A DNA stretch of 64,000 nucleotides from Aquipluma nitroreducens (lineage in GTDB: Bacteria > Bacteroidota > Bacteroidia > Bacteroidales > Prolixibacteraceae). The notes under the pieces are model-generated. The model was not told the DNA's origin and did not search any database. It worked only from the letters and a program-made list of their open reading frames with translations. Location of the stretch: the NCBI RefSeq assembly GCF_009689585.1, contig NZ_AP018694.1, positions 1,674,001-1,738,000 of the forward strand, in the 5' to 3' direction. Position numbers and translations under genes: made by a program. How positions within the stretch are numbered: position 1 is the first letter of the stretch; every line of letters begins with the position of its first letter. Shown here piece by piece: positions 1 through 64,000 of this stretch.

Positions 1-28
1 AAGGCCTCCGGAACGAACCGGAAGCCTT
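1..28 (-). terminator. Rho-independent terminator after glnN
   Basis: On the minus strand an 11-base arm (AAGGCTTCCGG) pairs with CCGGAGGCCTT around a 6-base loop, with one G-U pair. It lies 27 bases beyond the glnN stop. Any U-tract would be outside the window. Confidence 0.6.
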
Positions 29-55
29 GATCTGTATTATTTAATGAATGAAAAA

Positions 56-2245
56 CTATCGTACAAATAGTAATTCTCTGTATTTTGGCAATGGCCATAA
101 TTCATTGTCGACAATCAATTCCAATTTGTCGATGTGGTAACGAATATCATCCAGATATGGTTTTACAGTACTTTCGTAAGCATAAGCCTTTTCTTTTTCA
201 GATTCGATCACATTGGCCACTTTACGGGCTTCGATCATCTCTTTTACTTTGGCTTTAATTGCTGAAACGTTTCCGCCAATTTCGCGGATCAGTTCAATAC
301 GTCCGGCTGACAATGTAGCATATTCTTCTTCGCCGAAAACAAGCTTCAGATTTTTTACATTATCAAGCAATGTAGTTTGATACTGTACTGCTGTTGGAAC
401 GATATGGTTGATAGCTAAATCGCCCAAAACGCGAGCTTCGATCTGAATTTTCTTCGTATACTTTTCAAATTCAACTTCAACACGTCCTTCGATTTCGCGT
501 TCGGTCAATACACCAGTCTTTCCGAACATTTCAACAACACGTTCGTTGTGATATGCTTCCAATGATGTTGGAACACTTGTTACATTTGTTAAACCGCGAC
601 GTGCAGCTTCAGCTTTCCATTCTTCGCTGTAACCATTACCATTGAAACGGATATCCTTAGATTCGATGATCAGTTTTTTCAAGATCTGGAAGATCGCTTC
701 GTCCTTTTTAACACCTGCTTCAATCAAAGCATCAACCTCAACTTTGAATTTAGTCAGCTGATCGGCAATTGCAGTATTTAAAACAATCATAGCACCACCG
801 CAGTTTGCAGAAGAACCTACAGCGCGGAATTCAAAGCGGTTACCTGTGAATGCAAATGGGGAAGTACGGTTACGGTCTGTAGTATCCAGAATAATTTCAG
901 GGATACGGCCAATATTTAACTTCAAAGCAGTTTTTTCTTCAGGAGTCATTTTGCGGTCAACAACTGATTCTTCCATCAGATCTAACATCTTAGAGATTTC
1001 AGTTCCAAGGAAAGCAGAAATGATTGCCGGAGGAGCTTCGTTTGCGCCCAAACGGTGTGAGTTGGGAGCATTCATAATGCTGGCAAGCAACAAATCCTGA
1101 TTTACATGTAATGCTTTCAGCGTGTTGATCACAAAAGTCAGGAATTGCAAGTTCGATTTTGGGTTTTTCCCTGGAGAAAACAAGTTTACACCTGTATCAG
1201 TAGAAAGTGACCAGTTGTTGTGTTTTCCTGATCCGTTGATACCTGCAAATGGTTTTTCGTGGAAAAGAACAGCGAAGTTATGACGACGAGCGATTTTTTT
1301 CATCAAGTCCATGATCATCTGGTTGTGGTCATTCGCAAGATTCAACTCTTCGTAGATAGGAGCAAGTTCGAACTGGTTTGGTGCAACCTCGTTGTGACGG
1401 GTTTTTACCGGAATACCCAATTTGAATGCTTCATTTTCCAAATCTTCCATAAAACGGAAAACACGTGTTGGAATTGAACTGAAATAGTGGTCGTCCAACT
1501 GCTGATCTTTCGAGGCTGAGTGTCCCATCAACGTGCGTCCGGTTAACATCAAGTCGGGACGAGCCATAAACAAAGCTTCGTCAACAAGGAAATATTCCTG
1601 TTCCCAACCTAAATTAGCGTTTACTTTGGTCACATTTTTATCGAACAACTGGCAAACTTCAGTCGCAGCTTTGTCAACAGCAGCAATTGCACGTAACAAA
1701 GGAGTTTTATAATCGAGAGCTTCACCTGTATAAGAAATGAAAATCGTTGGGATAGTTAATGTATTGTCAACAATGAAAGCCGGAGATGATGGATCCCATG
1801 CAGTATAACCACGTGCTTCGAATGTCTGACGGATACCACCACTTGGGAAAGAAGAAGCATCAGGTTCTTGCTGAGATAACATTGATCCAGATAATGTTTC
1901 AACCACGGTACTATTCTCACCATGAACAATAAATGCATCATGTTTTTCGGCAGTACCATCAGTCAATGGATGAAACCAGTGTGTAATGTGTGTTGCTCCG
2001 TTTTCCAAAGCCCACGATTTCATTCCCTGAGCTACCTGATCAGCCATTTTACGGTCAACAGGAGTTCCATTATCAACAGCGTCAATTACCGCTTTGTATG
2101 CTTCTTTCGAAAGGTATTTCTTCATTTTCGGACGATCGAAAACATTCATTCCGTAAAAATCAGAAACCAGATTTTCCTCGCGCTTTACGTCGATTGGTTT
2201 TCTGCTAAGAACTTCTTCGAGAGCTCTAAATCTAAACTGTGCCAT
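56..2245 (-). CDS. glnN: Glutamine synthetase type III
   Basis: This cytoplasmic enzyme makes glutamine from glutamate, ammonia and ATP. The 729-residue length is that of the GSIII class, far longer than GSI (about 450-470 residues). The GSIII N-terminal region is present (FYGMNVFDRPKMKKYL near residue 30), the catalytic core includes NGSGKHNNWSLST, and the segment TRHNEVAPNQFELAP is characteristic of the family. The gene stands alone between two terminators, with leuS upstream on the same strand. GSIII is the usual glutamine synthetase of Bacteroidota. With gdhA, 11 kb away, it covers both ammonia-assimilation steps. Regulation is probably by nitrogen status, but no operator is recognisable. 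Confidence 0.97.
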   Translation of the reverse strand: MAQFRFRALEEVLSRKPIDVKREENLVSDFYGMNVFDRPKMKKYLSKEAYKAVIDAVDNGTPVDRKMADQVAQGMKSWALENGATHITHWFHPLTDGTAEKHDAFIVHGENSTVVETLSGSMLSQQEPDASSFPSGGIRQTFEARGYTAWDPSSPAFIVDNTLTIPTIFISYTGEALDYKTPLLRAIAAVDKAATEVCQLFDKNVTKVNANLGWEQEYFLVDEALFMARPDLMLTGRTLMGHSASKDQQLDDHYFSSIPTRVFRFMEDLENEAFKLGIPVKTRHNEVAPNQFELAPIYEELNLANDHNQMIMDLMKKIARRHNFAVLFHEKPFAGINGSGKHNNWSLSTDTGVNLFSPGKNPKSNLQFLTFVINTLKALHVNQDLLLASIMNAPNSHRLGANEAPPAIISAFLGTEISKMLDLMEESVVDRKMTPEEKTALKLNIGRIPEIILDTTDRNRTSPFAFTGNRFEFRAVGSSANCGGAMIVLNTAIADQLTKFKVEVDALIEAGVKKDEAIFQILKKLIIESKDIRFNGNGYSEEWKAEAARRGLTNVTSVPTSLEAYHNERVVEMFGKTGVLTEREIEGRVEVEFEKYTKKIQIEARVLGDLAINHIVPTAVQYQTTLLDNVKNLKLVFGEEEYATLSAGRIELIREIGGNVSAIKAKVKEMIEARKVANVIESEKEKAYAYESTVKPYLDDIRYHIDKLELIVDNELWPLPKYRELLFVR

Positions 2246-2308
2246 AATTGAAAATTTTAAATGTTTATATTTTGTTTTAGTCGAATACCTCCTGCGCTAA
2301 TTGCATAA

Positions 2309-2316
2309 CAAAAATA
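2309..2316 (-). promoter_or_regulatory. Candidate -7 element for glnN
   Basis: The minus strand reads TATTTTTG, matching the Bacteroidota -7 consensus TAnnTTTG, about 60 bases before the glnN start. No clear -33 TTG stands at the right distance. The 306-base gap 2246-2551 holds this site, the leuS terminator and AT-rich sequence; I see no gene in it. Confidence 0.4.
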
Positions 2317-2503
2317 TACAAAAAATGAAATTACGGCATAAATAAATAGGTAATAGCTTAAAATTTTACAATTATTTCAGAAAAACCAGCTAATTTGATT
2401 GGGGTAATTAAGAAAATATATAATTTTTATTAAAATATTAGAAAATTACATTTTTTGATTTGCTTCCATTTTCAATAGAGTTTTCAAATCTACAAACAAA
2501 AAA

Positions 2504-2527
2504 AACGCAGAACCTTGATTCTGCGTT
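2504..2527 (-). terminator. Rho-independent terminator after leuS
   Basis: A perfect 9-bp stem (AACGCAGAA / TTCTGCGTT) with a 6-base loop is followed on the minus strand by a run of eight T. It lies 25 bases past the leuS stop. Confidence 0.85.
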
Positions 2528-2551
2528 TCTTATATATTGGTAAAAACCTAT

Positions 2552-5203
2552 TTAAATCACCACGTTCACAATTTTATTCGGAACGACTATTATTTTCTTA
2601 GGCATTTTCCCTTCGAGCCATTTAATTGAAGTTTCGTGCGCCAGAACTGCGTCTTCAATTTCAGCATTTGGTGTGCCAACCGCAAACTCCAATTTAAAGC
2701 GAACTTTTCCGTTGAAAGAAATGGGGTATTCAAACACATCTTCGGTCAGCATTGCCTGATCAACTTCGGGCCAAGGCGCATAAGCCAACGTTTCAGTATT
2801 TCCGTACATCTGCCACAATTCTTCAGCAAGGTGCGGAGCATAAGGTGACAGAATTTTAGCAAAAGCTTCAGCAGTTTGTCTGCTCACTTTTCCTTTCTTC
2901 ATCACCAGATTGTTAAAAATCATCAATGCAGAAATTCCGGTATTGAATTTCATGTTTTCAATATCGAAAGCCACTTTGCTGATTGTCTGGTGCAAAAGTT
3001 TCAGCGTTTCTTTGTCATCGGCCTCATCAACAATATTTTCAGGCGTTCCAAAAAAACGTGCAGCACGGTTCAGGAAGCCAAAAACTCCTTTCACCCCATT
3101 CTCTGCCCAGGGTTTAGTGTCGTCAAGCGGACCCATGAACATCTCGTACAAACGAAGCGAGTCGGCGCCAAATTTGGCGACCACATCATCAGGATTCACT
3201 ACGTTTTTCAGCGATTTCGACATTTTGGCCACGATCTGGCTCAATTCCTCGCCGGTTTCGGTGTGAAAATATTTGCCATCTTTTTCTTCCACCAAATCGC
3301 TGGCTACTTTCGCGCCGGTAGCTGTTTGGTAGGCAAAAGCCAGAATCATTCCCTGATTGAACAGTTTTTGGAAAGGTTCCGAAGTTGAAACGATGCCCAA
3401 ATCGAACAGTACTTTGTGCCAGAAACGTGAATACAACAAATGCAACACTGCATGTTCAGCACCGCCAACATACAAATCAACCGGCATCCAGTAATTTTCG
3501 AGCTTTTTGTCGAAGATTGACTCGTCGTTTTTCGGATCGATGTAGCGCAAATAATACCAGCACGAACCCGCCCATTGTGGCATGGTGTTGGTTTCGCGAC
3601 GGCCTTTACGACCATTTTTGTCGGTTACATACAACCAGTCGGTTGCATTGGCCAGCGGAGATTCGCCACCCTCGCCAGGTTCGTATTTTTCCATGGCCGG
3701 AAGTTCAACCGGAAGGTTATCTTCAACCAGGGTCACTTCGCCATCCTCCCAGTGAATGACAGGGAAAGGCTCGCCCCAGTAGCGCTGACGACTAAATAGC
3801 CAATCGCGCAATCTGAAGTTGATTGTGGCTTTACCAATTCCTTTTTCGCCCAACCAGGCAACAACTTTCTCAATGCCCTGTTTTTTGTTCAAGCCATTCA
3901 AATCAAGACCAATCGAAGGATTGGCCGAATTGATGTAGGCACCATCTTCTGTCCAGCAAGCTTCGCCAGCCAGGACTTTGGCACGGGTTTCTTCATCGGC
4001 GCTTTTTGGATCAAGAATGCAGATGACCGGGATATTAAATTTCTGAGCGAATTCAAAGTCACGGGTATCGTGCGCCGGAACAGCCATGATCGCACCGGTT
4101 CCGTAGCCCATCAAAACATAATCGGCCACCCAGATTGGGATTGGCTGACCTGTAATCGGGTTGATGGCATTGCGTCCGGTGAAAACTCCGGTTTTTTCTT
4201 TAGCCAGTTCGGTGCGGTCCAAATCCGATTTCAGCGAAGCGGCTTGTATGTATTGTTTGAATTGTTCTTGATTTTCAGGAGTAACCAGTTTTTCCAGAAT
4301 AGGGTGTTCCGGAGAAACAACCATATAAGTTGCACCAAACAATGTATCAGGACGGGTTGTGTAAACCCGAAGTTTCTCATCCAATCCTTCAATGGCGAAA
4401 TCGACTTCAGCGCCGGTTGATTTACCGATCCAGTTTTTCTGCATGTCTTTTACACCTTCCGGCCAATCCAGATCGTCCAGGCCTTCCAACAACCTTTCGG
4501 CATAATGAGGAATCCGGAGCAACCATTGTTTCAGGTTTTTGCGCGTTACCTGATGTCCGCATTTCTCGTGCGAACCATCGGTCAGCACTTCTTCGTTGGC
4601 GCAAACCGTTTTACACGACTGGCACCACCAAACCTGGGCATTGTCGTAATACGCCAGACGTTTTTCGCCGATGTATTTGTTGATGGCTGCTTGTCCTTGT
4701 GCCTGAATATCAGCAGGAATGGGTAGCTCGCTGATTGGGCGTCCTTTCCCAGCCTCAGGATCGAACCAGCAATTGTACAGTTTGGTAAATATCCATTGTG
4801 TCCAGCGGAAATATTTAGGATCGGTGGTATTGATTTCGCGATCCCAGTCGTAACTCAAGCCCAGTGACTTGATCTGACGGCGGAAATTATCGCAGTTTTT
4901 ATTGGTTGTGACCGCTGGATGAGTTCCGGTTTGAATGGCATACTGCTCGGCAGGCAATCCAAACGCGTCCCAGCCCATTGGGTGCAGAACGTTGAAACCC
5001 TTCATACGTTTGTACCGGCAAATGATGTCGGTTGCGGTATAACCTTCAGGATGCCCCACGTGCAAACCCGCTCCGGAAGGATAGGGAAACATGTCGAGCA
5101 CGTAATATTTTGGTTTCGAAAAGTCGTTATTTGTTTTAAATGTCTGGTGTTCTTCCCAGTATTGTTGCCATTTCGGCTCAATTTCGGAGAAATTGTATTC
5201 CAT
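2552..5203 (-). CDS. leuS: Leucyl-tRNA synthetase
   Basis: It charges tRNA-Leu with leucine in the cytoplasm. Class I signatures are visible: the HIGH-type motif [12 protein letters not shown] near the N-terminus, [13 protein letters not shown], an editing (CP1) domain around [13 protein letters not shown], and KMSKS in [16 protein letters not shown] chose the ATG at 5203 (883 residues, [13 protein letters not shown]...). The reading frame is open to 5263, but the extra 20 residues are not family-like, and a perfect TATCTTTG promoter element lies at 5241-5248, inside that extension. The protein is complete and looks normal. Confidence 0.97.
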
Positions 5204-5240
5204 TTTTATGTGTTTGATAAAGGTTTCTGATAATGAGCGG

Positions 5241-5248
5241 CAAAGATA
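5241..5248 (-). promoter_or_regulatory. -7 promoter element of leuS
   Basis: The minus strand reads TATCTTTG, an exact match to the Bacteroidota -7 consensus, 37 bases before the ATG at 5203. It decides against the longer leuS start at 5263. No convincing -33 element is seen. Confidence 0.55.
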
Positions 5249-5297
5249 ACAAGAAAGTTGCAAGTTGTAAGGCAGAGGAAGTGGATTTGTGCTGTTT

Positions 5298-5330
5298 ACT
5301 GATCTGATGACCCGAAGTCGCTGGATCAGT
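5298..5330. repeat. 33-base palindrome, degenerate copy 1
   Basis: The geometry is 7-1-8-1-8-1-7. The outer arms ACTGATC and GATCAGT are perfectly complementary. The inner arms (GATGACCC / AAGTCGCT) have decayed from GGTGACTT / AAGTCACC. It lies between the divergent leuS and the NmrA-type gene. Other copies are at 6304, 32105 and 63131. Confidence 0.6.
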
Positions 5331-5397
5331 TGGAGAAAAGTGAACTTTTACGCTATTTCAACGTTCAATCCTCGAAACAATTTTAAATACAAATCAC

Positions 5398-6288
5398 ATG
5401 AAATTCGTTGTAACAGGTTCATTAGGAAACATCAGCAAACCTCTTGCTGAAAAATTGATTGCTGCCGGACACAGCGTGACTGTAGTGAGCAGCAAACCCG
5501 ACAAAACTGCGCAAATCGAAGCATTGGGCGCCAAAGCAGCCATTGGTTCGGTTGAAGATGTTGCTTTCCTGACAAAAACATTTACCGGCGCTGATGCTGT
5601 TTACACGATGGTACCGCCCAATTTTAGTGCTGCCAACTGGAAAAAATACATTGCTGATATTGGAGAAAACTATGCTGAAGCGATACATGGTGCGGGAGTG
5701 AAAAATGTAGTTAACCTCAGTAGTATGGGAGCTCATATGCCTGAAGGTTGTGGCCCGGTGAGCGGTTTGTTCTTCGTTGAAAAGGCGCTGAATGCTCTTG
5801 AAAGTGTTAATGTGAAACACCTTCGTCCCGGATTTTTTTATACTAACTTTTTAGCCAATGCCGGAATGGTGAAGCACATGGGCATTATTGGCGGAAATTA
5901 TGGCGAAAATGCGAAACTGGTATTGGTTCATCCAAGCGATATTGCTGAAGTTGCCGCTGAAGAAATTCTAGCCCTTAAGTTTAAAGGGAAAAGCATCAGA
6001 TACATTGTGAGCGATGAAAAAACAACCAACGAAGTCGCCGAAATTTTGGGGAAAGCCATCGGCAAACCTGAACTTCCATGGGTGAACTTCAAGGATGAGG
6101 AAACACTGGGAGGAATGCTACAGGCTGGCGTTCCGGAAGAAATTGCTAAAAATTACGCCGAAATGGGCGCAGCGATGAGAAGCGGACAGATGGATTCGGA
6201 TTATTTAAAGAATAAGCCAACCGTGTTTGGGAAAACAAAATTGGAAGCATTTACTCCAATTTTTGCAGCCGTTTACGCACAGTCCTGA
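5398..6288 (+). CDS. NmrA-family NAD(P)-binding oxidoreductase
   Basis: This is an atypical short-chain dehydrogenase of the NmrA/quinone-oxidoreductase-2 type, 296 residues and cytoplasmic. The N-terminal Rossmann segment MKFVVTGSLGNISKPLAEKL carries the glycine-rich dinucleotide loop, and the strand VKNVVNLSSMGAHMPEG follows the fold. Substrate is unknown; relatives act as quinone reductases or as redox-sensing NADP binders. The gene stands alone, has no signal peptide, and is bracketed by two copies of the 33-base palindrome (5298-5330 and 6304-6336). A strong hairpin terminator follows. Confidence 0.85.
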   Translation: MKFVVTGSLGNISKPLAEKLIAAGHSVTVVSSKPDKTAQIEALGAKAAIGSVEDVAFLTKTFTGADAVYTMVPPNFSAANWKKYIADIGENYAEAIHGAGVKNVVNLSSMGAHMPEGCGPVSGLFFVEKALNALESVNVKHLRPGFFYTNFLANAGMVKHMGIIGGNYGENAKLVLVHPSDIAEVAAEEILALKFKGKSIRYIVSDEKTTNEVAEILGKAIGKPELPWVNFKDEETLGGMLQAGVPEEIAKNYAEMGAAMRSGQMDSDYLKNKPTVFGKTKLEAFTPIFAAVYAQS

Positions 6289-6303
6289 TTTATTTAGTCA
6301 GCT

Positions 6304-6336
6304 ATTGATCAGGTGACTTAAAGTCACCCGATCAAT
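6304..6336. repeat. 33-base palindrome, copy 2
   Basis: The outer arms are ATTGATC / GATCAAT and the inner arms GGTGACTT / AAGTCACC around a single A. It starts 16 bases after the stop of the NmrA-type gene. No U-tract follows, and a separate, stronger terminator comes next, so termination is not its obvious job. Confidence 0.85.
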
Positions 6337-6344
6337 ATGCATAG

Positions 6345-6382
6345 AAACAAGAAACGCTCCTTCTCCGGAGCGTTTCTTGTTT
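6345..6382. terminator. Bidirectional hairpin terminator
   Basis: A perfect 16-bp stem (arm AAACAAGAAACGCTCC) with a 6-base loop lies between two convergent genes. T-rich arm ends on both strands suit termination in both directions. Confidence 0.85.
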
Positions 6383-6396
6383 GTTATCGTGTGTAT

Positions 6397-7974
6397 TTAT
6401 TTCTCTTTTTTTACGTCCCACTGTACCAGTTTCGACGGATAAAAATTGATGTTCATGGCTTTCATGCGTTCGCCATGATTCGCCAAACGAATCTTATAAT
6501 CGTCCCAATTACGCAATTCCGCTGGTGTCCAGCCAATTTCGGCGTAACCCAACAATCGTGGAAAAATCAAGTATTCAGCTTCTTTACGTTCTCCCACTGT
6601 TTCAGACCAAAGCGGAGCTTCAATTCCAGTAATATTTTCTTTTTTGATTTCAGGAACCAGATTCGCCGGATCCCAATTGTAGCCTTTGTCAACTTCGATG
6701 TATGCAGCCCAATGCAATCCATAAGTGCTGGTTGAGTCGTATTGCATATCAAGGTAGGCATTCTTTGCAGGCGACATCAGTACTTTAGCTCCTTGCGCCA
6801 CTCCTTTTATTGCATTTTCGGCCTTAGCCCAATATTGCACAACCGTATTCGGTTTTACTGTTGCCAAGGCTATTTCGTCCCAGGCCAAAACCTTTTTCCC
6901 GTGAGCAACCACCATATCCTGAACCCGATTCATGAAAGGAATGTAATCTTCAATTTTAGTTGCATGCGATTCGTCGCCACCAATGTGCAAATATTCTCCT
7001 GGAGTTAAAGCTGCCAATTCGCGGATCACATCGTCGATAAATTTATAAGTCACTTCTTTCTTGGTAGCCAATGTACTGAATCCCACTTCAGTTCCTGTAT
7101 ATAAATCAGCGGTCTTTCCATTTCCGTTCAACTCAGGGTACGAAGCCGATGCAGCATTGGTATGTCCTGGCATGTCGATTTCAGGAATAATGGTAATGAA
7201 ACGATCCTGAGCATATTTCACAATATCCGAATATTGTTCCTGAGTATAAAATCCACCTTCGCCACCGCCAACTTCAGTTTTACCGCCATGAGCGGTCAGG
7301 TTTGGCCACGATTTAATTTCAATCCTCCAACCCTGATCATCAGACAGGTGCAGATGCATTACATTCATTTTGTAATAAGCCATCTGATCGATAAGGTTTT
7401 TTAAATCATCAACACCGAAAAAATGACGAGCCACATCGAGCATCGAACCACGGTATCCATAAGTAGGATAATCTCGGATTGTTCCGGTTGCGATTTCCCA
7501 AGGTCCCTTTTGTTTCGAAGTCATTTCAACCTGAGCAGGAAGAAGTTGGCGAATCGTTTGAATTCCATGGAATAAGCCAGCTGGCTTATTCGCGGACAAA
7601 CTGATCAGTTTATCAGTAATGGTTAATTGATAACCCTCGTCGCCCAATTCAGAATCACTGCCTGAAAGTGACAGATAAATATTTCCTGGCGCTGGAGCAT
7701 CAGTGGTGGGTTTAACTTCCAGACCTAATCCGGTTGAAGGATTTAACTTGTCGGCCAGATACTGACCAATTTGTTTCAATTCGGCCGATTCGTCCTGAAT
7801 GTAAATATCAGTTTGGTCGGTCAAATCAAATTTACCACCCGTAGCAACTACAGAAACAGGTTTAGGGATCATGTTTTCTTTTGAAAGATCGGTAGGTTTA
7901 CAAGCCATCTGGCTGAAGATCACAGTTAAAAAAAGCGATCCGAAAGCAAAGAGTTTAAATTTGGTTTTTGTCAT
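6397..7974 (-). CDS. GH20 beta-N-acetylhexosaminidase lipoprotein
   Basis: It removes terminal beta-linked GlcNAc or GalNAc from glycans. The N-terminus MTKTKFKLFAFGSLFLTVIF ends in a lipobox (SQMAC, Cys25), so the enzyme should be membrane-anchored and exported. A GH20b-like domain (about residues 35-165) precedes the catalytic barrel, which carries HLHLSDDQGWR and the catalytic pair Asp334-Glu335 in HIGGDESHA. The Asp positions the substrate acetamido group and the Glu is the general acid. The 525 residues are normal for the family. No SusC/SusD genes are nearby, so this looks like a scavenging enzyme rather than part of a full utilisation locus. Confidence 0.95.
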   Translation of the reverse strand: MTKTKFKLFAFGSLFLTVIFSQMACKPTDLSKENMIPKPVSVVATGGKFDLTDQTDIYIQDESAELKQIGQYLADKLNPSTGLGLEVKPTTDAPAPGNIYLSLSGSDSELGDEGYQLTITDKLISLSANKPAGLFHGIQTIRQLLPAQVEMTSKQKGPWEIATGTIRDYPTYGYRGSMLDVARHFFGVDDLKNLIDQMAYYKMNVMHLHLSDDQGWRIEIKSWPNLTAHGGKTEVGGGEGGFYTQEQYSDIVKYAQDRFITIIPEIDMPGHTNAASASYPELNGNGKTADLYTGTEVGFSTLATKKEVTYKFIDDVIRELAALTPGEYLHIGGDESHATKIEDYIPFMNRVQDMVVAHGKKVLAWDEIALATVKPNTVVQYWAKAENAIKGVAQGAKVLMSPAKNAYLDMQYDSTSTYGLHWAAYIEVDKGYNWDPANLVPEIKKENITGIEAPLWSETVGERKEAEYLIFPRLLGYAEIGWTPAELRNWDDYKIRLANHGERMKAMNINFYPSKLVQWDVKKEK

Positions 7975-8059
7975 GGTTAGTGATATGTTTATTTGTTATT
8001 AATCTGTTTTTTAATTGTCAGATGGAACTTGCCAGTGATAATTATTAGTCGGGATGAAA

Positions 8060-8389
8060 TTATATCTCATGGCTCGTTTCATTAAGTTTTTCAATTTTAA
8101 ATATAACTGGCATTAATCCATCGGAACAACTGCTAATCGCCGTTCCCGGCTTTTTCATCCAGGGGTAACTGCCATCAAACATGATGTGAGTTACATCTTT
8201 TTGAATGTCGCCCCAAGCCCAGGCACAGAACCCTTCAGGAATGTTGTTGTGATCTTCAACCAAAAATTCCTGACCAACCGTTAGCAGGTGACACCCCAGG
8301 CACTGATCAGAAATGTCTAAACTGGAATACTCATCAACAAAATCTCTATTAATCATCTTCCTCAGAACTGTAATCTTACAACTTGCCAT
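8060..8389 (-). CDS. TIGR04076 family protein, function unknown
   Basis: A 109-residue protein with the family's features: an N-terminal KITVL strand, QCLGCHLL, VGQEFLVE, PEGFCAWAWGDIQKDV, PWMKKPGTAISSCSDGLMPVIFKIE. Conserved cysteines and tryptophans suggest metal or redox chemistry, but no function is established to my knowledge. The start is placed at the ATG at 8389 (MASCKITVL); the frame is open to 8431, but those 14 residues are not family-like. It lies 38-80 bases from the DMT transporter gene upstream, possibly in the same transcript. Confidence 0.8.
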   Translation of the reverse strand: MASCKITVLRKMINRDFVDEYSSLDISDQCLGCHLLTVGQEFLVEDHNNIPEGFCAWAWGDIQKDVTHIMFDGSYPWMKKPGTAISSCSDGLMPVIFKIEKLNETSHEI

Positions 8390-8469
8390 GACTTCCCGTT
8401 TTAAGTGTTTTGAAAAAGGCAATTTACCCAAAAAACATGGATTATCATTCTGTTTCAGATTGATCTATG

Positions 8470-9357
8470 TCATTCAACAAGCTTTAAAATACGTGTTCTT
8501 TTTCCTATCCTGAAATTAACGAAAACCAAAAGAAAACATGAGCCGACAATAACAAACGCGCCCATCATCTCAATAGTTGTGTACACTTCGTGAAAAATGA
8601 GCCATCCTGCAAGTAAGTTAAAAACCGGCACCATCGATTGCATCAGTGAACCTGTTGCCACATTCACATAACGGTAGCCTTCTGTCATAAACAATTGACC
8701 AATAGTAGCAACAACACCTACCAAAACAAGCAACAATAACTCTGTCAAATTGCCTTTAGCTTGTGTTGCTCCTGAAGGAATGAGAAACATCCAGAAACCG
8801 ACGATACACTGCGAAAAGAAAATGGCATATGAATTATCGCTGTTGTGTAATTTCTTTACAAATACTACAGCAAGTCCGGTAGTTACCGATCCGGCAATCG
8901 CAATCAGTTCAAAAATACCCATTCCAGCCAACGATCCTTTTCCGCCACCAACCGAAAGCAAAATGAGTCCGACAAACGAAATGGCTATAATAATAAATTT
9001 AATGGGTTCCACTTTTTCTTTCAGGATGAGCATACTGAAAAGAGTGGCAAAAATGGGATACGAATAAATATAGACCGACCCTTTTCCAACACCGAGCTTC
9101 AATATCGCCAGATAAAACAGGTAAACGGCAATTCCTCCAACCAAACCACGCCAAAATAATCCTTTCCGATTGTTAAACTTAAGCTGGATAACGCCAAACA
9201 GCGATAAAAGACCAACAATACCAACACCAATGGCAAAGCGAAAAAAAGTGGTTTGATAGCTTGAAACATTGGGGATCGCTTTCACCAAAACAGCCATCAG
9301 CGCGAAGAAAACAACTGAGCCTAAAGTTAAGAATATGCCTTTAGAATGATCGGACAT
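8470..9357 (-). CDS. EamA-family (DMT) membrane transporter
   Basis: This 295-residue inner-membrane protein has about ten hydrophobic segments in two EamA repeats (roughly residues 7-135 and 150-280), starting GIFLTLGSVVFFALMAVLVKAIPNVSSYQTTFFRF. Members export amino acids, nucleobases or other metabolites; the substrate cannot be read from sequence. The second repeat carries the typical GQLFMTEGYRYVNVATGSLMQSMVPVFNLL segment. The gene precedes the TIGR04076 gene on the same strand. Confidence 0.92.
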   Translation of the reverse strand: MSDHSKGIFLTLGSVVFFALMAVLVKAIPNVSSYQTTFFRFAIGVGIVGLLSLFGVIQLKFNNRKGLFWRGLVGGIAVYLFYLAILKLGVGKGSVYIYSYPIFATLFSMLILKEKVEPIKFIIIAISFVGLILLSVGGGKGSLAGMGIFELIAIAGSVTTGLAVVFVKKLHNSDNSYAIFFSQCIVGFWMFLIPSGATQAKGNLTELLLLVLVGVVATIGQLFMTEGYRYVNVATGSLMQSMVPVFNLLAGWLIFHEVYTTIEMMGAFVIVGSCFLLVFVNFRIGKRTRILKLVE

Positions 9358-9452
9358 AGAAATTGGTTCGAAGTTAGTTTCGCAAAACTACAGATATTAT
9401 CCAGAACAATAGCTGACAAAAATGATTAAACCTGATATTTTGGGTTATAAAA

Positions 9453-9475
9453 AACCCCCGCACTTGGCGAGGGTT
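9453..9475 (-). terminator. Rho-independent terminator after the cyclophilin gene
   Basis: On the minus strand AACCCTCGC pairs with GCGGGGGTT (one wobble) around a 5-base loop and is followed by T6, about 10 bases past the stop. Confidence 0.8.
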
Positions 9476-9484
9476 TCAGATCAT

Positions 9485-9922
9485 CTATTCTTCGATAATT
9501 ACGATCTTCTCAATTAAATCGCCCTGACGAATGGCATCAATCACTTCGAGACCTTCGTAAACCTTGCCGAAGCACGTATGTTTGCGGTCGAGGTGCGATG
9601 TGTTGCGGCGACTGTGGCAGATGAAAAACTGCGAACCACCTGTATTGCGTCCGGCGTGAGCCATCGATAAGACACCACGGTCATGATATTGGTTTTCGCC
9701 ATCCAACTCGCAAGGAATCTTGTACCCTGGACCACCTGAGCCAGTTCCATTAGGGCAACCACCCTGAATGACGAAATCAGGAATTACACGATGAAATGTC
9801 AACCCATTGTAAAACCCACTTTTAGAAAGTTTAATGAAGTTTTCAACTGTTCCTGGGGCATCTTCATCGTAGAAGTTCAGTTTCATAACCCCTTTGCTGG
9901 TATAAATTTCTGCTTTGCTCAT
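9485..9922 (-). CDS. Peptidyl-prolyl cis-trans isomerase, cyclophilin type
   Basis: It catalyses proline cis-trans isomerisation during protein folding. The 145 residues include [46 protein letters not shown] and [10 protein letters not shown], covering the active-site Arg, Gln and Phe of the family. There is no signal peptide, so it should be cytoplasmic. The start is placed at the ATG at 9922 ([15 protein letters not shown]). A -7 element at 9947-9954 overlaps the longer start (9949), which argues against it. Confidence 0.95.
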
Positions 9923-9946
9923 TTTTGTATTATTAAAGATTGGCTG

Positions 9947-9954
9947 CAAAAATA
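9947..9954 (-). promoter_or_regulatory. -7 promoter element of the cyclophilin gene
   Basis: The minus strand reads TATTTTTG, 25 bases before the ATG at 9922. It fits TAnnTTTG and places transcription start inside the longer open frame. Confidence 0.45.
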
Positions 9955-10112
9955 CAATATTTTGCTCAAACTGAGATTTATTGCATGCTTAACATTTTCC
10001 CATGTTACACAACAGCACACTACAGGATAGCTGAATTTATCTTTATTCGTATTCTTGCTCATCGAAATCTAACTTGCTTTTTTATTTGTTGCCCATCAAC
10101 GAAATATTATCT

Positions 10113-10138
10113 ATAAAAATGTTCCTCAACATTTTTAT
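10113..10138. promoter_or_regulatory. Perfect 11-bp hairpin upstream of fucP
   Basis: ATAAAAATGTT and AACATTTTTAT flank a CCTC loop, 102 bases before the fucP start. It could be a terminator, an mRNA hairpin or a regulator site. The 318-base gap 9923-10240 otherwise holds the cyclophilin promoter and the palindrome at 10142. Confidence 0.5.
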
Positions 10139-10141
10139 GAC

Positions 10142-10159
10142 CTTGCAAAGCTTTGCAAG
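10142..10159. promoter_or_regulatory. 18-bp perfect palindrome, candidate fucose-locus operator
   Basis: CTTGCAAAG is followed directly by its reverse complement CTTTGCAAG, 81 bases before the fucP start. A palindrome with no loop suits a dimeric DNA-binding repressor better than RNA folding. GntR-type FucR regulators control fucose genes in Bacteroides, but no regulator gene lies here. Confidence 0.5.
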
Positions 10160-10240
10160 AGTGTTGTGTCGCAAATGGGTTTGGCAAATCAAATTGGATT
10201 GTTGATTTTTGACTCTTAATTAAACTAAACATTCTTAACC

Positions 10241-11539
10241 GTGAACTCGAAAACCAAAGCAAAAGTTGTTTCAAGGGAATTGCTGGTTCCATTTATCTTA
10301 ATTACCAGTTTATTCTCACTATGGGGATTTGCTAACGACATCACCAATCCGATGGTAGCTGCCTTTAAAACTGTAATGGAAATATCGAATGCAAAAGCAG
10401 CATTGATACAGTTTGCATTTTATGGCGGGTACGCTACTATGGCCATCCCGGCAGCTCTTTATGTAAAAAAGTACAGTTACAAAAAGGGAATCTTAATGGG
10501 TTTAGCTCTCTACGCTTTAGGGGCACTTCTCTTCTACCCGGCGGCCAAATATGAAATTTTCGAATTCTTTCTTTTATCTTTATACATTTTAACCTTTGGC
10601 CTGGCTTTTCTCGAAACAACAGCTAATCCCTATATTCTTTCAATGGGCAGCGAAGAAACTTCAACCCGCAGATTGAATTTGGCTCAGTCGTTTAATCCAA
10701 TGGGGTCATTGCTCGGAATGTTTGTTGCCTCAAATTTCATTTTAACCTCGTTGCAGTCGGATGTCCGAAACGAATCAGGTGCATTGGTCTTTAGCACTTT
10801 AAGCGAAGTTGAAAAAGCAGGTATCCGTACCCACGACCTTGCTGTTATCCGCGATCCGTATGTGATACTTGGTTTTGTTGTGATTTTGATGTTTCTCGTA
10901 ATTTACTTGTTTAAAATGCCGAAGCGAAAAGACCCCGATCATACCATACATGCCAAGGATACATTCCGAAGGCTAATTGCAAATCCAAATTATCGAGAAG
11001 GGGTTATTGCACAAGTATTTTATGTTGCCGCACAAATCATGTGCTGGACATTCATTATTCAATATGCTGAAAATTTGGGGATCACCAAAGCGCAGGCACA
11101 ACATTACAACATCATTGCTATGGGCATATTTCTCACAAGTAGATTTATTAGTACAATGTTGATGAAATATTTGAATTCCAGACTATTACTCACGGTCTTT
11201 GCGACTGGTGGCTTTATTATGACACTCGGAGCAATCCTGATTGTAGGTATGCCCGGGTTATATTGTCTGATCGGCATATCAGCTTTTATGTCTCTTATGT
11301 TTCCTACCATTTATGGAATCGCCCTCGAAGGCGTTGGCGAAGATGCTACACTTGGAGCTGCCGGGTTGGTTATGGCCATTGTGGGAGGAGCTTTAATGCC
11401 ACCTTTACAGGGAGCTATTATCGATTTGGGTACAGTTGGCTGGCTTCCGGCAGTAAACTTTTCCTTCACCCTACCTTTAATCTGTTTTGTCATTATTGGC
11501 ATTTATGGGTATCGCACGCTAACGGTTCATCGCAAATAA
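10241..11539 (+). CDS. fucP: L-fucose:H+ symporter
   Basis: A 12-helix major facilitator of the FHS/FucP family (432 residues) that imports L-fucose with a proton across the inner membrane. Family features are FILITSLFSLWGFANDITNPMVAAFKTVMEIS near the N-terminus and LAFLETTANPYILSMG in helix 4-5. The start is the GTG at 10241; the next ATG (in NPM) would cut into helix 1. It is the first gene of a probable fucose operon, 18 bases before the mutarotase gene, and lies behind the palindromes at 10113 and 10142. The catabolic genes fucI, fucK and fucA are not in this window. Confidence 0.93.
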   Translation: MNSKTKAKVVSRELLVPFILITSLFSLWGFANDITNPMVAAFKTVMEISNAKAALIQFAFYGGYATMAIPAALYVKKYSYKKGILMGLALYALGALLFYPAAKYEIFEFFLLSLYILTFGLAFLETTANPYILSMGSEETSTRRLNLAQSFNPMGSLLGMFVASNFILTSLQSDVRNESGALVFSTLSEVEKAGIRTHDLAVIRDPYVILGFVVILMFLVIYLFKMPKRKDPDHTIHAKDTFRRLIANPNYREGVIAQVFYVAAQIMCWTFIIQYAENLGITKAQAQHYNIIAMGIFLTSRFISTMLMKYLNSRLLLTVFATGGFIMTLGAILIVGMPGLYCLIGISAFMSLMFPTIYGIALEGVGEDATLGAAGLVMAIVGGALMPPLQGAIIDLGTVGWLPAVNFSFTLPLICFVIIGIYGYRTLTVHRK

Positions 11540-11557
11540 TACTAACGAACTGAAAAT

Positions 11558-11908
11558 ATGAATACGGGAATAAAAAGATATTGCAAAACATTGTCGCTAA
11601 AAGACGATCCAAAACTGATTGAAGATTACAAAAAGGTACATGCCCCCGGTGCCGCCTGGCCCGAAATTACACAAGGCATGAAAGATGTCGGCATCATCGA
11701 CATGGAGATTTACATCTACGGAACCCGTCTGTTTATGATTATGGATACATTTGCTGATTTCAATCACGATAAAGCCATGGCTGAATTGGCAACAAAACCG
11801 CGCCAAAGCGAATGGGAAGCCTATGTTTCCAGGTTTCAGCAAAGCTCTGCCGAAGCCACAGCCGACGAAAAATGGCAACTGATGGAACGCATTTATAAAT
11901 TAGACTAG
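11558..11908 (+). CDS. L-fucose/L-rhamnose mutarotase family protein
   Basis: This 116-residue cytoplasmic protein of the RhaM/DUF718 fold interconverts sugar anomers. Family features are KRYCKTLSLKDDPKLIEDYKKVHAPG (with the catalytic-type His), GIIDMEIYIYGTRLFMIMDT and the C-terminal WQLMERIYKL. Its position between fucP and a fucosidase gene suggests L-fucose as substrate. The 18-base gap indicates co-transcription with fucP, and a terminator follows. Confidence 0.88.
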   Translation: MNTGIKRYCKTLSLKDDPKLIEDYKKVHAPGAAWPEITQGMKDVGIIDMEIYIYGTRLFMIMDTFADFNHDKAMAELATKPRQSEWEAYVSRFQQSSAEATADEKWQLMERIYKLD

Positions 11909-11930
11909 GAAGTCGTCATTTAAAATATTA

Positions 11931-11961
11931 AAATCCCGGTCTGTCAACTATTCCGGGATTT
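11931..11961 (+). terminator. Terminator after the fucP-mutarotase unit
   Basis: AAATCCCGG pairs with CCGGGATTT over a 13-base loop, followed by ATTTTT. It separates the transport genes from the fucosidase gene. Confidence 0.75.
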
Positions 11962-11999
11962 ATTTTTCCTGGAAGAGAAAATCATATAAAACTTAACCT

Positions 12000-13403
12000 A
12001 TGAAGCGCAGAGACGTCTTTAAAACCGCGGCAGCTTTGGCAGTTACTCCTTTTATTTCTCCCTGGGCCGAAGCAATTAATCTCACTTCTCAAATCAATAT
12101 CCCAGAGAAAAATTCAGATGGAATTAAACGTTTTGGTGATGGCCGTGACTGGTTTTTTGAAAATCGCTACGGAATGTTTGTCCACTGGGGACTATATTCC
12201 ATTCCGGGATGGCACGAGCAACATCAATGGCGGGCAAGGATGCCCAGGGCTGAATACGAAAAACTGGCAAAACAATGGAATCCGACCAAGTTCAATCCTG
12301 AACAATGGCTCGATTTGATGGAAGAAGCCGGAATGAAATACATCACTCTCACCACCAAACATCACGATGGATTTTGTTTGTGGGATTCGAAACAAACCAC
12401 GTTCAATACCATAAATACACCTTATAAAAGAGATGTTCTCGGGATGCTTTCGGATGCCTGTCACAAACGAAACATTCCGCTCTGCCTGTATTATTCCATT
12501 GCCGACTGGAACCAACCCAATTATCCGAACCAGGGACGGCATCACGAATTGCCTGTACAACCACAGGATTCTCCCGATTGGGATAAATACATGGAATTCC
12601 TGAAAGCTCAGGTTAGCGAACTCTGTACCAATTATGGCGAAATTCATGGCTTCTGGTGGGATATGAATGTTCCCACATATAAAGATCCTGCGGTAAATGC
12701 CATGATTCGCAAACTTCAGCCTAAAGCGGTAATTAATAACCGGGGATTCGACGATGGTGATTTTGGGACGCCTGAACGTGACTACGACAATATTGCGGCT
12801 GAAGCCCGGAGTTTCGACCGTTTGACCGAAGCCTGCCAATCGGTGGGCATGGAAAGCTGGGGCTATAAAAAAGACGAAGATTATTATACCGACCGGCATC
12901 TGATCAGCAGTATTGACCGCTATTTGGCTCGTGACGCCAATTATTTACTGAATGTAGGGCCAACCGGTGAAGGAATAATCCCCAAAGATGCAGCTGATAT
13001 TTTAAGACGAATCGGTACATGGAAAAAATCGGCATACGAATCCTATCATCAGGTTCAAACAGACTCCAACATTGTCAGTGCTACCGGAGTTATAGTTACC
13101 AAACGCGACCAAACGGTGTACATTCACCTGAATAAAGTTCCGGTTGGAACGGGCCTGAAGCTGAAGCCTATTAATGTGATGCCCACCAAAGCAACCTTAT
13201 TAAATAATGGAAACCCAATTGATTGTGCCGTAAATTTATGCCCAAGCGACCACTCCACACAGCAACCTTATCTCCGGTTACGCAATTTGCCTGCCAATGA
13301 ACTCGCGAATTCTGTTTTGATTGCCAAACTTGAATTCGATCGACCGCTCGATAAAATTGGGATTGAATATAAACCGGAAACAAATATTGAACTGACGAAA
13401 TAA
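12000..13403 (+). CDS. GH29 alpha-L-fucosidase
   Basis: It releases L-fucose from fucosylated glycans by a retaining mechanism. The N-terminus MKRRDVFKTAAALAVTPF resembles a Tat signal (RRxxF), so folded export to the periplasm is likely. GH29 motifs are RYGMFVHWGLYSIPGWHEQ, TTKHHDGFCLWDSKQTTFN and HGFWWDMN with the nucleophile Asp221. DANYLLNVGPTGEGIIP closes the barrel, and a beta-sandwich tail ends near residue 467. Its place after fucP and the mutarotase gives a simple chain: release, import, anomer exchange. Confidence 0.95.
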   Translation: MKRRDVFKTAAALAVTPFISPWAEAINLTSQINIPEKNSDGIKRFGDGRDWFFENRYGMFVHWGLYSIPGWHEQHQWRARMPRAEYEKLAKQWNPTKFNPEQWLDLMEEAGMKYITLTTKHHDGFCLWDSKQTTFNTINTPYKRDVLGMLSDACHKRNIPLCLYYSIADWNQPNYPNQGRHHELPVQPQDSPDWDKYMEFLKAQVSELCTNYGEIHGFWWDMNVPTYKDPAVNAMIRKLQPKAVINNRGFDDGDFGTPERDYDNIAAEARSFDRLTEACQSVGMESWGYKKDEDYYTDRHLISSIDRYLARDANYLLNVGPTGEGIIPKDAADILRRIGTWKKSAYESYHQVQTDSNIVSATGVIVTKRDQTVYIHLNKVPVGTGLKLKPINVMPTKATLLNNGNPIDCAVNLCPSDHSTQQPYLRLRNLPANELANSVLIAKLEFDRPLDKIGIEYKPETNIELTK

Positions 13404-13686
13404 TACTGAAAAGCCCACTTTTTCTTTAAAATACAACTTTTAAGGTAGCCTAACGGCATTTTTGTCTGACCAAGCTCTTTTTATGCTTTAAACTGTTACA
13501 ATACATACTGATTTTCAGCACAAAAGCTCAATTTTAAGATATTGCCCGATTATCGACGTCCAAAATGCTGACTAAAGTCATCCGTGTTATTAAACATTCA
13601 TTTTATCAAACACAACTACCTGTTAATGTGAGATATAAATTCGAATTTGTTTTTCTGAGATTGGAATAACCAATACATGAATGTCA

Positions 13687-13694
13687 TAACTTTG
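13687..13694 (+). promoter_or_regulatory. -7 promoter element upstream of gdhA
   Basis: TAACTTTG matches TAnnTTTG exactly; a possible -33 TTG is at 13661-13663 (23-base spacing, slightly long). It lies 115 bases before gdhA, leaving a long leader that contains the MKRA mini-frame at 13721. The rest of the 405-base gap 13404-13808 is AT-rich with no recognisable gene. Confidence 0.5.
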
Positions 13695-13720
13695 GCTATC
13701 ATTTTTTAATTCTTAAAGAG

Positions 13721-13759
13721 ATGAAACGAGCCTTATATGATCAGCGCATGATTGTTTGA
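13721..13759 (+). other. 12-codon mini-frame in the gdhA leader
   Basis: The frame reads MKRALYDQRMIV and then a stop. Its first 12 bases (ATGAAACGAGCC) are identical to the start of the 28-codon frame at 29253. In both cases the ATG lies 34-35 bases after the first base of a TAACTTT-type -7 element. It could be a translated leader or part of a shared leader RNA; translation is unproven. Confidence 0.3.
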
Positions 13760-13808
13760 TTATCTATGGTAAGTTCCAAATGTTTTCTAAAAAATAAATA
13801 AATCTCAA

Positions 13809-15143
13809 ATGAAAGCAGACATCAATGAATTTTTGGAAGCTCTAAAAGTACGCACTCCGGGCGAACGCGAGTTTCATCAAGCCGTACAGGAAGTAATTGA
13901 ATCGATATGGGATGTTTATCAGAAAAACCCCAGATACCAAAAGGCAAAAATTCTGGAACGAATCGTTGAACCGGAACGCACCATTATTTTCCGTGTGCCT
14001 TGGGTCGACGATCGTGGCGAAGTTCAGGTTAACCGTGGATACCGCGTTGAATTTAATTCAGCCATTGGTCCATACAAAGGAGGATTGCGTTTTCACCCTA
14101 CTGTAACTTTAAGCGTACTGAAATTCCTGGGTTTCGAACAGACTTTTAAAAATAGCTTGACCACTTTGCCGATGGGCGGTGGAAAAGGTGGATCTGATTT
14201 TAGCCCGAAAGGTAAGTCAGATAACGAAATCATGCATTTCTGTCAATCGTTTATGACTGAACTCTCCCGTCATATTGGTCCAAATACCGATGTGCCTGCT
14301 GGTGACATTGGTGTTGGTGGACGCGAAATTGGCTTCTTATTCGGTCAGTATAAACGGATCAGGAATGAATTTACCGGAGTTCTAACCGGCAAAGGACTGG
14401 GTTGGGGCGGAAGTTTAATTCGTCCGGAAGCAACCGGTTTCGGAGCAGTTTACTTTGTTCAGCACATGCTGGCCAACCTCGGAAAAGAAATTGAAGGCAA
14501 AACTTTCAGCGTTTCCGGATTTGGAAATGTGGCCTGGGGCGCTATCCTTAAAATAAACGAACTTGGAGGTAAAGTAGTTACCATTTCAGGACCAGATGGA
14601 TATATTTACGATGCCAATGGAATCTCCGGAGAAAAGGTAGATTATATGCTTGAGCTTCGTGCTTCGAACAACGATGTGGTTGAACCTTACGCCAAAGAAT
14701 TTGGTGCACAATTCATTCCGGGCAAAAAACCTTGGGAATGCCCAGTTGACATTGCAATGCCATGTGCCTGCGAAAATGAAGTGAATCTTGAAGATGCCAA
14801 AATGCTTGTCAGCAACGGTTGTTTCCTTGTGGCCGAAACTTCGAACATGGGTTGTACTGCCGAAGCCGTTGAATATTTAACAGAAGCAATTACTTATGCC
14901 CCTGGAAAAGCTGTTAATGCAGGTGGTGTGGCTGTTTCAGGATTGGAAATGTCGCAAAACTCTATCCGCATGAACTGGCCAAGAGAAGAGGTGGATATGT
15001 ATTTGCACCGAATCATGAAAGACATTCACGATACCTGCGTGCGTTACGGCAAAAAAGGAAATAAAGTGAATTATGTGGTTGGTGCAAATGTGGGAGGCTT
15101 TGTAAAAGTAGCCGATGCCATGCTTGCCCAAGGAATTGTATAA
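13809..15143 (+). CDS. gdhA: Glutamate dehydrogenase (hexameric, NADP-type)
   Basis: It interconverts 2-oxoglutarate plus ammonia and glutamate. The 444 residues match the small hexameric class. Visible are YKGGLRFHPTVTLSVLKFLGFEQTFKNSLTTLPMGGGKGGSDF with the substrate-binding and catalytic lysines, PAGDIGVGGREIGFLFGQYKR, and the Rossmann loop SGFGNVAWGA. NADP preference is inferred from family resemblance. The gene has its own promoter region and a strong terminator. Together with glnN it provides ammonia assimilation. Confidence 0.95.
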   Translation: MKADINEFLEALKVRTPGEREFHQAVQEVIESIWDVYQKNPRYQKAKILERIVEPERTIIFRVPWVDDRGEVQVNRGYRVEFNSAIGPYKGGLRFHPTVTLSVLKFLGFEQTFKNSLTTLPMGGGKGGSDFSPKGKSDNEIMHFCQSFMTELSRHIGPNTDVPAGDIGVGGREIGFLFGQYKRIRNEFTGVLTGKGLGWGGSLIRPEATGFGAVYFVQHMLANLGKEIEGKTFSVSGFGNVAWGAILKINELGGKVVTISGPDGYIYDANGISGEKVDYMLELRASNNDVVEPYAKEFGAQFIPGKKPWECPVDIAMPCACENEVNLEDAKMLVSNGCFLVAETSNMGCTAEAVEYLTEAITYAPGKAVNAGGVAVSGLEMSQNSIRMNWPREEVDMYLHRIMKDIHDTCVRYGKKGNKVNYVVGANVGGFVKVADAMLAQGIV

Positions 15144-15166
15144 TTGCTGCAATCGATAACTTCGGA

Positions 15167-15211
15167 AATGTCCCGTAAATCAGTTCTCCGGAACAAAATT
15201 TACGGGACATT
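15167..15211 (+). terminator. Terminator after gdhA
   Basis: A perfect 14-bp stem (AATGTCCCGTAAAT / ATTTACGGGACATT) with a 17-base loop, followed by CATTTT, 23 bases after the gdhA stop. Confidence 0.8.
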
Positions 15212-15344
15212 CATTTTAAATATTGGGTATTTACGCGAATTTGGCTCAAACAACCCCGATTTTCTTTTTTCTACACAATAAAATAATATTCCGTTCATAT
15301 TCAGGTGGTATATTTTCTCTTATTTTGGTCAAATTTTGCCGAAA

Positions 15345-16109
15345 ATGCTGATTGATACCCATTCTCATATTTATTCAACTGACTTTATTCACGATCTGGA
15401 TGAAGTAATTCAGCGCGCATATTCAAACGATGTTCGCAAAATTATTCTTCCAAACATCGACAGTTCGTCGGTAAAAAACCTGTTGGATCTGGTTGATACC
15501 TACCCTCATATTTGTTTTCCACTGATGGGGCTACACCCAACTTCGGTGACTCACGATTATCAGGAGGAATTGCAGGTTGTTGAATATTGGCTGAAAAAGC
15601 GTAAATTTTATGGGATTGGCGAAATTGGCATCGATTTGTATTGGGATAAATCGTTTTTGGAAGAACAAATTCATGCTTTTCGTTTTCAACTTGAGTTAGC
15701 CCGACAGTATAAATTGCCTGTTGTTATTCACACGCGCGATTCGTTTGACGAAGTTTACCAAGTGCTGACTGAAGTAAAAGATGATAACCTGAGCGGTGTT
15801 TTTCATAGCTTTTCAGGAACAATTGAACAAGCCAACTTGGTTACTGACCTTGGCTTTAAAATTGGAGTTGGAGGGGTTGTTACGTTTAAAAAGAGCGGTT
15901 TAGACCAGATTGTCAGCCAGATAGATCCGTCGCATTTGATTTTGGAAACTGATTCGCCCTATTTGACTCCCGTTCCGTTCCGTGGAAAAAGAAATGAAAG
16001 TTCGTATCTTGTTTACGTGGCACAAAAAATTGCCGATCTTCACCACATGACTATTGGTGACATCGCAAAAATTACCACCGATAACGCCCGGAAACTGTTT
16101 GAGATTTAA
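15345..16109 (+). CDS. TatD-family metal-dependent hydrolase
   Basis: A 254-residue TIM-barrel metallohydrolase. Family members are 3'-5' DNases or D-aminoacyl-tRNA-deacylase-like enzymes. Metal ligands are visible in MLIDTHSHIY (HxH), GEIGIDLYWD, VIHTRDSF, FHSFSGT and LETDSPYLTP. The ATG at 15345 is preferred to a TTG at 15336, because the protein normally begins within one or two residues of the LIDTHSH strand. The gene has no signal peptide and no clear operon partner; ansA follows after 179 bases. Confidence 0.92.
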   Translation: MLIDTHSHIYSTDFIHDLDEVIQRAYSNDVRKIILPNIDSSSVKNLLDLVDTYPHICFPLMGLHPTSVTHDYQEELQVVEYWLKKRKFYGIGEIGIDLYWDKSFLEEQIHAFRFQLELARQYKLPVVIHTRDSFDEVYQVLTEVKDDNLSGVFHSFSGTIEQANLVTDLGFKIGVGGVVTFKKSGLDQIVSQIDPSHLILETDSPYLTPVPFRGKRNESSYLVYVAQKIADLHHMTIGDIAKITTDNARKLFEI

Positions 16110-16288
16110 CTTGAAATAAAGTTGTTCACTCGAAAATATCTCCATTCTTAAATTAATTACCTTTACGGTCTCGTGGAACTTTCATGCGATGAAATTTCCG
16201 CATCGAACAATATTTTCAGTCTTCTCCTGTGCCGTTTATTTAGAATTTATTTCAGCGACACATTTGTTTGATCATTAAAATTTATCTC

Positions 16289-17320
16289 GTGGAAAAGAAA
16301 CCTTCGATTCTCATTATTTATACCGGTGGAACCATTGGAATGGTACAGCGGGAATCCAGCGGTGTTTTGGTACCCATGAAATTTGACCAAATTCAGCTTG
16401 AAGTTCCCGACCTTAACCGTTTGGATGTTAATCTTCAGGTGGTCACATTCTCTCCTCCCATCGACTCGTCAAACATGACTCCCGCCATTTGGGTGAAAAT
16501 TGCCAATACCATCGAACGAAACTACAGCAAATACAATGGATTCGTTATTTTACATGGAACCGACACCATGGCCTATACCGCATCGGCACTAAGTTATATG
16601 TTCGAAAATCTGGATAAACCAATCGTCCTAACCGGTTCTCAACTTCCGATCGGAATACTTCGCACCGATGGCAAAGAAAACCTGATTACATCGATACAAA
16701 TTGCCGCCGCTCAGCAGAACGAACAGGCCATTGTTCCTGAAGTGTGTGTGTATTTCAATTCCAAGCTTTATCGCGGAAACAGAATTTCGAAGCGACATGC
16801 CGACGATTTTAATGCTTTTTCTTCGGTAAATTATCCACCATTGGCTACGGCTGGCGTCGAAATCAAATATTTTCAGGAGAACATTAACCGGTTTCCGAAT
16901 AAAGGCATATTGAAAGTCAGGACGCATTTCGATGAGAATGTGGTTGTGTTGAAAATATTTCCGGGGATCGGAAAAATGGTATTTGAAAACATTCTGAACA
17001 TTCCCGGACTGAAAGGAGTTGTTCTCGAATCGTTTGGTTCGGGCAATATTCCCACTTCTCGATGGATGATCAGCCAGATAAAAAATGCGATTAAGCGCAA
17101 GATTATTTTTCTGAATGTCACTCAATGTCAGGGTGGAGCAGTGAATATGGGGCGCTACGAAACCGGCGTTGAGCTCGAAAATGCCGGCGTTGTGAGTGGC
17201 AAAGACATGACTACCGAAGCCGCCATAACCAAACTGATGTTCCTTCTGGGACAAGGTTTAGATCATGAAGAAATAAAGCTTCACCTGAATAAAAGTTTAA
17301 TTGGCGAAATGAGCGAATAG
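16289..17320 (+). CDS. ansA: L-asparaginase, type I (cytoplasmic)
   Basis: It hydrolyses asparagine to aspartate and ammonia. Both catalytic threonine motifs are present: IYTGGTIGM near the start and LHGTDTMAYTASALSYM. The 343-residue length and lack of a signal peptide indicate the cytoplasmic type I enzyme. The GTG at 16289 gives MEKKPSILIIYTGGTIGM, matching relatives; a TTG at 16268 would add seven residues. Only 58 bases separate its stop from tRNA-Ser, so the left border of the plastic zone is very close. Confidence 0.93.
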   Translation: MEKKPSILIIYTGGTIGMVQRESSGVLVPMKFDQIQLEVPDLNRLDVNLQVVTFSPPIDSSNMTPAIWVKIANTIERNYSKYNGFVILHGTDTMAYTASALSYMFENLDKPIVLTGSQLPIGILRTDGKENLITSIQIAAAQQNEQAIVPEVCVYFNSKLYRGNRISKRHADDFNAFSSVNYPPLATAGVEIKYFQENINRFPNKGILKVRTHFDENVVVLKIFPGIGKMVFENILNIPGLKGVVLESFGSGNIPTSRWMISQIKNAIKRKIIFLNVTQCQGGAVNMGRYETGVELENAGVVSGKDMTTEAAITKLMFLLGQGLDHEEIKLHLNKSLIGEMSE

Positions 17321-17378
17321 CTTTTCTATTGGTTTTTTTCGTACTTTCGAGCCCGTAAAAATAAAGCCAGATTTATTG

Positions 17379-17466
17379 GGAGAGATGCAAGAGTGGCTGA
17401 ATTGGCACGCCTGGAAAGCGTGTGTACCTCTAAAGGGTACCGCGGGTTCGAATCCCGCTCTCTCCG
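17379..17466 (+). tRNA. tRNA-Ser (anticodon GGA)
   Basis: The acceptor stem GGAGAGA pairs with TCTCTCC. The anticodon loop CTGGAAA (17411-17417) gives GGA, reading UCC and UCU. A long variable arm and the T-arm GCGGGTTCGAATCCCGC are typical of class II tRNA-Ser. The CCA end is not encoded; the discriminator G is followed by CAT. The 3' end is the core of a repeat found again at 24674, so the gene appears to be an integration target that was restored on insertion. Confidence 0.96.
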
Positions 17467-17473
17467 CATTTTA
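17455..17473. repeat. Left copy of the 19-bp att-like repeat
   Basis: The last 12 bases of tRNA-Ser plus 7 flanking bases are repeated exactly at 24674-24692. Identity stops on both sides at once. This is the usual pattern of attL for an element that uses a tRNA 3' end. Confidence 0.7.
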
Positions 17474-17500
17474 TGCTTATTATTAGCACATTACAGAGCA

Positions 17501-17540
17501 AACACCCAATTTTACACCCAATAATGTAAGGTTGGGTGTT
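17501..17540 (+). terminator. Terminator downstream of tRNA-Ser
   Basis: AACACCCAA pairs with TTGGGTGTT over a 22-base loop and is followed by a T-run to 17546, as expected at the end of the tRNA transcript. Confidence 0.65.
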
Positions 17541-17547
17541 TTTTTAG

Positions 17548-17982
17548 TAACCCTATCCGACAGACCATTCTTGCCCAACAAACTTAAATATTGCCTCTTT
17601 GATTACATTCCTTAAGTGATATTTACTCAATAATGACACCTATTTTTATTTTTCAGAAAAGGAGATGTCAAATTTCTGGTATGATGATGTGGTGTTGAAT
17701 GGACATGCCGGACAAAATGACCATTCTGCGCCGTTTGCAATAATGGGTCCATAATTATCCTAAGTTTAATAACTTAAATTCGTCGTGCATGGTTCAATAA
17801 TCCCCGGCGGAAGGTGTTTTTTAGTCCGGCTTTTCCATAGTATCGCCGCCCTGGTGTTTGCATGATTATGAGTCAGGACGGCGAAATATTGGAGGATATG
17901 GATACTTTTCAATCCTATGAGCGCTTGTTAAGTAAGTACACACATCGGACGGGTTTATAACCTTTGACCAGCTTGCTTTTTT
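17548..17982. other. Gene-free stretch inside the island
   Basis: I see no reading frame, RNA gene or clear repeat here. Patches of higher GC around 17660-17750 and 17800-17950 look unlike normal spacer and may be decayed coding DNA, but I cannot identify a source. Confidence 0.4.
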
Positions 17983-18855
17983 TTACTTGCTTTTTCGATA
18001 CTCTTTTGGCGAAACACCTGCGAGTCGTTTAAAGTATTTACCGAAAAACGACTGTGAAGGGAAATTCAGTACATCACTGATTTGCTGAATGTTCATGTCA
18101 GTTGATTTGAGCAGTGCTTTGGCTTCCAAAATCACATAATCGTTCACCCAGTCGTTCACCGATTTGTTGCTGTTGTCCCTGATGAGTTTGGAAAGGTACT
18201 TGGGTGTCAGCTTCAGTTTTGCGGCATAAAATCCAACCTCGCGTTCTTTTTTGAAATGAGCTTTTACAAGATTAATGAACTCTTCCATCAAAATTTCGTG
18301 CTTCGTTTTCGTGCTGTTGTCGCTGATTTTATGAAACTTATAGCCTGTATTGTAAAACATTGCCTGAACCAAATGCCTGACTGTTTCAAGCCTGTAGGGG
18401 TTTCCGGTTTGCCTGATTACTTTTTGCAGCATCATGTAAAAATCGGTAACTGAAACCAGATCATCTGCTGTAAGCTGAACCAATGGATAATCGATCACTG
18501 AAAAAAACACGGGAAGCCTTTCGCGCGGCCCGGTTAATAGATCGGCAAGGAATTTTTTCGACATCAGCATGAAAAAGCCTGTGAAGTCTTCGCTCACCGA
18601 CCGGTACTGCACAATTTGGCCCGAAGCGACGATAAACAAAGCAGGCGCTTCGATGGTGTAATCCTTCAGATTGATACTGGCTTTGATCGCACCCCTGCTG
18701 CAAAGAATCGTAAGGGGAATATCCATTTTTACCGGAAAATCAAAGGCAGGAAGCAGCAGCGGATTGCTAAAAAGAAACAGATCCGTGTCGATCGAATTAG
18801 TTTCAGGCCCCTGTAAACAATTTTGCCAGTCGATTGTCGAAATATTACTTTTCAT
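17983..18855 (-). CDS. AraC-family transcription regulator
   Basis: A 290-residue cytoplasmic regulator. The N-terminal part (about 1-170) is a cupin-like effector domain (LFLFSNPLLLPAFDFPVKMDIPLTILCSRGAIKASIN). The C-terminal part (about 190-290) holds two helix-turn-helix units, with AAKLKLTPKYLSKLIRDNSNKSVNDWVNDYVILEAKALL and the signature ISDVLNFPSQSFFGKYFKRLAGVSPKEYRK. It is divergent from the small secreted-protein gene at 18988 and may control it or the hydrolase genes beyond. The effector is unknown. Confidence 0.92.
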   Translation of the reverse strand: MKSNISTIDWQNCLQGPETNSIDTDLFLFSNPLLLPAFDFPVKMDIPLTILCSRGAIKASINLKDYTIEAPALFIVASGQIVQYRSVSEDFTGFFMLMSKKFLADLLTGPRERLPVFFSVIDYPLVQLTADDLVSVTDFYMMLQKVIRQTGNPYRLETVRHLVQAMFYNTGYKFHKISDNSTKTKHEILMEEFINLVKAHFKKEREVGFYAAKLKLTPKYLSKLIRDNSNKSVNDWVNDYVILEAKALLKSTDMNIQQISDVLNFPSQSFFGKYFKRLAGVSPKEYRKSK

Positions 18856-18908
18856 CCATTTTCAAGATTTACAAAGACGGTAAGTTAATCAATTTTCTAC
18901 CTATCGAC

Positions 18909-18916
18909 CAAAAATA
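18909..18916 (-). promoter_or_regulatory. Candidate -7 element for the AraC gene
   Basis: The minus strand reads TATTTTTG, 54 bases before the start codon. No -33 element is clear. Confidence 0.35.
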
Positions 18917-18952
18917 AGCTAAATCTGACGTATTTAATAATTCTTGCTTCGA

Positions 18953-18960
18953 TACTTTTG
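18953..18960 (+). promoter_or_regulatory. Candidate -7 element for the gene at 18988
   Basis: TACTTTTG fits TAnnTTTG, 27 bases before the ATG. It is divergent from the AraC gene, a usual arrangement for a regulator and its target. Confidence 0.45.
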
Positions 18961-18987
18961 TTTAGATAAACTTTAAAACAATCAGAA

Positions 18988-19361
18988 ATGAAAAAATCAG
19001 TTTTTTTATTTGCAGGAATCCTTCTGGTTTTCCTTTCCATTACCATGCAAGCTCAACCCAAATCAGGGTTTGATTTCTATATGGGAAAATGGAACGCGTC
19101 GTTTGATGGACCAATGGGTACAGTAAAAATGGTTATCGGATTTGAACAGGCCGACGACAAAACAACTGCAACCATAAAAGATGAGGCCGGCAAGGAATTA
19201 TATAAAGTGGTAAAACAGAAATTAAAGAAAATCAGGCAACGATCATCTTTATTGGTAGCCAGGGCTCTGACGTAGATTTGGTTATGAAGAAAAAGGACGA
19301 TGACCATGCCGACTCTACTATTATGGGAATGTACAGTACAGTGGCAGAGCGGAAAAAGTAG
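18988..19361 (+). pseudogene. Frameshifted small secreted protein
   Basis: The first part reads MKKSVFLFAGILLVFLSITMQAQPKSGFDFYMGKWNASFDGPMG..., a clear signal peptide followed by a lipocalin-like GKW strand. The frame is lost near 19215, in GTAAAACAG, and ends at 19275. Stepping back one base there restores TEIKENQATIIFIGSQGSDVDLVMKKKDDDHADSTIMGMYSTVAERKK and a stop at 19361, giving about 125 residues. A missing A in the A-run is the simplest explanation; a sequencing error or programmed slippage cannot be excluded. No function can be assigned. Confidence 0.8.
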
Positions 19362-19412
19362 TTTTTTGCCCCGAAAAATCGTACCTTCCTTGGAAATCCT
19401 GAAAAACAAAAA

Positions 19413-21533
19413 ATGATGACGAATAAATATTTGCTGCTGCTATTATTGCCATTTTGCATTGGAATCCAGATCATTCAGGCACAAAACAGCATGGTTGCTA
19501 AAAACTTGACCTTTAGAACATCTGATTCTGTATTTAGCAAACCTTTTATCGACATTGATGAGTGGCGCGACAAGCCTGTTCGTCACAGGTACATACATGG
19601 TGGTTTTGAGAAAACCGAAACCCGATTCTCATTCTATTTTCCTCCAAAGGAACAATATCAGGGTCATTTCTTTCAATATATAACCCCTTTCCCTGATAAC
19701 GAAAATTTATCGCAGGGCTCTTCCGGAGAAAATGATAAGATCGGTTTCTCAATTGTCAGTGGAGCTTATTTTATTGAAACGAACGGTGGAGGAAAAACTG
19801 ATTTCTCCAATCCGCGAGCTAATGATCCTACAATCGGAGCTTACCGCGCAAATGCTGCTTCTGCACAGTTTTCTCGGGTTGTTGCCCTAAATATTTATGG
19901 CGGTAATCGTCCTTACGGATATTGTTTTGGAGGAACTGGTGGCGCCTATCGAACGGTAGGAGGAATTGAAAATACTAAAGGAGTTTGGGACGGAGCCGTA
20001 CCTTATGTTTTGGGATCGCCTGTGGCAATTCCAAATGTTTTTACAGTGCGAATGTATGCAATGCGCATTTTGAACGACAAATTTCCACAAATTGTTGATG
20101 CCCTTGAGCCGGGAGGTGGTGGAGATATGTATGCCGGATTGAATGAAGAAGAAAAAGCTGCCCTGAAAGAAGTTACGAAGATGGGTTTTCCTCCTAAGGC
20201 GTGGTACGGATACAAAAGCATGGGCATCCATGGATTTCTTGTTCTTTATCCGGGAATTGTGATGGCGGACAAGAAATATTTTTCCGAAGATTTTTGGAAC
20301 AAACCGGGTTATCTGGGTTACGATAACCCAAAATCGTTCGTGGGCTATCGCATTCAAAAAGTTAGTAAGATTAAAGCTATAATTGGGTATCAGGAAGCTG
20401 TAAAACTTGGATTAAGCGAAGCTGTGTCGGATGAAGACCGAGGAAGCGCCGACAAAGCCTGGAAGAATACAGGCGACAAAGGCGAAAAGCCTGAAGCTTA
20501 TTTTTTAGATGATATTATGCCCGATATTCAATTTTTGGGTGGCGACTTGATAATTAAAACCGGCGAAGCCGCTGGTGCTACTCTACAATTAACAAAACTT
20601 ATGGGTGATAAAGTAGCTTTGGCACCTACAAATCCATTGAGTATTCTTTCAAAAATAAAACCGGGAGACGAAGTGCAGGTAGATAACTCGAATTTCCTCG
20701 CTGTACAGACCTACCACCGACATCAAGATCCAGGAAGTCAATATCCGGTATGGAATCAATTCCGTGAGGCGAATGGTAAACCAATCTACCCACAACGCTC
20801 TATGTTAATAGGACCAATGTTTACCATGGGTGCGGCAGGTTCAGTACCCACTGGAAAATTTAAAGGTAAGATGATTCTGCTGGGATCGTTATGGGATCGC
20901 GAAGCCTATCCTTGGCAGTGCGACTGGTATCGTCAACGAGTTAAAGAAAATCTGGGAAATAACACTGACGATAATTTCCGTCTTTGGTACACCGATCATG
21001 CCTTACACGGTGATGCAGCTTCACAACTTGATGATGCAAACCGTGCTGTGAGCTACATTGGTATATTACAACAGGCATTACGTGATTTGAGCGCCTGGGT
21101 CGAAAAAGGTATTGCACCTCCAGCTACCACAAACTATAAAATTGAAGATGGTCAGGTTATCGTACCGCCTACAGCCAATGAGCGCAAAGGGATTCAACCC
21201 GTTGTGACTTTGAAGGCCAATGGTGGAGTACATGCAGATTTAAAAGCTGGTCAACCTGTTACTTTTACCGCAGTAGTTGAAGTTCCGGAACATACAGGCA
21301 AAGTTGTTGCCGCAGACTGGGATTTCGAAGGTAAAGGAACTTATTCAACTTCTGGGAAATTCAAACCAGTTGACAAAACCGGCTCTAATGTAACCTTAAA
21401 GGCTACCTATACTTTCACCAAACCTGGAACCTATTTCACTGCGCTAAAGATATCATCAGAGCGACAAGGAGACAAAAAAACTCCATATGCACACATTCAG
21501 AATCTTGGACGTGTTAGGGTTGTGGTTAAATAA
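19413..21533 (+). CDS. Secreted alpha/beta-hydrolase-like protein with PKD domain
   Basis: A 706-residue exported protein (signal MMTNKYLLLLLLPFCIGIQIIQAQ). The body resembles tannase/feruloyl-esterase-type alpha/beta hydrolases. A nucleophile-elbow sequence GYCFGGTGG has Cys171 where a Ser is usual, and a C-terminal HALHGD (His529, His532) is followed by LSAWVEKGIAPP, as in those esterases. A PKD-like beta-sandwich (about 598-706; WDFEGKGTYSTSGKF, YTFTKPGTYFTALKIS) ends the protein. The hydrolase assignment is an inference from motifs; the substrate is unknown. Its GH3 and GH43 neighbours suggest plant or algal polysaccharide esters. Confidence 0.6.
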   Translation: MMTNKYLLLLLLPFCIGIQIIQAQNSMVAKNLTFRTSDSVFSKPFIDIDEWRDKPVRHRYIHGGFEKTETRFSFYFPPKEQYQGHFFQYITPFPDNENLSQGSSGENDKIGFSIVSGAYFIETNGGGKTDFSNPRANDPTIGAYRANAASAQFSRVVALNIYGGNRPYGYCFGGTGGAYRTVGGIENTKGVWDGAVPYVLGSPVAIPNVFTVRMYAMRILNDKFPQIVDALEPGGGGDMYAGLNEEEKAALKEVTKMGFPPKAWYGYKSMGIHGFLVLYPGIVMADKKYFSEDFWNKPGYLGYDNPKSFVGYRIQKVSKIKAIIGYQEAVKLGLSEAVSDEDRGSADKAWKNTGDKGEKPEAYFLDDIMPDIQFLGGDLIIKTGEAAGATLQLTKLMGDKVALAPTNPLSILSKIKPGDEVQVDNSNFLAVQTYHRHQDPGSQYPVWNQFREANGKPIYPQRSMLIGPMFTMGAAGSVPTGKFKGKMILLGSLWDREAYPWQCDWYRQRVKENLGNNTDDNFRLWYTDHALHGDAASQLDDANRAVSYIGILQQALRDLSAWVEKGIAPPATTNYKIEDGQVIVPPTANERKGIQPVVTLKANGGVHADLKAGQPVTFTAVVEVPEHTGKVVAADWDFEGKGTYSTSGKFKPVDKTGSNVTLKATYTFTKPGTYFTALKISSERQGDKKTPYAHIQNLGRVRVVVK

Positions 21534-21617
21534 ACAGGGATTTAGGTAATGTATGATTAGATTATTATACATGACCTAATTCGTATTTATCTATAAAGCC
21601 ATTCCGGATAAATGTAA

Positions 21618-21938
21618 CTGAACCTTTGGTTTCAGGAGATAATAAAAATACCCGGCAAAAAGGATTTGTATATAGCTTTGGCAGACAGATGGTTGCCACA
21701 GAGTTGTGGTACTGATGAACCTAAGAAGGAAGTTGAAAGAATCAGAGAGCGATTCAAGTCGCACAAGCCGCACGAAAGAGATTTCACTAAAGTGATTTTG
21801 AATGATATGACTGCCGTGAAAAGAAGTGACTGGGATGTCACTTATAACGCTACCTATGTATGGCTCCCGATAACCTGGGAAAATGGTGTTCCTGGGATAT
21901 ATTGGAAAGATGAATGGAAACTTGAAGATTTTAAATAA
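21618..21938 (+). pseudogene. C-terminal remnant of a GH43-type glycosidase
   Basis: About 107 in-frame codons follow a stop at 21615. They carry KKDLYIALADRWLPQ and YVWLPITWENGVPGIYWKDEWKLEDF, the closing strands of Bacteroidota GH43 enzymes that end in a five-bladed propeller. The rest of the gene is absent; the preceding 80 bases hold an imperfect inverted repeat (about 21542-21575). The remnant stops 17 bases before the GH3 gene, so it probably belonged to the same operon before deletion. Confidence 0.65.
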
Positions 21939-21955
21939 CTATCAATCGTTCGTAA

Positions 21956-24331
21956 ATGAAAAAATCAAAAAATTTAGCAGAATTCTTATTCATGCTAATG
22001 ATGTGGGTAAGCTCTTCTACAAATGCACAGACCGATAAAATAGAACAATTAATTCAACAATTGACTATTGAAGAAAAAGCATCGCTTTGTGCTGGTGCTG
22101 GGATGTGGCACACGCAAAAAATTGATCGACTGGGAATACCTTCTGTTTTTATGACCGATGGCCCTCATGGAATCCGGATTAATGAAGGAACAAACTTTAC
22201 AGAACCCAGTGTAAAAGCAACTTGTTTCCCAACAGCAGCATTAGCGGCATCAACCTGGAACAGAGATTTACTTTTTAAGCTTGGTCAGGCGTTGGGAGAC
22301 GAGGCAAATCATTATGGTGTCCAAATACTATTAGGACCTGGTGTAAATATTAAAAGGTCACCCTTGGAAGGTCGAAATTTTGAATACTTTTCGGAAGATC
22401 CGATTGTTTCGGGTCAATTGGCTTCGGCCTATATTAATGGCGTGCAATCAAAAGGTGTGGGAACATCGGTCAAGCATTATGCCGCAAATAATCAGGAATT
22501 TGAACGAATGCTTATAAGTTCCGAGGTTGATGAAAGAACTCTGCGCGAAATCTATCTAAAAGCTTTTGAAATAATTGTAAAAAAATCCCAGCCGACATCA
22601 GTGATGTGTGCCTATAATAAAGTGAACGGCACCTATTGCACGGAAAATAAATGGTTGATAACCGATATTCTGAGAGACGAATTTGGTTTTAATGGATTAT
22701 GTGTTACCGATTGGGGAGCGGTTAATAACAGGATCGAAGGAATTAAGGCGGGCCTTGATCTGCAAATGCCAGGTGATGGTGGAATGAATGCCTCGAAAAT
22801 CGTGGAAGCCGTAAAAACCGGATTGCTCGATGAAAAAGAACTCGATAAAATAGTCAGGAGAAACCTTAGCCTGATATTTAAACTATCAGCAAATAAAAGT
22901 GGTGTTCAACCTCTTAATGAACAAGCTGACCAACTTTTAGCACGACAAATCGCATCGGAAGGAATGGTGTTGCTAAAAAATGAAAACAATATTCTCCCAA
23001 TCAACAAAAAAAAGAAGCAGAAGATCGCTGTTGTAGGAACGTTTGCAAAATCACCACGGTTTCAGGGTGCAGGAAGTTCTCTCGTTAATCCGACACGATT
23101 GGATAATTTCCTGGATGCAATGAATCAGGTGGAAAACAAGCAGTTCATCATTCAATATACTGATGGATACAACAGATTGGGTGAAACCAACGACAGCCTG
23201 CTAAAAGAAGCACTGAAAATAGCAAAAGAATCAGACATAACTATTGTCCTGGCCGGGCTACCAGATAGTTATGAATCAGAAGGTTTTGACAGATTAACCC
23301 TGAATATGCCTGAAGGCCACAACAAATTAATTGAAAAAATTGCAGAAGTGACAAGCAAGGTAGTTGTTGTATTGCAGAATGGTTCGCCTGTATCCATGCC
23401 CTGGATAAATAAGGTCGATGGTTTGCTTGAAGCTTATTTGGGCGGACAAGCTGGCGGTTCAGCTATTGCTGATGTTTTATTAGGCGAGGTCAATCCTTCA
23501 GGAAAATTAGCAGAAACATTCCCCCAAAAATTAAATGATACACCATCATATCTAACCTGGCCAGGCGAAAATCGAAAATCATTGTACAATGAAGGCGTTT
23601 TTGTCGGCTATCGGTATTACGATATTAAAGAGATTGAACCATTATTCCCATTTGGATATGGACTTTCATATACCAGATTTGAATATTCAGACTTAAAATT
23701 AGACAAAACAGAATTGGCTGACACAGAAAATCTAATCATTCAATGTAAAATTAGAAATGCTGGGAATTGCGATGGTAAAGAGATTGTTCAGTTATATCTC
23801 CGCGATATTGAAAGTGGCTTAATCCGACCTGTAAAGGAATTGAAGGGATTTGAGAAAGTTGACTTAAAACCGAGGGAAGAAAAGGTTGTTACATTTGAAT
23901 TAGAACCGAGAGATTTTCAATATTATAGCACAAAAAATCATTGTTGGAAGGCAGATTCCGGGCAATTTGAAATTTTGGTCGGAAGTTCTTCCCGAGACAT
24001 TCGTTTATCTCAAAAAGTCAATCTAACAGTGAAGCAAAAGTATTATCAGATCTACGATATTAACTCAACAATTGGTGATTTGGCAGAACATCCTTTTGGG
24101 GCAGAGTTTGTTGAAGGAATCAAAAAAATGTCCCAATCAAGAGTAAAATTAGAAGGTTTATCTGGTGTGGAAAAAGAAGCTGCGATTAAACAACAAAAAA
24201 TGAGTGAAGCATCAATGATGGAGATGCCATTGAAAAAGGTTATTACTTTATCTGGCGGTAGAATTTCTGAAAATATGATCATGGATCTTCTGACTCGAAT
24301 TAATGAGGATGTGAAGAGTCGGCAAAAATAA
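21956..24331 (+). CDS. GH3 beta-glucosidase-type glycosidase, secreted
   Basis: A 791-residue exported enzyme (signal MKKSKNLAEFLFMLMMWVSSSTNAQ) that removes terminal beta-linked sugars. Domains in order are the GH3 N-terminal barrel (about 30-300; MTDGPHGIR, GRNFEYFSEDP, VKHYAANNQE), with nucleophile Asp252 in GLCVTDWGAV, the GH3 C-terminal domain (about 340-560; GLPDSYESEGFDR) and a fibronectin III-like domain (about 610-690). A further tail of about 90 residues ends the protein. No PA14 insert is visible. Glucosidase specificity is inferred from the overall resemblance. It is the best-preserved gene of the island. Confidence 0.9.
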   Translation: MKKSKNLAEFLFMLMMWVSSSTNAQTDKIEQLIQQLTIEEKASLCAGAGMWHTQKIDRLGIPSVFMTDGPHGIRINEGTNFTEPSVKATCFPTAALAASTWNRDLLFKLGQALGDEANHYGVQILLGPGVNIKRSPLEGRNFEYFSEDPIVSGQLASAYINGVQSKGVGTSVKHYAANNQEFERMLISSEVDERTLREIYLKAFEIIVKKSQPTSVMCAYNKVNGTYCTENKWLITDILRDEFGFNGLCVTDWGAVNNRIEGIKAGLDLQMPGDGGMNASKIVEAVKTGLLDEKELDKIVRRNLSLIFKLSANKSGVQPLNEQADQLLARQIASEGMVLLKNENNILPINKKKKQKIAVVGTFAKSPRFQGAGSSLVNPTRLDNFLDAMNQVENKQFIIQYTDGYNRLGETNDSLLKEALKIAKESDITIVLAGLPDSYESEGFDRLTLNMPEGHNKLIEKIAEVTSKVVVVLQNGSPVSMPWINKVDGLLEAYLGGQAGGSAIADVLLGEVNPSGKLAETFPQKLNDTPSYLTWPGENRKSLYNEGVFVGYRYYDIKEIEPLFPFGYGLSYTRFEYSDLKLDKTELADTENLIIQCKIRNAGNCDGKEIVQLYLRDIESGLIRPVKELKGFEKVDLKPREEKVVTFELEPRDFQYYSTKNHCWKADSGQFEILVGSSSRDIRLSQKVNLTVKQKYYQIYDINSTIGDLAEHPFGAEFVEGIKKMSQSRVKLEGLSGVEKEAAIKQQKMSEASMMEMPLKKVITLSGGRISENMIMDLLTRINEDVKSRQK

Positions 24332-24390
24332 TTATTAATTTCTCTGCGTTAATGACAACCGGAAATCTTGTACTGAAAATAATCGGTAAG

Positions 24391-24693
24391 ATGAATAAAA
24401 TTTGGATGGTAATGTATAAGAATATTAAAAAGACTGGAGCTTTATTCTTGTTAGTTTTAATAAGTATCTGGGCTTTTTCTCAAGCAGTTGATTATAAAAA
24501 CAAAAATCTTTCTCCCGAAGAGCGTACCAAAGATTTGCTTGCACGCATGACCTTAGATGAGAAAATAATGCAACTTCAGTGTATCTGGCAAACAAAATCT
24601 ACTGTGTTTACGAATGGTGATTTTGATTTGGTCAAAGCCAAAAAAGTATTGAAAAACGGGTTGGGAGAGATAGCCGCTCTCTCCGCATTTTAA
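24391..24693 (+). pseudogene. GH3 N-terminal fragment cut at the att-like repeat
   Basis: The frame has a signal-type helix (KKTGALFLLVLISIWAFSQ), then YKNKNLSPEERTKDLLARMTLDEKIMQLQ, the beginning of a second, different GH3 protein. Family-like sequence runs to NGLGEIA and then breaks into ALSAF and a stop; those last codons are the tRNA-Ser-derived repeat. About 100 of an expected 700 or more residues remain. The frame is open from 24352; I start at the ATG at 24391, and 24412 is also possible. It shows that the right end of the island was formed inside a gene. Confidence 0.8.
24674..24692. repeat. Right copy of the 19-bp att-like repeat
   Basis: It is identical to 17455-17473. It is preceded by TTGGGAGAGAT (24661-24671), which also matches the tRNA 5' end (17376-17386). 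This copy therefore folds like a bare acceptor stem (GGAGAGA / TCTCTCC with a 7-base loop). Confidence 0.7.
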
Positions 24694-24861
24694 ACATTAT
24701 CAAGCAATTGAGACTTTTTTTATGTCTAATTTTTCCTATTTGTTCCATTTTCTTCTGGTTTTTGGTTGCTTCTGCTTGTAAAGTTAAACCGAGAGTTAAA
24801 CCAGAAAAAGCATGAATGCAACTGTTATAGTGCCATTTGTAGTGCCGTTCACTTCGCATCA

Positions 24862-24901
24862 AAAAGGAGGCTGTCTCAAAAGGTCGAGACAGCCTCCTTT
24901 T
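24862..24901. terminator. Perfect 16-bp hairpin, terminator or IS-end remnant
   Basis: AAAAGGAGGCTGTCTC and its complement flank an 8-base loop. The half GGCTGTCTCAAAA resembles terminal repeats of some Bacteroidota insertion sequences, but no transposase is present, so a terminator is equally likely. The 394-base gap 24694-25087 also holds the repeat-like text around 25010-25050 (two degenerate ATCCGxGTAATCCG units) and no gene I can support. Confidence 0.55.
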
Positions 24902-25087
24902 ATTTGTACACCTATTCGAGATTGAATTCAAATATTCAATTCTCCAGAGGATAAATTGACTTATGATACAACCTCTTTGCTTTTGATAGAATAACAGTAT
25001 TCCTCTCCGTGTAAATCCGTTCCAATCCGCGTAATCCGTGTTTCCACAAAAATGCGTTTCTTTGTACCCATATAAAATCAGTTTGCC

Positions 25088-25207
25088 ATGAAATTTGATG
25101 ATTACCGCATATCTTCCGATATTAAGAGAAACCTTGAAGCACTTGGGTTCCGCCGCCCTACTGACATTCAGTACAAAGCCATTACACCGATTCTGAATAT
25201 TGTATAG
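25088..25207 (+). pseudogene. 5' fragment of a second DEAD-box helicase gene
   Basis: The frame reads MKFDDYRISSDIKRNLEALGFRRPTDIQ and on through PIL, followed by four unrelated codons and a stop. It matches the first 36 codons of the intact helicase gene at 27853; homology ends near 25197. Most of the roughly 13 base differences are silent third-position changes. The shared block also extends upstream over TGCGTTTCTTTGTACCC at the same distance from the ATG. It lies directly against the 3' end of the GH92 gene. Confidence 0.9.
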
Positions 25208-27544
25208 CTATTTGCTAAATGAAACAGTTGCTGCCCATTTTTTATTCGGACGGTTACTCATTTCAAAAACCAGTTCGCCACCATCAGCAATGTCGCTGTA
25301 CGAAAGGAAGCTTGTAGTTACCGGTTTACCGTTCAAACTGACTGATTTGATGTAAATGTTCTGATCCGATAGGTTGTTGGCTTTTACGATCATCGATTTC
25401 CCTCCTGAAAGCTGTATTTTTCCTTCGCTAACCGATGGCGCCCCAATGGCATATTCTCCTGAAGCCGGACAAACCGGATAGAATCCGAGTGTCGAGAACA
25501 CATACCAGGCCGACATTTGTCCGCAGTCGTCGTTACCACACAATCCATCGGGTTTGTTGAGGTACATGGTTGATACAATCTGGTGAATACGTTCCTGTGT
25601 TTTCCAGGGTTTTCCGGCCCAATTGTACATATATGCTACGTGGTGACTTGGTTCGTTACCATGAACATAGCAACCCACTAATCCTTCGCGTGTGATATCT
25701 TCCGTTTCAGCAAAATATTTGTCGGGCATATACATGGTAAACAACGAATCGACATGCTCGCAAAAACGATTATTGCCACCCATTTTCTGAATCAGTGTCG
25801 GAATATCCTGCGGAACATACAACGAATAATTCCACGAGTTTCCTTCGATAAATCCTTCGTTGGCCGTGTGCATCGGATCAAACGGTGATTTCCAGTTACC
25901 TTTACTGTCTTTAGCTCCAACAAATCCGGTTCGTTCGTTAAACAGGTTTTTCCAGTTGTTGGCTCTCTTTTCAAATGTAGCGGCAACCTCTTTTTCACCC
26001 AGCGAATTGGCCAGTTGGGCTATGGTCCAATCGTCGTAAGCATATTCCAGAGTCATGGATGAACCAACAGCATTTATTTCATACGGAACATAGCCTAAAT
26101 CCATGTATTCGCCCAGGTTTCCGTAACTCCGGTGAGTTGCCGAAGCCACACAAGCGGCCAGTGCCCGTTTGCCGTCAAATCCGCGGATACCGTTCATCCA
26201 GGCATCGGCAATAACCGGAACAGCGTGGTATCCAATCATGCACCAGTTTTCGTTTCCGAAGTGGCTCCAGACCGGAAGCAAATGATGAACGCTTTGATCG
26301 TAATGTGCCAGCATTGAATTGATCATATCCGAAGCCCGCTCAGGCTGAATCAAGGTGAACAGCGGGTGCAAGGCACGATAAGTATCCCACAGCGAGAATA
26401 CCGAATAGTTCACAAATCCTTTGGCCTGATGGATGTTGTGGTCGAGCCCACGGTATTGCCCATCCACGTCCATATATTGAATTGGGTTGATGAACGTATG
26501 GTACAGCGAAGTGTAAAATGTGGTTTTCTTCTCCGGAGAGGCTTTTACAATAATCCGGCTTAACTCGCTTTGCCAGTTGGCTTTTGCCTCTGCCCGTACT
26601 TTTTCGAAGTTAAAATGAGGTACTTCAGCTTCCAGGTTTTTCAGCGCTCCTTCGGTGCTGACAGCCGAAATAGCAAATTTGATCTTGATTTTTTCGCCAT
26701 TGGCAGTTGCAAAATCGAAGTGAGCTTTCAACTTTTTCCCGGCCATTTCCGGAAAATTGTGTTCCTGATCAAATTTTCGCCAGAAGCCTTTATAAACAAG
26801 GTTTTCTTCGTTTTTGCCTCCGTAGCTTTTAATCGGTTTCGAAAAAACCATGGCAAAATAAAGGTAGTTGGTTCGCGCCCAGCCGCTGGTAATGCGGTAT
26901 CCGGTAACCAGCGTATCGTTTTCGACACGCAGGTACGACCATAAAACCTTTCCATCGTAATTGTAAATCCCGTGGTTCAGGTCGAGAATAATATGCGCAT
27001 CGTCGCTCTTCGGGAATGTGTATTGATGAACCCCGACATGCGTGGTTGTTGTCATTTCAGCTTTTACCTTGTAATCGTCGAGCATCACGCTGTAATAGCC
27101 AGGTTCGGCTTTTTCGGTCTCGTGGTTGAATCGCGAACGGTAACCACTTTCGGGTTTGTCGGCTGTTCCCGGGTTCAGCTGCACCGGGCCAACCGTTGGC
27201 ATGACCAAAAAGTCGGATAAGTCTGAATGCCCGGTTCCGCTCAGGTGAGTGTGGGTAAATCCCACGATGGTTTTGTCGCTGTACTGGTATCCGGCGCAGT
27301 AACGGTATGCTGTGCCGGTATATTTGCCATTCACAGCGTATGGAATGGTATCGGTATCTGGACTTAACTGAACCATACCGAATGGAATGCATGCTCCAGG
27401 AAATACATGTCCCATTTCTTTGGTACCGATTAGTGGATCCACATAACGCGTCAGATCTTCAATATCTTGCTGAGCTTTTATCGATAATGTTCCCAGACAG
27501 GAAACCATCAAAAAAGTGATTCTTAAGAAGGGTTTAAAATTCAT
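25208..27544 (-). CDS. GH92 alpha-mannosidase, secreted
   Basis: An exported, calcium-dependent exo-mannosidase of 778 residues (signal MNFKPFLRITFLMVSCLGTLSIKAQ), acting on alpha-mannosides such as yeast or N-glycan mannose. Family motifs are YVDPLIGTKEMGHVFPGACIPFGMVQLSPDT at the start of the beta-sandwich and, in the (alpha/alpha)6 part, VHGNEPSHHVAYMYNWAGKPWKTQ and GNDDCGQMSAWYVFSTLGFYPV. The linkage preference (alpha-1,2 is commonest) cannot be read with certainty. It stands alone with no SusC/SusD pair, between the broken and the intact helicase sequence, suggesting it arrived as a single-gene insertion. Confidence 0.95.
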   Translation of the reverse strand: MNFKPFLRITFLMVSCLGTLSIKAQQDIEDLTRYVDPLIGTKEMGHVFPGACIPFGMVQLSPDTDTIPYAVNGKYTGTAYRYCAGYQYSDKTIVGFTHTHLSGTGHSDLSDFLVMPTVGPVQLNPGTADKPESGYRSRFNHETEKAEPGYYSVMLDDYKVKAEMTTTTHVGVHQYTFPKSDDAHIILDLNHGIYNYDGKVLWSYLRVENDTLVTGYRITSGWARTNYLYFAMVFSKPIKSYGGKNEENLVYKGFWRKFDQEHNFPEMAGKKLKAHFDFATANGEKIKIKFAISAVSTEGALKNLEAEVPHFNFEKVRAEAKANWQSELSRIIVKASPEKKTTFYTSLYHTFINPIQYMDVDGQYRGLDHNIHQAKGFVNYSVFSLWDTYRALHPLFTLIQPERASDMINSMLAHYDQSVHHLLPVWSHFGNENWCMIGYHAVPVIADAWMNGIRGFDGKRALAACVASATHRSYGNLGEYMDLGYVPYEINAVGSSMTLEYAYDDWTIAQLANSLGEKEVAATFEKRANNWKNLFNERTGFVGAKDSKGNWKSPFDPMHTANEGFIEGNSWNYSLYVPQDIPTLIQKMGGNNRFCEHVDSLFTMYMPDKYFAETEDITREGLVGCYVHGNEPSHHVAYMYNWAGKPWKTQERIHQIVSTMYLNKPDGLCGNDDCGQMSAWYVFSTLGFYPVCPASGEYAIGAPSVSEGKIQLSGGKSMIVKANNLSDQNIYIKSVSLNGKPVTTSFLSYSDIADGGELVFEMSNRPNKKWAATVSFSK

Positions 27545-27821
27545 TAGACTGTTCTTTATTGTTTTTTGGTTAGTAATCCCAAAGGAATTATTTTAATCAA
27601 CTTTATCCAAATCAATTCAGATTATTCAGTAGGAAATTTGCTTACCGTTTTCTGAAGATATGAATGAATCCTTTTTTCCCTTTTCAGCATGCCGAATTTT
27701 AACCTTGACAATTAGTCCTGATTTCAAAATGATAAATCTCTTTTGTAAGGTCGATCAAATAACTTTCTCTGTATAAATCGTTGGTAATCTACCCCTGAAA
27801 AAGAATCCGGCAAAAAATGCG

Positions 27822-27829
27822 TTTCTTTG
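27822..27829 (+). promoter_or_regulatory. Candidate -7 element for the helicase gene
   Basis: TTTCTTTG is close to TAnnTTTG and sits in a 17-base block that is conserved in the broken copy near 25061. It supports the start at 27853 rather than 27817. The 308-base gap 27545-27852 holds nothing else I recognise. Confidence 0.4.
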
Positions 27830-27852
27830 TACCCGTAACAAATCCATCTGAC

Positions 27853-29082
27853 ATGAAATTTGACGATTACCGTATATCTCCTGATATTAAGAGAAACCTT
27901 GAAACACTTGGATTTCGACGCCCCACCGACATTCAGTACAAAGCCATTACGCCGATCCTGAAAGGCGACGATGTTTTAGCCATTGCTCAAACCGGCACCG
28001 GTAAAACGGCAGCTTTTGCGATTCCCATTATCGACATAGTCCATCAGCAGAAAAGCAGTAGCCGAAGCGAATTCCTTTGTTGTCTGGTCATGGTTCCCAC
28101 TCGTGAACTGGCTTTGCAAATCACCGAAGTTTTTCAAACAATTGGCAAACATACCTTGGTAAAAACAGCCTGTGTATTTGGAGGAGTTGATCAGGAACCA
28201 CAAATTTCGAAGCTAAAAAGTGGTATTGACATTTTGGTGGCCACACCCGGACGAATGTTCGATTTGGTTAGCCAGGGACACATCCTGCTCGATAAAATAC
28301 AGATACTTGTGCTGGATGAGGCCGACCACATGCTGGCGCTTGGATTTATTAAAGACATCAGGCAATTGATTCACTTTTTACCCAAATACCGGCAAACACT
28401 TTTCTTTTCGGCAACCATCAATCCTGAAATTAAAGAACTGGCCTACTCGCTGGTTACAAACCCTATCCGGATTGAGATTTCACCCAAAGATCCGGTGGCA
28501 AAAAATGTAACTCACTCCGTGGCAATGATCGACATGGACGACAAACGTTTTTTTCTGGAAAGGCTGATCAAAGAACATCCCGAATCGAAAATACTGGTAT
28601 TTGTGCGAACCAAAGTTCGGGCAGAGCGTGTATTTAAGGCTATGGAACGAGTTGACATTAAAACCGTGACCATTCATGGTGATAAAGAGCAGAAAGACCG
28701 CCTGGATGTGATGACTTTATTTAAGTCAGGAGAAGTAAAAGTTTTGATCGCCACTGACGTTAGCGCGCGGGGTATCGACATTCCCGATGTTGATTATGTG
28801 ATCAATTACGATTTACCTGATGTGGCCGAAAACTACGTTCACCGCGTGGGTCGTACCGGTCGGGGAGTTAAAAAAGGGCTTGCAGTCTCGTTTTGTAGCC
28901 CTGAAGAAAAACCAGTGCTGGACGAAATAGAAACTTTTCTGGGGCAAAAAGTTAGTGTTTTAATTATCGACAAGGAAGAATACACCGCGACTGTTGATTT
29001 GTCGTTGGATAATCCGAACGACTGGAAAGCCCTGATGCGCGAGGAAGAACAAAAACCAAAATCGAAAAAGAAGAAAAAATAA
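27853..29082 (+). CDS. DEAD-box ATP-dependent RNA helicase
   Basis: A 409-residue cytoplasmic RNA helicase of the RhlE/CsdA kind. Motifs in order are the Q motif (FRRPTDIQYKAI), Walker A AQTGTGKT (45-52), PTREL, TPGR, DEAD (LDEADHML), SAT, then ARGID and HRVGRTGRG in the second RecA domain. A lysine-rich tail (KPKSKKKKK) may bind RNA. The ATG at 27853 is preferred over 27817: the broken copy at 25088 is conserved from this codon, and its upstream frame hits a stop. Roles in this family are ribosome assembly and mRNA decay. Confidence 0.95.
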   Translation: MKFDDYRISPDIKRNLETLGFRRPTDIQYKAITPILKGDDVLAIAQTGTGKTAAFAIPIIDIVHQQKSSSRSEFLCCLVMVPTRELALQITEVFQTIGKHTLVKTACVFGGVDQEPQISKLKSGIDILVATPGRMFDLVSQGHILLDKIQILVLDEADHMLALGFIKDIRQLIHFLPKYRQTLFFSATINPEIKELAYSLVTNPIRIEISPKDPVAKNVTHSVAMIDMDDKRFFLERLIKEHPESKILVFVRTKVRAERVFKAMERVDIKTVTIHGDKEQKDRLDVMTLFKSGEVKVLIATDVSARGIDIPDVDYVINYDLPDVAENYVHRVGRTGRGVKKGLAVSFCSPEEKPVLDEIETFLGQKVSVLIIDKEEYTATVDLSLDNPNDWKALMREEEQKPKSKKKKK

Positions 29083-29252
29083 AGTTAAGCAAGCTGTCAG
29101 CTTATTTCAGAAGCACATAACAAGAATTCTACTCCATTTCATTTTCAGAATGAGTCGGACAACCTAATTCTTTCGGAATTTGCAAATTATCAATTCAGCT
29201 AAGCCGAATAAAATTGCTAACTTTAGAGAAATAAACACTGTAAGATTCAACG

Positions 29253-29339
29253 ATGAAACGAGCCATGAGGAATAATTCCTCACACCAGAGAATGACTATT
29301 CGGGCGAGTTCCATATGGCAATTAAAAAACAAGTTATAG
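29253..29339 (+). other. 28-codon mini-frame with MKRA start
   Basis: The frame encodes MKRAMRNNSSHQRMTIRASS and eight more residues, and ends 4 bases before the lipoprotein gene at 29344. Its first 12 bases equal those of the frame at 13721, and a TAACTTTA element (29218-29225) lies 35 bases before it. It may be a leader peptide or a shared RNA leader; there is no protein family match that I know. Confidence 0.35.
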
Positions 29340-29343
29340 ACAT

Positions 29344-29574
29344 ATGAAAACAAAAAATCAATTTCTAATCCTTCTTCTTATTTCTGCATTCCTAATCCTG
29401 GGAAATAGCTGCACGATGGTTCGTCCGGCATATCACCATCCATCGAGAACTGTGATTATTCGTACCAACCCCAATGGCAAAGTACCACCGGGACATATGA
29501 AAAAAATGACCGGAGAAAAGAGCGCCAAGCATTATGCACCGGGACACAAGAAAAAGCACAAGAAAAATAGATAA
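29344..29574 (+). CDS. Small lipoprotein, function unknown
   Basis: A 76-residue protein with a lipoprotein signal (MKTKNQFLILLLISAFLILGNSC, lipobox Cys23). The mature part is short and basic, with PPGHMKKMTGEKSAKHYAPGHKKKHKK. Small Bacteroidota lipoproteins with this GHxKKxTGxKSAKxYAPG pattern are common, but no function is established. It follows the mini-frame at 29253 directly. Confidence 0.7.
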   Translation: MKTKNQFLILLLISAFLILGNSCTMVRPAYHHPSRTVIIRTNPNGKVPPGHMKKMTGEKSAKHYAPGHKKKHKKNR

Positions 29575-29576
29575 GT

Positions 29577-29611
29577 CAAAAGGTCCGGAGCTGAGTCATC
29601 CTGACCTTTTG
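29577..29611 (+). terminator. Weak terminator after the small lipoprotein gene
   Basis: CAAAAGGTC pairs with GACCTTTTG over a 17-base loop, immediately after the stop codon. There is no long U-tract. Confidence 0.5.
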
Positions 29612-29714
29612 CTGTTTATAAGTATATCCGGAAGAGAGTAAGATGTTAAACTTCATACAAGTATAATCTTAACACCAGCTGATTTCAAAAGCCTACCGGA
29701 TCGTAAAAACTCCC

Positions 29715-29746
29715 TTTCAAAATATTTCCCAAAAATATTAACTTTG
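29715..29746 (+). promoter_or_regulatory. Promoter of purM
   Basis: A -7 TAACTTTG (29739-29746) lies 20 bases after a near -33 TTTC (29715-29718) and 33 bases before the ATG. Confidence 0.5.
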
Positions 29747-29779
29747 CCGCACTTTAACTGATAAGGAAATTCAGATTGT

Positions 29780-30949
29780 ATGTCAGCAGATAACCGATAT
29801 ATGGCACGTGGCGTTTCAGCTTCGAAAGAAGACGTGCACAATGCCATCAAAAACATCGACAAAGGCTTGTATCCAAAGGCTTTTTGCAAGATCATCCCCG
29901 ATATTTTGGGAGGCGACCCTGCTTGGTGCAACATTATGCACGCCGATGGCGCTGGCACCAAATCGTCGTTGGCTTACCTCTACTGGAAAGAAACCGGCGA
30001 CATTTCGGTATGGAAAGGCATTGCGCAAGATGCCATTATCATGAATCTCGACGATTTGCTTTGCGTGGGCGCAACTGATAACATTTTGTTATCGTCGACC
30101 ATTGGCCGTAACAAAAACCGGATTCCGGGCGAAGTCATCGCCGCCATCATCAACGGAACCGAAGAGTTGTGCACCGAATTGCGCGAAATGGGTGTCAACA
30201 TTTACCCTACTGGTGGCGAAACTGCCGATGTGGGCGACGTGGTGCGCACCATCATTGTCGATTCGACAGTCACTTGCCGCATGAAACGCGAAGATGTAAT
30301 TTCTGCGGATAACATTCAGGCTGGCGATGTAATTGTCGGTTTGGCCTCATTCGGACAGGCTACTTACGAAAAAGAATACAATGGCGGAATGGGCAGCAAC
30401 GGCCTGACTTCCGCACGTCACGACGTATTTGCCAATTACCTGGCTCAAAAATATCCTGAAAGTTTCGATCCGGAAGTTCCGGCTGATCTCATTTATTCAG
30501 GAAACAAAAAACTGACCGAAGCCATTGCTGGAGTTGGTCTGGATGCCGGAAAACTGGTGCTCTCTCCTACCCGCACCTACGCGCCGGTAGTGAAAGATTT
30601 ACTGGAAGCGCTCCGGAAAAATATTCATGGCATGATTCACTGCTCGGGTGGGGCTCAAACCAAAGTGCTGCATTTTGTCGATAAAGTGCATGTGATTAAA
30701 AACAACCTGTTCGATGTTCCGCCGTTGTTTAAAATGATTCAGGAAGAATCGGGAACCAGTTGGCAGGAAATGTACAAGGTTTTCAACATGGGTCACCGTT
30801 TCGAGGTTTATCTCGCCCCTGAATTTGCTGCTGAAGTAATCGCTATTTCTGAAAAATACAACATCGAAGCCCGCATCGTTGGGCGCGTTGAGGCCGCTGA
30901 AGGCAAAAAACTTACCATCAAGTCGCAGTTTGGCGAATTCGAATATTAG
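29780..30949 (+). CDS. purM: Phosphoribosylformylglycinamidine cyclo-ligase (AIR synthetase)
   Basis: It closes the imidazole ring in purine synthesis, making AIR from FGAM with ATP. The 389 residues have the PurM-like two-domain layout. The N-terminal part carries HADGAGTKSSLAYLYWKETGD and AQDAIIMNLDDLLCVGATD, and GGETADVGDVVRTIIVDSTV follows. The C-terminal part has GLASFGQATYEKEYNGGMGSNGLTSARHD. It is longer than the roughly 345 residues of the E. coli enzyme, as in many Bacteroidota. It leads a tight plus-strand series with prfA and pyrF, and is in the same pathway as purN at 57470. Confidence 0.9.
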   Translation: MSADNRYMARGVSASKEDVHNAIKNIDKGLYPKAFCKIIPDILGGDPAWCNIMHADGAGTKSSLAYLYWKETGDISVWKGIAQDAIIMNLDDLLCVGATDNILLSSTIGRNKNRIPGEVIAAIINGTEELCTELREMGVNIYPTGGETADVGDVVRTIIVDSTVTCRMKREDVISADNIQAGDVIVGLASFGQATYEKEYNGGMGSNGLTSARHDVFANYLAQKYPESFDPEVPADLIYSGNKKLTEAIAGVGLDAGKLVLSPTRTYAPVVKDLLEALRKNIHGMIHCSGGAQTKVLHFVDKVHVIKNNLFDVPPLFKMIQEESGTSWQEMYKVFNMGHRFEVYLAPEFAAEVIAISEKYNIEARIVGRVEAAEGKKLTIKSQFGEFEY

Positions 30950-31016
30950 CTACGCCCTGCGGAATACCCAGGCATTGGTTTAATATCTTTATTTCAAAAT
31001 CTATCATTTTTATCAT

Positions 31017-32102
31017 ATGGCAGACTATTCATTAATGGAAAAATACGAATCGATCCGATATCGGTTCGAAGAAGTTGGCTCACAAATTACCGATCCGTCG
31101 GTGATGGGCGACATGAAACGCTACGTCAAACTCAATCAGGAATACAAGCGGTTGGAATTACTGACAACAGCATTCAAAGATTACAAATCAACAATCGATA
31201 ATATCGAATCGGGCAAGCAAATGCTGGCCGAAGAAACCGACGAGGATATCCGCGAAATGGCGCGTGAAGAAGTTGAAGCTTCGGAAGCGTTGATTCCTGA
31301 AAAAGAACAAAATATCAAATTGCTGTTGATACCGGCCGATCCGGAAGATGGCAAAAATGCCATTCTCGAAATCCGTGCCGGAACCGGTGGCGACGAAGCC
31401 AGTATTTTTGCAGGCGATTTATTCCGCATGTACTCCAAATTCTGCGAACGCCGCGGCTGGCGATTGGAAATCACCAATACAAGCGAAGGTACTTCCGGAG
31501 GTTTTAAGGAAATTGTAGCCACTATTACCGGCGAAGGAGTTTATGGCGTGATGAAATACGAATCGGGAGTTCACCGCGTGCAGCGCGTGCCACAAACCGA
31601 AACACAGGGTCGTGTGCATACATCAGCAGCTACCGTGGCTGTTTTGCCTGAAGCCGAGGAGTTCGACATTGACTTGCGCGACAGCGACATCCGAAAAGAC
31701 ACCTACTGTTCTTCAGGACCTGGAGGACAGTCGGTAAATACAACTTATTCGGCTATTCGTTTGACTCACATTCCAACCGGAATCGTGGTAACTTGTCAGG
31801 ATCAAAAATCGCAGATTAAGAACCTTGCAAAAGCGATGATCGAGTTGCGAACCCGTATTTACAACCAGGAACACCAGAAATATCTTGATGCCATTGCTTC
31901 GAAACGAAAGACCATGGTTTCAACCGGAGACCGTTCGGCAAAAATCCGCACCTACAACTGGCCACAGGGAAGAATTACTGACCACCGCATCAATCTGACG
32001 ATTTACAATCTTCAAGCAGTTGTTGGCGGGGACCTGGATGAAATCATCGACAAATTGCAGGTGGAAGAAAACGCAGAACGACTGAAAGAAGCTGAAATTT
32101 AA
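31017..32102 (+). CDS. prfA: Peptide chain release factor 1
   Basis: It ends translation at UAA and UAG. The 361 residues include the codon-reading PxT motif (PQT in RVQRVPQTETQGRVHTSA, near residue 190) and the peptidyl-hydrolysis motif GGQ (SSGPGGQSVN, near residue 236), which is normally methylated by PrmC. The protein is complete and ordinary. It lies 67 bases after purM and 48 bases before pyrF; a 33-base palindrome starts 3 bases after its stop. Confidence 0.96.
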   Translation: MADYSLMEKYESIRYRFEEVGSQITDPSVMGDMKRYVKLNQEYKRLELLTTAFKDYKSTIDNIESGKQMLAEETDEDIREMAREEVEASEALIPEKEQNIKLLLIPADPEDGKNAILEIRAGTGGDEASIFAGDLFRMYSKFCERRGWRLEITNTSEGTSGGFKEIVATITGEGVYGVMKYESGVHRVQRVPQTETQGRVHTSAATVAVLPEAEEFDIDLRDSDIRKDTYCSSGPGGQSVNTTYSAIRLTHIPTGIVVTCQDQKSQIKNLAKAMIELRTRIYNQEHQKYLDAIASKRKTMVSTGDRSAKIRTYNWPQGRITDHRINLTIYNLQAVVGGDLDEIIDKLQVEENAERLKEAEI

Positions 32103-32104
32103 TA

Positions 32105-32137
32105 AGTGAGCAGGTGACTTGAAGTCACCCGCTCACT
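32105..32137. repeat. 33-base palindrome, copy 3
   Basis: The outer arms are AGTGAGC / GCTCACT and the inner arms GGTGACTT / AAGTCACC around a single G. It starts 3 bases after the prfA stop and ends 13 bases before pyrF. Confidence 0.85.
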
Positions 32138-32150
32138 AAACAAAAATATT

Positions 32151-32984
32151 ATGAACAAGGAACAACTTTTTGAACAGATTAAACTGAAGCGCAGCTTTTT
32201 GTGCGTTGGATTAGATACCGATATTCTGAAAATCCCGCGTTTCCTGAACGAAACCAGCGATCCGATTTTTGCTTTCAACAAAGAAATTATCGATGCTACG
32301 CAGGATTTGTGCGTTGCCTATAAACCTAACCTCGCTTTTTACGAAAGCCAGGGAGTTGCCGGATGGATCAGCCTTGAGAAAACCGTGAGATACATACGCG
32401 AAAAATATCCGGAGCAGTTCATCATTGCAGATGCCAAACGTGGCGATATCGGCAACACCTCGAATTTATATGCCCGTGCATTTTTCGACCACATGGATTT
32501 TGATGCGGTAACCGTTGCGCCATACATGGGCGAAGATTCCATTAAACCGTTCATGACTTACCTCGACCGTTGGGTGATTGTTTTGGCGCTGACCTCGAAC
32601 AAAGGAGCAGCCGATTTTCAATACCTGAAGAATGCTGAAACAGGAGAGCAATTGTTTGAATCTGTGCTGAAAACCTCTCAAACTTGGGGAACTACCGACA
32701 ATATGATGTATGTAGTTGGCGCCACCAAAGCCGAAAAACTAGAAGAAATACGCGAACTGGTTCCGGATCATTTTCTATTGGTTCCGGGAGTTGGCGCTCA
32801 AGGTGGAAGCCTGGAAGAAGTAGCAAAATTTGGCATGAACGACATGTGCGGGTTGTTGGTCAACTCGTCGCGCCAGATTATTTATGCTTCGGATGGCGAA
32901 GACTTTGCCGAAAAAGCCCGCAACGAAGCCATCAATGTTCAGCTTGAAATGGAAGAATTGCTGTTGGAAGCAGATTTGATGTAA
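32151..32984 (+). CDS. pyrF: Orotidine 5'-phosphate decarboxylase (type 2)
   Basis: It makes UMP from OMP, the last step of de novo pyrimidine synthesis. At 277 residues it is the longer type 2 form. Visible are FLCVGLDTD near the N-terminus, [10 protein letters not shown], the catalytic [13 protein letters not shown] (from about residue 92, Asp94) and [12 protein letters not shown]. It lies close behind prfA, with the 33-base palindrome between them, and may share its transcript. Confidence 0.95.
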
Positions 32985-33001
32985 AATACCCGCATCAAGT
33001 C

Positions 33002-33087
33002 ATCCTGAACGTTCGACTGAGCTCACGTCAAAGGCTTATTTCAGGATCACAACATATTAACGACAGACCCCGAAATAAATTCGGGGT
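33002..33087. repeat. Two intergenic hairpins after pyrF
   Basis: The first has arms ATCCTGAA / TTCAGGAT (33002-33047) and the second ACCCCGAA / TTCGGGGT (33067-33087). Hairpins of this wording are widespread between Bacteroidota genes. They may be terminators or dispersed repeats. Confidence 0.55.
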
Positions 33088-33106
33088 GACAGGTTTCAAA
33101 TAAAAA

Positions 33107-33153
33107 AACTCCGGAAAGCCTTCTGAAAAGAAGATTTTCCGGAGTTTTTGTTT
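33107..33153 (+). terminator. 47-base hairpin, copy A
   Basis: AACTCCGGAAA pairs with TTTCCGGAGTT, followed by a T-run. The 43-47 base element recurs at 36047 with only four differences, and even the loop (GCCTT-TGAAAAGAAGA) is conserved. Confidence 0.75.
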
Positions 33154-33224
33154 TATATTTAGTATTATTTTCATCATAACGCAACCCTTTCACAACTACC
33201 CTCATCTAACAACAAAAAACTGCA

Positions 33225-34637
33225 ATGAAGAGGAACCTTCTAATTGTTTGTATTTGCGCAATACTTGTGTCTATCACAGCGACGTCCTTTGCACAAAAGT
33301 TATCTTTCGGAGAATATACCGGCATCAACTTCTCCAACCTTCACGGAAATCTGACTACAAATAAATGGGTATCGAAACCAGGATCATCCGCCGGATTCTT
33401 CGTTGAATACAATCTGGGAAAATTATTCTCAGTACAGTCAGAAATTGGCTTTATAAGCCAGTATTACGAGATGAAATCGTATAACCAGCAAAATTATTAT
33501 CCGGTTGCTTATCCCATGGATTACATGTTATATGGTTATTCCAACTCATGGTATCCGGTGTATGAACCTTCCAAATGGGATTTTTCCTTTTTACGCGTCC
33601 CATTGTTAGTCAAATATAAAACGCCCACCCGATTGCAGTTGGCAATCGGTGGCGGTTTGTACTATTCGATTTTATTGAATGACGACCTAACCAACGCTGA
33701 AAGGGATGCAGCAGAAAAGGAAGATCGAAGAATTTATCCGCCAACGCACGACTGGGGTTATTTGTTTGCAGCCGATCTTTCCTATCCAATTACCAATGAT
33801 ATCCGACTTTTTGTCTCAAGCAGATTGGCAACAGGGCAAAAGGTTTTTATCGAAAGTTTGAAGGGCAAAAATGGAAGCAGTGAACTTGGCTTTGGAATAA
33901 AATACACTCCAAAAAGCAAAAAGGAAGGCTTCCAGAAGGTTGAAACAAACATTCCGGATAGCTCAAAAACAAAGTGCTACATCAGGCCAGTTGCGGGTAT
34001 TTTATTGGGATGGAATTCTTCTTCAACAAAACCAGGTAATTATTCTACCAACATAGGTTCCACCACCGGATTAGCTTTCGACTATCGGCTTAACAATACA
34101 GTATTACTTCAAACCGGAATACTTTTCGAGCGGAAAGGTTACGCTCTTGCTGACAGCAGCCTCTATTATCACCGATTTGCTTCTGACAGCAAATACAAAA
34201 GGAATAGCATTGATTCAAAGATCGACCTAGATTATCTGACTATTCCTTTAAATATCAAATTCTCATTCGGTAATCCGTTTACGTTCTATTTTGACTTTGG
34301 CGTATACACCGGATTTAAAGTCAATGCGTTATGCCATGGAACAGCGATCAGGAAATACATAAGTTCGTCAAGTTATACTATTGAGAAGATAAACATCAAC
34401 GATGCAGTTGAAGGCTATTATAAAGATGTTGACTTTGGGTACCAAACTGGCTTGGGATTTCAGTTTCCATTCAGAAAGAATTTGAAATTTGATCTCGGAA
34501 TCGTCTATTCGGGTAGCTTCTCTCCAATCATAAAAGATCCGGAAGAAAATACAACTCCATACGCAAACGACGACCGTTCGATAAAGAATGGAACAATCGC
34601 TCTACAGTTTGGATTACAAATACCCATTACCCACTAA
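33225..34637 (+). CDS. Outer-membrane beta-barrel protein with two tandem barrel domains
   Basis: A 470-residue exported protein (signal MKRNLLIVCICAILVSITATSFA). It is made of two similar PorT/OMP_b-brl-like halves, about 24-236 and 247-470. Each starts with a short strand, then a G-x-x-x-G segment and an extended strand ending in a glycine-aromatic (SVQSEIGFISQYYE in the first, LLQTGILFERKGYA in the second). The C-terminus (ALQFGLQIPITH) lacks a terminal Phe. Function is unknown. It is 18 bases before the lipoprotein gene at 34656, so the two are probably co-transcribed. Confidence 0.75.
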   Translation: MKRNLLIVCICAILVSITATSFAQKLSFGEYTGINFSNLHGNLTTNKWVSKPGSSAGFFVEYNLGKLFSVQSEIGFISQYYEMKSYNQQNYYPVAYPMDYMLYGYSNSWYPVYEPSKWDFSFLRVPLLVKYKTPTRLQLAIGGGLYYSILLNDDLTNAERDAAEKEDRRIYPPTHDWGYLFAADLSYPITNDIRLFVSSRLATGQKVFIESLKGKNGSSELGFGIKYTPKSKKEGFQKVETNIPDSSKTKCYIRPVAGILLGWNSSSTKPGNYSTNIGSTTGLAFDYRLNNTVLLQTGILFERKGYALADSSLYYHRFASDSKYKRNSIDSKIDLDYLTIPLNIKFSFGNPFTFYFDFGVYTGFKVNALCHGTAIRKYISSSSYTIEKININDAVEGYYKDVDFGYQTGLGFQFPFRKNLKFDLGIVYSGSFSPIIKDPEENTTPYANDDRSIKNGTIALQFGLQIPITH

Positions 34638-34655
34638 CCGCCTAATCTGAATCAA

Positions 34656-35996
34656 ATGAAACAGTTAACAATCAAATACAGACTAAATAATCTGCTTTTT
34701 AAATGGATTAGAATACCATTACTGGTACTTTCAATTTGTGTCGCCAACTCGTGTAACAATTACCCTGATCCTTCAACTGAAACACTTGTCAATTATAATG
34801 TTAGCTACATGAATCCCAATCAGATTTCGATTGGCGGCGAATACCTGAACGATAGTATTTATGTCCAGATTTATAATTACAAATCCCCTCAGGATATTAG
34901 TAATTTTACTGTCGAATTTAAAGTTCAAAAAGGCGGCGGATCAGTTGACCAACAACAGGTTAAAACCCGAAAAGACGGAAAGGCTGCAACTCGTTGGAAA
35001 CTTGGAACCGATTCGTTTACACAAATTGCGACTGCTCAAGTTACTGATCCTGATGGCAACTTGCTTCCTGAAGCAACTATAACAGCGCATGGGATACTCT
35101 ACAATGCGTGGAATGAAATCGATTACTCTCCGCTTAACCAACTCTCTGGCATGGCTTCGGATACCTTAACCCACCAAAGCTGGATGATTTCGGTAGGTAG
35201 AATTTACAAACTAGAAACCAACTTTCTGGATTGGCAAAGCTTATCCACCCAACCGATAAATAGTCCAAGAGAGATTGAGATTGATAAAAACGGGATCATA
35301 TACGTTGGGACCTGGAATGGCGAATTGTATAAAAGTACGAATCACGGGCAAACATGGATAAAATGCACAAACCCAATACCCGACCGCCCCTATTACTTCG
35401 ATCTTTGGATAACCAACGATGACAATCTTTGGGCAACTGTTTACGGAAATGGATTGTGGCATTCGAAAGACGGAGGATTGACATGGTCGAATCCGGCAAA
35501 TGGGGCCGACAAAAGCACTTCAATTAGTGGAATGTACAGGTTGAAAAATAATTGGATTGTGTCGTTGATTGCACCAACAGGGCAAGGAATGTCGGTCATG
35601 AAATCGGAAAATGATGGGAAAACTTGGACCACACTTATTACTCCGAATTATCCTTACAGCCTTTTTGTTACAAAAAATGATGAAATAATAGTTTTAACAC
35701 AAACTGACGGGGGTATTTACAAATCAACCGACTTGGGAAAAACTTACAATCGGGTGTATTCGGCCTCAGTAGCATTTAATACGGGCTCTCCTCAAAGCTA
35801 TGTTAATAAGTTCGGACCTGATTTTTATATTATTATCCCTGGATATGGCGTGCTAACAACAAAAGACTTTGACCACTTTGAAACACTGCTGACAGAAGCG
35901 TATGTTAACGGACTTTACCTCGACCATACTGGTTCGGTATACGCCAAAGGAACATTGAATAAACTATACAGCACATTCATTTACAATAGAAAATAA
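34656..35996 (+). CDS. Lipoprotein with Asp-box (BNR) beta-propeller
   Basis: A 446-residue exported lipoprotein; the lipobox is in SICVANSC. An Ig-like part (about 40-145; VEFKVQKGGGSVDQQQVKTRKDGKAATRWKLG) is followed by a propeller (about 160-446). At least four Asp-box repeats are visible: KSTNHGQTWIKC, SKDGGLTWSNP, SENDGKTWTTL and KSTDLGKTYNRV. Such propellers bind or process glycans or proteins; no catalytic residues of sialidases are evident. It lies in an apparent operon with the barrel protein, suggesting a surface complex. Confidence 0.75.
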   Translation: MKQLTIKYRLNNLLFKWIRIPLLVLSICVANSCNNYPDPSTETLVNYNVSYMNPNQISIGGEYLNDSIYVQIYNYKSPQDISNFTVEFKVQKGGGSVDQQQVKTRKDGKAATRWKLGTDSFTQIATAQVTDPDGNLLPEATITAHGILYNAWNEIDYSPLNQLSGMASDTLTHQSWMISVGRIYKLETNFLDWQSLSTQPINSPREIEIDKNGIIYVGTWNGELYKSTNHGQTWIKCTNPIPDRPYYFDLWITNDDNLWATVYGNGLWHSKDGGLTWSNPANGADKSTSISGMYRLKNNWIVSLIAPTGQGMSVMKSENDGKTWTTLITPNYPYSLFVTKNDEIIVLTQTDGGIYKSTDLGKTYNRVYSASVAFNTGSPQSYVNKFGPDFYIIIPGYGVLTTKDFDHFETLLTEAYVNGLYLDHTGSVYAKGTLNKLYSTFIYNRK

Positions 35997-36046
35997 CTTG
36001 TGACCAATCATCCAACCAATATCGTCTGGGAAAAAAGAAACGATTT

Positions 36047-36093
36047 AACTCCAGGAAGCCTTTTGAAAAGAAGATTTCCCGGAGTTTTTGTTT
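36047..36093 (+). terminator. 47-base hairpin, copy B
   Basis: It matches 33107-33153 at 43 of 47 positions, in the same orientation, and follows the lipoprotein gene. The T-run supports termination. It lies between convergent genes. Confidence 0.75.
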
Positions 36094-36100
36094 CTAAAAG

Positions 36101-36640
36101 TTATCCTTGAAACAGCAGTGTCAAAAACAAATACCGGCATATCATGCCTATAAAACTGAAGAACAGCGCTTCTTTCACCCGATATTTCAACATTCCGGCA
36201 GCCAGTGAAATGATGGGCGAAGAAAGTGGCAGAAGATTAGATAGAAAAAGTGCCCAATTCCCGTATTTCCGGATCTCATCTTCGGCTTTTTCATAGCGCT
36301 TCTGTCCAATCAAGTTATCGATTATTTTTGCGCTGAAGAAATAGCCGATGAGGTAGTCAATCGTTTGAGATGCCATTGCTGTAGCAACTGCCACCATATT
36401 AAGGATCAGTGGATCGTAACCGGTTCGAAGGTAAAAGATGAAGGCCAGCTCCATGGGCATAAGCAGAAAAAAGAACAAATACCCAAAGAAATTCACAATC
36501 GCAAAGGAGTATATACTCCTTTCACCCGATTCATAAATATCCCGACCAATGGTTAGCGAAGCAATAACGGCCATCAGCACGATCAAAAATGCAAGTATGA
36601 TTAATCGCCGATAATCGATATGGGTAACCTTCATATTCAT
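36101..36640 (-). CDS. VTT-domain (DedA/YqaA-like) membrane protein
   Basis: A 179-residue inner-membrane protein with about five hydrophobic segments and the VTT-type core: a polar-flanked AYYFxxK-like segment (YLIGYFFSAKIIDNLIGQKRYEKAEDEIRKYGNWALFLSNLLPLSSPIISLAAGMLKY). Family members move lipids such as undecaprenyl phosphate or phosphatidylethanolamine, but the role here is not known. A candidate -7 element TAAATTTG is on the minus strand at 36667-36674. It is divergent from apbE. Confidence 0.75.
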   Translation of the reverse strand: MNMKVTHIDYRRLIILAFLIVLMAVIASLTIGRDIYESGERSIYSFAIVNFFGYLFFFLLMPMELAFIFYLRTGYDPLILNMVAVATAMASQTIDYLIGYFFSAKIIDNLIGQKRYEKAEDEIRKYGNWALFLSNLLPLSSPIISLAAGMLKYRVKEALFFSFIGMICRYLFLTLLFQG

Positions 36641-36753
36641 CGCTGAGTTAAATTTGTTGCTTCATTCAAATTTAAGTAATCATTTTGAGAATGTCAGAAA
36701 ATAAACCCAAATTGCATCAATGACTTTTTACCTGAATCGCTAAAACAAACTAC

Positions 36754-37761
36754 ATGAAATTCATCGGATTAGCCCTTGTTGTTCTGTTCCTGACAGCCTG
36801 TCAACCCAAGAAAAAAAGTGAGTATGCAAAAATTTCCGGATTTGCCCAGGGAACTACCTACCACATCACCTACGAAAATTCGACCAATAAAGATTACAGC
36901 GAAGCCATTGATTCTCTTCTGAAAGCATTTGACAAATCATGCTCTATATACGACTCAACCTCCATCATTTCGAGGATTAATGACAATGACCCGAATGTTG
37001 AGGCTGATGACTGGTTTGTGGATGTTTTTAATAAATCGGCTGAGGTGGATGCCGCTTCAGGAGGCGCTTTTGATATCACTGTTGGGCCAGTAGTAAAAGC
37101 GTGGGGATTTGGATCCGGACCAATTGCAAAACACGACACAGCTTATATCGACAGCCTGCTTCAATACGTTGGTATGGAAAAGGTAAAACTTGAAGGTCGC
37201 AAAGTGATTAAAAAATATCCGGGGGTAAAATTAGATGTAAATGCGCTTGCGCAAGGATATTCGGTAGATGTGGTATGCGATTTCTTCAAATCAAAGGGCA
37301 TCAAAAATTACCTGGTTGAAATTGGTGGCGAAGTTCGGGGAAAAGGAACCAATGCTAAAGACAATTTCTGGCATGTTGGAATTGACAAACCTTCGGACGG
37401 AAACATGAGTCCTGGAAATGAGCTTCAGGCTATTATTGAGATTAACGACAAAGCGTTGGCAACTTCAGGAAACTACCGGGCTTTTTACATTGAAAATGGG
37501 GTAAAATATGCTCATACGATTGATCCTAAAACTGGCTTCCCTGCCCGGAATACGCTTTTGAGCACAACTGTTGTTTGCAACGACTGCATAACTGCCGATG
37601 CTTATGCAACAACATTTATGGTTCTAGGAATTGATAAAAGCAAAGAGCTTCTAAAAAAAATGGACGGAATTGAGGTGTATTTTGTTTACAGTGATCAACA
37701 GGGAAATTATCAGGTTTTCTTTTCTGACGGTATGAAAAAAATGATTGTAGAAGAGAAATAA
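36754..37761 (+). CDS. apbE: FAD:protein FMN transferase, lipoprotein
   Basis: It attaches FMN covalently to threonines of exported flavoproteins such as RnfG or NqrC. The N-terminus MKFIGLALVVLFLTAC is a lipoprotein signal (Cys16). Family motifs are SCSIYDSTSIISRIND, GGAFDITVGPVVKAWGFG, KLDVNALAQGYSVDVV, IGGEVRGKG and HTIDPKTGFPARNTL. The length (335) is normal. It ends 8 bases from the convergent glycerophosphodiesterase gene. No flavoprotein target is in the window. Confidence 0.93.
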   Translation: MKFIGLALVVLFLTACQPKKKSEYAKISGFAQGTTYHITYENSTNKDYSEAIDSLLKAFDKSCSIYDSTSIISRINDNDPNVEADDWFVDVFNKSAEVDAASGGAFDITVGPVVKAWGFGSGPIAKHDTAYIDSLLQYVGMEKVKLEGRKVIKKYPGVKLDVNALAQGYSVDVVCDFFKSKGIKNYLVEIGGEVRGKGTNAKDNFWHVGIDKPSDGNMSPGNELQAIIEINDKALATSGNYRAFYIENGVKYAHTIDPKTGFPARNTLLSTTVVCNDCITADAYATTFMVLGIDKSKELLKKMDGIEVYFVYSDQQGNYQVFFSDGMKKMIVEEK

Positions 37762-37769
37762 ACTGCAAA

Positions 37770-38534
37770 TTACAAGCTATTCTTCATTAAATCGGGGCGA
37801 TTGGTGGTAATGCCGGTCACCCCGATTTTTACGAGGCGCCTGGCTTCTTCCGGATCGTCAACAGTCCACGAAAGAACCTCAAGCCCAAGCGCTTTGGCCT
37901 GTTCAACCGTTTTTTCGTCAACAATTTTATAATTCAGGTTTATTCCGTCTAATCCTATTTTCGCAGCATCTTCCAGTTTTCCCTGAACATCAGCGGCCGA
38001 ACCGCTTAGCCAATAACAGGCATTCTCAGGAAACATTTGCTTAGTGGCTGCAATAATTTCCCATCCGAAAGCGATAAAAATCAGCTGCTCTTTTTTGCCC
38101 GACCGATCGACTACTTGTTGCAGGGCAGGCAGAACCTCCACACCACATTTAATTTCGACAACCATCTTTTTCCCATCCGGAACCGTTGCAATTATCTCTT
38201 CCAGGAACGGTATTTTTTCACCTTTAAACTGTTCACCCTTCCATAAACCGGCATCCAATGTTCTGAGCACATCAGCGCTTGTTTCGGCCACTTTATAGTC
38301 CTGACCAGTGGTGCGTTTCGTATTGTTGTCGTGAATAACCACAACCCGATTATCTTTCGAAAGATAAATATCCAGTTCAACGGCATCGGCATTTTGTTGC
38401 CAGGCCAACTGGGCGGAAGCCACAGTGTTTTCGGGAGCCACAAAGGAAAAGCCCCGGTGGGCAATAATAGAAGGTTGCGCCTGGGCAATTAAATTGCCTA
38501 GAAAAAGCAGTACAATCACAACATATAGCTTCAT
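37770..38534 (-). CDS. Glycerophosphodiester phosphodiesterase, secreted
   Basis: It cleaves glycerophosphodiesters to glycerol-3-phosphate and an alcohol. From the ATG at 38534 the protein has 254 residues with a signal (MKLYVVIVLLFLGNLIAQAQ). The catalytic segment is IIAHRGFSFVAPENTVASA and metal ligands are in ADAVELDIYLSKDNRVVVIHD. The frame is open to 38591, but the extra 19 residues would precede the signal peptide. It probably acts in the periplasm on lipid breakdown products. Confidence 0.92.
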   Translation of the reverse strand: MKLYVVIVLLFLGNLIAQAQPSIIAHRGFSFVAPENTVASAQLAWQQNADAVELDIYLSKDNRVVVIHDNNTKRTTGQDYKVAETSADVLRTLDAGLWKGEQFKGEKIPFLEEIIATVPDGKKMVVEIKCGVEVLPALQQVVDRSGKKEQLIFIAFGWEIIAATKQMFPENACYWLSGSAADVQGKLEDAAKIGLDGINLNYKIVDEKTVEQAKALGLEVLSWTVDDPEEARRLVKIGVTGITTNRPDLMKNSL

Positions 38535-38632
38535 GGATAAACTTTTAATTTGGGATCGAAGATACAAAACGCACCCATTTTCTGACAACATTCGGAATAA
38601 TGTTTGATTAAAATCCGATCAGCGAATGGTTT

Positions 38633-39301
38633 CTATTCGTGCAAAAAACGCTTGATGTCTTTCAATTCGCCACCAAGAACCAGCGTATCATTTTCCTTAA
38701 ATTCGATTTCAATTTTGTCGTCATTTTCGGCAGCATTGGCCGACGAATAAATTAGCCGATGATTTCTTTTTAAGGCAATAATCTTCAAATGAGTTTCTTT
38801 TCGGAAGGAGATCACTGATCTTTTTTCTCCAATCAAAAAATCAGGTATCAGCAAATCAACAATTTTAAACGAATCAGTAATCGAAAATAGGTTTTGAATC
38901 CCTTTCAGAGGCAGCATCTGAGCAATTATTCTTGCTGATTCATACTCTGGATTAATGGTTTCAACTACCCCAATGGCATTCAATACAGTAAGGTGAATGG
39001 AGGAGTTTTCGCGGCAGATAACTCTGGAAGCTCCAAATTTTTTAAGTAACGCTGCAATCTGAACTGATATCCCAAAATCGTTTCCGATACAAACAACAAA
39101 TGCGTCAGCTTCTTTCAGAGGCAATAGCCTCAACGCATGAGGATCGGTTGCATCAAGACAAATCGTATTGGCAACAACGTCCTTAAAAAATTCAACCCTG
39201 TTCAAATCATTGTCAACTCCGAGAACATCGTGACCCAACGAAGTTAAAATTTTTGCCAGTGAGGCGCCAAAATTTCCTAATCCGATTGCAACTATATTCA
39301 T
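38633..39301 (-). CDS. Potassium-channel regulatory subunit (TrkA/KtrA type)
   Basis: A 222-residue cytoplasmic RCK protein that gates the TrkH-type channel in response to nucleotides. The RCK-N domain (about 1-130) begins MNIVAIGLGNFGASLAKILTSLGHDVLGVDND, and an RCK-C domain follows (about 140-222). The length matches KtrA, with one RCK unit, rather than the two-unit TrkA of E. coli. It starts 13 bases after the channel gene, so it is co-transcribed with it. Confidence 0.92.
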   Translation of the reverse strand: MNIVAIGLGNFGASLAKILTSLGHDVLGVDNDLNRVEFFKDVVANTICLDATDPHALRLLPLKEADAFVVCIGNDFGISVQIAALLKKFGASRVICRENSSIHLTVLNAIGVVETINPEYESARIIAQMLPLKGIQNLFSITDSFKIVDLLIPDFLIGEKRSVISFRKETHLKIIALKRNHRLIYSSANAAENDDKIEIEFKENDTLVLGGELKDIKRFLHE

Positions 39302-39314
39302 TTTAAAATAAAAA

Positions 39315-41129
39315 TTAAGTGATTATCAAGTTTTCTTTAGGATAACGATACAATGAAGAACCGCCGAATCCCTTTGCCAGCGATAGAAGCAATGTAATAC
39401 TGCCCATTCGTCCAACATACATTAATACAATAAGTATATATTTTGAAGGGGCTGAAAGATTTGGAGTAAGATCAAGCGATAGCCCAACAGTTCCGAAAGC
39501 TGAGAAACATTCAAAAATAATTCGAAACATTCCAAATTGTCCATCAATGGTAAAGATAGCAAAAGCGCCAAAAAGTATAATAAAGATTGAAAGTGTAATA
39601 ATTGCAAATGCTTTATTGACTGAATACTCATGAATCTCGTAACGATGAACTTCGATGTGATTCTTTCCCCTGATAATTCGATACGCATTTAAAATGGCAA
39701 GGGCAAAAGTACTTGTTTTAATACCACCCCCGGTTGAAACCGGTGAGGCTCCAACCCACATCAAAAAAGTCATGATCAGGATTGTTGGCATTGACAATGC
39801 GGCCATACTAAAGCTATTGAACCCTGCAGTTCTAGGTGTAACACTTTGAAAATAGGAACTTGCCAACCGTGCTTTAAAATCCATACCCTGCTGAGTGTGA
39901 TCCCATTCGAAGTACATAAATGCCACAGTTGCCGATACAATCAGGACAAAAGTTGAAAAGATGACTATTTTCGAATTTAGAGTAATCATATTTACCCGAT
40001 GAACATACGATTTCCGTGTCCTGAAATATTCAGCCAGCCATACGATCTGGCTTTTACAATACTGGTATAAATTTAACAGAACAGGAAAGCCAATACCACC
40101 CAGTACAATCAAGTTTGCAATCCAAAAATGAACGTTGTAATTAGTCCGGATTCTCACATCGTACAAATTGTCGGTAAGTGTTGAAAAACCGGCATTACAG
40201 AATGCTGAAACCGCATGGAAAATAGAAAATTTCAGATTATCGCTAACCGATCCAAGTGCGTTTTCCTCTAAAGAAAAGTAAACAAATGTTGCACCAATAG
40301 CTTCGATTAAAAGCGTGATGAGAACAACCTTCATCAACGATTTTAAAATCACATCAAAACTATCTTCACTGAGGTAATCGCGGAGCATGGTCTGTTCCCG
40401 TAAAGAGGATTTTTCCTTGAAAAATATTCCGAAGAAACTAGTGATGGTCATTACACCAATTCCACCAATCTGGATAAGCGCCAGAATAATAAATTTCCCC
40501 AGAAACGTATATCGTGTAGCTGTATCAACAACAGTAAGCCCGGTAACACATACTGCGCTGGTTGATGTAAACAGGGCATCCGTAAAATCAATAGGGCTCG
40601 TTGTTGACATAGGCATCATTAGCAACATCGCTCCCGCAGAAATGATAAAGGCAAAACTCACCATAAACAACTGTGCCGGATTGAGTATCTTAATCAGCAA
40701 GTTGATTTCCATTCTCGACAATTCGAGGAAAAACAAGAAAAATGCAAACATTTGAATCCCCGATGTCCGATAAAGATAGTATTCAAAAATATCGCCATAG
40801 CTGACTATAAACACAGGCAAAAAGAACAACACCAAAATAATTCCGATCACGAACTGAGTAATGAATACTTTTCGATTTCCGTTATCGCCCCTGAAAAAAA
40901 TGGAACGAATCATATACAACACCCCAATAAGGATATAACAAGCCTGGAAATAACGATTGTGAATTTGAAACATCGAATCTTTATCAGGATTGGGAAAGCC
41001 AATATCGCGAATGGCCAAAATAAACAGGCCAAATGTTAAGCCAAACAAAATCCAGTTGATAATACTTTTTAAGCTAAGTAAATCCTTCCTGAAATCGATG
41101 CGTTGGAGATAGTTCTTTTTTCTAGCCAT
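39315..41129 (-). CDS. Potassium uptake channel subunit (TrkH/KtrB type)
   Basis: A 604-residue inner-membrane protein that imports K+. Repeated selectivity-filter loops are visible in TSTSAVCVTGLTVVDTATRYT, HAVSAFCNAGFSTLTDNL, SVTPRTAGFNSFS and CFSAFGTVGLSLDLTPNLS, each with the conserved glycine. An extra hydrophobic region of about 150 residues precedes the usual core, common in Bacteroidota. It is the first gene of a two-gene operon with the RCK subunit. A possible -7 element (TATTTTTG) lies on the minus strand at 41149-41156. Confidence 0.93.
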   Translation of the reverse strand: MARKKNYLQRIDFRKDLLSLKSIINWILFGLTFGLFILAIRDIGFPNPDKDSMFQIHNRYFQACYILIGVLYMIRSIFFRGDNGNRKVFITQFVIGIILVLFFLPVFIVSYGDIFEYYLYRTSGIQMFAFFLFFLELSRMEINLLIKILNPAQLFMVSFAFIISAGAMLLMMPMSTTSPIDFTDALFTSTSAVCVTGLTVVDTATRYTFLGKFIILALIQIGGIGVMTITSFFGIFFKEKSSLREQTMLRDYLSEDSFDVILKSLMKVVLITLLIEAIGATFVYFSLEENALGSVSDNLKFSIFHAVSAFCNAGFSTLTDNLYDVRIRTNYNVHFWIANLIVLGGIGFPVLLNLYQYCKSQIVWLAEYFRTRKSYVHRVNMITLNSKIVIFSTFVLIVSATVAFMYFEWDHTQQGMDFKARLASSYFQSVTPRTAGFNSFSMAALSMPTILIMTFLMWVGASPVSTGGGIKTSTFALAILNAYRIIRGKNHIEVHRYEIHEYSVNKAFAIITLSIFIILFGAFAIFTIDGQFGMFRIIFECFSAFGTVGLSLDLTPNLSAPSKYILIVLMYVGRMGSITLLLSLAKGFGGSSLYRYPKENLIIT

Positions 41130-41312
41130 AGTTAAGTTGAAAGCGAATCAAAAATAGTCAGATTTACTCAATTCGATTCACTATCTCCAAATTATATTGA
41201 AAAGCCTCTCAAATGAATAAGTTAGCCAAAGCGGTTTTTATTGAGTTCAAGAAATTGCTAATATCAGAAAATCATTAACAAATGAGCGAATTGGGTTTTT
41301 AAAGCCCCCAGC

Positions 41313-41343
41313 TTGTTAAAGTACCGATATTGTACTATTTTTG
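41313..41343 (+). promoter_or_regulatory. Promoter of the RND/MMPL transporter gene
   Basis: TTG (41313-41315), a 20-base spacer and TATTTTTG (41336-41343) match both Bacteroidota promoter elements, 61 bases before the ATG. It is divergent from trkH. Confidence 0.55.
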
Positions 41344-41404
41344 CCTCCAATACAAAATTTAATCGAAAACATCTGTCTAAAAAACAGATCATTATATTCT
41401 GCTA

Positions 41405-43807
41405 ATGTTTACACACATCTCCCGATTTATACTTAAACACCGAACTTTTTTAATTGTAATTCTTTCGCTTCTGACGGTATTTATGGCCTATGAAGGAAAG
41501 AACGTTAAGCTATCTTACGAAAATTCGTCGTTGCTACCTGAAAAAGACAGCACAAGAATAGAGTATCTGAAGTTTAAAAATTTGTTTGGCGAAGATGGGA
41601 ATGTAATCGTAATTGGGACTATAAATCCTGAACTGTTTAAACTGGACCAATTTAATGCCTGGACCGAATTAGGTGATAACATTCGTAAAGTTGACGGCGT
41701 TCTGGAAGTTTTGAATATTTCAAGGGCAATAAATCTGGTTAAAAACGAAGAAACGCATCAATTTAGTATTGTTCCCGTTGTTAATCAAAAGCCTACCACT
41801 CAAGCAGAGGTCGACAGCTTGAAGAATACGATCCATAAGCTGAAGTTTTACGAGGGGTTACTCTACAATTCGAAGACCAATGCCACATTGATGACTGTTA
41901 CGCTCGACAAGAAAAAGATAAACGACATCAGCCGTATTGCAATAATAAAAAGCATTTCAGAAGCAGTAAACGCTTACAAAACAAAAAATAACGTAGAAAT
42001 TCATTGCTCCGGAATGCCATACATCCGGACGGTTACGATGCAGAAAGTGAAGCATGAATTGTTCCTTTTTGTCATTATAAGCATTTTTGTTGCTACTTTC
42101 ATCATGTTCCTGTTCTTTAAATCGATACGGGTTATCCTGAGTTCCCTTTTAATTGTTGGAGTCAGTATTGTTTGGGTAATGGGAACACTTGTGCTCTTTG
42201 GATATAAAATTACAATCCTTACTGGTGTAATTCCTTCGCTTATTGTGATTATTGTTATTGAAAATTGTATCTATATTCTGAATAAATACCATTGGGAATA
42301 TCGGAGTCATGGCAATAAAATGAGGGCATTGTCGCAGGTTATTCACAGAATTGGGTTCGCATCGCTTATGACCAATGCAGCTACTGCTCTTGGTTTTGCC
42401 GCATTTATTCTGGTTCCAAACCAAATGTTGCGCGAATTTGGAATAATCACTTCCATCAACATCATGGTTCTGTATGTGCTTACCATTACACTGTTGCCCA
42501 TTATCTTCAGCTTGGTCGACCCACCAACCCCAAAACACCTCAAACACCTCGACAACAACTTCTTTGGTGCCGTACTCGACAAAATCATTTATTTGATTAG
42601 TCACCGCCGTAATTTGATATACAGCATTGCCGGAGGATTGATTGTGGTAGGATTTATTGGCCTGAGTATGATGAAAACTTCAGGAAAAATCGTTGATGAT
42701 TTCAGATCGGATGACCCCACTTTACTCGACCTTAAATTCTTTGAAAGTAATTTTGGCGGAGTAATGCCATTCGAAATCTCTGTCGATACCAAAAAGCGAA
42801 ACGGCATTTTAGTTTACTCAACCATTCAGAAAATTGACAAACTTCAGAATGCAATTAACGAGCATCCCGAGTTTTCGAAACCACTTTCGTTGATTGAAGT
42901 ATTCAAATTTGCGCGTCAGGCCTATTACAATGGAGATTCGAGCAAATATACTTTACCAAGCTCAATGGAGAAAAATTTCATATTCGGCTATATTCCTCAA
43001 AATGTATCGGGAAATGGCAACAATCTGTTGAAATCGTTTATTGACAGCACCAAGCAAATTACCCGAATAAGTTACCAAATGGCCGACGTTGGAACCAATC
43101 ACATGGATTCGCTTATGGCCAACATTTTACCTCAAGTCGATTCCATTTTCGATCGTTCGAAATTTGACGTTACAGTGACCGGGAACAGTGTTGTATATGC
43201 CAAAGGAACCAATTTCCTTATTCGCAACCTGTTCGAAAGTGTGATTATTGCCATTATCCTGATTTCAATCCTGATGGCTTTCTTGTTCGTTTCGTTTCGG
43301 ATGATTCTTGTTTCGATGGTTCCGAACATCATCCCGTTGGTGATTACTGCAGCCATCATGGGCTTTGCAGGTATTCCAATCAAACCATCTACCATCATTG
43401 TTTTCAGTATTGCACTGGGTATTTCGGTCGATAACGCCATTCAGTATCTTTCGCGATACCGTCACGAACTGAAAGCAAATAATGGCGCCATAAAATTGTC
43501 GGCATTGAATGCCTTGCGCGAAGCCGGATTCAGCATGATTTATACCAGTATCGTTTTAGTCCTGGGGTTCAGTGTATTTATGGTATCTGAATTTGGAGGA
43601 ACACAGGCTCTTGGAGTCTTAATATCTACTACTTTACTTATCGCCATGTTCTTTAATATTATGGTTTTGCCTTCGCTTTTGCTTACGCTCGACAAACGTC
43701 TGGTTAGCAAAGCATTTACCGAACCAATCATCGAAATCTACGAAGAGAACGAAGCCGAAGACAATGAACTGGCTGCCGAATTTACTCAGGACGATGAAAC
43801 AAAATAA
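41405..43807 (+). CDS. RND-superfamily (MMPL/HAE3-like) transporter
   Basis: An 800-residue inner-membrane protein with two RND halves. Each half has one N-terminal helix, a large periplasmic loop and five clustered helices (from about residue 220 and from about 620). The second half includes SIALGISVDNAIQYLSRYRHEL, the conserved region with the charged residue of helix 4. Members move lipids, hopanoids or drugs; the substrate is unknown. The C-terminus is acidic (EIYEENEAEDNELAAEFTQDDETK). The esterase gene follows after 16 bases, suggesting co-transcription. Confidence 0.88.
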   Translation: MFTHISRFILKHRTFLIVILSLLTVFMAYEGKNVKLSYENSSLLPEKDSTRIEYLKFKNLFGEDGNVIVIGTINPELFKLDQFNAWTELGDNIRKVDGVLEVLNISRAINLVKNEETHQFSIVPVVNQKPTTQAEVDSLKNTIHKLKFYEGLLYNSKTNATLMTVTLDKKKINDISRIAIIKSISEAVNAYKTKNNVEIHCSGMPYIRTVTMQKVKHELFLFVIISIFVATFIMFLFFKSIRVILSSLLIVGVSIVWVMGTLVLFGYKITILTGVIPSLIVIIVIENCIYILNKYHWEYRSHGNKMRALSQVIHRIGFASLMTNAATALGFAAFILVPNQMLREFGIITSINIMVLYVLTITLLPIIFSLVDPPTPKHLKHLDNNFFGAVLDKIIYLISHRRNLIYSIAGGLIVVGFIGLSMMKTSGKIVDDFRSDDPTLLDLKFFESNFGGVMPFEISVDTKKRNGILVYSTIQKIDKLQNAINEHPEFSKPLSLIEVFKFARQAYYNGDSSKYTLPSSMEKNFIFGYIPQNVSGNGNNLLKSFIDSTKQITRISYQMADVGTNHMDSLMANILPQVDSIFDRSKFDVTVTGNSVVYAKGTNFLIRNLFESVIIAIILISILMAFLFVSFRMILVSMVPNIIPLVITAAIMGFAGIPIKPSTIIVFSIALGISVDNAIQYLSRYRHELKANNGAIKLSALNALREAGFSMIYTSIVLVLGFSVFMVSEFGGTQALGVLISTTLLIAMFFNIMVLPSLLLTLDKRLVSKAFTEPIIEIYEENEAEDNELAAEFTQDDETK

Positions 43808-43823
43808 AGACATCTAACTTAAT

Positions 43824-45125
43824 ATGAAAGCAAAATTACAACACGTTTTCATTCTATTTAGCCTCTTTGGATTCATTTGTACAACTCAAGCTCAGACCGT
43901 CATTCTGAAGCAATCTCATGAAAATGGAATTTACAAGAGTGGCGACAAAATTAGGGTATCTGCTTATTCAACAAATCAGGAACCCGGAGACACTCTTTGG
44001 GTTAAAGTATTGCAAAACAATACGGAACTCATTCTGCAAAAAGCAATTGTTCCGGCAAATGATTCTCTTGTCATTTTCGAAAGCTCCTTTAAAAAGCCTT
44101 GTTCCGTTATCGTTGAAGCGAAAATGAAAGGGAACAAGCAATTGATAGGGATGATCGTTGACCCACAAAAAATAAAACCAGGAACCAAATCTCCGAAAGA
44201 CCTCAAAAAATATTGGGCTACCGAAAAACAAGCTCTTAAAGCACTTCCATTGGATGTAAAATTTGGGAAGAATGAAAGTTCGGAGTTCCCATTTGTTTGT
44301 TTTGATACTGAAATTAATTGCACCGGACCAAAACCAGCCAGAGGTTATTTTGCCCGACCAACAAAAGCAGCACCCAAATCACTTCCTATTGTATTGTTGG
44401 TACACGCCGCAGGAGTAAAAGGATCATGGTGCAAATCAGACCCCAAAGAGGCTCTTCGGTATGCCAAAATGGGGAAAGGTGCCATGTGTTTTGATTTGAA
44501 TGCGCACGGAATGCTTGATGGACAGCCAGACGAATATTACAATAATCTGGAAGCTGGTGAACTGAAAAATTATTACATCAGTGGATTGGAAAGCAGAGAT
44601 GATTTTTATTTCCGGGGAATGTATTTGCGTTTAATCCGTACACTCGATTTTCTGACTAAACTTCCTGAATGGGATGGAAAACGCATTCTTGTAATTGGGG
44701 AAAGCCAAGGTGGTGGTCAGGCATTGGCCGCCGCAGGTCTCGATTCGAGAGTAAGTGCGGTGGTTGCAACAGTTCCGGCTATGTGCGATTGGGGTGGAAC
44801 ACTTGTCGGACGAAAAGGAGGTTGGCCTCAACCTTTCGAACAACCTGGCGATATGAAGAAAATGAAGAGTGTACTTCCCTATTTTGATACAGCGCATCTT
44901 TTAAAAGATTCGAAAGCAACACTAGTTGTCGAAATCGGTTTAGTCGACAATACTTGCCCGTCTACATCTGTTTATGCAGCCATTAATCAGGCCAAGGGGC
45001 AAAAGATTATATATCCGGTTACCTACCGCGAGCATACCTGGCCTACCGCAGACCAACGCAAAAATAATTGGGATTCTATGGTTTTCAATCCTAAAAATAT
45101 TTTTGTCGAGAACTATCTGAAATAG
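43824..45125 (+). CDS. CE7-type acetyl xylan esterase/deacetylase, secreted
   Basis: A 433-residue exported alpha/beta hydrolase (signal MKAKLQHVFILFSLFGFICTTQAQ). The N-terminal third is a beta-sandwich and the rest the AXE1 fold. The nucleophile is Ser294 in IGESQGGGQALAAAGLDSRV, and a catalytic-type His lies in YREHTWPT near the end. It removes acetyl groups from xylo-oligosaccharides or similar sugars. Its link to the RND gene 16 bases upstream is unusual for a polysaccharide-degrading enzyme. The 292 bases after it (45126-45417) hold no gene. Confidence 0.88.
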   Translation: MKAKLQHVFILFSLFGFICTTQAQTVILKQSHENGIYKSGDKIRVSAYSTNQEPGDTLWVKVLQNNTELILQKAIVPANDSLVIFESSFKKPCSVIVEAKMKGNKQLIGMIVDPQKIKPGTKSPKDLKKYWATEKQALKALPLDVKFGKNESSEFPFVCFDTEINCTGPKPARGYFARPTKAAPKSLPIVLLVHAAGVKGSWCKSDPKEALRYAKMGKGAMCFDLNAHGMLDGQPDEYYNNLEAGELKNYYISGLESRDDFYFRGMYLRLIRTLDFLTKLPEWDGKRILVIGESQGGGQALAAAGLDSRVSAVVATVPAMCDWGGTLVGRKGGWPQPFEQPGDMKKMKSVLPYFDTAHLLKDSKATLVVEIGLVDNTCPSTSVYAAINQAKGQKIIYPVTYREHTWPTADQRKNNWDSMVFNPKNIFVENYLK

Positions 45126-45417
45126 TTGAAATAGCAGAAATCGAAATGCTTAAAAAGCAGTTTATTGAGCATTTTATCTGAAGATACGAATTTGCATGTG
45201 AGCTTTTTCCATTTTGATTTGTTCAATGAACATGAATATTGCAATTCATTGTGCCGATATCTAAAAATGCAGAAAACTTAACATTCACTAAAAAATCGAA
45301 ACAGGTTACTCGTTTGTTCAATATTTTCGACAATTTTGATTTTTAGTTCGAATAAAATCAGAACATGCCAGCCACATGGATTTTATTCTGGACTTTTACA
45401 GAAACAGAAAACAAAAC

Positions 45418-47940
45418 ATGTATAGAAAATTCAACTTAGTTGAGCCCCATTTTATCCGGAGGTTCCAGCTACTTATCTTAATGCTATTTACTTTCATACC
45501 GGTCTTTTCGCAGCCAACTACTGTACACGGGAAAGTGACCGATCAGGAAACTGGCGAACCCATTCCATTTGTCACAATACTTTTTAAGAAGACACCTATT
45601 GGAACTACAACCGATTCTCTGGGGGTTTTTCAGCTCATCAGCAAAAACAAAGTTGATTCCATTCAATTTACTACGGTCGGATATCTTGGCAAATCATTTG
45701 GCATTAAGCCATTTACAACTAATGAATTAGATGTAAAACTAAAACCCGACCTGATCAAAATTTCCGAAGTAATCGCATTGCCTAATGATGCACCTGTCAG
45801 GCGAATATTGAAAGAGATGATTGCACGAAAGAAACAAAATAACCCGGCGAAGTATCCGCGGTATTCGTATCGGAAATACACCAAATGGGAATATCATCTC
45901 AATAATGTTGGAAACAAGATGATGCAGTCGCGTGCGTTTAAAAACAATCAAAACGTATTTAAAACGGCAGAAGATAGCACTAAGTTTTTACCCATTTACT
46001 TTTCTGAGCAATTGGTCTATAACGAGATTCAACGGAATCCATCCAAACAGAAATCAACAGTGTTGGCCGATAAAACTTCAGGAGTTGGCGTCCTGGATGA
46101 CTACGAAATCTCCGGTTTCACCAGCGCATTGGATATGGAAGTTAATTTCTACGATAACTACATCGACCTGTTCTCGCAGAATTTTGTCAGCCCGCTGGCC
46201 GATAACGGTTGGTTTTATTATAAGTATTTTCTGGCCGACAGCACCATGCACAATGGCGTAAAAAACTATCGTATTGAATTCATTCCCCGGCGTGTTGGCG
46301 ACAAAGTTTTCAAAGGATTTATGACCACTGAGAATAAAGATTTTTCGCTGTTGGAAGTGGATGGAACACTGGCATCAACCAGTTACCTCAATTTCCTGAA
46401 AAGCATGCAATTAAAGAGTACGTATCAGTTTGTGTCCGATTCGGTTCCATTTTTCAGGCGAAACCAGATTGACGCAATTTTCAACTATGTTCCGCTAAAA
46501 AACAATCCATCGAAAAAACCGATCAGCCTCTTCTTTACCCAGTCGGCGGTTATCGACAGCGTTTCAGTCAATCAGGAGAAGGACGTAATTCTTGCAAAGG
46601 GTAATGGTAAATTTGAAACGATAAAACTTCCTGATTCAAAAGATCGCGATCAAAATTATTGGGAAACACACCGACTGGAAGAACTCAATCCGCGTGAGAA
46701 ATTAGTTAGTGCCACCATCGATTCAGTCAGCCAGATTAAAGCCGTTAAGTTCGTTGATAATCTTACCAGAATGTCGATGACCGGATATTATGATTTAGGA
46801 AGATTCGAATTTGGCCCTTATGCCAGCACCATAAACACCAACAAAGTTGAAGGTTTGCACCTGTTTGCCGGTGCCCGTACAAGCAGTGAAATTAGTACAC
46901 ATTATATGATTTGGGGCGGACTTGGCTATGGTTTCCGGAATAAAAAATTCAACGGAATTGCAGGCTATGGCTATAAATTCCCGACCATAAACCGCCAGAT
47001 AATTAAATTTTCATACGATGATAAGATTGTACGTTCAGGCGAAAATGAGAAGATCTTGTTCCTATACGAAAATGCCCTGTCGCCAACCGAAAACAACCTG
47101 ATTTCGCAAGTTTTCAAGCGCGACGAACTCGACGAACTTTTCCGCGAACAAAAACTTTCTACATCTTACGAATACGAATGGCATCCGGGACTTTCGAATA
47201 AAATTAGCGCCAACTACATCCGTCATTTTTCTCCTGAATTTTATCCTTTCATGCGTGCCGGAATGCCTGTCGATTACGTTTCTGCTGTAGATTTCAGTGT
47301 TGACACACGCTTTTCGTGGCAGGAAAAAGTAATCGATGATAAATTCCTGAGAGTTTATATGAATACCGACTATCCGATTATTCATATAGCAATAGGCGGC
47401 GGTAAGGTTTTTTACTCCGGAAAAGAAAATTACTATGGTAAGGTTTTTACCACCATAGAGCAATATTGGAAAATTGGACAAACTGGCTTTAATTACGCCA
47501 TTGAGGGCGGAATGTATTTTGGGAAATTGCCTTACACCATGCTCGACATTCCACGCGGGAACGAAACTCAAGGCTTATTTTCATACGATTTCAATTTGTT
47601 GAACTATATGGAATATGTGCACGACAAGTACCTGCATGCTTACCTCGAATATCACCTCAACGGATTTGTTTTTAACCGGGTGCCATTATTGAGACGAATT
47701 GGTTTGCGCGAAGTCTTATCAGCCAAAACAATGATCGGTTCGTTGAGCGATAAAAATCAACAAATTGTAGAATTCCCGAGCAGCATTTCCAAAATGAGCA
47801 ATCCGTATCTCGAATTGGGAGCCGGAGTCGAAAATATCTTCCGCTTATTTCGGGTCGAAGCGATTTGGCGGGTGAACAACAAATCGTTGCTGGGAGCACC
47901 CACCTTCGGACTCCGTGCCAAATTCGAAATCAAATTGTAA
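45418..47940 (+). CDS. DUF5686 outer-membrane protein with carboxypeptidase-regulatory-like domain
   Basis: An 840-residue exported protein. After the signal (RRFQLLILMLFTFIPVFSQ) comes a CarboxypepD_reg-like domain (VHGKVTDQETGEPIPFVTILFKKTPIGTTTDSLGVFQL, about 30-110). A long DUF5686 region ends in a predicted beta-barrel (many alternating strands from about residue 470; final strand FGLRAKFEIKL). Related proteins are common in Bacteroidota and are not functionally defined. I prefer the ATG at 45418; the ATG at 45376 would add 14 residues before a signal peptide that already has basic residues. Confidence 0.8.
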   Translation: MYRKFNLVEPHFIRRFQLLILMLFTFIPVFSQPTTVHGKVTDQETGEPIPFVTILFKKTPIGTTTDSLGVFQLISKNKVDSIQFTTVGYLGKSFGIKPFTTNELDVKLKPDLIKISEVIALPNDAPVRRILKEMIARKKQNNPAKYPRYSYRKYTKWEYHLNNVGNKMMQSRAFKNNQNVFKTAEDSTKFLPIYFSEQLVYNEIQRNPSKQKSTVLADKTSGVGVLDDYEISGFTSALDMEVNFYDNYIDLFSQNFVSPLADNGWFYYKYFLADSTMHNGVKNYRIEFIPRRVGDKVFKGFMTTENKDFSLLEVDGTLASTSYLNFLKSMQLKSTYQFVSDSVPFFRRNQIDAIFNYVPLKNNPSKKPISLFFTQSAVIDSVSVNQEKDVILAKGNGKFETIKLPDSKDRDQNYWETHRLEELNPREKLVSATIDSVSQIKAVKFVDNLTRMSMTGYYDLGRFEFGPYASTINTNKVEGLHLFAGARTSSEISTHYMIWGGLGYGFRNKKFNGIAGYGYKFPTINRQIIKFSYDDKIVRSGENEKILFLYENALSPTENNLISQVFKRDELDELFREQKLSTSYEYEWHPGLSNKISANYIRHFSPEFYPFMRAGMPVDYVSAVDFSVDTRFSWQEKVIDDKFLRVYMNTDYPIIHIAIGGGKVFYSGKENYYGKVFTTIEQYWKIGQTGFNYAIEGGMYFGKLPYTMLDIPRGNETQGLFSYDFNLLNYMEYVHDKYLHAYLEYHLNGFVFNRVPLLRRIGLREVLSAKTMIGSLSDKNQQIVEFPSSISKMSNPYLELGAGVENIFRLFRVEAIWRVNNKSLLGAPTFGLRAKFEIKL

Positions 47941-47981
47941 AAAAACACAAGGTTAAATACGGCTGAATTTCACGAGATAAT

Positions 47982-47989
47982 TACTTTTG
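47982..47989 (+). promoter_or_regulatory. -7 promoter element of the M14 peptidase gene
   Basis: TACTTTTG matches TAnnTTTG, 46 bases before the ATG at 48035. It excludes an upstream TTG start at 47987. A -33 element is not clear. Confidence 0.45.
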
Positions 47990-48034
47990 CTTTGTACACG
48001 GTTTGCTGTAATGCAAACCCAAAATCCATTCACC

Positions 48035-49663
48035 ATGCGCAATTTGGCCTTAGCAATCGCCTTAATTTTTACGTCATTCCTGAGTTTTGCACAAACGTTA
48101 ACTGTTGCTGAAAGCTCTGGCTTTGAATCCACCTCAAAAGAGAAAGACATCAACGATTTTATCAAGTCGATCACAAAACATTCGTCGATTGTCCGGGTTG
48201 AAACAATTGCTGTTTCTACTGAAGGAAGGCCAATTCCGCTGATGGTTATTGCCGATCCGATGCCAAAATCCACTCAGAATCTGGCTAACGACAAACGAAT
48301 GGTTCTTTACATTCAGGCCAATATACATGCTGGTGAAGTGGAAGGAAAGGAAGCCTCATTGATGTTTGCACGCGATTTGCTTTCAGGAACGAAAAAGGAA
48401 GTACTGAAAAATTTGATTATTTTGATTTGCCCGAATTTTAACCCCGATGGAAACGAAGCCATCAGCGTGAATAACCGTACCCATCAGAACGGCCCTAAAA
48501 ACGGAGTTGGAGTTCGCTACAATGGTCAGATGCTTGACATAAACCGCGATGGCATCAAGTTGGAGACACCCGAAATGAATGGGTTGCTCAAAAATGTATT
48601 CCTGAAATGGGATCCGCAGGTTACTGTTGATTGCCATACCACCAACGGATCGTACCACGAAGAACCGGTAACCTTTTCGTGGATGATGAATGTGGCTGGC
48701 GACCGCTCGTTGACCAAATACATGGAAAAACAGATGATGCCTGATGTGGCTGCGATTCTGCGCGACCAGTACAAAGTTGAAAACTGTTTTTACGGCGAAT
48801 TTCTTGACATGAAAAATCCGGAGAAAGGCTGGGAAGAATATGCTTCGGAACCCCGCTACATGACCAATTACATTGGCGTTCGTAACCGATTGGCTATCCT
48901 TAACGAGAATTATGTGTATGCCGACTACAAATCGCGGGTACTTGGCTGCTATGCTTTGTTGCAGTCAATTACCGATTATTGCGCTTCGCACACCAACGAA
49001 ATCAAGCAACTCATCAACGAATCGGACAAAAAGACCGTTGCCCGTGGCTTAAATCCATCACCAGTCGATTCGTTCCCAATTGAATACATAGGAAAACCTA
49101 TTCAGGAGAAAGTAACGATAAAAACTTATGAAGTAGATGAAGTTACCAATGCCAATGGCGAGAAAAGTTATAAAAAAACAGATCGAAAAAAGACAGTAAC
49201 TGTTCCCTATATTGCAACTTACGAAGCAACCAAAAGCGTAAAATTTCCGTTTGCTTATCTGGTTACAATTTCTGATCCTTTAGTGATTAATCTGATGCAA
49301 AGGCATGGCATACAAGTCAATAAACTGAATAAATCGCAGAATTTAGATGTGCTTTCATTCAAAATTACTGATCTTCAAGCTGATAAACACCTGAATCAGG
49401 GACATTTTACTCAAACTATAACTGGGAATTGGGAACCTCAGCACAAGGAATTCAAGGCGGGTACATTTGTAATTCGAACAGCTCAGCCGCTCGCCAACCT
49501 TGCGGCCTACATGCTCGAACCACAAACTAACGATGGACTGCTAACCTGGAATTTTATGGATCGTTACCTGTTACCTCAATGGGGAAAGGGGTTCAACGCT
49601 TATCCGGTTTATAAAATTATTGATGCAACAGAAATTAATGATACTGTTATACCTTTACAGTAA
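48035..49663 (+). CDS. M14-family zinc carboxypeptidase, secreted
   Basis: A 542-residue exported metallopeptidase (signal MRNLALAIALIFTSFLSFAQ). Zinc ligands are His98 and Glu101 in ANIHAGEVEG, and His201 in VDCHTTNG. NFNPDGNEAI and LDINRDG fit the family. About 200 residues beyond the catalytic domain form an unassigned C-terminal part. It probably trims peptides in the periplasm. The start was placed at the signal peptide and downstream of the -7 element. Confidence 0.88.
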   Translation: MRNLALAIALIFTSFLSFAQTLTVAESSGFESTSKEKDINDFIKSITKHSSIVRVETIAVSTEGRPIPLMVIADPMPKSTQNLANDKRMVLYIQANIHAGEVEGKEASLMFARDLLSGTKKEVLKNLIILICPNFNPDGNEAISVNNRTHQNGPKNGVGVRYNGQMLDINRDGIKLETPEMNGLLKNVFLKWDPQVTVDCHTTNGSYHEEPVTFSWMMNVAGDRSLTKYMEKQMMPDVAAILRDQYKVENCFYGEFLDMKNPEKGWEEYASEPRYMTNYIGVRNRLAILNENYVYADYKSRVLGCYALLQSITDYCASHTNEIKQLINESDKKTVARGLNPSPVDSFPIEYIGKPIQEKVTIKTYEVDEVTNANGEKSYKKTDRKKTVTVPYIATYEATKSVKFPFAYLVTISDPLVINLMQRHGIQVNKLNKSQNLDVLSFKITDLQADKHLNQGHFTQTITGNWEPQHKEFKAGTFVIRTAQPLANLAAYMLEPQTNDGLLTWNFMDRYLLPQWGKGFNAYPVYKIIDATEINDTVIPLQ

Positions 49664-49693
49664 AATTATTCTGCACCACTGATCATTCTGAAA

Positions 49694-50971
49694 ATGGAAC
49701 TCATTGTACTTGGATTTCTAATTGTACTGAACGGATTTTTTGCTTTATCTGAAACAGCATTGATTTCGAGCAAAAAAGCACGATTGGAGCAATATAAAAT
49801 TAAAGGTGGTTCTGGGGCTAAAATAGCATTGAAGTTACTTGAAAATTCTGAAGTTTTTCTCTCTGCGATTCAGGTTGGCATCACTTTAATTGGCATTATT
49901 ACTGGTGTTTATGGCGGGATGAGCATTGCTGACGACGTCGCTCCGTTCTTCCTTCAATACGATTTTACACGGGAATATGCACACGAAATAGCACTTTCTC
50001 TTACCGTTATAGGAATCACATACATCTCCATTGTAATTGGCGAACTGGTACCCAAAACCATAGCAATGAACAGGCCTGAAAAAATTGCAATCAGAGTTGC
50101 AGTACCTGTATATTACTTCAGCAAAATATTTTATCCTTTTGTCAGGCTTCTGGCAATCTCAACCAATCTGATAAACCAACTGATTGGTATTAAACCTTCA
50201 GAAGGACAGGTTACTGAAGAAGAACTACGGCATATGATGAGATTTGCTTCAAACGAAGGCGTGATTGAGAAAGAGCAAAACCGCATGCACGAAAAAGTAT
50301 TCTACTTTTCAGATAAAAAGGCCAGACACATCATGACTCACCGCAAAGATGTGGAATGGATAGACAGTGAGCAATCGGGAGAAAGTTTTCATGCTAAAAT
50401 ACTGGGTCTTAAACACAGTAAAATTATTGTTTGCCGAAACACTATTGATGAATTCACTGGCATTCTGAATGTTAAAGAATATCTGATTAATTTTTATTCA
50501 CCCTCACCGCGTAAATTAGAAGCTTTATTACACAATCCACTTGTCATTCCTGAAAATGCAGATGCACAAAAAGTGTTAGAGATTTTTAGGCAGAAACAAA
50601 ATTATACTGCGGTTATTGTTGACGAATACGGAAGTTTTGAAGGAATTATTACACTGCACGACATCATTGAAAATATCATTGGAAATGTACCCGAAGAGGG
50701 CGAAACACCGGAACCAGAAGTATTTGTTCGTTCCGACAAATCGATTTTAGTGAGCGGAGACGCTCCCATTGAAACGCTGGTCGACCTGATTGAAGATTTC
50801 GACCTCGACTTTGAAAAAATTGATTACTCCACTGTTGCCGGGTATGTGTTCAACCAGATCAATAAAATTCCGGAGTTGGGCGACAAGGTTATTTTATCAG
50901 ACTGCACCATCGAAGTGGTGGACATTGACAACAATAAGATTGACAAAGTATTAATTACGAAAAGAAAATAA
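49694..50971 (+). CDS. CNNM/CorC-type membrane protein with CBS pair
   Basis: A 425-residue inner-membrane protein of the hemolysin-C/UPF0053 group. The CNNM (DUF21) membrane domain (about 1-190; NGFFALSETALISSKKARLEQ, IGELVPKTIAMNRPEKIA) is followed by two CBS domains (about 205-330; VDEYGSFEGIITLHDIIENIIGNVPEE) and a CorC_HlyC domain (about 340-425). Members are tied to Mg2+ or Co2+ transport or efflux. It is 30 bases after the M14 gene and may be co-transcribed with it. Confidence 0.92.
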   Translation: MELIVLGFLIVLNGFFALSETALISSKKARLEQYKIKGGSGAKIALKLLENSEVFLSAIQVGITLIGIITGVYGGMSIADDVAPFFLQYDFTREYAHEIALSLTVIGITYISIVIGELVPKTIAMNRPEKIAIRVAVPVYYFSKIFYPFVRLLAISTNLINQLIGIKPSEGQVTEEELRHMMRFASNEGVIEKEQNRMHEKVFYFSDKKARHIMTHRKDVEWIDSEQSGESFHAKILGLKHSKIIVCRNTIDEFTGILNVKEYLINFYSPSPRKLEALLHNPLVIPENADAQKVLEIFRQKQNYTAVIVDEYGSFEGIITLHDIIENIIGNVPEEGETPEPEVFVRSDKSILVSGDAPIETLVDLIEDFDLDFEKIDYSTVAGYVFNQINKIPELGDKVILSDCTIEVVDIDNNKIDKVLITKRK

Positions 50972-50977
50972 TTAACA

Positions 50978-51052
50978 AATGGGAAAATGTCATTAGACAT
51001 TAGGAAAAAGTTTAAAAGTGACTTTTCCAATGACCGATGACCTTTTCCCATT
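50978..51052. repeat. Long imperfect inverted repeat between convergent genes
   Basis: An arm starting AATGGGAAAATGTCATTAG (50978-51010) pairs imperfectly with 51022-51052, which reads AATGGGAAAAGGTCATCGG on the other strand. Within each arm the phrase ATGTCATT/GACATT is itself repeated. It may be a dispersed repeat and also helps separate two converging transcripts. Confidence 0.5.
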
Positions 51053-51114
51053 GTCAATCAGCAAGATAGCGTTACTCGTCCAAATACATTTGGACAACCA
51101 AGTGTCTTACAACG

Positions 51115-51150
51115 AAAGAGCCTCACTGAAACGAATCAGCGAGGCTCTTT
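51115..51150. terminator. Bidirectional hairpin terminator
   Basis: AAAGAGCCTC pairs with GAGGCTCTTT, with an inner TGA/TCA pair, between the CNNM gene and the malic enzyme gene. A small palindrome (TCCAAAT / ATTTGGA) is at 51079-51094. Confidence 0.75.
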
Positions 51151-51185
51151 CTATTTCATTCAGGATAACTCCTGAAGTGTCTATT

Positions 51186-53477
51186 TTACTTCTGAAGATT
51201 CAAAGACTTCTGTTCTTCGACCTGAGCATCAATTACGGCAACGGTAACCATATTCAGAATATCGCGAACCGAACTTTCAACATTCAGGATGTGGATTGGC
51301 TTGTTCAAACCCATCTGGATTGGTCCAATGGTATCGCACATACCGATTTCGAGCATCAGTTTATAGGCAATACTTGATGAACTAAGGTTCGGGAAAATTA
51401 GAGTATTCACATTCATTCCATCAACTTTCGAGAATGGGAATTTATCGTGGCGCAGCTCTTTATCAAGAGCAAAATTCACCTGCATTTCTCCGTCAATCAG
51501 CATTTCAGGATTATTCTTATGCAAATAATCAACCGCTTCGTGAATCATTGCCGGGCTTCCAACATTCCGTTCGCCAAAGTTTGAATACGAAAGCATTGCC
51601 ATTACCGGTTCGGTATTGAACAGAAGAACAGCATCGTGAGTTAGTTTAGCAATATCAATCAGGGTTTCTTTTGAAGGATGGTTGTTTACCATAGTATCGG
51701 CAAAGAAGAATGTTCCCAGTTTTGAAGTTACAATATTCAACCCGGCAATGTGCTTCAACCCTTCACGCATACCAACAATTTCGATGGCCGGAACAATGGC
51801 ATCTTGGTATTTGGTATAAACTCCGGTAATGAAAGCATCGGCATCGCCAGATTCAACCATCATCATACCAAAATAGTTGCGGTCGAACATTTTTTCGTAT
51901 GCCTCATCAAAAGTCATTCCCTCGCGCTGACGTTTTGCCGTCAACATTTTAGCATATTTCTTGCGTCTGGAATTCTCCCTGTCGTGACGGAGGTTTACAA
52001 TTTCAACACCTTCCAGTTCGATCTGATTTTTAGTAATCAGTTTCTCAATACGCTCCTCGTTACCAAGAAGAATTGGGATACAGATACCTTCGGCTCTGGC
52101 AACCGAAGCTGCTTTCAACATATTGATGTGGTTCGCTTCAGCAAAGACAACTCTTTTTGGATTTTCTTTTGCTTTTTCAGTTAATCCACGGAGAAGTTTA
52201 TTGTCGAGACCCATGCGTTGACGTAATTCCTCAGCATATTTGTCCCAATCGGTAATTGGTTTACGGGCAATGCCACTTTCCATTGCTGCTTTTGCCACAG
52301 CTGGTGCCACTGTAATTAACAGACGTGGATCAAGTGGTTTCGGAATAATGTACTGGCGTCCAAAACTTAAGTGAGTTGTATTATAGGCTGAAGTCACTAC
52401 TTCAGGAACTGGTTTTTTAGCTAGTTCAGCAATAGCAAGCACAGCTGCAACCTTCATTGCTTCATTAATTCCAGTTGAGCGTACATCTAACGCACCACGG
52501 AAAATATAGGGGAATCCAAGCACGTTATTGACCTGATTGGGATAATCGCTGCGGCCAGTAGCAAAAATAATATCAGGACGCGAAGCCATTGCATCGGCGT
52601 ATGAGATTTCCGGATTTGGATTGGCGCAGGCAAATACTATTGGATTTTCGTTCATGCTTCGAACCATTTCTATGGTAAGACAACCTTCAACTGAAAGTCC
52701 AAGGAAAACATCGGAACCAGCAACTGCTTCGGCAAGCGTATTGCAAGGAAGTGAGGTTGCAAATGGGAGTTTGCGGCTGTTCAGGTCGGTACGACGAGTT
52801 GAAATAACACCTTTACTATCGACCATTATTATATTTTCGAGTTTGGCTCCGAGGGCCATATAGAGCGTGGTACACGATGAAGCTGCAGCTCCGGCACCAT
52901 TGACCACAATTTTAATATCTTCTATTTTCTTGCCAATCAGTTCGAGTGCATTGATCAACGCCGATGCCGAAATAATAGCAGTTCCATGTTGGTCATCATG
53001 CATGAGCGGAATGTCTAAAGCTTCTTTCAGCTTTTCTTCGATTTCAAAACATTCAGGAGCTTTAATGTCCTCAAGGTTAATACCACCAAAAGTTGGCGAG
53101 ATGGCTTTTACCACTTCGATAAATTTAGCCGGATCTTTTTCATTCACTTCAATATCGAAAACGTCGATATCGGCAAATATCTTAAACAGCAAACCCTTTC
53201 CTTCCATTACTGGTTTCCCGGCCAAAGCGCCAATGTCGCCCAAACCCAGAACTGCAGTTCCGTTCGAAATTACAGCAACCAAATTTCCTTTGGCTGTGTA
53301 ATCGTATGCGCACTGAAGATCTTTTTGAATCTCCAGACAAGGTATAGCCACGCCAGGCGAATAAGCAAGCGCTAAGTCGCGTTGGGTACTGTAAGGTTTG
53401 GTAGGAACAACCTGAATTTTACCAGGTCTCCCTTCCTTGTGATAATTTAAAGCTTCTTGATTTTTAGAGTTATCCAT
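51186..53477 (-). CDS. maeB: NADP-dependent malic enzyme with phosphotransacetylase-like domain
   Basis: It converts malate to pyruvate and CO2 with NADP+. The 763 residues have the MaeB architecture: malic N-terminal domain (about 1-160; AYSPGVAIPCLEIQKD, HDDQHGTAIISASALINAL), NAD-binding domain (about 160-420; VNGAGAAASSCTTLYMALGA) and a C-terminal phosphotransacetylase-like domain (about 430-760) that in relatives is regulatory. NADP preference is a family inference. The gene has its own promoter at 53581. Confidence 0.95.
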   Translation of the reverse strand: MDNSKNQEALNYHKEGRPGKIQVVPTKPYSTQRDLALAYSPGVAIPCLEIQKDLQCAYDYTAKGNLVAVISNGTAVLGLGDIGALAGKPVMEGKGLLFKIFADIDVFDIEVNEKDPAKFIEVVKAISPTFGGINLEDIKAPECFEIEEKLKEALDIPLMHDDQHGTAIISASALINALELIGKKIEDIKIVVNGAGAAASSCTTLYMALGAKLENIIMVDSKGVISTRRTDLNSRKLPFATSLPCNTLAEAVAGSDVFLGLSVEGCLTIEMVRSMNENPIVFACANPNPEISYADAMASRPDIIFATGRSDYPNQVNNVLGFPYIFRGALDVRSTGINEAMKVAAVLAIAELAKKPVPEVVTSAYNTTHLSFGRQYIIPKPLDPRLLITVAPAVAKAAMESGIARKPITDWDKYAEELRQRMGLDNKLLRGLTEKAKENPKRVVFAEANHINMLKAASVARAEGICIPILLGNEERIEKLITKNQIELEGVEIVNLRHDRENSRRKKYAKMLTAKRQREGMTFDEAYEKMFDRNYFGMMMVESGDADAFITGVYTKYQDAIVPAIEIVGMREGLKHIAGLNIVTSKLGTFFFADTMVNNHPSKETLIDIAKLTHDAVLLFNTEPVMAMLSYSNFGERNVGSPAMIHEAVDYLHKNNPEMLIDGEMQVNFALDKELRHDKFPFSKVDGMNVNTLIFPNLSSSSIAYKLMLEIGMCDTIGPIQMGLNKPIHILNVESSVRDILNMVTVAVIDAQVEEQKSLNLQK

Positions 53478-53580
53478 CCCGTTAAAATTTGTTAGTTAAT
53501 ACTTTTTTGCTCAATCTGTCCTACTACTACCCATCCTTAGTATCCTGCGGGATTATAAAAGAACATTAGACTAATCTCTC

Positions 53581-53588
53581 CAAAAGTA
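53581..53588 (-). promoter_or_regulatory. -7 promoter element of maeB
   Basis: The minus strand reads TACTTTTG, about 104 bases before the start codon. The 317-base gap 53478-53794 holds this, the terminator at 53722 and AT-rich spacer; no gene is seen. Confidence 0.45.
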
Positions 53589-53721
53589 TTGTGAAAATCC
53601 GTCACTTTATCATTTAGGAGATGTAAAAGTCAGAAAAAATTAACATTCATCATGTTCTATTATTAAAAAAAAGCTTATTACAAAAAACCATCCTGAATAT
53701 TAGCTTATTGCATAAAATAAA

Positions 53722-53757
53722 AAATTCCACCCAATCTAATCAGATCAAGTGGAATTT
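53722..53757 (-). terminator. Terminator after the isomerase/esterase/DUF1080 cluster
   Basis: AAATTCCAC pairs with GTGGAATTT over an 18-base loop and is followed by T-rich sequence on the minus strand, 38 bases past the last stop of the cluster. Confidence 0.7.
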
Positions 53758-53794
53758 GTAAATCATTGACGAATCAATTTTTCAAGGTTCCTTT

Positions 53795-54700
53795 TTAATA
53801 ACCCCAACCTTTTATGATTTCCAAATCTTCCTTCACGCAGGCGATTGGAGCTTTACCCTGATAGGCTTCCTGTTCTATGATATAAACCTGAGTTCCGCCA
53901 GTCTTTCTGCAAATATCCAAGACTTCCTTCACAGGGATAATGCCCTTACCCAAAATAGCACTTTCCCATTTCTCAGCATTAGTCGATGCAATTTCATCCT
54001 TCACATGGATTAATTCAAATTTCCCGGGATATTTACTGATTACATCAAGTGCTTTTGCTCCACCAATATACATGTTTCCAATATCGAGTTGCATGACCAC
54101 TTTATTTACATCCAGCGTTTTCATCATGATATCGAAAAGTTTCATGCCATTTAATTCTTCGGTGAATTCAGCCCAATGGTTGTGGTATCCGAATTTCATA
54201 CCCGATTTTTTACACAGATCACCACATTGGGCGAAAACATCGAGATAAACCATCAGATCGTCGTAGGTTTTACGCATGCTTTCATCCATCCACGGACTAA
54301 TTACATACTTTTGCCCCATGTAGGCTGCATCTTCAACGGTGTATTTCCAGGCATCGGTAAAATCTTTTTTCGCTGCATCCCAATGGTTTTTGCCCATCAC
54401 AGTGTGACCACTAGGCATTTTTAGTCCAAGATCGTCCAGCACTTTTTTGAATTCTTTCGCAGAAAATCCATAGAATTTACGGTCGATGTAATTGGCGTGT
54501 TCAACATGCGTGTATCCCATTTTGGCCAACTGAGTTAGTGTTCCCATCGGATCTTTTTTCATATCGTCGCGAACAGAATAGAGCTGCAAACCAACAATTT
54601 CATCGGATTTGAATGAAGCAAATGCAGCTTTCGACAACAAAGCAGTCCCGGCAAGCAAAACTGCGCTTTTTTGAATAAATGAACGGCGTGATGTTTTCAT
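53795..54700 (-). CDS. Tat-exported sugar isomerase/epimerase-type TIM-barrel protein
   Basis: A 301-residue protein of the xylose-isomerase-like AP-endonuclease-2 fold. The N-terminus MKTSRRSFIQKSAVLLAGTALLSKAAFA is a textbook Tat signal (SRRSFIQK), so it acts folded in the periplasm. Barrel segments include VGLQLYSVRDDMKKDPMGTLTQLAKMGYTHVEHA, FGYHNHWAEF, QLDIGNM and IHVKDE, the last three holding metal ligands. It is the last gene of a cluster with two DUF1080 proteins. Related exported TIM-barrel proteins act on 3-keto-sugars; that role here is an inference. Confidence 0.85.
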   Translation of the reverse strand: MKTSRRSFIQKSAVLLAGTALLSKAAFASFKSDEIVGLQLYSVRDDMKKDPMGTLTQLAKMGYTHVEHANYIDRKFYGFSAKEFKKVLDDLGLKMPSGHTVMGKNHWDAAKKDFTDAWKYTVEDAAYMGQKYVISPWMDESMRKTYDDLMVYLDVFAQCGDLCKKSGMKFGYHNHWAEFTEELNGMKLFDIMMKTLDVNKVVMQLDIGNMYIGGAKALDVISKYPGKFELIHVKDEIASTNAEKWESAILGKGIIPVKEVLDICRKTGGTQVYIIEQEAYQGKAPIACVKEDLEIIKGWGY

Positions 54701-54739
54701 TGTTTGTGTTTTTAAATGTTTGTATGCGTATTTAACTTT

Positions 54740-55603
54740 CTAATATTGATGAAATCCTTGTGACACAAATTCCAGAACAGTTGGCAAAGCTTCGCGCCAA
54801 TACGTCCAGTTGTGAGCTCCATCGCGAATTCGAAATTCATGTGGAATTTCTTTCTTCCGCATGGCAATGTGAATCAAACTATTTCCCTCATACAAAAAAT
54901 CATCGTCGCCACAATCGATGTACCAACGAACCGATTTTTTCTGATCATCTGGCATATTTTTAATGAGTTCAAGTGCGCTGTGCCTGGTAAAGTATTTAGC
55001 CTGTTCATCTTTTGATATACCCGGATACTGTTTTTCCCAACGGGTAGCCGCTTCTTCCAGCGAAATTGGGCCGGCATAAGCACTTAACGTACAAGCTGCT
55101 GAAAACAATTCAGGATGGTGCAAAGCATACATAAATGTACCGCCACCTCCCATTGAAAGGCCAGCAATAGCACGATACCTTTTATGGGTACGAATTCGGT
55201 ATGTCTTTTCAACATACGGCATCAATTCCTGAAAGAAAAAATCCTCGTAGTTCCAGTCACCTTTCGGACTATTAAAATAACCGCGCTGACCAGTATCACC
55301 ATCAGGCATAACGATAATCATCGCAGTGCATTTCCCTTCCTGAATAGCTTTATCGGCAATTGACTTGACTTCGCCAAATTGAACCCAACCGGTCTGATCG
55401 TCACCAGCGCCGTGCAACAAGTACAAAACAGGATAACTGCGATCTGAAGTTTCGTAATCAGCCGGAAGATAGATCGCATATTTCCGGTCCATTTTCAGAA
55501 TTTTACTGGTCATCAATAAATTGTCAGACACTTTACCACCTGATTGCGAAAAAGCCGACACGAACAAAAACATTGCAACAAATACACCAATAAGTCTTTT
55601 CAT
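54740..55603 (-). CDS. Secreted esterase (esterase D/Fes-type alpha/beta hydrolase)
   Basis: A 287-residue exported hydrolase (signal MKRLIGVFVAMFLFVSAFSQ). Catalytic residues are Ser150 in AGLSMGGGGTFMYALHHPELF, an acid in the DCGDDD segment (about 230-234) and His264 in RDGAHNWTYWREALP, resembling feruloyl/acetyl-xylan esterases of the CE1 type. The conserved oxyanion region YLLHGAGDDQTGW is present. It is placed between the DUF1080 genes and the isomerase gene; the gaps (39 and 44 bases) suggest one transcript. Confidence 0.88.
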   Translation of the reverse strand: MKRLIGVFVAMFLFVSAFSQSGGKVSDNLLMTSKILKMDRKYAIYLPADYETSDRSYPVLYLLHGAGDDQTGWVQFGEVKSIADKAIQEGKCTAMIIVMPDGDTGQRGYFNSPKGDWNYEDFFFQELMPYVEKTYRIRTHKRYRAIAGLSMGGGGTFMYALHHPELFSAACTLSAYAGPISLEEAATRWEKQYPGISKDEQAKYFTRHSALELIKNMPDDQKKSVRWYIDCGDDDFLYEGNSLIHIAMRKKEIPHEFRIRDGAHNWTYWREALPTVLEFVSQGFHQY

Positions 55604-55647
55604 ACGGTTTAGTTTTTAGGTCTTATGTATATCACATATTCTATTTC

Positions 55648-56358
55648 CTATTGTAATTCTTTAATCCGGATATTGCGATACTCCACCTGTCCCCGATCAG
55701 CTTCGAGTCCGAGTGAGCCAGTGGCCGGAAGTTTTAGCGCGTCTTCAAGTAGCTCGCCGTTGCAGGTACAAAGGGCAACATTACCCTTTACAACAATTTC
55801 AATCCGATTCCATTCCTGCGCTTTGTAATTCTTGAGATCCTTGTACGGTCCTGCAACAAGGTAATCCCGACATTGCAACTGTATTCCGCGAATGAAAATT
55901 CCGCTATCGGCATTCTTTGATGCCCGAAACTCAATTGTAAGGATAAAATCATTGGGGTACTCCTCTTCCGTCCACAGAGTGATGTAGGATGGGTCATTTA
56001 ATTCCACGTAGTTATTGGGATTAACAGTAAGCGAACCATCTATCACTTTAAAGCGACCATCATTTGATTGATTCCTACCCTTGAATGAATCAAAGACAAA
56101 TTCCCCTTGTTCCTTGTTCCGATAACCCCAACCGGTTAGGTCTTTCCCATTAAACAGGCTATCAAAATCAGTGGGTTGATCCAGCAAATTTTCTTTTGTC
56201 AGCGGTTTTGGCTCTGTTGGTTTTGCTCCTGAAACCGGGTTAGCTGTTGCGGTTGATATTCCTACAAATGTGATCAGGAAAAAAAGGAACATCGTTCGCC
56301 ATATTGGTTTGATTACATTATCGAGAAAAATTATTGAACTAGATTTTCCAAACATCAT
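55648..56358 (-). CDS. DUF1080 (3-keto-disaccharide hydrolase-type) protein B
   Basis: An exported single-domain protein of the concanavalin-like DUF1080 family. Features are FDSLFNGKDLTGWGYR, RFKVIDGSLTVNP, DFILTIEFRASKNADSGIFIRG and EWNRIEIVVKGNVALCTCNGE, ending LEADRGQVEYRNIRIKEL. Members cleave glycosidic bonds of 3-keto-glycosides. The frame is open from 56358 (236 residues); a start at 56292 would leave a signal without basic residues, so the longer start is kept with reserve. It is the second of two DUF1080 genes in the cluster. Confidence 0.85.
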   Translation of the reverse strand: MMFGKSSSIIFLDNVIKPIWRTMFLFFLITFVGISTATANPVSGAKPTEPKPLTKENLLDQPTDFDSLFNGKDLTGWGYRNKEQGEFVFDSFKGRNQSNDGRFKVIDGSLTVNPNNYVELNDPSYITLWTEEEYPNDFILTIEFRASKNADSGIFIRGIQLQCRDYLVAGPYKDLKNYKAQEWNRIEIVVKGNVALCTCNGELLEDALKLPATGSLGLEADRGQVEYRNIRIKELQ

Positions 56359-56449
56359 TTTAGGCTTAATTATTTACAATATCAAATCTTTAAGATCACT
56401 TAGTTTCGTGAATCAGCATTCAATTTATTCTATGGTCGCTTCCAATTGG

Positions 56450-57265
56450 CTATTTATCAAGATATTTTATGTCAACTCTTCTGAATTCAAGAGGTTGACC
56501 TTCAGACTGCAATGCGATGAAGCCATCTTCCAAAAGAGTACCTTCAGGTAACGGATATTTTTTGGGTAATAAATATCCTCCAATCTGTGGTTTCGAGCAT
56601 ACGAGTACCGTGTCGCCATTTACTATGTTGGTTATGGTTTTGCCTCCTTGTACTACAATGTCAAGGTTAACCCATTCTCCATCAGGGAAATATTTCGAAT
56701 TGGAACTAATGCAATGTTCATTTGTTGGCTGGTCCTTAAAATAAACGGTTGTTCCTGGTGTACAAAAGTTCGCGGTAGTCTGTTTAACCGAATCCGTACT
56801 TCCAAGTAATTGTACTTCAATTGAAACCGGCCAGTTCTGGTCAATATCCATGCTTTCGGGCGACTGGGAATGAACCATAACTCCACTGTTTCGGTAACAA
56901 TACGAGGGAGCATCAGGCAACATTTCTCCAACAAACCGATATTCGACATGAAGAATGTATGACGACAACTTCTCTTTGTAAAACAAATGTCCAAAGCGGC
57001 CATTAAATTTGTCGAATTTACTGTAATCGATTTTAAGAATTCCGTTTTCGACCCTAAATCCGTTAAGTGGATTTTCTCCTGATTGGTATCCGGTTACTTT
57101 TAGAGTCCAACCATCCAGGTTTTTTCCATTGAATAGAGGTATCCATTCACCATTCTGAGAAATCGCAGATTGTTTATGATCGGCTATAGGTGATTGACCT
57201 TCAGCGTTCCGGACAAAGCTGAAAAACACAGCAATAAGTAGTAATACTAAAATGTTTCGGTTCAT
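56450..57265 (-). CDS. DUF1080 (3-keto-disaccharide hydrolase-type) protein A
   Basis: A 271-residue exported protein (signal MNRNILVLLLIAVFFSFVRNAEG). DUF1080 features are WIPLFNGKNLDGWTLKVTG, GFRVENGILKIDYS, SYILHVEYRF, YRNSGVMVHSQSPESMDIDQNWPVSIEVQLLG, GEWVNLDIVVQG and IALQSEGQPLEFRRVDIKYL. The insert around residues 90-160 makes it longer than protein B, so the two are likely specialised for different substrates or linkages rather than a recent duplication. It is the first gene of the cluster (transcription right to left), so the cluster promoter should be upstream of 57265; I find no clear element there. Confidence 0.87.
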   Translation of the reverse strand: MNRNILVLLLIAVFFSFVRNAEGQSPIADHKQSAISQNGEWIPLFNGKNLDGWTLKVTGYQSGENPLNGFRVENGILKIDYSKFDKFNGRFGHLFYKEKLSSYILHVEYRFVGEMLPDAPSYCYRNSGVMVHSQSPESMDIDQNWPVSIEVQLLGSTDSVKQTTANFCTPGTTVYFKDQPTNEHCISSNSKYFPDGEWVNLDIVVQGGKTITNIVNGDTVLVCSKPQIGGYLLPKKYPLPEGTLLEDGFIALQSEGQPLEFRRVDIKYLDK

Positions 57266-57410
57266 CGTATTGGCAAGTTAGTTTGGTTCTAAAAGTAATC
57301 ACAATCTAAATTTAAAACAATATTACAGGCATTTCAATTAGCGCCCAATCTTAAGTTGTTGGTTGGGCATATTCAAACACTCAAAACGATCCACCTAAAA
57401 ATAAACTAAA

Positions 57411-57442
57411 AATGCCACCTGTTTGGATAAACAAGTGGCATT
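57411..57442 (-). terminator. Terminator after purN
   Basis: AATGCCAC pairs with GTGGCATT, with an inner GTTT/AAAC pair, and a T-run follows on the minus strand, 28 bases past the purN stop. Confidence 0.75.
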
Positions 57443-57469
57443 CTATATCAGAACAATCAATTAGCACAA

Positions 57470-58045
57470 TTAATCATCATCTTCTTCACTTAATAACACT
57501 TCCTCAATTACCCGTGGGTAATGCTGATATTCTAACTCATGAATGCGAGCAGCAAGTGTTTCCGGAGTATCCTTTGGCAATATTGGACAAGTTGCCTGAA
57601 AAATAATCTTTCCCTTATCGTAATCCTGATTGACCTGATGGATTGTGATTCCGGATTCTTTGTCTTTTGAAGCAAGTACGGCTTTGTGCACATTTACCCC
57701 GAACATACCTTTTCCACCGTATTTGGGCAATAAAGCCGGATGAATATTGATAACAGTAAATAATTCGGTGAGATTACGTGGAACCAGCCAAAGGAAACCG
57801 GCCAGAACAATCATGTCAATCCTATGGTCGTAGAGTCTGTCTAAAATCTCGTTACTTCTGTAAAATTCGTCACTCTCGAATGTGAACGTTTCAATTCCGA
57901 GTTTTTCTGCCCGGATTAGTGCATACGCATTTTCATTATTCGACCAAAGTGAATCAACAACAATCTCCTTACTGGTTGAGAAATACTCAATTATCTTTTG
58001 GGCATTCGTCCCGGAGCCCGAGGCAAAAATGGCAATTCGTTTCAT
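57470..58045 (-). CDS. purN: Phosphoribosylglycinamide formyltransferase 1
   Basis: It transfers a formyl group from 10-formyl-THF to GAR in purine synthesis. The 191 residues include the phosphate-binding loop FASGSGTNAQKII, IVLAGFLWLVP and the catalytic INIHPALLPKYGGKGMFG and SGITIHQVNQDYDKG (Asn, His, Asp triad). It is divergent from acpP over 192 bases, an arrangement seen in many Bacteroidota. Its own promoter is at 58098-58128. Confidence 0.95.
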   Translation of the reverse strand: MKRIAIFASGSGTNAQKIIEYFSTSKEIVVDSLWSNNENAYALIRAEKLGIETFTFESDEFYRSNEILDRLYDHRIDMIVLAGFLWLVPRNLTELFTVINIHPALLPKYGGKGMFGVNVHKAVLASKDKESGITIHQVNQDYDKGKIIFQATCPILPKDTPETLAARIHELEYQHYPRVIEEVLLSEEDDD

Positions 58046-58097
58046 TTAATCTTTCGTTTATTGTTTTATGTCTAATGGAATTTTAGAATAATAGGTT

Positions 58098-58128
58098 CAA
58101 ATGTAGATCAACTATCTAAATCATTCAA
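58098..58128 (-). promoter_or_regulatory. Promoter of purN
   Basis: On the minus strand TTG (58126-58128), a 20-base spacer and TACATTTG (58098-58105) match both promoter elements, 53 bases before the start codon. Confidence 0.55.
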
Positions 58129-58158
58129 GCTTTATTCAACCATTTAATTCATTTTTAG

Positions 58159-58190
58159 TTTGAAATATCGGGTGTAAATTTATTACTTTG
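58159..58190 (+). promoter_or_regulatory. Promoter of the acpP-fabF-rnc operon
   Basis: TTTG (58159-58162), a 20-base spacer and TTACTTTG (58183-58190) lie 48 bases before the acpP start. The spacing is that of the Bacteroidota consensus; the -7 box is off by one position. Confidence 0.55.
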
Positions 58191-58237
58191 CATCGAATTT
58201 TTTGAAACAATTTTAATATTAACCAAAAATTAGAGTT

Positions 58238-58474
58238 ATGTCTGACGTTGCAGCAAAAGTAAAAGCAATTATTGTTGACAAATTAGGTGTTGATGAAAGT
58301 GAAGTTACCCTCGAAGCATCATTCACCAATGACCTTGGTGCTGATTCACTTGACACCGTAGAATTGATCATGGAATTTGAAAAAGAATTCGATTTGGCTA
58401 TTCCAGATGATCAGGCTGAAAAAATCTCAACTGTAGGTGAAGCGATTTCGCACATCGAAGCAAATTTGAAGTAA
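58238..58474 (+). CDS. acpP: Acyl carrier protein
   Basis: It carries growing acyl chains during fatty-acid synthesis. The 78 residues are highly acidic, with Ser37 in [11 protein letters not shown] as the phosphopantetheine site. It is followed after 19 bases by fabF, the classic order. Standard in every respect. Confidence 0.97.
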
Positions 58475-58493
58475 TAATAACAAAACGAAATTT

Positions 58494-59735
58494 ATGGAAT
58501 TTAAACGGGTAGTTGTTACCGGCCTTGGAACTGTAAACCCGCTTGGTAATTCTATTGAGGAATTCTGGGACGGCTTAAAAAATGGGAAAAGTGGCGCAGG
58601 CCCTATTACTCATTTTGATGCCACCACTCACAAAACAACTTTTGCCTGCGAGCTGAAGAATTTCGATCCTTCGGTCTATGTGGAGAAAAAAGAAATCAGG
58701 AAACACGATCCTTTCACTTTGTATGCTTATGCAGCTGCTGCACAGGCAATGGAAGATTCTGGTCTTGATCTCGAAAAAATCGACAAAGACAGGGCTGGAG
58801 TTGTTTGGGGTGCCGGAATTGGAGGCTTACAAACCTTCTTTGAAGAAACGTTGAATTATAAAAACGAGATGCCTCGATATTCGCCGTTCTTCATTCCTAA
58901 AATGATTGCCAACATTGCAAGTGGTTTACTCTCTATCCGATACGGATTTAGAGGCCCAAATTTCACAACGGTAACAGCATGTGCTTCTTCCTCAACAGCC
59001 CTTATCGAAGCGATGAATTATATTCGTATGGGTAAGGTGGATGTATTTATCTCCGGAGGTTCAGAGGCAGCAATAAATCCTGCAGGCTTAGCTGGATTTA
59101 ATTCCATGCGGGCTCTTTCGACCCGAAATGATGATCCAACGACAGCTTCACGTCCTTTTGACTTGGATCGCGATGGATTTGTGATGGGAGAAGGTGCTGG
59201 AGCTCTCATTTTAGAAGAGTATGAGCACGCGGTAAAACGTGGTGCAAAAATTTATGCCGAGTTGGTAGGTGGTGGTATGTCAGCTGATGCTTACCATATG
59301 ACTGCCCCCGATCCTGAATCAGGTGGTGCAACTTTATGCATGAAATGGGCTTTGGAAGATGCAGGTATGAATCCGGAAGACATTGATTATATTAATGTAC
59401 ACGGAACTTCAACTCCACTTGGAGACATCGCTGAACCTCAGGCTATTCAGAAATTATTTGGAGAACATGCTTACAAAATGAGCATTAGTTCAACCAAATC
59501 GATGACTGGTCACTTACTGGGAGCAACTGGTGCTGTTGAAGCAATTGCATGTATCCTCGCTATCCAAGAGGGTATAATTCCACCCACAATTAATCACTTT
59601 AAGGATGACCCTGAAATCGACTCAAAACTTGATTTCACATTCAATGTAGCTAAAGAACGCAAAATCAGAACTGCATTAAGCAATACGTTTGGTTTTGGCG
59701 GACACAATGCTACTGTTATTTTCAAGAAAATTTAA
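58494..59735 (+). CDS. fabF: 3-oxoacyl-ACP synthase II
   Basis: It condenses malonyl-ACP with acyl-ACP in chain elongation. The 413 residues carry the Cys163 nucleophile in TVTACASSSTALIEAM and the two active-site histidines in NVHGTSTPLGD and STKSMTGHLLGATGAVEA. GFGGHNATVIF ends the protein, as in the family. It is the middle gene of acpP-fabF-rnc; rnc starts 5 bases after its stop. Confidence 0.97.
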   Translation: MEFKRVVVTGLGTVNPLGNSIEEFWDGLKNGKSGAGPITHFDATTHKTTFACELKNFDPSVYVEKKEIRKHDPFTLYAYAAAAQAMEDSGLDLEKIDKDRAGVVWGAGIGGLQTFFEETLNYKNEMPRYSPFFIPKMIANIASGLLSIRYGFRGPNFTTVTACASSSTALIEAMNYIRMGKVDVFISGGSEAAINPAGLAGFNSMRALSTRNDDPTTASRPFDLDRDGFVMGEGAGALILEEYEHAVKRGAKIYAELVGGGMSADAYHMTAPDPESGGATLCMKWALEDAGMNPEDIDYINVHGTSTPLGDIAEPQAIQKLFGEHAYKMSISSTKSMTGHLLGATGAVEAIACILAIQEGIIPPTINHFKDDPEIDSKLDFTFNVAKERKIRTALSNTFGFGGHNATVIFKKI

Positions 59736-59740
59736 CACAA

Positions 59741-60496
59741 GTGATACGAACTATCGTTCAAAGAATAAAACTCTTTTCTTCTTCTAGAAAAGAGTTTTAT
59801 TTATTTTTAAGATCGCTGCTGGGTTTTTATCCGACAAACTTACGCGTATACGACATTGCCGTTATTCACAAATCGGCTTCAAAAATTGATTCACAAGGTA
59901 ATTACATTAATAATGAACGGCTTGAATATTTAGGCGATGCCATATTAGGAGCTGCCATTGCCGATTTTCTGTACAACCGTTTTCCAAATCAGGATGAAGG
60001 CTACCTCACCCAAATGCGTTCGAAACTGGTCAACCGCAGTTTTCTGACACAATTAACTTACCAGATTGGCCTGAATCATTTCATCCAATCGAACACCACC
60101 TCAACCATCGAATCGAGCCATATTTACGGCGACACACTCGAAGCGCTTATCGGTGCAATTTACCTGGATAAAGGTTATCCGGAAGCAAAAAAATTTATCA
60201 CCCGAAAACTGCTGAACAATTACGTTAATCTGGTTGAAGTGCAAAACACGAACTCCAACTACAAAAGTCAGTTGATTGAGTGGTCGCAGAAAAATAAGAA
60301 AGCAGTTTCGTTTGACACTACCGACGAAAGCAAAAATGATGGGAAACAACCGTGGTTCATGGCAATTATTGAAGTCGACAATGAGCTTTTGGGAAAAGGC
60401 TCTGGCGCGTCCAAAAAAGAAGCCCAACAAAATGCGTCAAAGGTTGCCCTCGATAAAATTAAAGACCGGTACCCCGATCCAAACCCTGCAGAATAG
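59741..60496 (+). CDS. rnc: Ribonuclease III
   Basis: It cuts double-stranded RNA in rRNA and mRNA processing. The 251 residues have the catalytic signature NNERLEYLGDAIL (57-69), a second acidic cluster near SHIYGDTLEALIGAIYLD and a C-terminal dsRNA-binding domain (about 175-245; YKSQLIEWSQKN, GSGASKKEAQQNASKVAL). The start is the GTG at 59741, the first codon before the conserved region, 5 bases after fabF. The hairpin at 60573 ends the operon. Confidence 0.95.
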   Translation: MIRTIVQRIKLFSSSRKEFYLFLRSLLGFYPTNLRVYDIAVIHKSASKIDSQGNYINNERLEYLGDAILGAAIADFLYNRFPNQDEGYLTQMRSKLVNRSFLTQLTYQIGLNHFIQSNTTSTIESSHIYGDTLEALIGAIYLDKGYPEAKKFITRKLLNNYVNLVEVQNTNSNYKSQLIEWSQKNKKAVSFDTTDESKNDGKQPWFMAIIEVDNELLGKGSGASKKEAQQNASKVALDKIKDRYPDPNPAE

Positions 60497-60572
60497 GAAT
60501 TGCCTTTACGTATTTAACTCCTTTTCCTTTCATTTACACCCCAAAGGTTCATTTATTTTAGTTGCAAAAACT

Positions 60573-60610
60573 AAAACAGAAATTGAAATAGCCATTCCAA
60601 TTTCTGTTTT
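60573..60610 (+). terminator. Terminator after rnc
   Basis: A perfect 13-bp stem (AAAACAGAAATTG / CAATTTCTGTTTT) with a 12-base loop, between rnc and the kinase gene. Confidence 0.7.
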
Positions 60611-60693
60611 CAGGAGCTAAAGCTTTAACGTTTATTGACTGGAATACCTGTGTTAAATATTGTTAAGTATTTATTATCAGCATTTTTAAAGAT

Positions 60694-60701
60694 TATATTT
60701 G
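60694..60701 (+). promoter_or_regulatory. -7 element immediately before the sensor kinase ATG
   Basis: TATATTTG matches TAnnTTTG exactly and ends 4 bases before the ATG at 60706. Transcription would begin at or within a few bases of the start codon, implying a leaderless mRNA. No -33 element is clear. Confidence 0.4.
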
Positions 60702-60705
60702 CGCT

Positions 60706-62328
60706 ATGAGTAGAAGGGTAATACTTATATTAATTGTGATCATGGCTTTGGTGATGACCAGTTTGATTCTGGTTCAGACCAATTCGATCATGAAAGCACT
60801 TGAAATAAAAGAAGAGCAATTTAACGCACAAGTAAATAGCGCACTGACTAAAGTTGTATATCAACTTGAAATGGATGAGGCTTCATTATTGGTGGATTTG
60901 GCTAAAGATTTTACAACTCCCAGAAACAATGGTATTTTCCCGGGAAGTATTCAACAATCAACCTCGGGAACACTTACCATACAAAGCAAGATCCTTTCCT
61001 ACCAATATTCCCAAAGAACTTCAGGAGTAATTCACAGTGAGGAAATAGCCGTAGATTTTGGTAATGAGCAAACCGACAAAGAAGAAAGCGAACGTGGAAG
61101 ACCTGGAGAATTTCCAAATGCTTTCGATATTTTACACGAATCAGATGGATTTGCCCGAAAGCAATACGAAGCAAGACTTGATTTGAGAGCACGAATGTTT
61201 GAACTGCAAACTCAGGCCGCGATACTCTCGCAATTACCAATTGAAGACCGCATAGGAGACGTAAGTACTCTGGGAAGATCGATTAAGGCTGAACTAAAAA
61301 GACAAGGCATAAATCTTGATTTCAGATATGCACTAAAAACATTTCCCCAAGGAAAAGAACAGTTAGTTTACGGAGATAAAAATTTTAACTCTGACCAGCA
61401 GAACGACTACAAAATCCTCTTGTTCCCGCATGACGATATCCTCCAGCCAAACTGGCTTTTCCTATACTTTCCAAAACAGAAAACCTATCTCCTGAAAGAA
61501 ACCGGGTTCCTGGTTATCCCAACTTTCGTTCTGACAGCTATGCTGATAGGTATTTTTGTTTTCACAATACTGATTATTCTTCGACAGAAAAAATTATCAA
61601 ACATCAAAAACGACTTCATCAACAACATGACTCATGAGCTGAAGACACCAATTTCGACGATTTCACTTGCCAGTCAGATGTTGCGCGACAATACGGTTAC
61701 CAATACTCCAAAAACCATTGAGCATATCTCCGGAATTATTTTTCAGGAGAGCAAGCGGTTAACGACTCAGGTTGAAAAAGTACTTCAAATGGCAGTATTT
61801 AATGAAGGAAAACTGAAACTAAAATTCAAAGAAGTAAATATTAATACGCTGATTAATTCGGTCGTTTTAAACTTCGAACTTAGGGTAAAGTCTAAAAATG
61901 GCGAATTAACCTCAGATTTGAAGGCAGACCCGGCAATCATTAAGGCCGATGAGGTACATCTTACCAATGTTTTGTTTAACTTGCTCGACAATGCTGTAAA
62001 ATACAGCAAGGACGAGCCCAGAATTCATATTTCAACCGAGACAAAAGACGATTTTGTTGTTCTATCGGTAAAAGATCACGGTATTGGAATACAGAGCGAA
62101 CATGTTGGCCAGATTTTTGAGCGCTTTTATCGCGTCCCAACTGGCAATGTGCACGATGTAAAAGGTTTTGGGCTAGGGTTGAGTTACGTTAAAATTATTG
62201 TTGATGCGCACAAGGGAAAGATAAAAGTTGAAAGCGCGCCAAATAAAGGAACAAAATTCATGATATATTTTCCGATAAACACAGAAGACCATGGAAAAAA
62301 AAGTAAAATTGCTATTGGCCGAGGATGA
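60706..62328 (+). CDS. Membrane sensor histidine kinase
   Basis: A 540-residue inner-membrane kinase. One helix (about 4-26) and a second (about 267-289) enclose a periplasmic sensor part of about 240 residues with no recognisable domain. There is no obvious HAMP. The dimerisation domain has NDFINNMTHELKTPISTISLASQML with the phospho-accepting His310. The ATPase domain has the N-box (LTNVLFNLLDNAVKYS), DHGIGI, FERFYRV and GFGLGLSYVK. It overlaps the response regulator gene by 38 bases. The signal sensed is unknown. Confidence 0.93.
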   Translation: MSRRVILILIVIMALVMTSLILVQTNSIMKALEIKEEQFNAQVNSALTKVVYQLEMDEASLLVDLAKDFTTPRNNGIFPGSIQQSTSGTLTIQSKILSYQYSQRTSGVIHSEEIAVDFGNEQTDKEESERGRPGEFPNAFDILHESDGFARKQYEARLDLRARMFELQTQAAILSQLPIEDRIGDVSTLGRSIKAELKRQGINLDFRYALKTFPQGKEQLVYGDKNFNSDQQNDYKILLFPHDDILQPNWLFLYFPKQKTYLLKETGFLVIPTFVLTAMLIGIFVFTILIILRQKKLSNIKNDFINNMTHELKTPISTISLASQMLRDNTVTNTPKTIEHISGIIFQESKRLTTQVEKVLQMAVFNEGKLKLKFKEVNINTLINSVVLNFELRVKSKNGELTSDLKADPAIIKADEVHLTNVLFNLLDNAVKYSKDEPRIHISTETKDDFVVLSVKDHGIGIQSEHVGQIFERFYRVPTGNVHDVKGFGLGLSYVKIIVDAHKGKIKVESAPNKGTKFMIYFPINTEDHGKKSKIAIGRG

Positions 62329-62986
62329 TGAAAACCTTGGATTGTTACTGAAAGAATATCTAATTGCCAAAGGATATGAAACAGATTTATATTCCGATGG
62401 AGAGTTGGCATACAAAGGATTCACTAAAAATCAGCCTTACAACCTCTGTATTCTGGATATCATGATGCCTAAAAAAGATGGGATCTCGTTGGCCAAAGAT
62501 ATCCGGTTGCTTAACATGGACGTTCCGATTATTTTTCTGACTGCCAAAAACATGAAGGAAGATGTGTTGGAAGGATTCAAAATCGGTGCCGACGACTACA
62601 TCACAAAGCCATTCAGCATGGAAGAGTTGATTTTCCGTATTGAAGCCATTATGCGACGGGTAAGTCAGGATAACAATTCCCACGAAGATGCTGTTTATCA
62701 ATTGGGTATTTACACCTTCGATTCGCGTAAGCAAATCCTCACCGGAGGTGAAGAAGATGAAGTAAAGTTAACCACCAAAGAAGCTGAATTGCTCCGTTTG
62801 CTGTGCAACAATGCAAACAAGGTTTTAGAACGTAACTTTGCCCTTAAAACAATATGGATAGATGACAACTATTTCAATGCCCGTAGCATGGATGTTTACA
62901 TTACTAAACTCCGGAAGCATTTGAAAGATGATCCGAAAGTTGAAATCATCAACGTGCACGGAAAAGGATACAAACTGATCATGTAA
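62291..62986 (+). CDS. OmpR-family response regulator
   Basis: A 231-residue DNA-binding regulator. The receiver domain (about 1-120) has LLAEDDENLG, the phosphorylated Asp56 in CILDIMMPKKDG, FLTAKN and the conserved Lys in YITKPFS. The winged-helix domain (about 135-231) has LTTKEAELLRLL and ARSMDVYITKLRKHLKDDPKVEIINVHGKGYKLI. Its start lies inside the kinase gene, so the two are translationally coupled partners. Targets are unknown. Confidence 0.95.
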   Translation: MEKKVKLLLAEDDENLGLLLKEYLIAKGYETDLYSDGELAYKGFTKNQPYNLCILDIMMPKKDGISLAKDIRLLNMDVPIIFLTAKNMKEDVLEGFKIGADDYITKPFSMEELIFRIEAIMRRVSQDNNSHEDAVYQLGIYTFDSRKQILTGGEEDEVKLTTKEAELLRLLCNNANKVLERNFALKTIWIDDNYFNARSMDVYITKLRKHLKDDPKVEIINVHGKGYKLIM

Positions 62987-63011
62987 TCTGAAACTGTACC
63001 CAGATATAAAA

Positions 63012-63038
63012 AAATCCTGCTGCAAAGCGGGATTTTTT
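63012..63038 (+). terminator. Terminator after the response regulator gene
   Basis: AAATCCTGCT pairs with AGCGGGATTT (one wobble) around GCAA and runs into TTT and then GTTTT. Confidence 0.8.
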
Positions 63039-63077
63039 GTTTTCGGAATTTTCGTTTTCGAAAATCAAATCACAAAA

Positions 63078-63113
63078 AAAAGGTTTCTCCATTTTGATCT
63101 GGAAAAACCTTTT
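63078..63113 (-). terminator. Terminator candidate for lepA
   Basis: A 14-bp stem with one mismatch (AAAAGGTTTCTCCA / TGGAAAAACCTTTT) is followed by T-rich sequence on the minus strand. It lies 60 bases beyond the lepA stop. Confidence 0.6.
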
Positions 63114-63130
63114 ATAAAATATTGTTTGGT

Positions 63131-63163
63131 ACTGAGCAGGTGACTTGAAGTCACCTGCTCAGT
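63131..63163. repeat. 33-base palindrome, copy 4
   Basis: The outer arms are ACTGAGC / GCTCAGT and the inner arms GGTGACTT / AAGTCACC around a single G. It starts 9 bases after the lepA stop (reading leftward) and precedes the terminator at 63078. Confidence 0.85.
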
Positions 63164-63172
63164 AGTAGAAAA

Positions 63173-64000
63173 TCAATCCAATTTCAGCACAGCCAGGAAA
63201 GCGTTCTGCGGAACCTCAACATTGCCCACCTGTTTCATGCGTTTCTTTCCCTTCTTTTGTTTTTCGAGAAGTTTGCGTTTACGGGTAATGTCGCCCCCAT
63301 AACATTTGGCTGTTACGTCTTTACGAACGGCTTTCACCGTTTCGCGCGAAATAATCTTGGCGCCAATAGCCGCCTGTATCGCAATGTCGAACTGCTGGCG
63401 TGGGATCAGCTCTTTCAGCTTTTCGCACATCCGTTTCCCGAAACTATACGCATTGTTGAAGTGAATCAAGGTCGACAAAGCATCGACCATTTCGCCATTC
63501 AGGAGAATATCCAAACGTACCAGTTTCGCCGGACGGAAATCGAGCATATGGTAATCAAACGAAGCATATCCTTTCGAAATACTTTTCAGCTTATCGTAAA
63601 AGTCGAACACAATTTCGCCCAAAGGAAGGTCGAACACCATTTCAACACGGTCGGTAGTCAGGTAATCCTGCTTCAAAAGTGTTCCACGTTTGTCGAGACA
63701 CAAGGTCATGATTGGCCCGATAAAATCGGAAGCAGTAATAATGTTCGCGCGGATAAACGGTTCGTCAATATCGTCGATGGTAGTGGTAGCAGGCAGTCCA
63801 GATGGGTTGTACACATTGATCGTTTCACCTCTGGTGGTATGAACGTGGTATAATACGTTGGGAACAGTGGTGATCACATTCATGTCGTATTCGCGGTCGA
63901 GGCGCTCCTGAACGATTTCCATATGCAGCAATCCGAGGAATCCGCAACGGAACCCGAAACCCAACGCAGCAGATGATTCGGGCTCGTAGGTGAGTGAAGC
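63173..64000 (-). CDS. lepA: Elongation factor 4, C-terminal part
   Basis: This ribosome-bound GTPase back-translocates or remodels stalled ribosomes. Only the last 276 codons are in the window; the frame runs off the right edge (residues [12 protein letters not shown] precede [21 protein letters not shown]). Domains III-V and the LepA-specific C-terminus are visible, with [35 protein letters not shown]. The GTPase domain lies outside. No defect is seen. Confidence 0.96.

What the first reader, a model, noticed from the sequence alone, without database searches (positions are those of the whole stretch)
5298..63163. Family of four 33-base palindromes with compensated arms
Copies at 5298, 6304, 32105 and 63131 all have the layout 7-1-8-1-8-1-7. 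Three share the inner arms GGTGACTT / AAGTCACC exactly. The outer arms differ (ATTGATC, AGTGAGC, ACTGAGC, ACTGATC), yet each is perfectly matched by its partner, so the ability to pair is what is kept. Three copies lie 3-16 bases after stop codons (the NmrA-type gene, prfA, lepA), and copies 1 and 2 bracket the NmrA-type gene. No U-tract follows, and copies 2 and 4 have separate terminators beside them, so they are not simple terminators. They could be REP-like elements, protein-binding sites or mRNA 3'-end structures.
Basis: seen in the sequence. Interest (0 to 1): 0.8.

Follow-up and report, generated by a model that had tools for sequence, protein, structure and literature searches.

The report
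REP-type palindromes parked after stop codons
The palindromes belong to a genome-wide family of about 44 short hairpin elements that sit mostly just after genes and are most likely spread by a known kind of single-strand transposase (RAYT), whose genes in related bacteria carry the same hairpins around and inside them.

Summary
Copies 2-4 are near-perfect 33-nt palindromes; copy 1 (5298) is a decayed relative. The family is genome-wide: 43 sites with a first covariance model, 44 with a broader one. It is in 33 of 61 genomes searched, own included, among them all 23 of the genus. In 37 own copies 9 of 16 pairs change on both sides; the covariation score (0.368 against 0.126) is reached by 0 of 500 shuffles. 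Of 41 scored copies, 34 start within 30 nt after a stop codon, against 18% of random intergenic placements. The window's genome has no detected RAYT of this clade. The usual GT[AG]G guide is absent (1 of 74 ends; 5 of 119 RAYT-side ends). In-frame REPs inside RAYT genes are already described for subclass 2.4 (PMC6006769). I file this as a guide-less variant of REP/RAYT. A host role at mRNA 3' ends is possible, not shown.

The parts
5298..5330 (.). Copy 1: decayed element of the second subfamily (ACTGATC...GATCAGT), between divergent leuS and the NmrA-like gene
   Evidence: outer arms pair, inner arms do not
6304..6336 (.). Copy 2: 33-nt palindrome, 15 nt after the NmrA-like gene's stop codon
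   Evidence: copy with different, mostly compensated arms at the same place in G003, 14 nt after the NmrA stop (L207 19155-19187)
32105..32137 (.). Copy 3: 33-nt palindrome, 2 nt after the prfA stop codon and 13 nt before pyrF
   Evidence: also at the same place in G003 and in Gaoshiqia sediminis L114
63131..63163 (.). Copy 4: 33-nt palindrome, 9 nt after the lepA stop codon (lepA on the - strand)
   Evidence: G008 looks like an empty site
6345..6382 (.). Separate hairpin between the converging NmrA-like and GH20 genes; not part of the family
   Evidence: I4; also in G003 and G017
63078..63113 (-). Separate intrinsic-terminator-like hairpin downstream of lepA; not part of the family
5398..6288 (+). 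NmrA-like gene, host of copy 2
31017..32102 (+). prfA (release factor 1), host of copy 3
63173..64000 (-). lepA (3' part in the window), host of copy 4

Best explanation
The palindromes are REP-type non-autonomous mobile elements. Each 33-nt unit folds, as single-stranded DNA, into a hairpin that a RAYT (an HuH/tyrosine single-strand nuclease) recognises, cuts and re-joins, so copies are spread in trans. Copies persist mainly just after stop codons, where they harm neither the gene before nor the promoter after. The outer arms differ but still pair because what must be kept is a foldable hairpin around a TGACT...AGTCA core, and because several arm variants exist in the source loci. The window's genome has no detected RAYT of this clade, so its roughly 44 copies look like orphans, some decaying (copy 1) and some still perfect. 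Shown: the family, its covariation, its 3' placement, its presence or absence at orthologous places, and RAYT genes in relatives with the same palindromes upstream, in frame inside, or downstream. Inferred: that this RAYT cuts these hairpins, that it made the copies in this genome, and why they survive at 3' ends.
For: Copy number: 43 sites with model R1 (16 of them in the model), 44 with R2 (37 in the model); 33 of 61 genomes hold the family, own included, with all 23 of the genus. Covariation over 37 copies: 9 of 16 pairs change on both sides (2 of 500 shuffles reach 9), 78 of 592 cells (0 of 500), score 0.368 against 0.126 (0 of 500). RAYT link: 18 of 30 RAYT loci fetched by protein similarity hold R1 matches at E up to 1 (16 of 28 after merging two double entries), against 0 of 34 Pfam-Y1 loci. 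In 49 RAYT rows (one pair, L252/L261, is the same gene) a palindrome of any type lies inside the ORF in 36, upstream within 160 nt in 30, downstream within 80 nt in 27; 8 rows have none. Five RAYT genes (L234, L248, L249, L255, L256) carry the window's subfamily GGTGACT...AGTCACC beside or inside them; L229 carries it inside. All 25 aligned RAYTs match NF047646. Palindrome type follows the RAYT tree over 37 labelled rows: 13 changes against 24.5 shuffled, 0 of 200 as low. Presence or absence: after prfA in 2 of 22 genus loci, after lepA in 6 of 22, one divergent; empty-looking lepA site in G008.
Against: No RAYT of the clade found in the window's genome (none at 1e-6; best E 0.096, another HuH-like protein). 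The canonical guide GT[AG]G is absent (1 of 74 own ends; 5 of 119 ends at RAYT genes) and no flank is conserved. Elements at orthologous sites look more conserved than their adjacent flanks (93.4% against 73.7% over 23 overlapping pairs), which passive decay would not predict, although the pairs were chosen by element similarity. I saw no target duplication in the flanks I read, but did not test for it systematically. Eight of 49 RAYT rows have no palindrome by the scan used (L231, L232, L236, L252, L260, L261, L266, L271). Some RAYT loci mix types (L226, L228, L229, L265). R1 matches are common in genomes where I found no type-A RAYT, such as G000 and G003.
Confidence: 0.85

Rival explanations
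1. The hairpins are kept for a host function in mRNA: a 3'-end structure that blocks exonucleases, stalls ribosomes near the stop codon, or separates genes of an operon. Mobility would be only how they arrived.
For: 34 of 41 copies start within 30 nt after a stop codon, median 13 nt, and 23 of 25 tandem copies lie nearer the stop than the next start. Strong RNA folds for window copies 2-4. Orthologous copies more conserved than adjacent flanks in 22 of 23 overlapping pairs. A paper on E. coli REPs says, citing an earlier study, that REPs under 16 nt from a stop codon lower translation (PMC12306157, passages).
Against: No excess of G.U over A.C on the transcribed strand in the 33-nt tandem copies (11 against 9; leaving out the apex pair, 4 against 7). 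At the two gene ends checked across the genus most genomes lack the element (prfA 20 of 22, lepA 16 of 22), though other sites are shared between some pairs. The same 3' placement is reported for ordinary REPs (PMC3733652, section 15).
Confidence: 0.3
2. They are intrinsic transcription terminators that happen to share sequence.
For: 6 of 38 scored copies have at least 6 T in the 8 nt after the hairpin on the gene strand, against 1 on the mirror side. 14 of 41 lie between converging genes.
Against: 32 of 38 have no such T-tract. Copies 2 and 4 have separate hairpins beside them. Copy 3 lies in a tandem gene pair 13 nt from pyrF. Sequence is conserved across unrelated genes and inside RAYT reading frames.
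Confidence: 0.08
3. They are binding sites of a dimeric DNA-binding protein.
For: Symmetric, with a conserved TGACT...AGTCA core.
Against: Opposite half-sites change together; half-sites of a duplex-binding dimer would be expected to vary independently. Placement is after genes, with 2 of 41 between divergent genes.
Confidence: 0.05
4. Perfect arms are maintained by template switching or hairpin-copy repair (palindrome correction), with no selection on pairing.
For: At orthologous sites arms can differ yet stay paired: 5 compensated pair positions in 23 pairs, such as own 3952932 (L097) against L045.
Against: 25 one-sided changes in the same pairs. Arm variants already exist inside single RAYT loci (L226, L249), so no correction in place is needed.
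Confidence: 0.15

Closest known systems
REP sequences with RAYT/TnpAREP, subclass 2.4 (Bertels group 4) of Quentin et al. 2018 (PMC6006769; passages and section 23 seen)
   Same: [quoted passage not shown] Bacteroidetes among the hosts; the symmetric type recalls their 'double foot' REPs
   Different: No GT[AG]G feet in our copies. The RAYTs that carry types A and B have FQ instead of WQ, an extra stretch before the Y motif and a WEFSS stretch after it, which that paper's table gives to other subclasses
Subclass 2.6 (group 5) TnpAREP with atypical palindromes (PMC6006769, passages)
   Same: Bacteroidetes; insertion between alphaC and beta4; SS extension after the core; palindromes without the usual guide, with copies elsewhere in the genome
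   Different: In-frame REPs were reported as unique to 2.4; here they occur in genes that look like 2.6. Not placed formally: no reference sequences were at hand
Subclass 2.1 (group 1) TnpAREP (PMC6006769, passages)
   Same: Some of our RAYTs share its listed motifs (NH[YF]H, FQ, Y[IV]HLNP) and an SS extension
   Different: That subclass was reported to have no REPs and a longer C-terminal domain; ours have palindromes and are short
GTAG and CGTC REPs (PMC3733652, passages and section 15)
   Same: Dispersed, mainly between tandem and converging genes, close after the 3' end; some inside genes
   Different: No GTAG tag, and hardly any CGTC-like tag (C[GA]TC 2 of 74), at the ends
Perfect-palindrome REPs of S. 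maltophilia and Marinomonas (PMC8266576; abstract, section list and section 29 seen)
   Same: Perfect palindromes, co-evolved with their TnpAREP
   Different: Section headings there name a GTAG motif; ours have none
RPE elements of Rickettsia (mentioned in PMC3733652; otherwise recalled)
   Same: Palindromes found in frame inside proteins; one own copy (47757) lies in a CusB/HlyD-like gene
   Different: Here 41 of 43 sites are outside genes, and the family is tied to a RAYT

Membership tests
REP element | 20-40 nt palindrome that folds into a hairpin | tested here: met
   33 nt, 16 pairs, 92.9% of 592 cells paired over 37 copies
REP element | Many dispersed copies, mostly outside genes | tested here: met
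   44 sites. Of the 43 first-model sites, 1 is inside an ORF, 1 was dropped as a partial match and 41 are intergenic by a home-made gene caller. 44 is low beside the >100 per genome that a REP paper's abstract calls usual (PMC2817692, abstract start)
REP element | Preference for tandem and converging gaps, close after stop codons | tested here: met
   25 tandem, 14 converging, 2 divergent; 34 of 41 within 30 nt of a stop
REP element | 5' GT[AG]G guide at the hairpin foot | tested here: not met
   1 of 74 ends of 37 own copies, no conserved flank; 5 of 119 ends of palindromes at RAYT genes
REP element | Cognate RAYT gene bordered by the same palindrome | tested here: met
   met in relatives; no such gene found in the window's own genome
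REP element | Cleavage of the single-stranded hairpin by the RAYT | not testable with these tools
   needs purified protein
RAYT subclass 2.4 | REP inserted in frame between HuH and Y motifs | tested here: met
   a palindrome inside the ORF in 36 of 49 rows; 44 inserts lie 8-67 residues after the HuH start and 24-113 before Y; the same scan gave 1 of 29 Pfam-Y1 genes
RAYT subclass 2.4 | Motifs NH[IFV]H, WQ, YIxNNP, no SS extension | tested here: not met
   type-A RAYTs have SHFH, FQ, YIHANP and WEFSS; the type-F genes (L237-L242) come closer (NHFH, YIHNNP) but lack WQ
RAYT subclass 2.6 | Insertion before the Y motif, SS extension, Bacteroidetes, atypical palindromes | tested here: inconclusive
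   features seen in alignment A2 resemble the published table, but no tree with reference members was possible
REP-associated tyrosine transposase (NF047646) | Profile match over the curated cut-off | tested here: inconclusive
   25 of 25 match at E up to 0.001, best 8.6e-19, but the two scores printed (43.6 and 49.1 bits) are under the cut-off of 80
Intrinsic terminator | T-tract directly after the hairpin | tested here: not met
   6 of 38 copies have one

The most novel reading that the evidence does not exclude
A broad clade of Bacteroidales RAYTs that Pfam's Y1 model mostly misses carries its own guide-less substrate hairpin in frame inside the transposase gene, as a built-in further copy, possibly so that the protein recognises or controls its own gene. 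After the enzyme is lost, the orphan hairpins stay perfect because the host has taken them over as 3'-end structures. The window's genome would be a natural case of REP domestication without a RAYT.
Probability: 0.25. Interest if true: 0.7.

Novelty: new variant of a known kind. Interest (0 to 1): 0.5.

Why it matters
It ties a covarying 3'-end hairpin family in Bacteroidales, for which I found no description, to its probable transposase. It shows REP-like units without the usual guide sequence, and gives sets of related genomes with and without the enzyme in which to ask whether REPs are kept for the host's benefit. Pfam's Y1 model matched only 3 of 25 of these transposases at E 0.001, so surveys that start from it would undercount the system.

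Tried and rejected
Rfam search of the window at gathering scores gave only a tRNA. The Pfam Y1_Tnp route to a transposase failed: 6 own loci and 28 further genus loci (34 of the roughly 140 matches listed) showed no family palindrome within 1.5 kb. The link appeared only because one locus fetched by the palindrome pattern (L123) held a RAYT that Y1_Tnp scores under its cut-off. A plasmid search with that RAYT gave one distant match. Possible own RAYT at 2989195: a different HuH-like ORF. Own doublet at 2797608/2797658: no RAYT remnant seen around it. Strand test for an RNA function: no signal. A search for the core strings gave four papers, unrelated by title; searches listed no paper that I could recognise as describing this family, judging by listings and the passages read. 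A 2017 paper on RAYT groups and a 2015 paper on REPs and translation are not held, so both are known to me only through other papers. A mistaken notebook entry (the G003 copy 'on the other side' of the terminator) was corrected and checked. In one search a faulty motif filter found 11 RAYT rows only; one search replaces it; there L258 gave no ORF and L250 and L251 were left out as the same places as L234 and L235. An alignment printout (CusB-like paralogue) came out empty and is not used.
Full report
Observation. The four copies are as described. Copies 2-4 share the inner arms, all four outer arms pair, and the nearest stop codons of the NmrA-like gene, prfA and lepA are 15, 2 and 9 nt away. 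Copy 1 is a decayed member: its inner arms do not pair, it differs from the second subfamily's consensus by 6 transitions, and it lies between divergent leuS and the NmrA-like gene. The motif is far above chance in the window and in the genome (27 matches against 3 for the reversed control).

Family size and shape. The window is G000:C1:1674001-1738000 of a single-contig 5.71-Mb genome. A covariance model from 16 copies finds 43 sites (read); a broader one from 37 copies finds 44 at E up to 0.1, losing one partial match and adding a doublet. The model-building copies match by construction. Two subfamilies are seen: A, AGTGAGCG GGTGACTT n AAGTCACC CGCTCACT, and B, ACTGATCC GATGACT nnn AGTCATC GGATCAGT. 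Over 37 copies 92.9% of cells are paired. Nine of 16 pairs change on both sides (2 of 500 shuffles reach 9), 78 of 592 cells do, and no shuffle of 500 reaches the cell count or the covariation score; sliding the partner destroys the pairing. These shuffles do not allow for relatedness of copies.

Where copies lie. Genes were called with a home-made hexamer caller, so distances carry some error. Of 43 sites I dropped one partial match (2721177) and set aside one inside an ORF (47757); the doublet found later is not in this count. The remaining 41 are 25 tandem, 14 converging and 2 divergent, against 64%, 16% and 20% for random intergenic placements in the window. 34 of 41 start within 30 nt of a stop codon (17.7% expected, binomial p 1.5e-19); the median is 13 nt among the 39 with a stop on a flanking side. 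23 of 25 tandem copies are nearer the stop than the next start, against 50%. Six of 38 have a T-tract.

Relatives. 33 of 61 genomes searched, own included, hold the family, in 11 of 39 genera, with all 23 genomes of the genus. A scan of named genomes with an exact subfamily-A pattern found 26 stretches, all from records named as Bacteroidota or its members, among them Gaoshiqia sediminis, a Draconibacterium MAG and Prolixibacteraceae MAGs. At two orthologous gene ends the element comes and goes: after prfA in 2 of 22 genus loci (G000, G003), after lepA in 6 of 22, one of them divergent. Several other relatives carry other repeats at the same ends. G008 looks like an empty lepA site. G003 shares copies 2 and 3. 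Where two genomes keep an element it is more alike (93.4%) than the adjacent 30-nt flanks (73.7%), in 22 of 23 pairs, with 5 compensated and 25 one-sided pair changes. The pairs overlap and were chosen by element similarity, so this is suggestive only.

The enzyme. Six own Y1_Tnp loci (flanks read) and 28 more from the genus show no family palindrome within 1.5 kb: 0 of 34. One locus caught by the palindrome pattern, L123, held an ORF with HuH and Y motifs and B-type palindromes inside and after it. NCBIfam calls it REP-associated tyrosine transposase at 2.7e-11 but under its cut-off; Pfam Y1_Tnp reaches only E 0.018. Searching with this protein found relatives in 20 of 23 genus genomes at E up to 1e-6; G000, G020 and G022 had none. 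18 of the 30 loci brought in hold R1 matches at E up to 1, 16 of 28 after merging double entries.

Layout at RAYT genes. In 49 RAYT rows from the genus and order (one gene counted twice) a palindrome of any type lies inside the ORF in 36, upstream within 160 nt in 30 and downstream within 80 nt in 27; 41 have at least one and 8 have none. [quoted passage not shown] The same scan found a palindrome well inside 1 of 29 Pfam-Y1 genes. The window's subfamily A lies beside or inside the RAYTs of G014, G011, G002, G007 and G009, and inside that of G017; in G014 and G011 the inside copy is decayed. Other RAYTs carry other palindromes (GATGA, TTCACT, GCGACT, CTGACAGG cores and others), and the type follows the RAYT tree (13 changes against 24.5 shuffled, 37 labelled rows). 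That tree was a quick one with long branches, and some loci mix types.

Own genome. A profile of 25 RAYTs finds nothing of the clade in G000 (best E 0.096, another HuH-like ORF). The copies here therefore look like orphans. G003 also has many R1 matches but, of this search's RAYT hits, one type-F gene and one with an in-frame stop.

Mechanism. By analogy with E. coli TnpAREP, which processes cognate single-stranded REPs in vitro (PMC8266576, abstract), I infer that the RAYT acts on the folded single strand and spreads the units in trans. Hairpin folding would explain why arms change together. Placement close after genes is reported for ordinary REPs too (PMC3733652, section 15). A host role in mRNA remains open: the folds are strong, but the G.U/A.C test gives no sign that pairing is kept on the transcribed strand (11 against 9; without the apex pair 4 against 7).

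Comparison. In-frame REPs inside RAYT genes are known and were called unique to subclass 2.4 (PMC6006769). Our A- and B-carrying RAYTs differ from that subclass in motifs. They have features the same paper lists for subclass 2.6, and some share motifs listed for 2.1, which was reported without REPs. I could not place them by a tree with reference sequences. The canonical guide is missing. I therefore file the family as a guide-less variant of the REP/RAYT kind, not as a canonical REP.

Noticed in passing
L133-L177 (prfA and lepA 3' ends in relatives): The same 3' intergenic places carry quite different repeats in different species (GTAGAGACGC..., CCCCATCCC..., GTTACGAGTT...), as if 3' ends were a shared docking place
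   Followed up: partly
L068 2985-3017 (G000:C1:47757-47789): One own copy lies in frame in a CusB/HlyD-type gene, coding TTQQVTPSHPLS
   Followed up: partly
L278 3009-3091 (G000:C1:2797608-2797690): B-type doublet, 17 nt apart, 6 nt after an ABC-ATPase-like gene (by eye); similar spacing to the two palindromes inside B-type RAYT genes
   Followed up: yes
L016-L018 (G000:C1:281739, 388475, 380218): Three IS200-like transposase genes; two have in-frame stops
   Followed up: no
L055 1501-1882 and L064 216-437: Elements repeated with the same flanks at spacings of about 174 and 189 bp, so probably inside short tandem duplications
   Followed up: no
L237-L242, L259: A second RAYT clade with ACCCCTGACAGGGTTTGGAACCCTGTCAGGGGT-like palindromes in frame and around most of the genes; resembles subclass 2.4
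   Followed up: partly
L108 and L110: Contigs labelled Saprospiraceae with AGTGACCGGGTGACTT... copies, far from Prolixibacteraceae by name
   Followed up: no
L207 (G003), beside the orthologue of window 6345-6382: In G003 a second, decayed element follows the stop of the converging GH20 gene
   Followed up: partly
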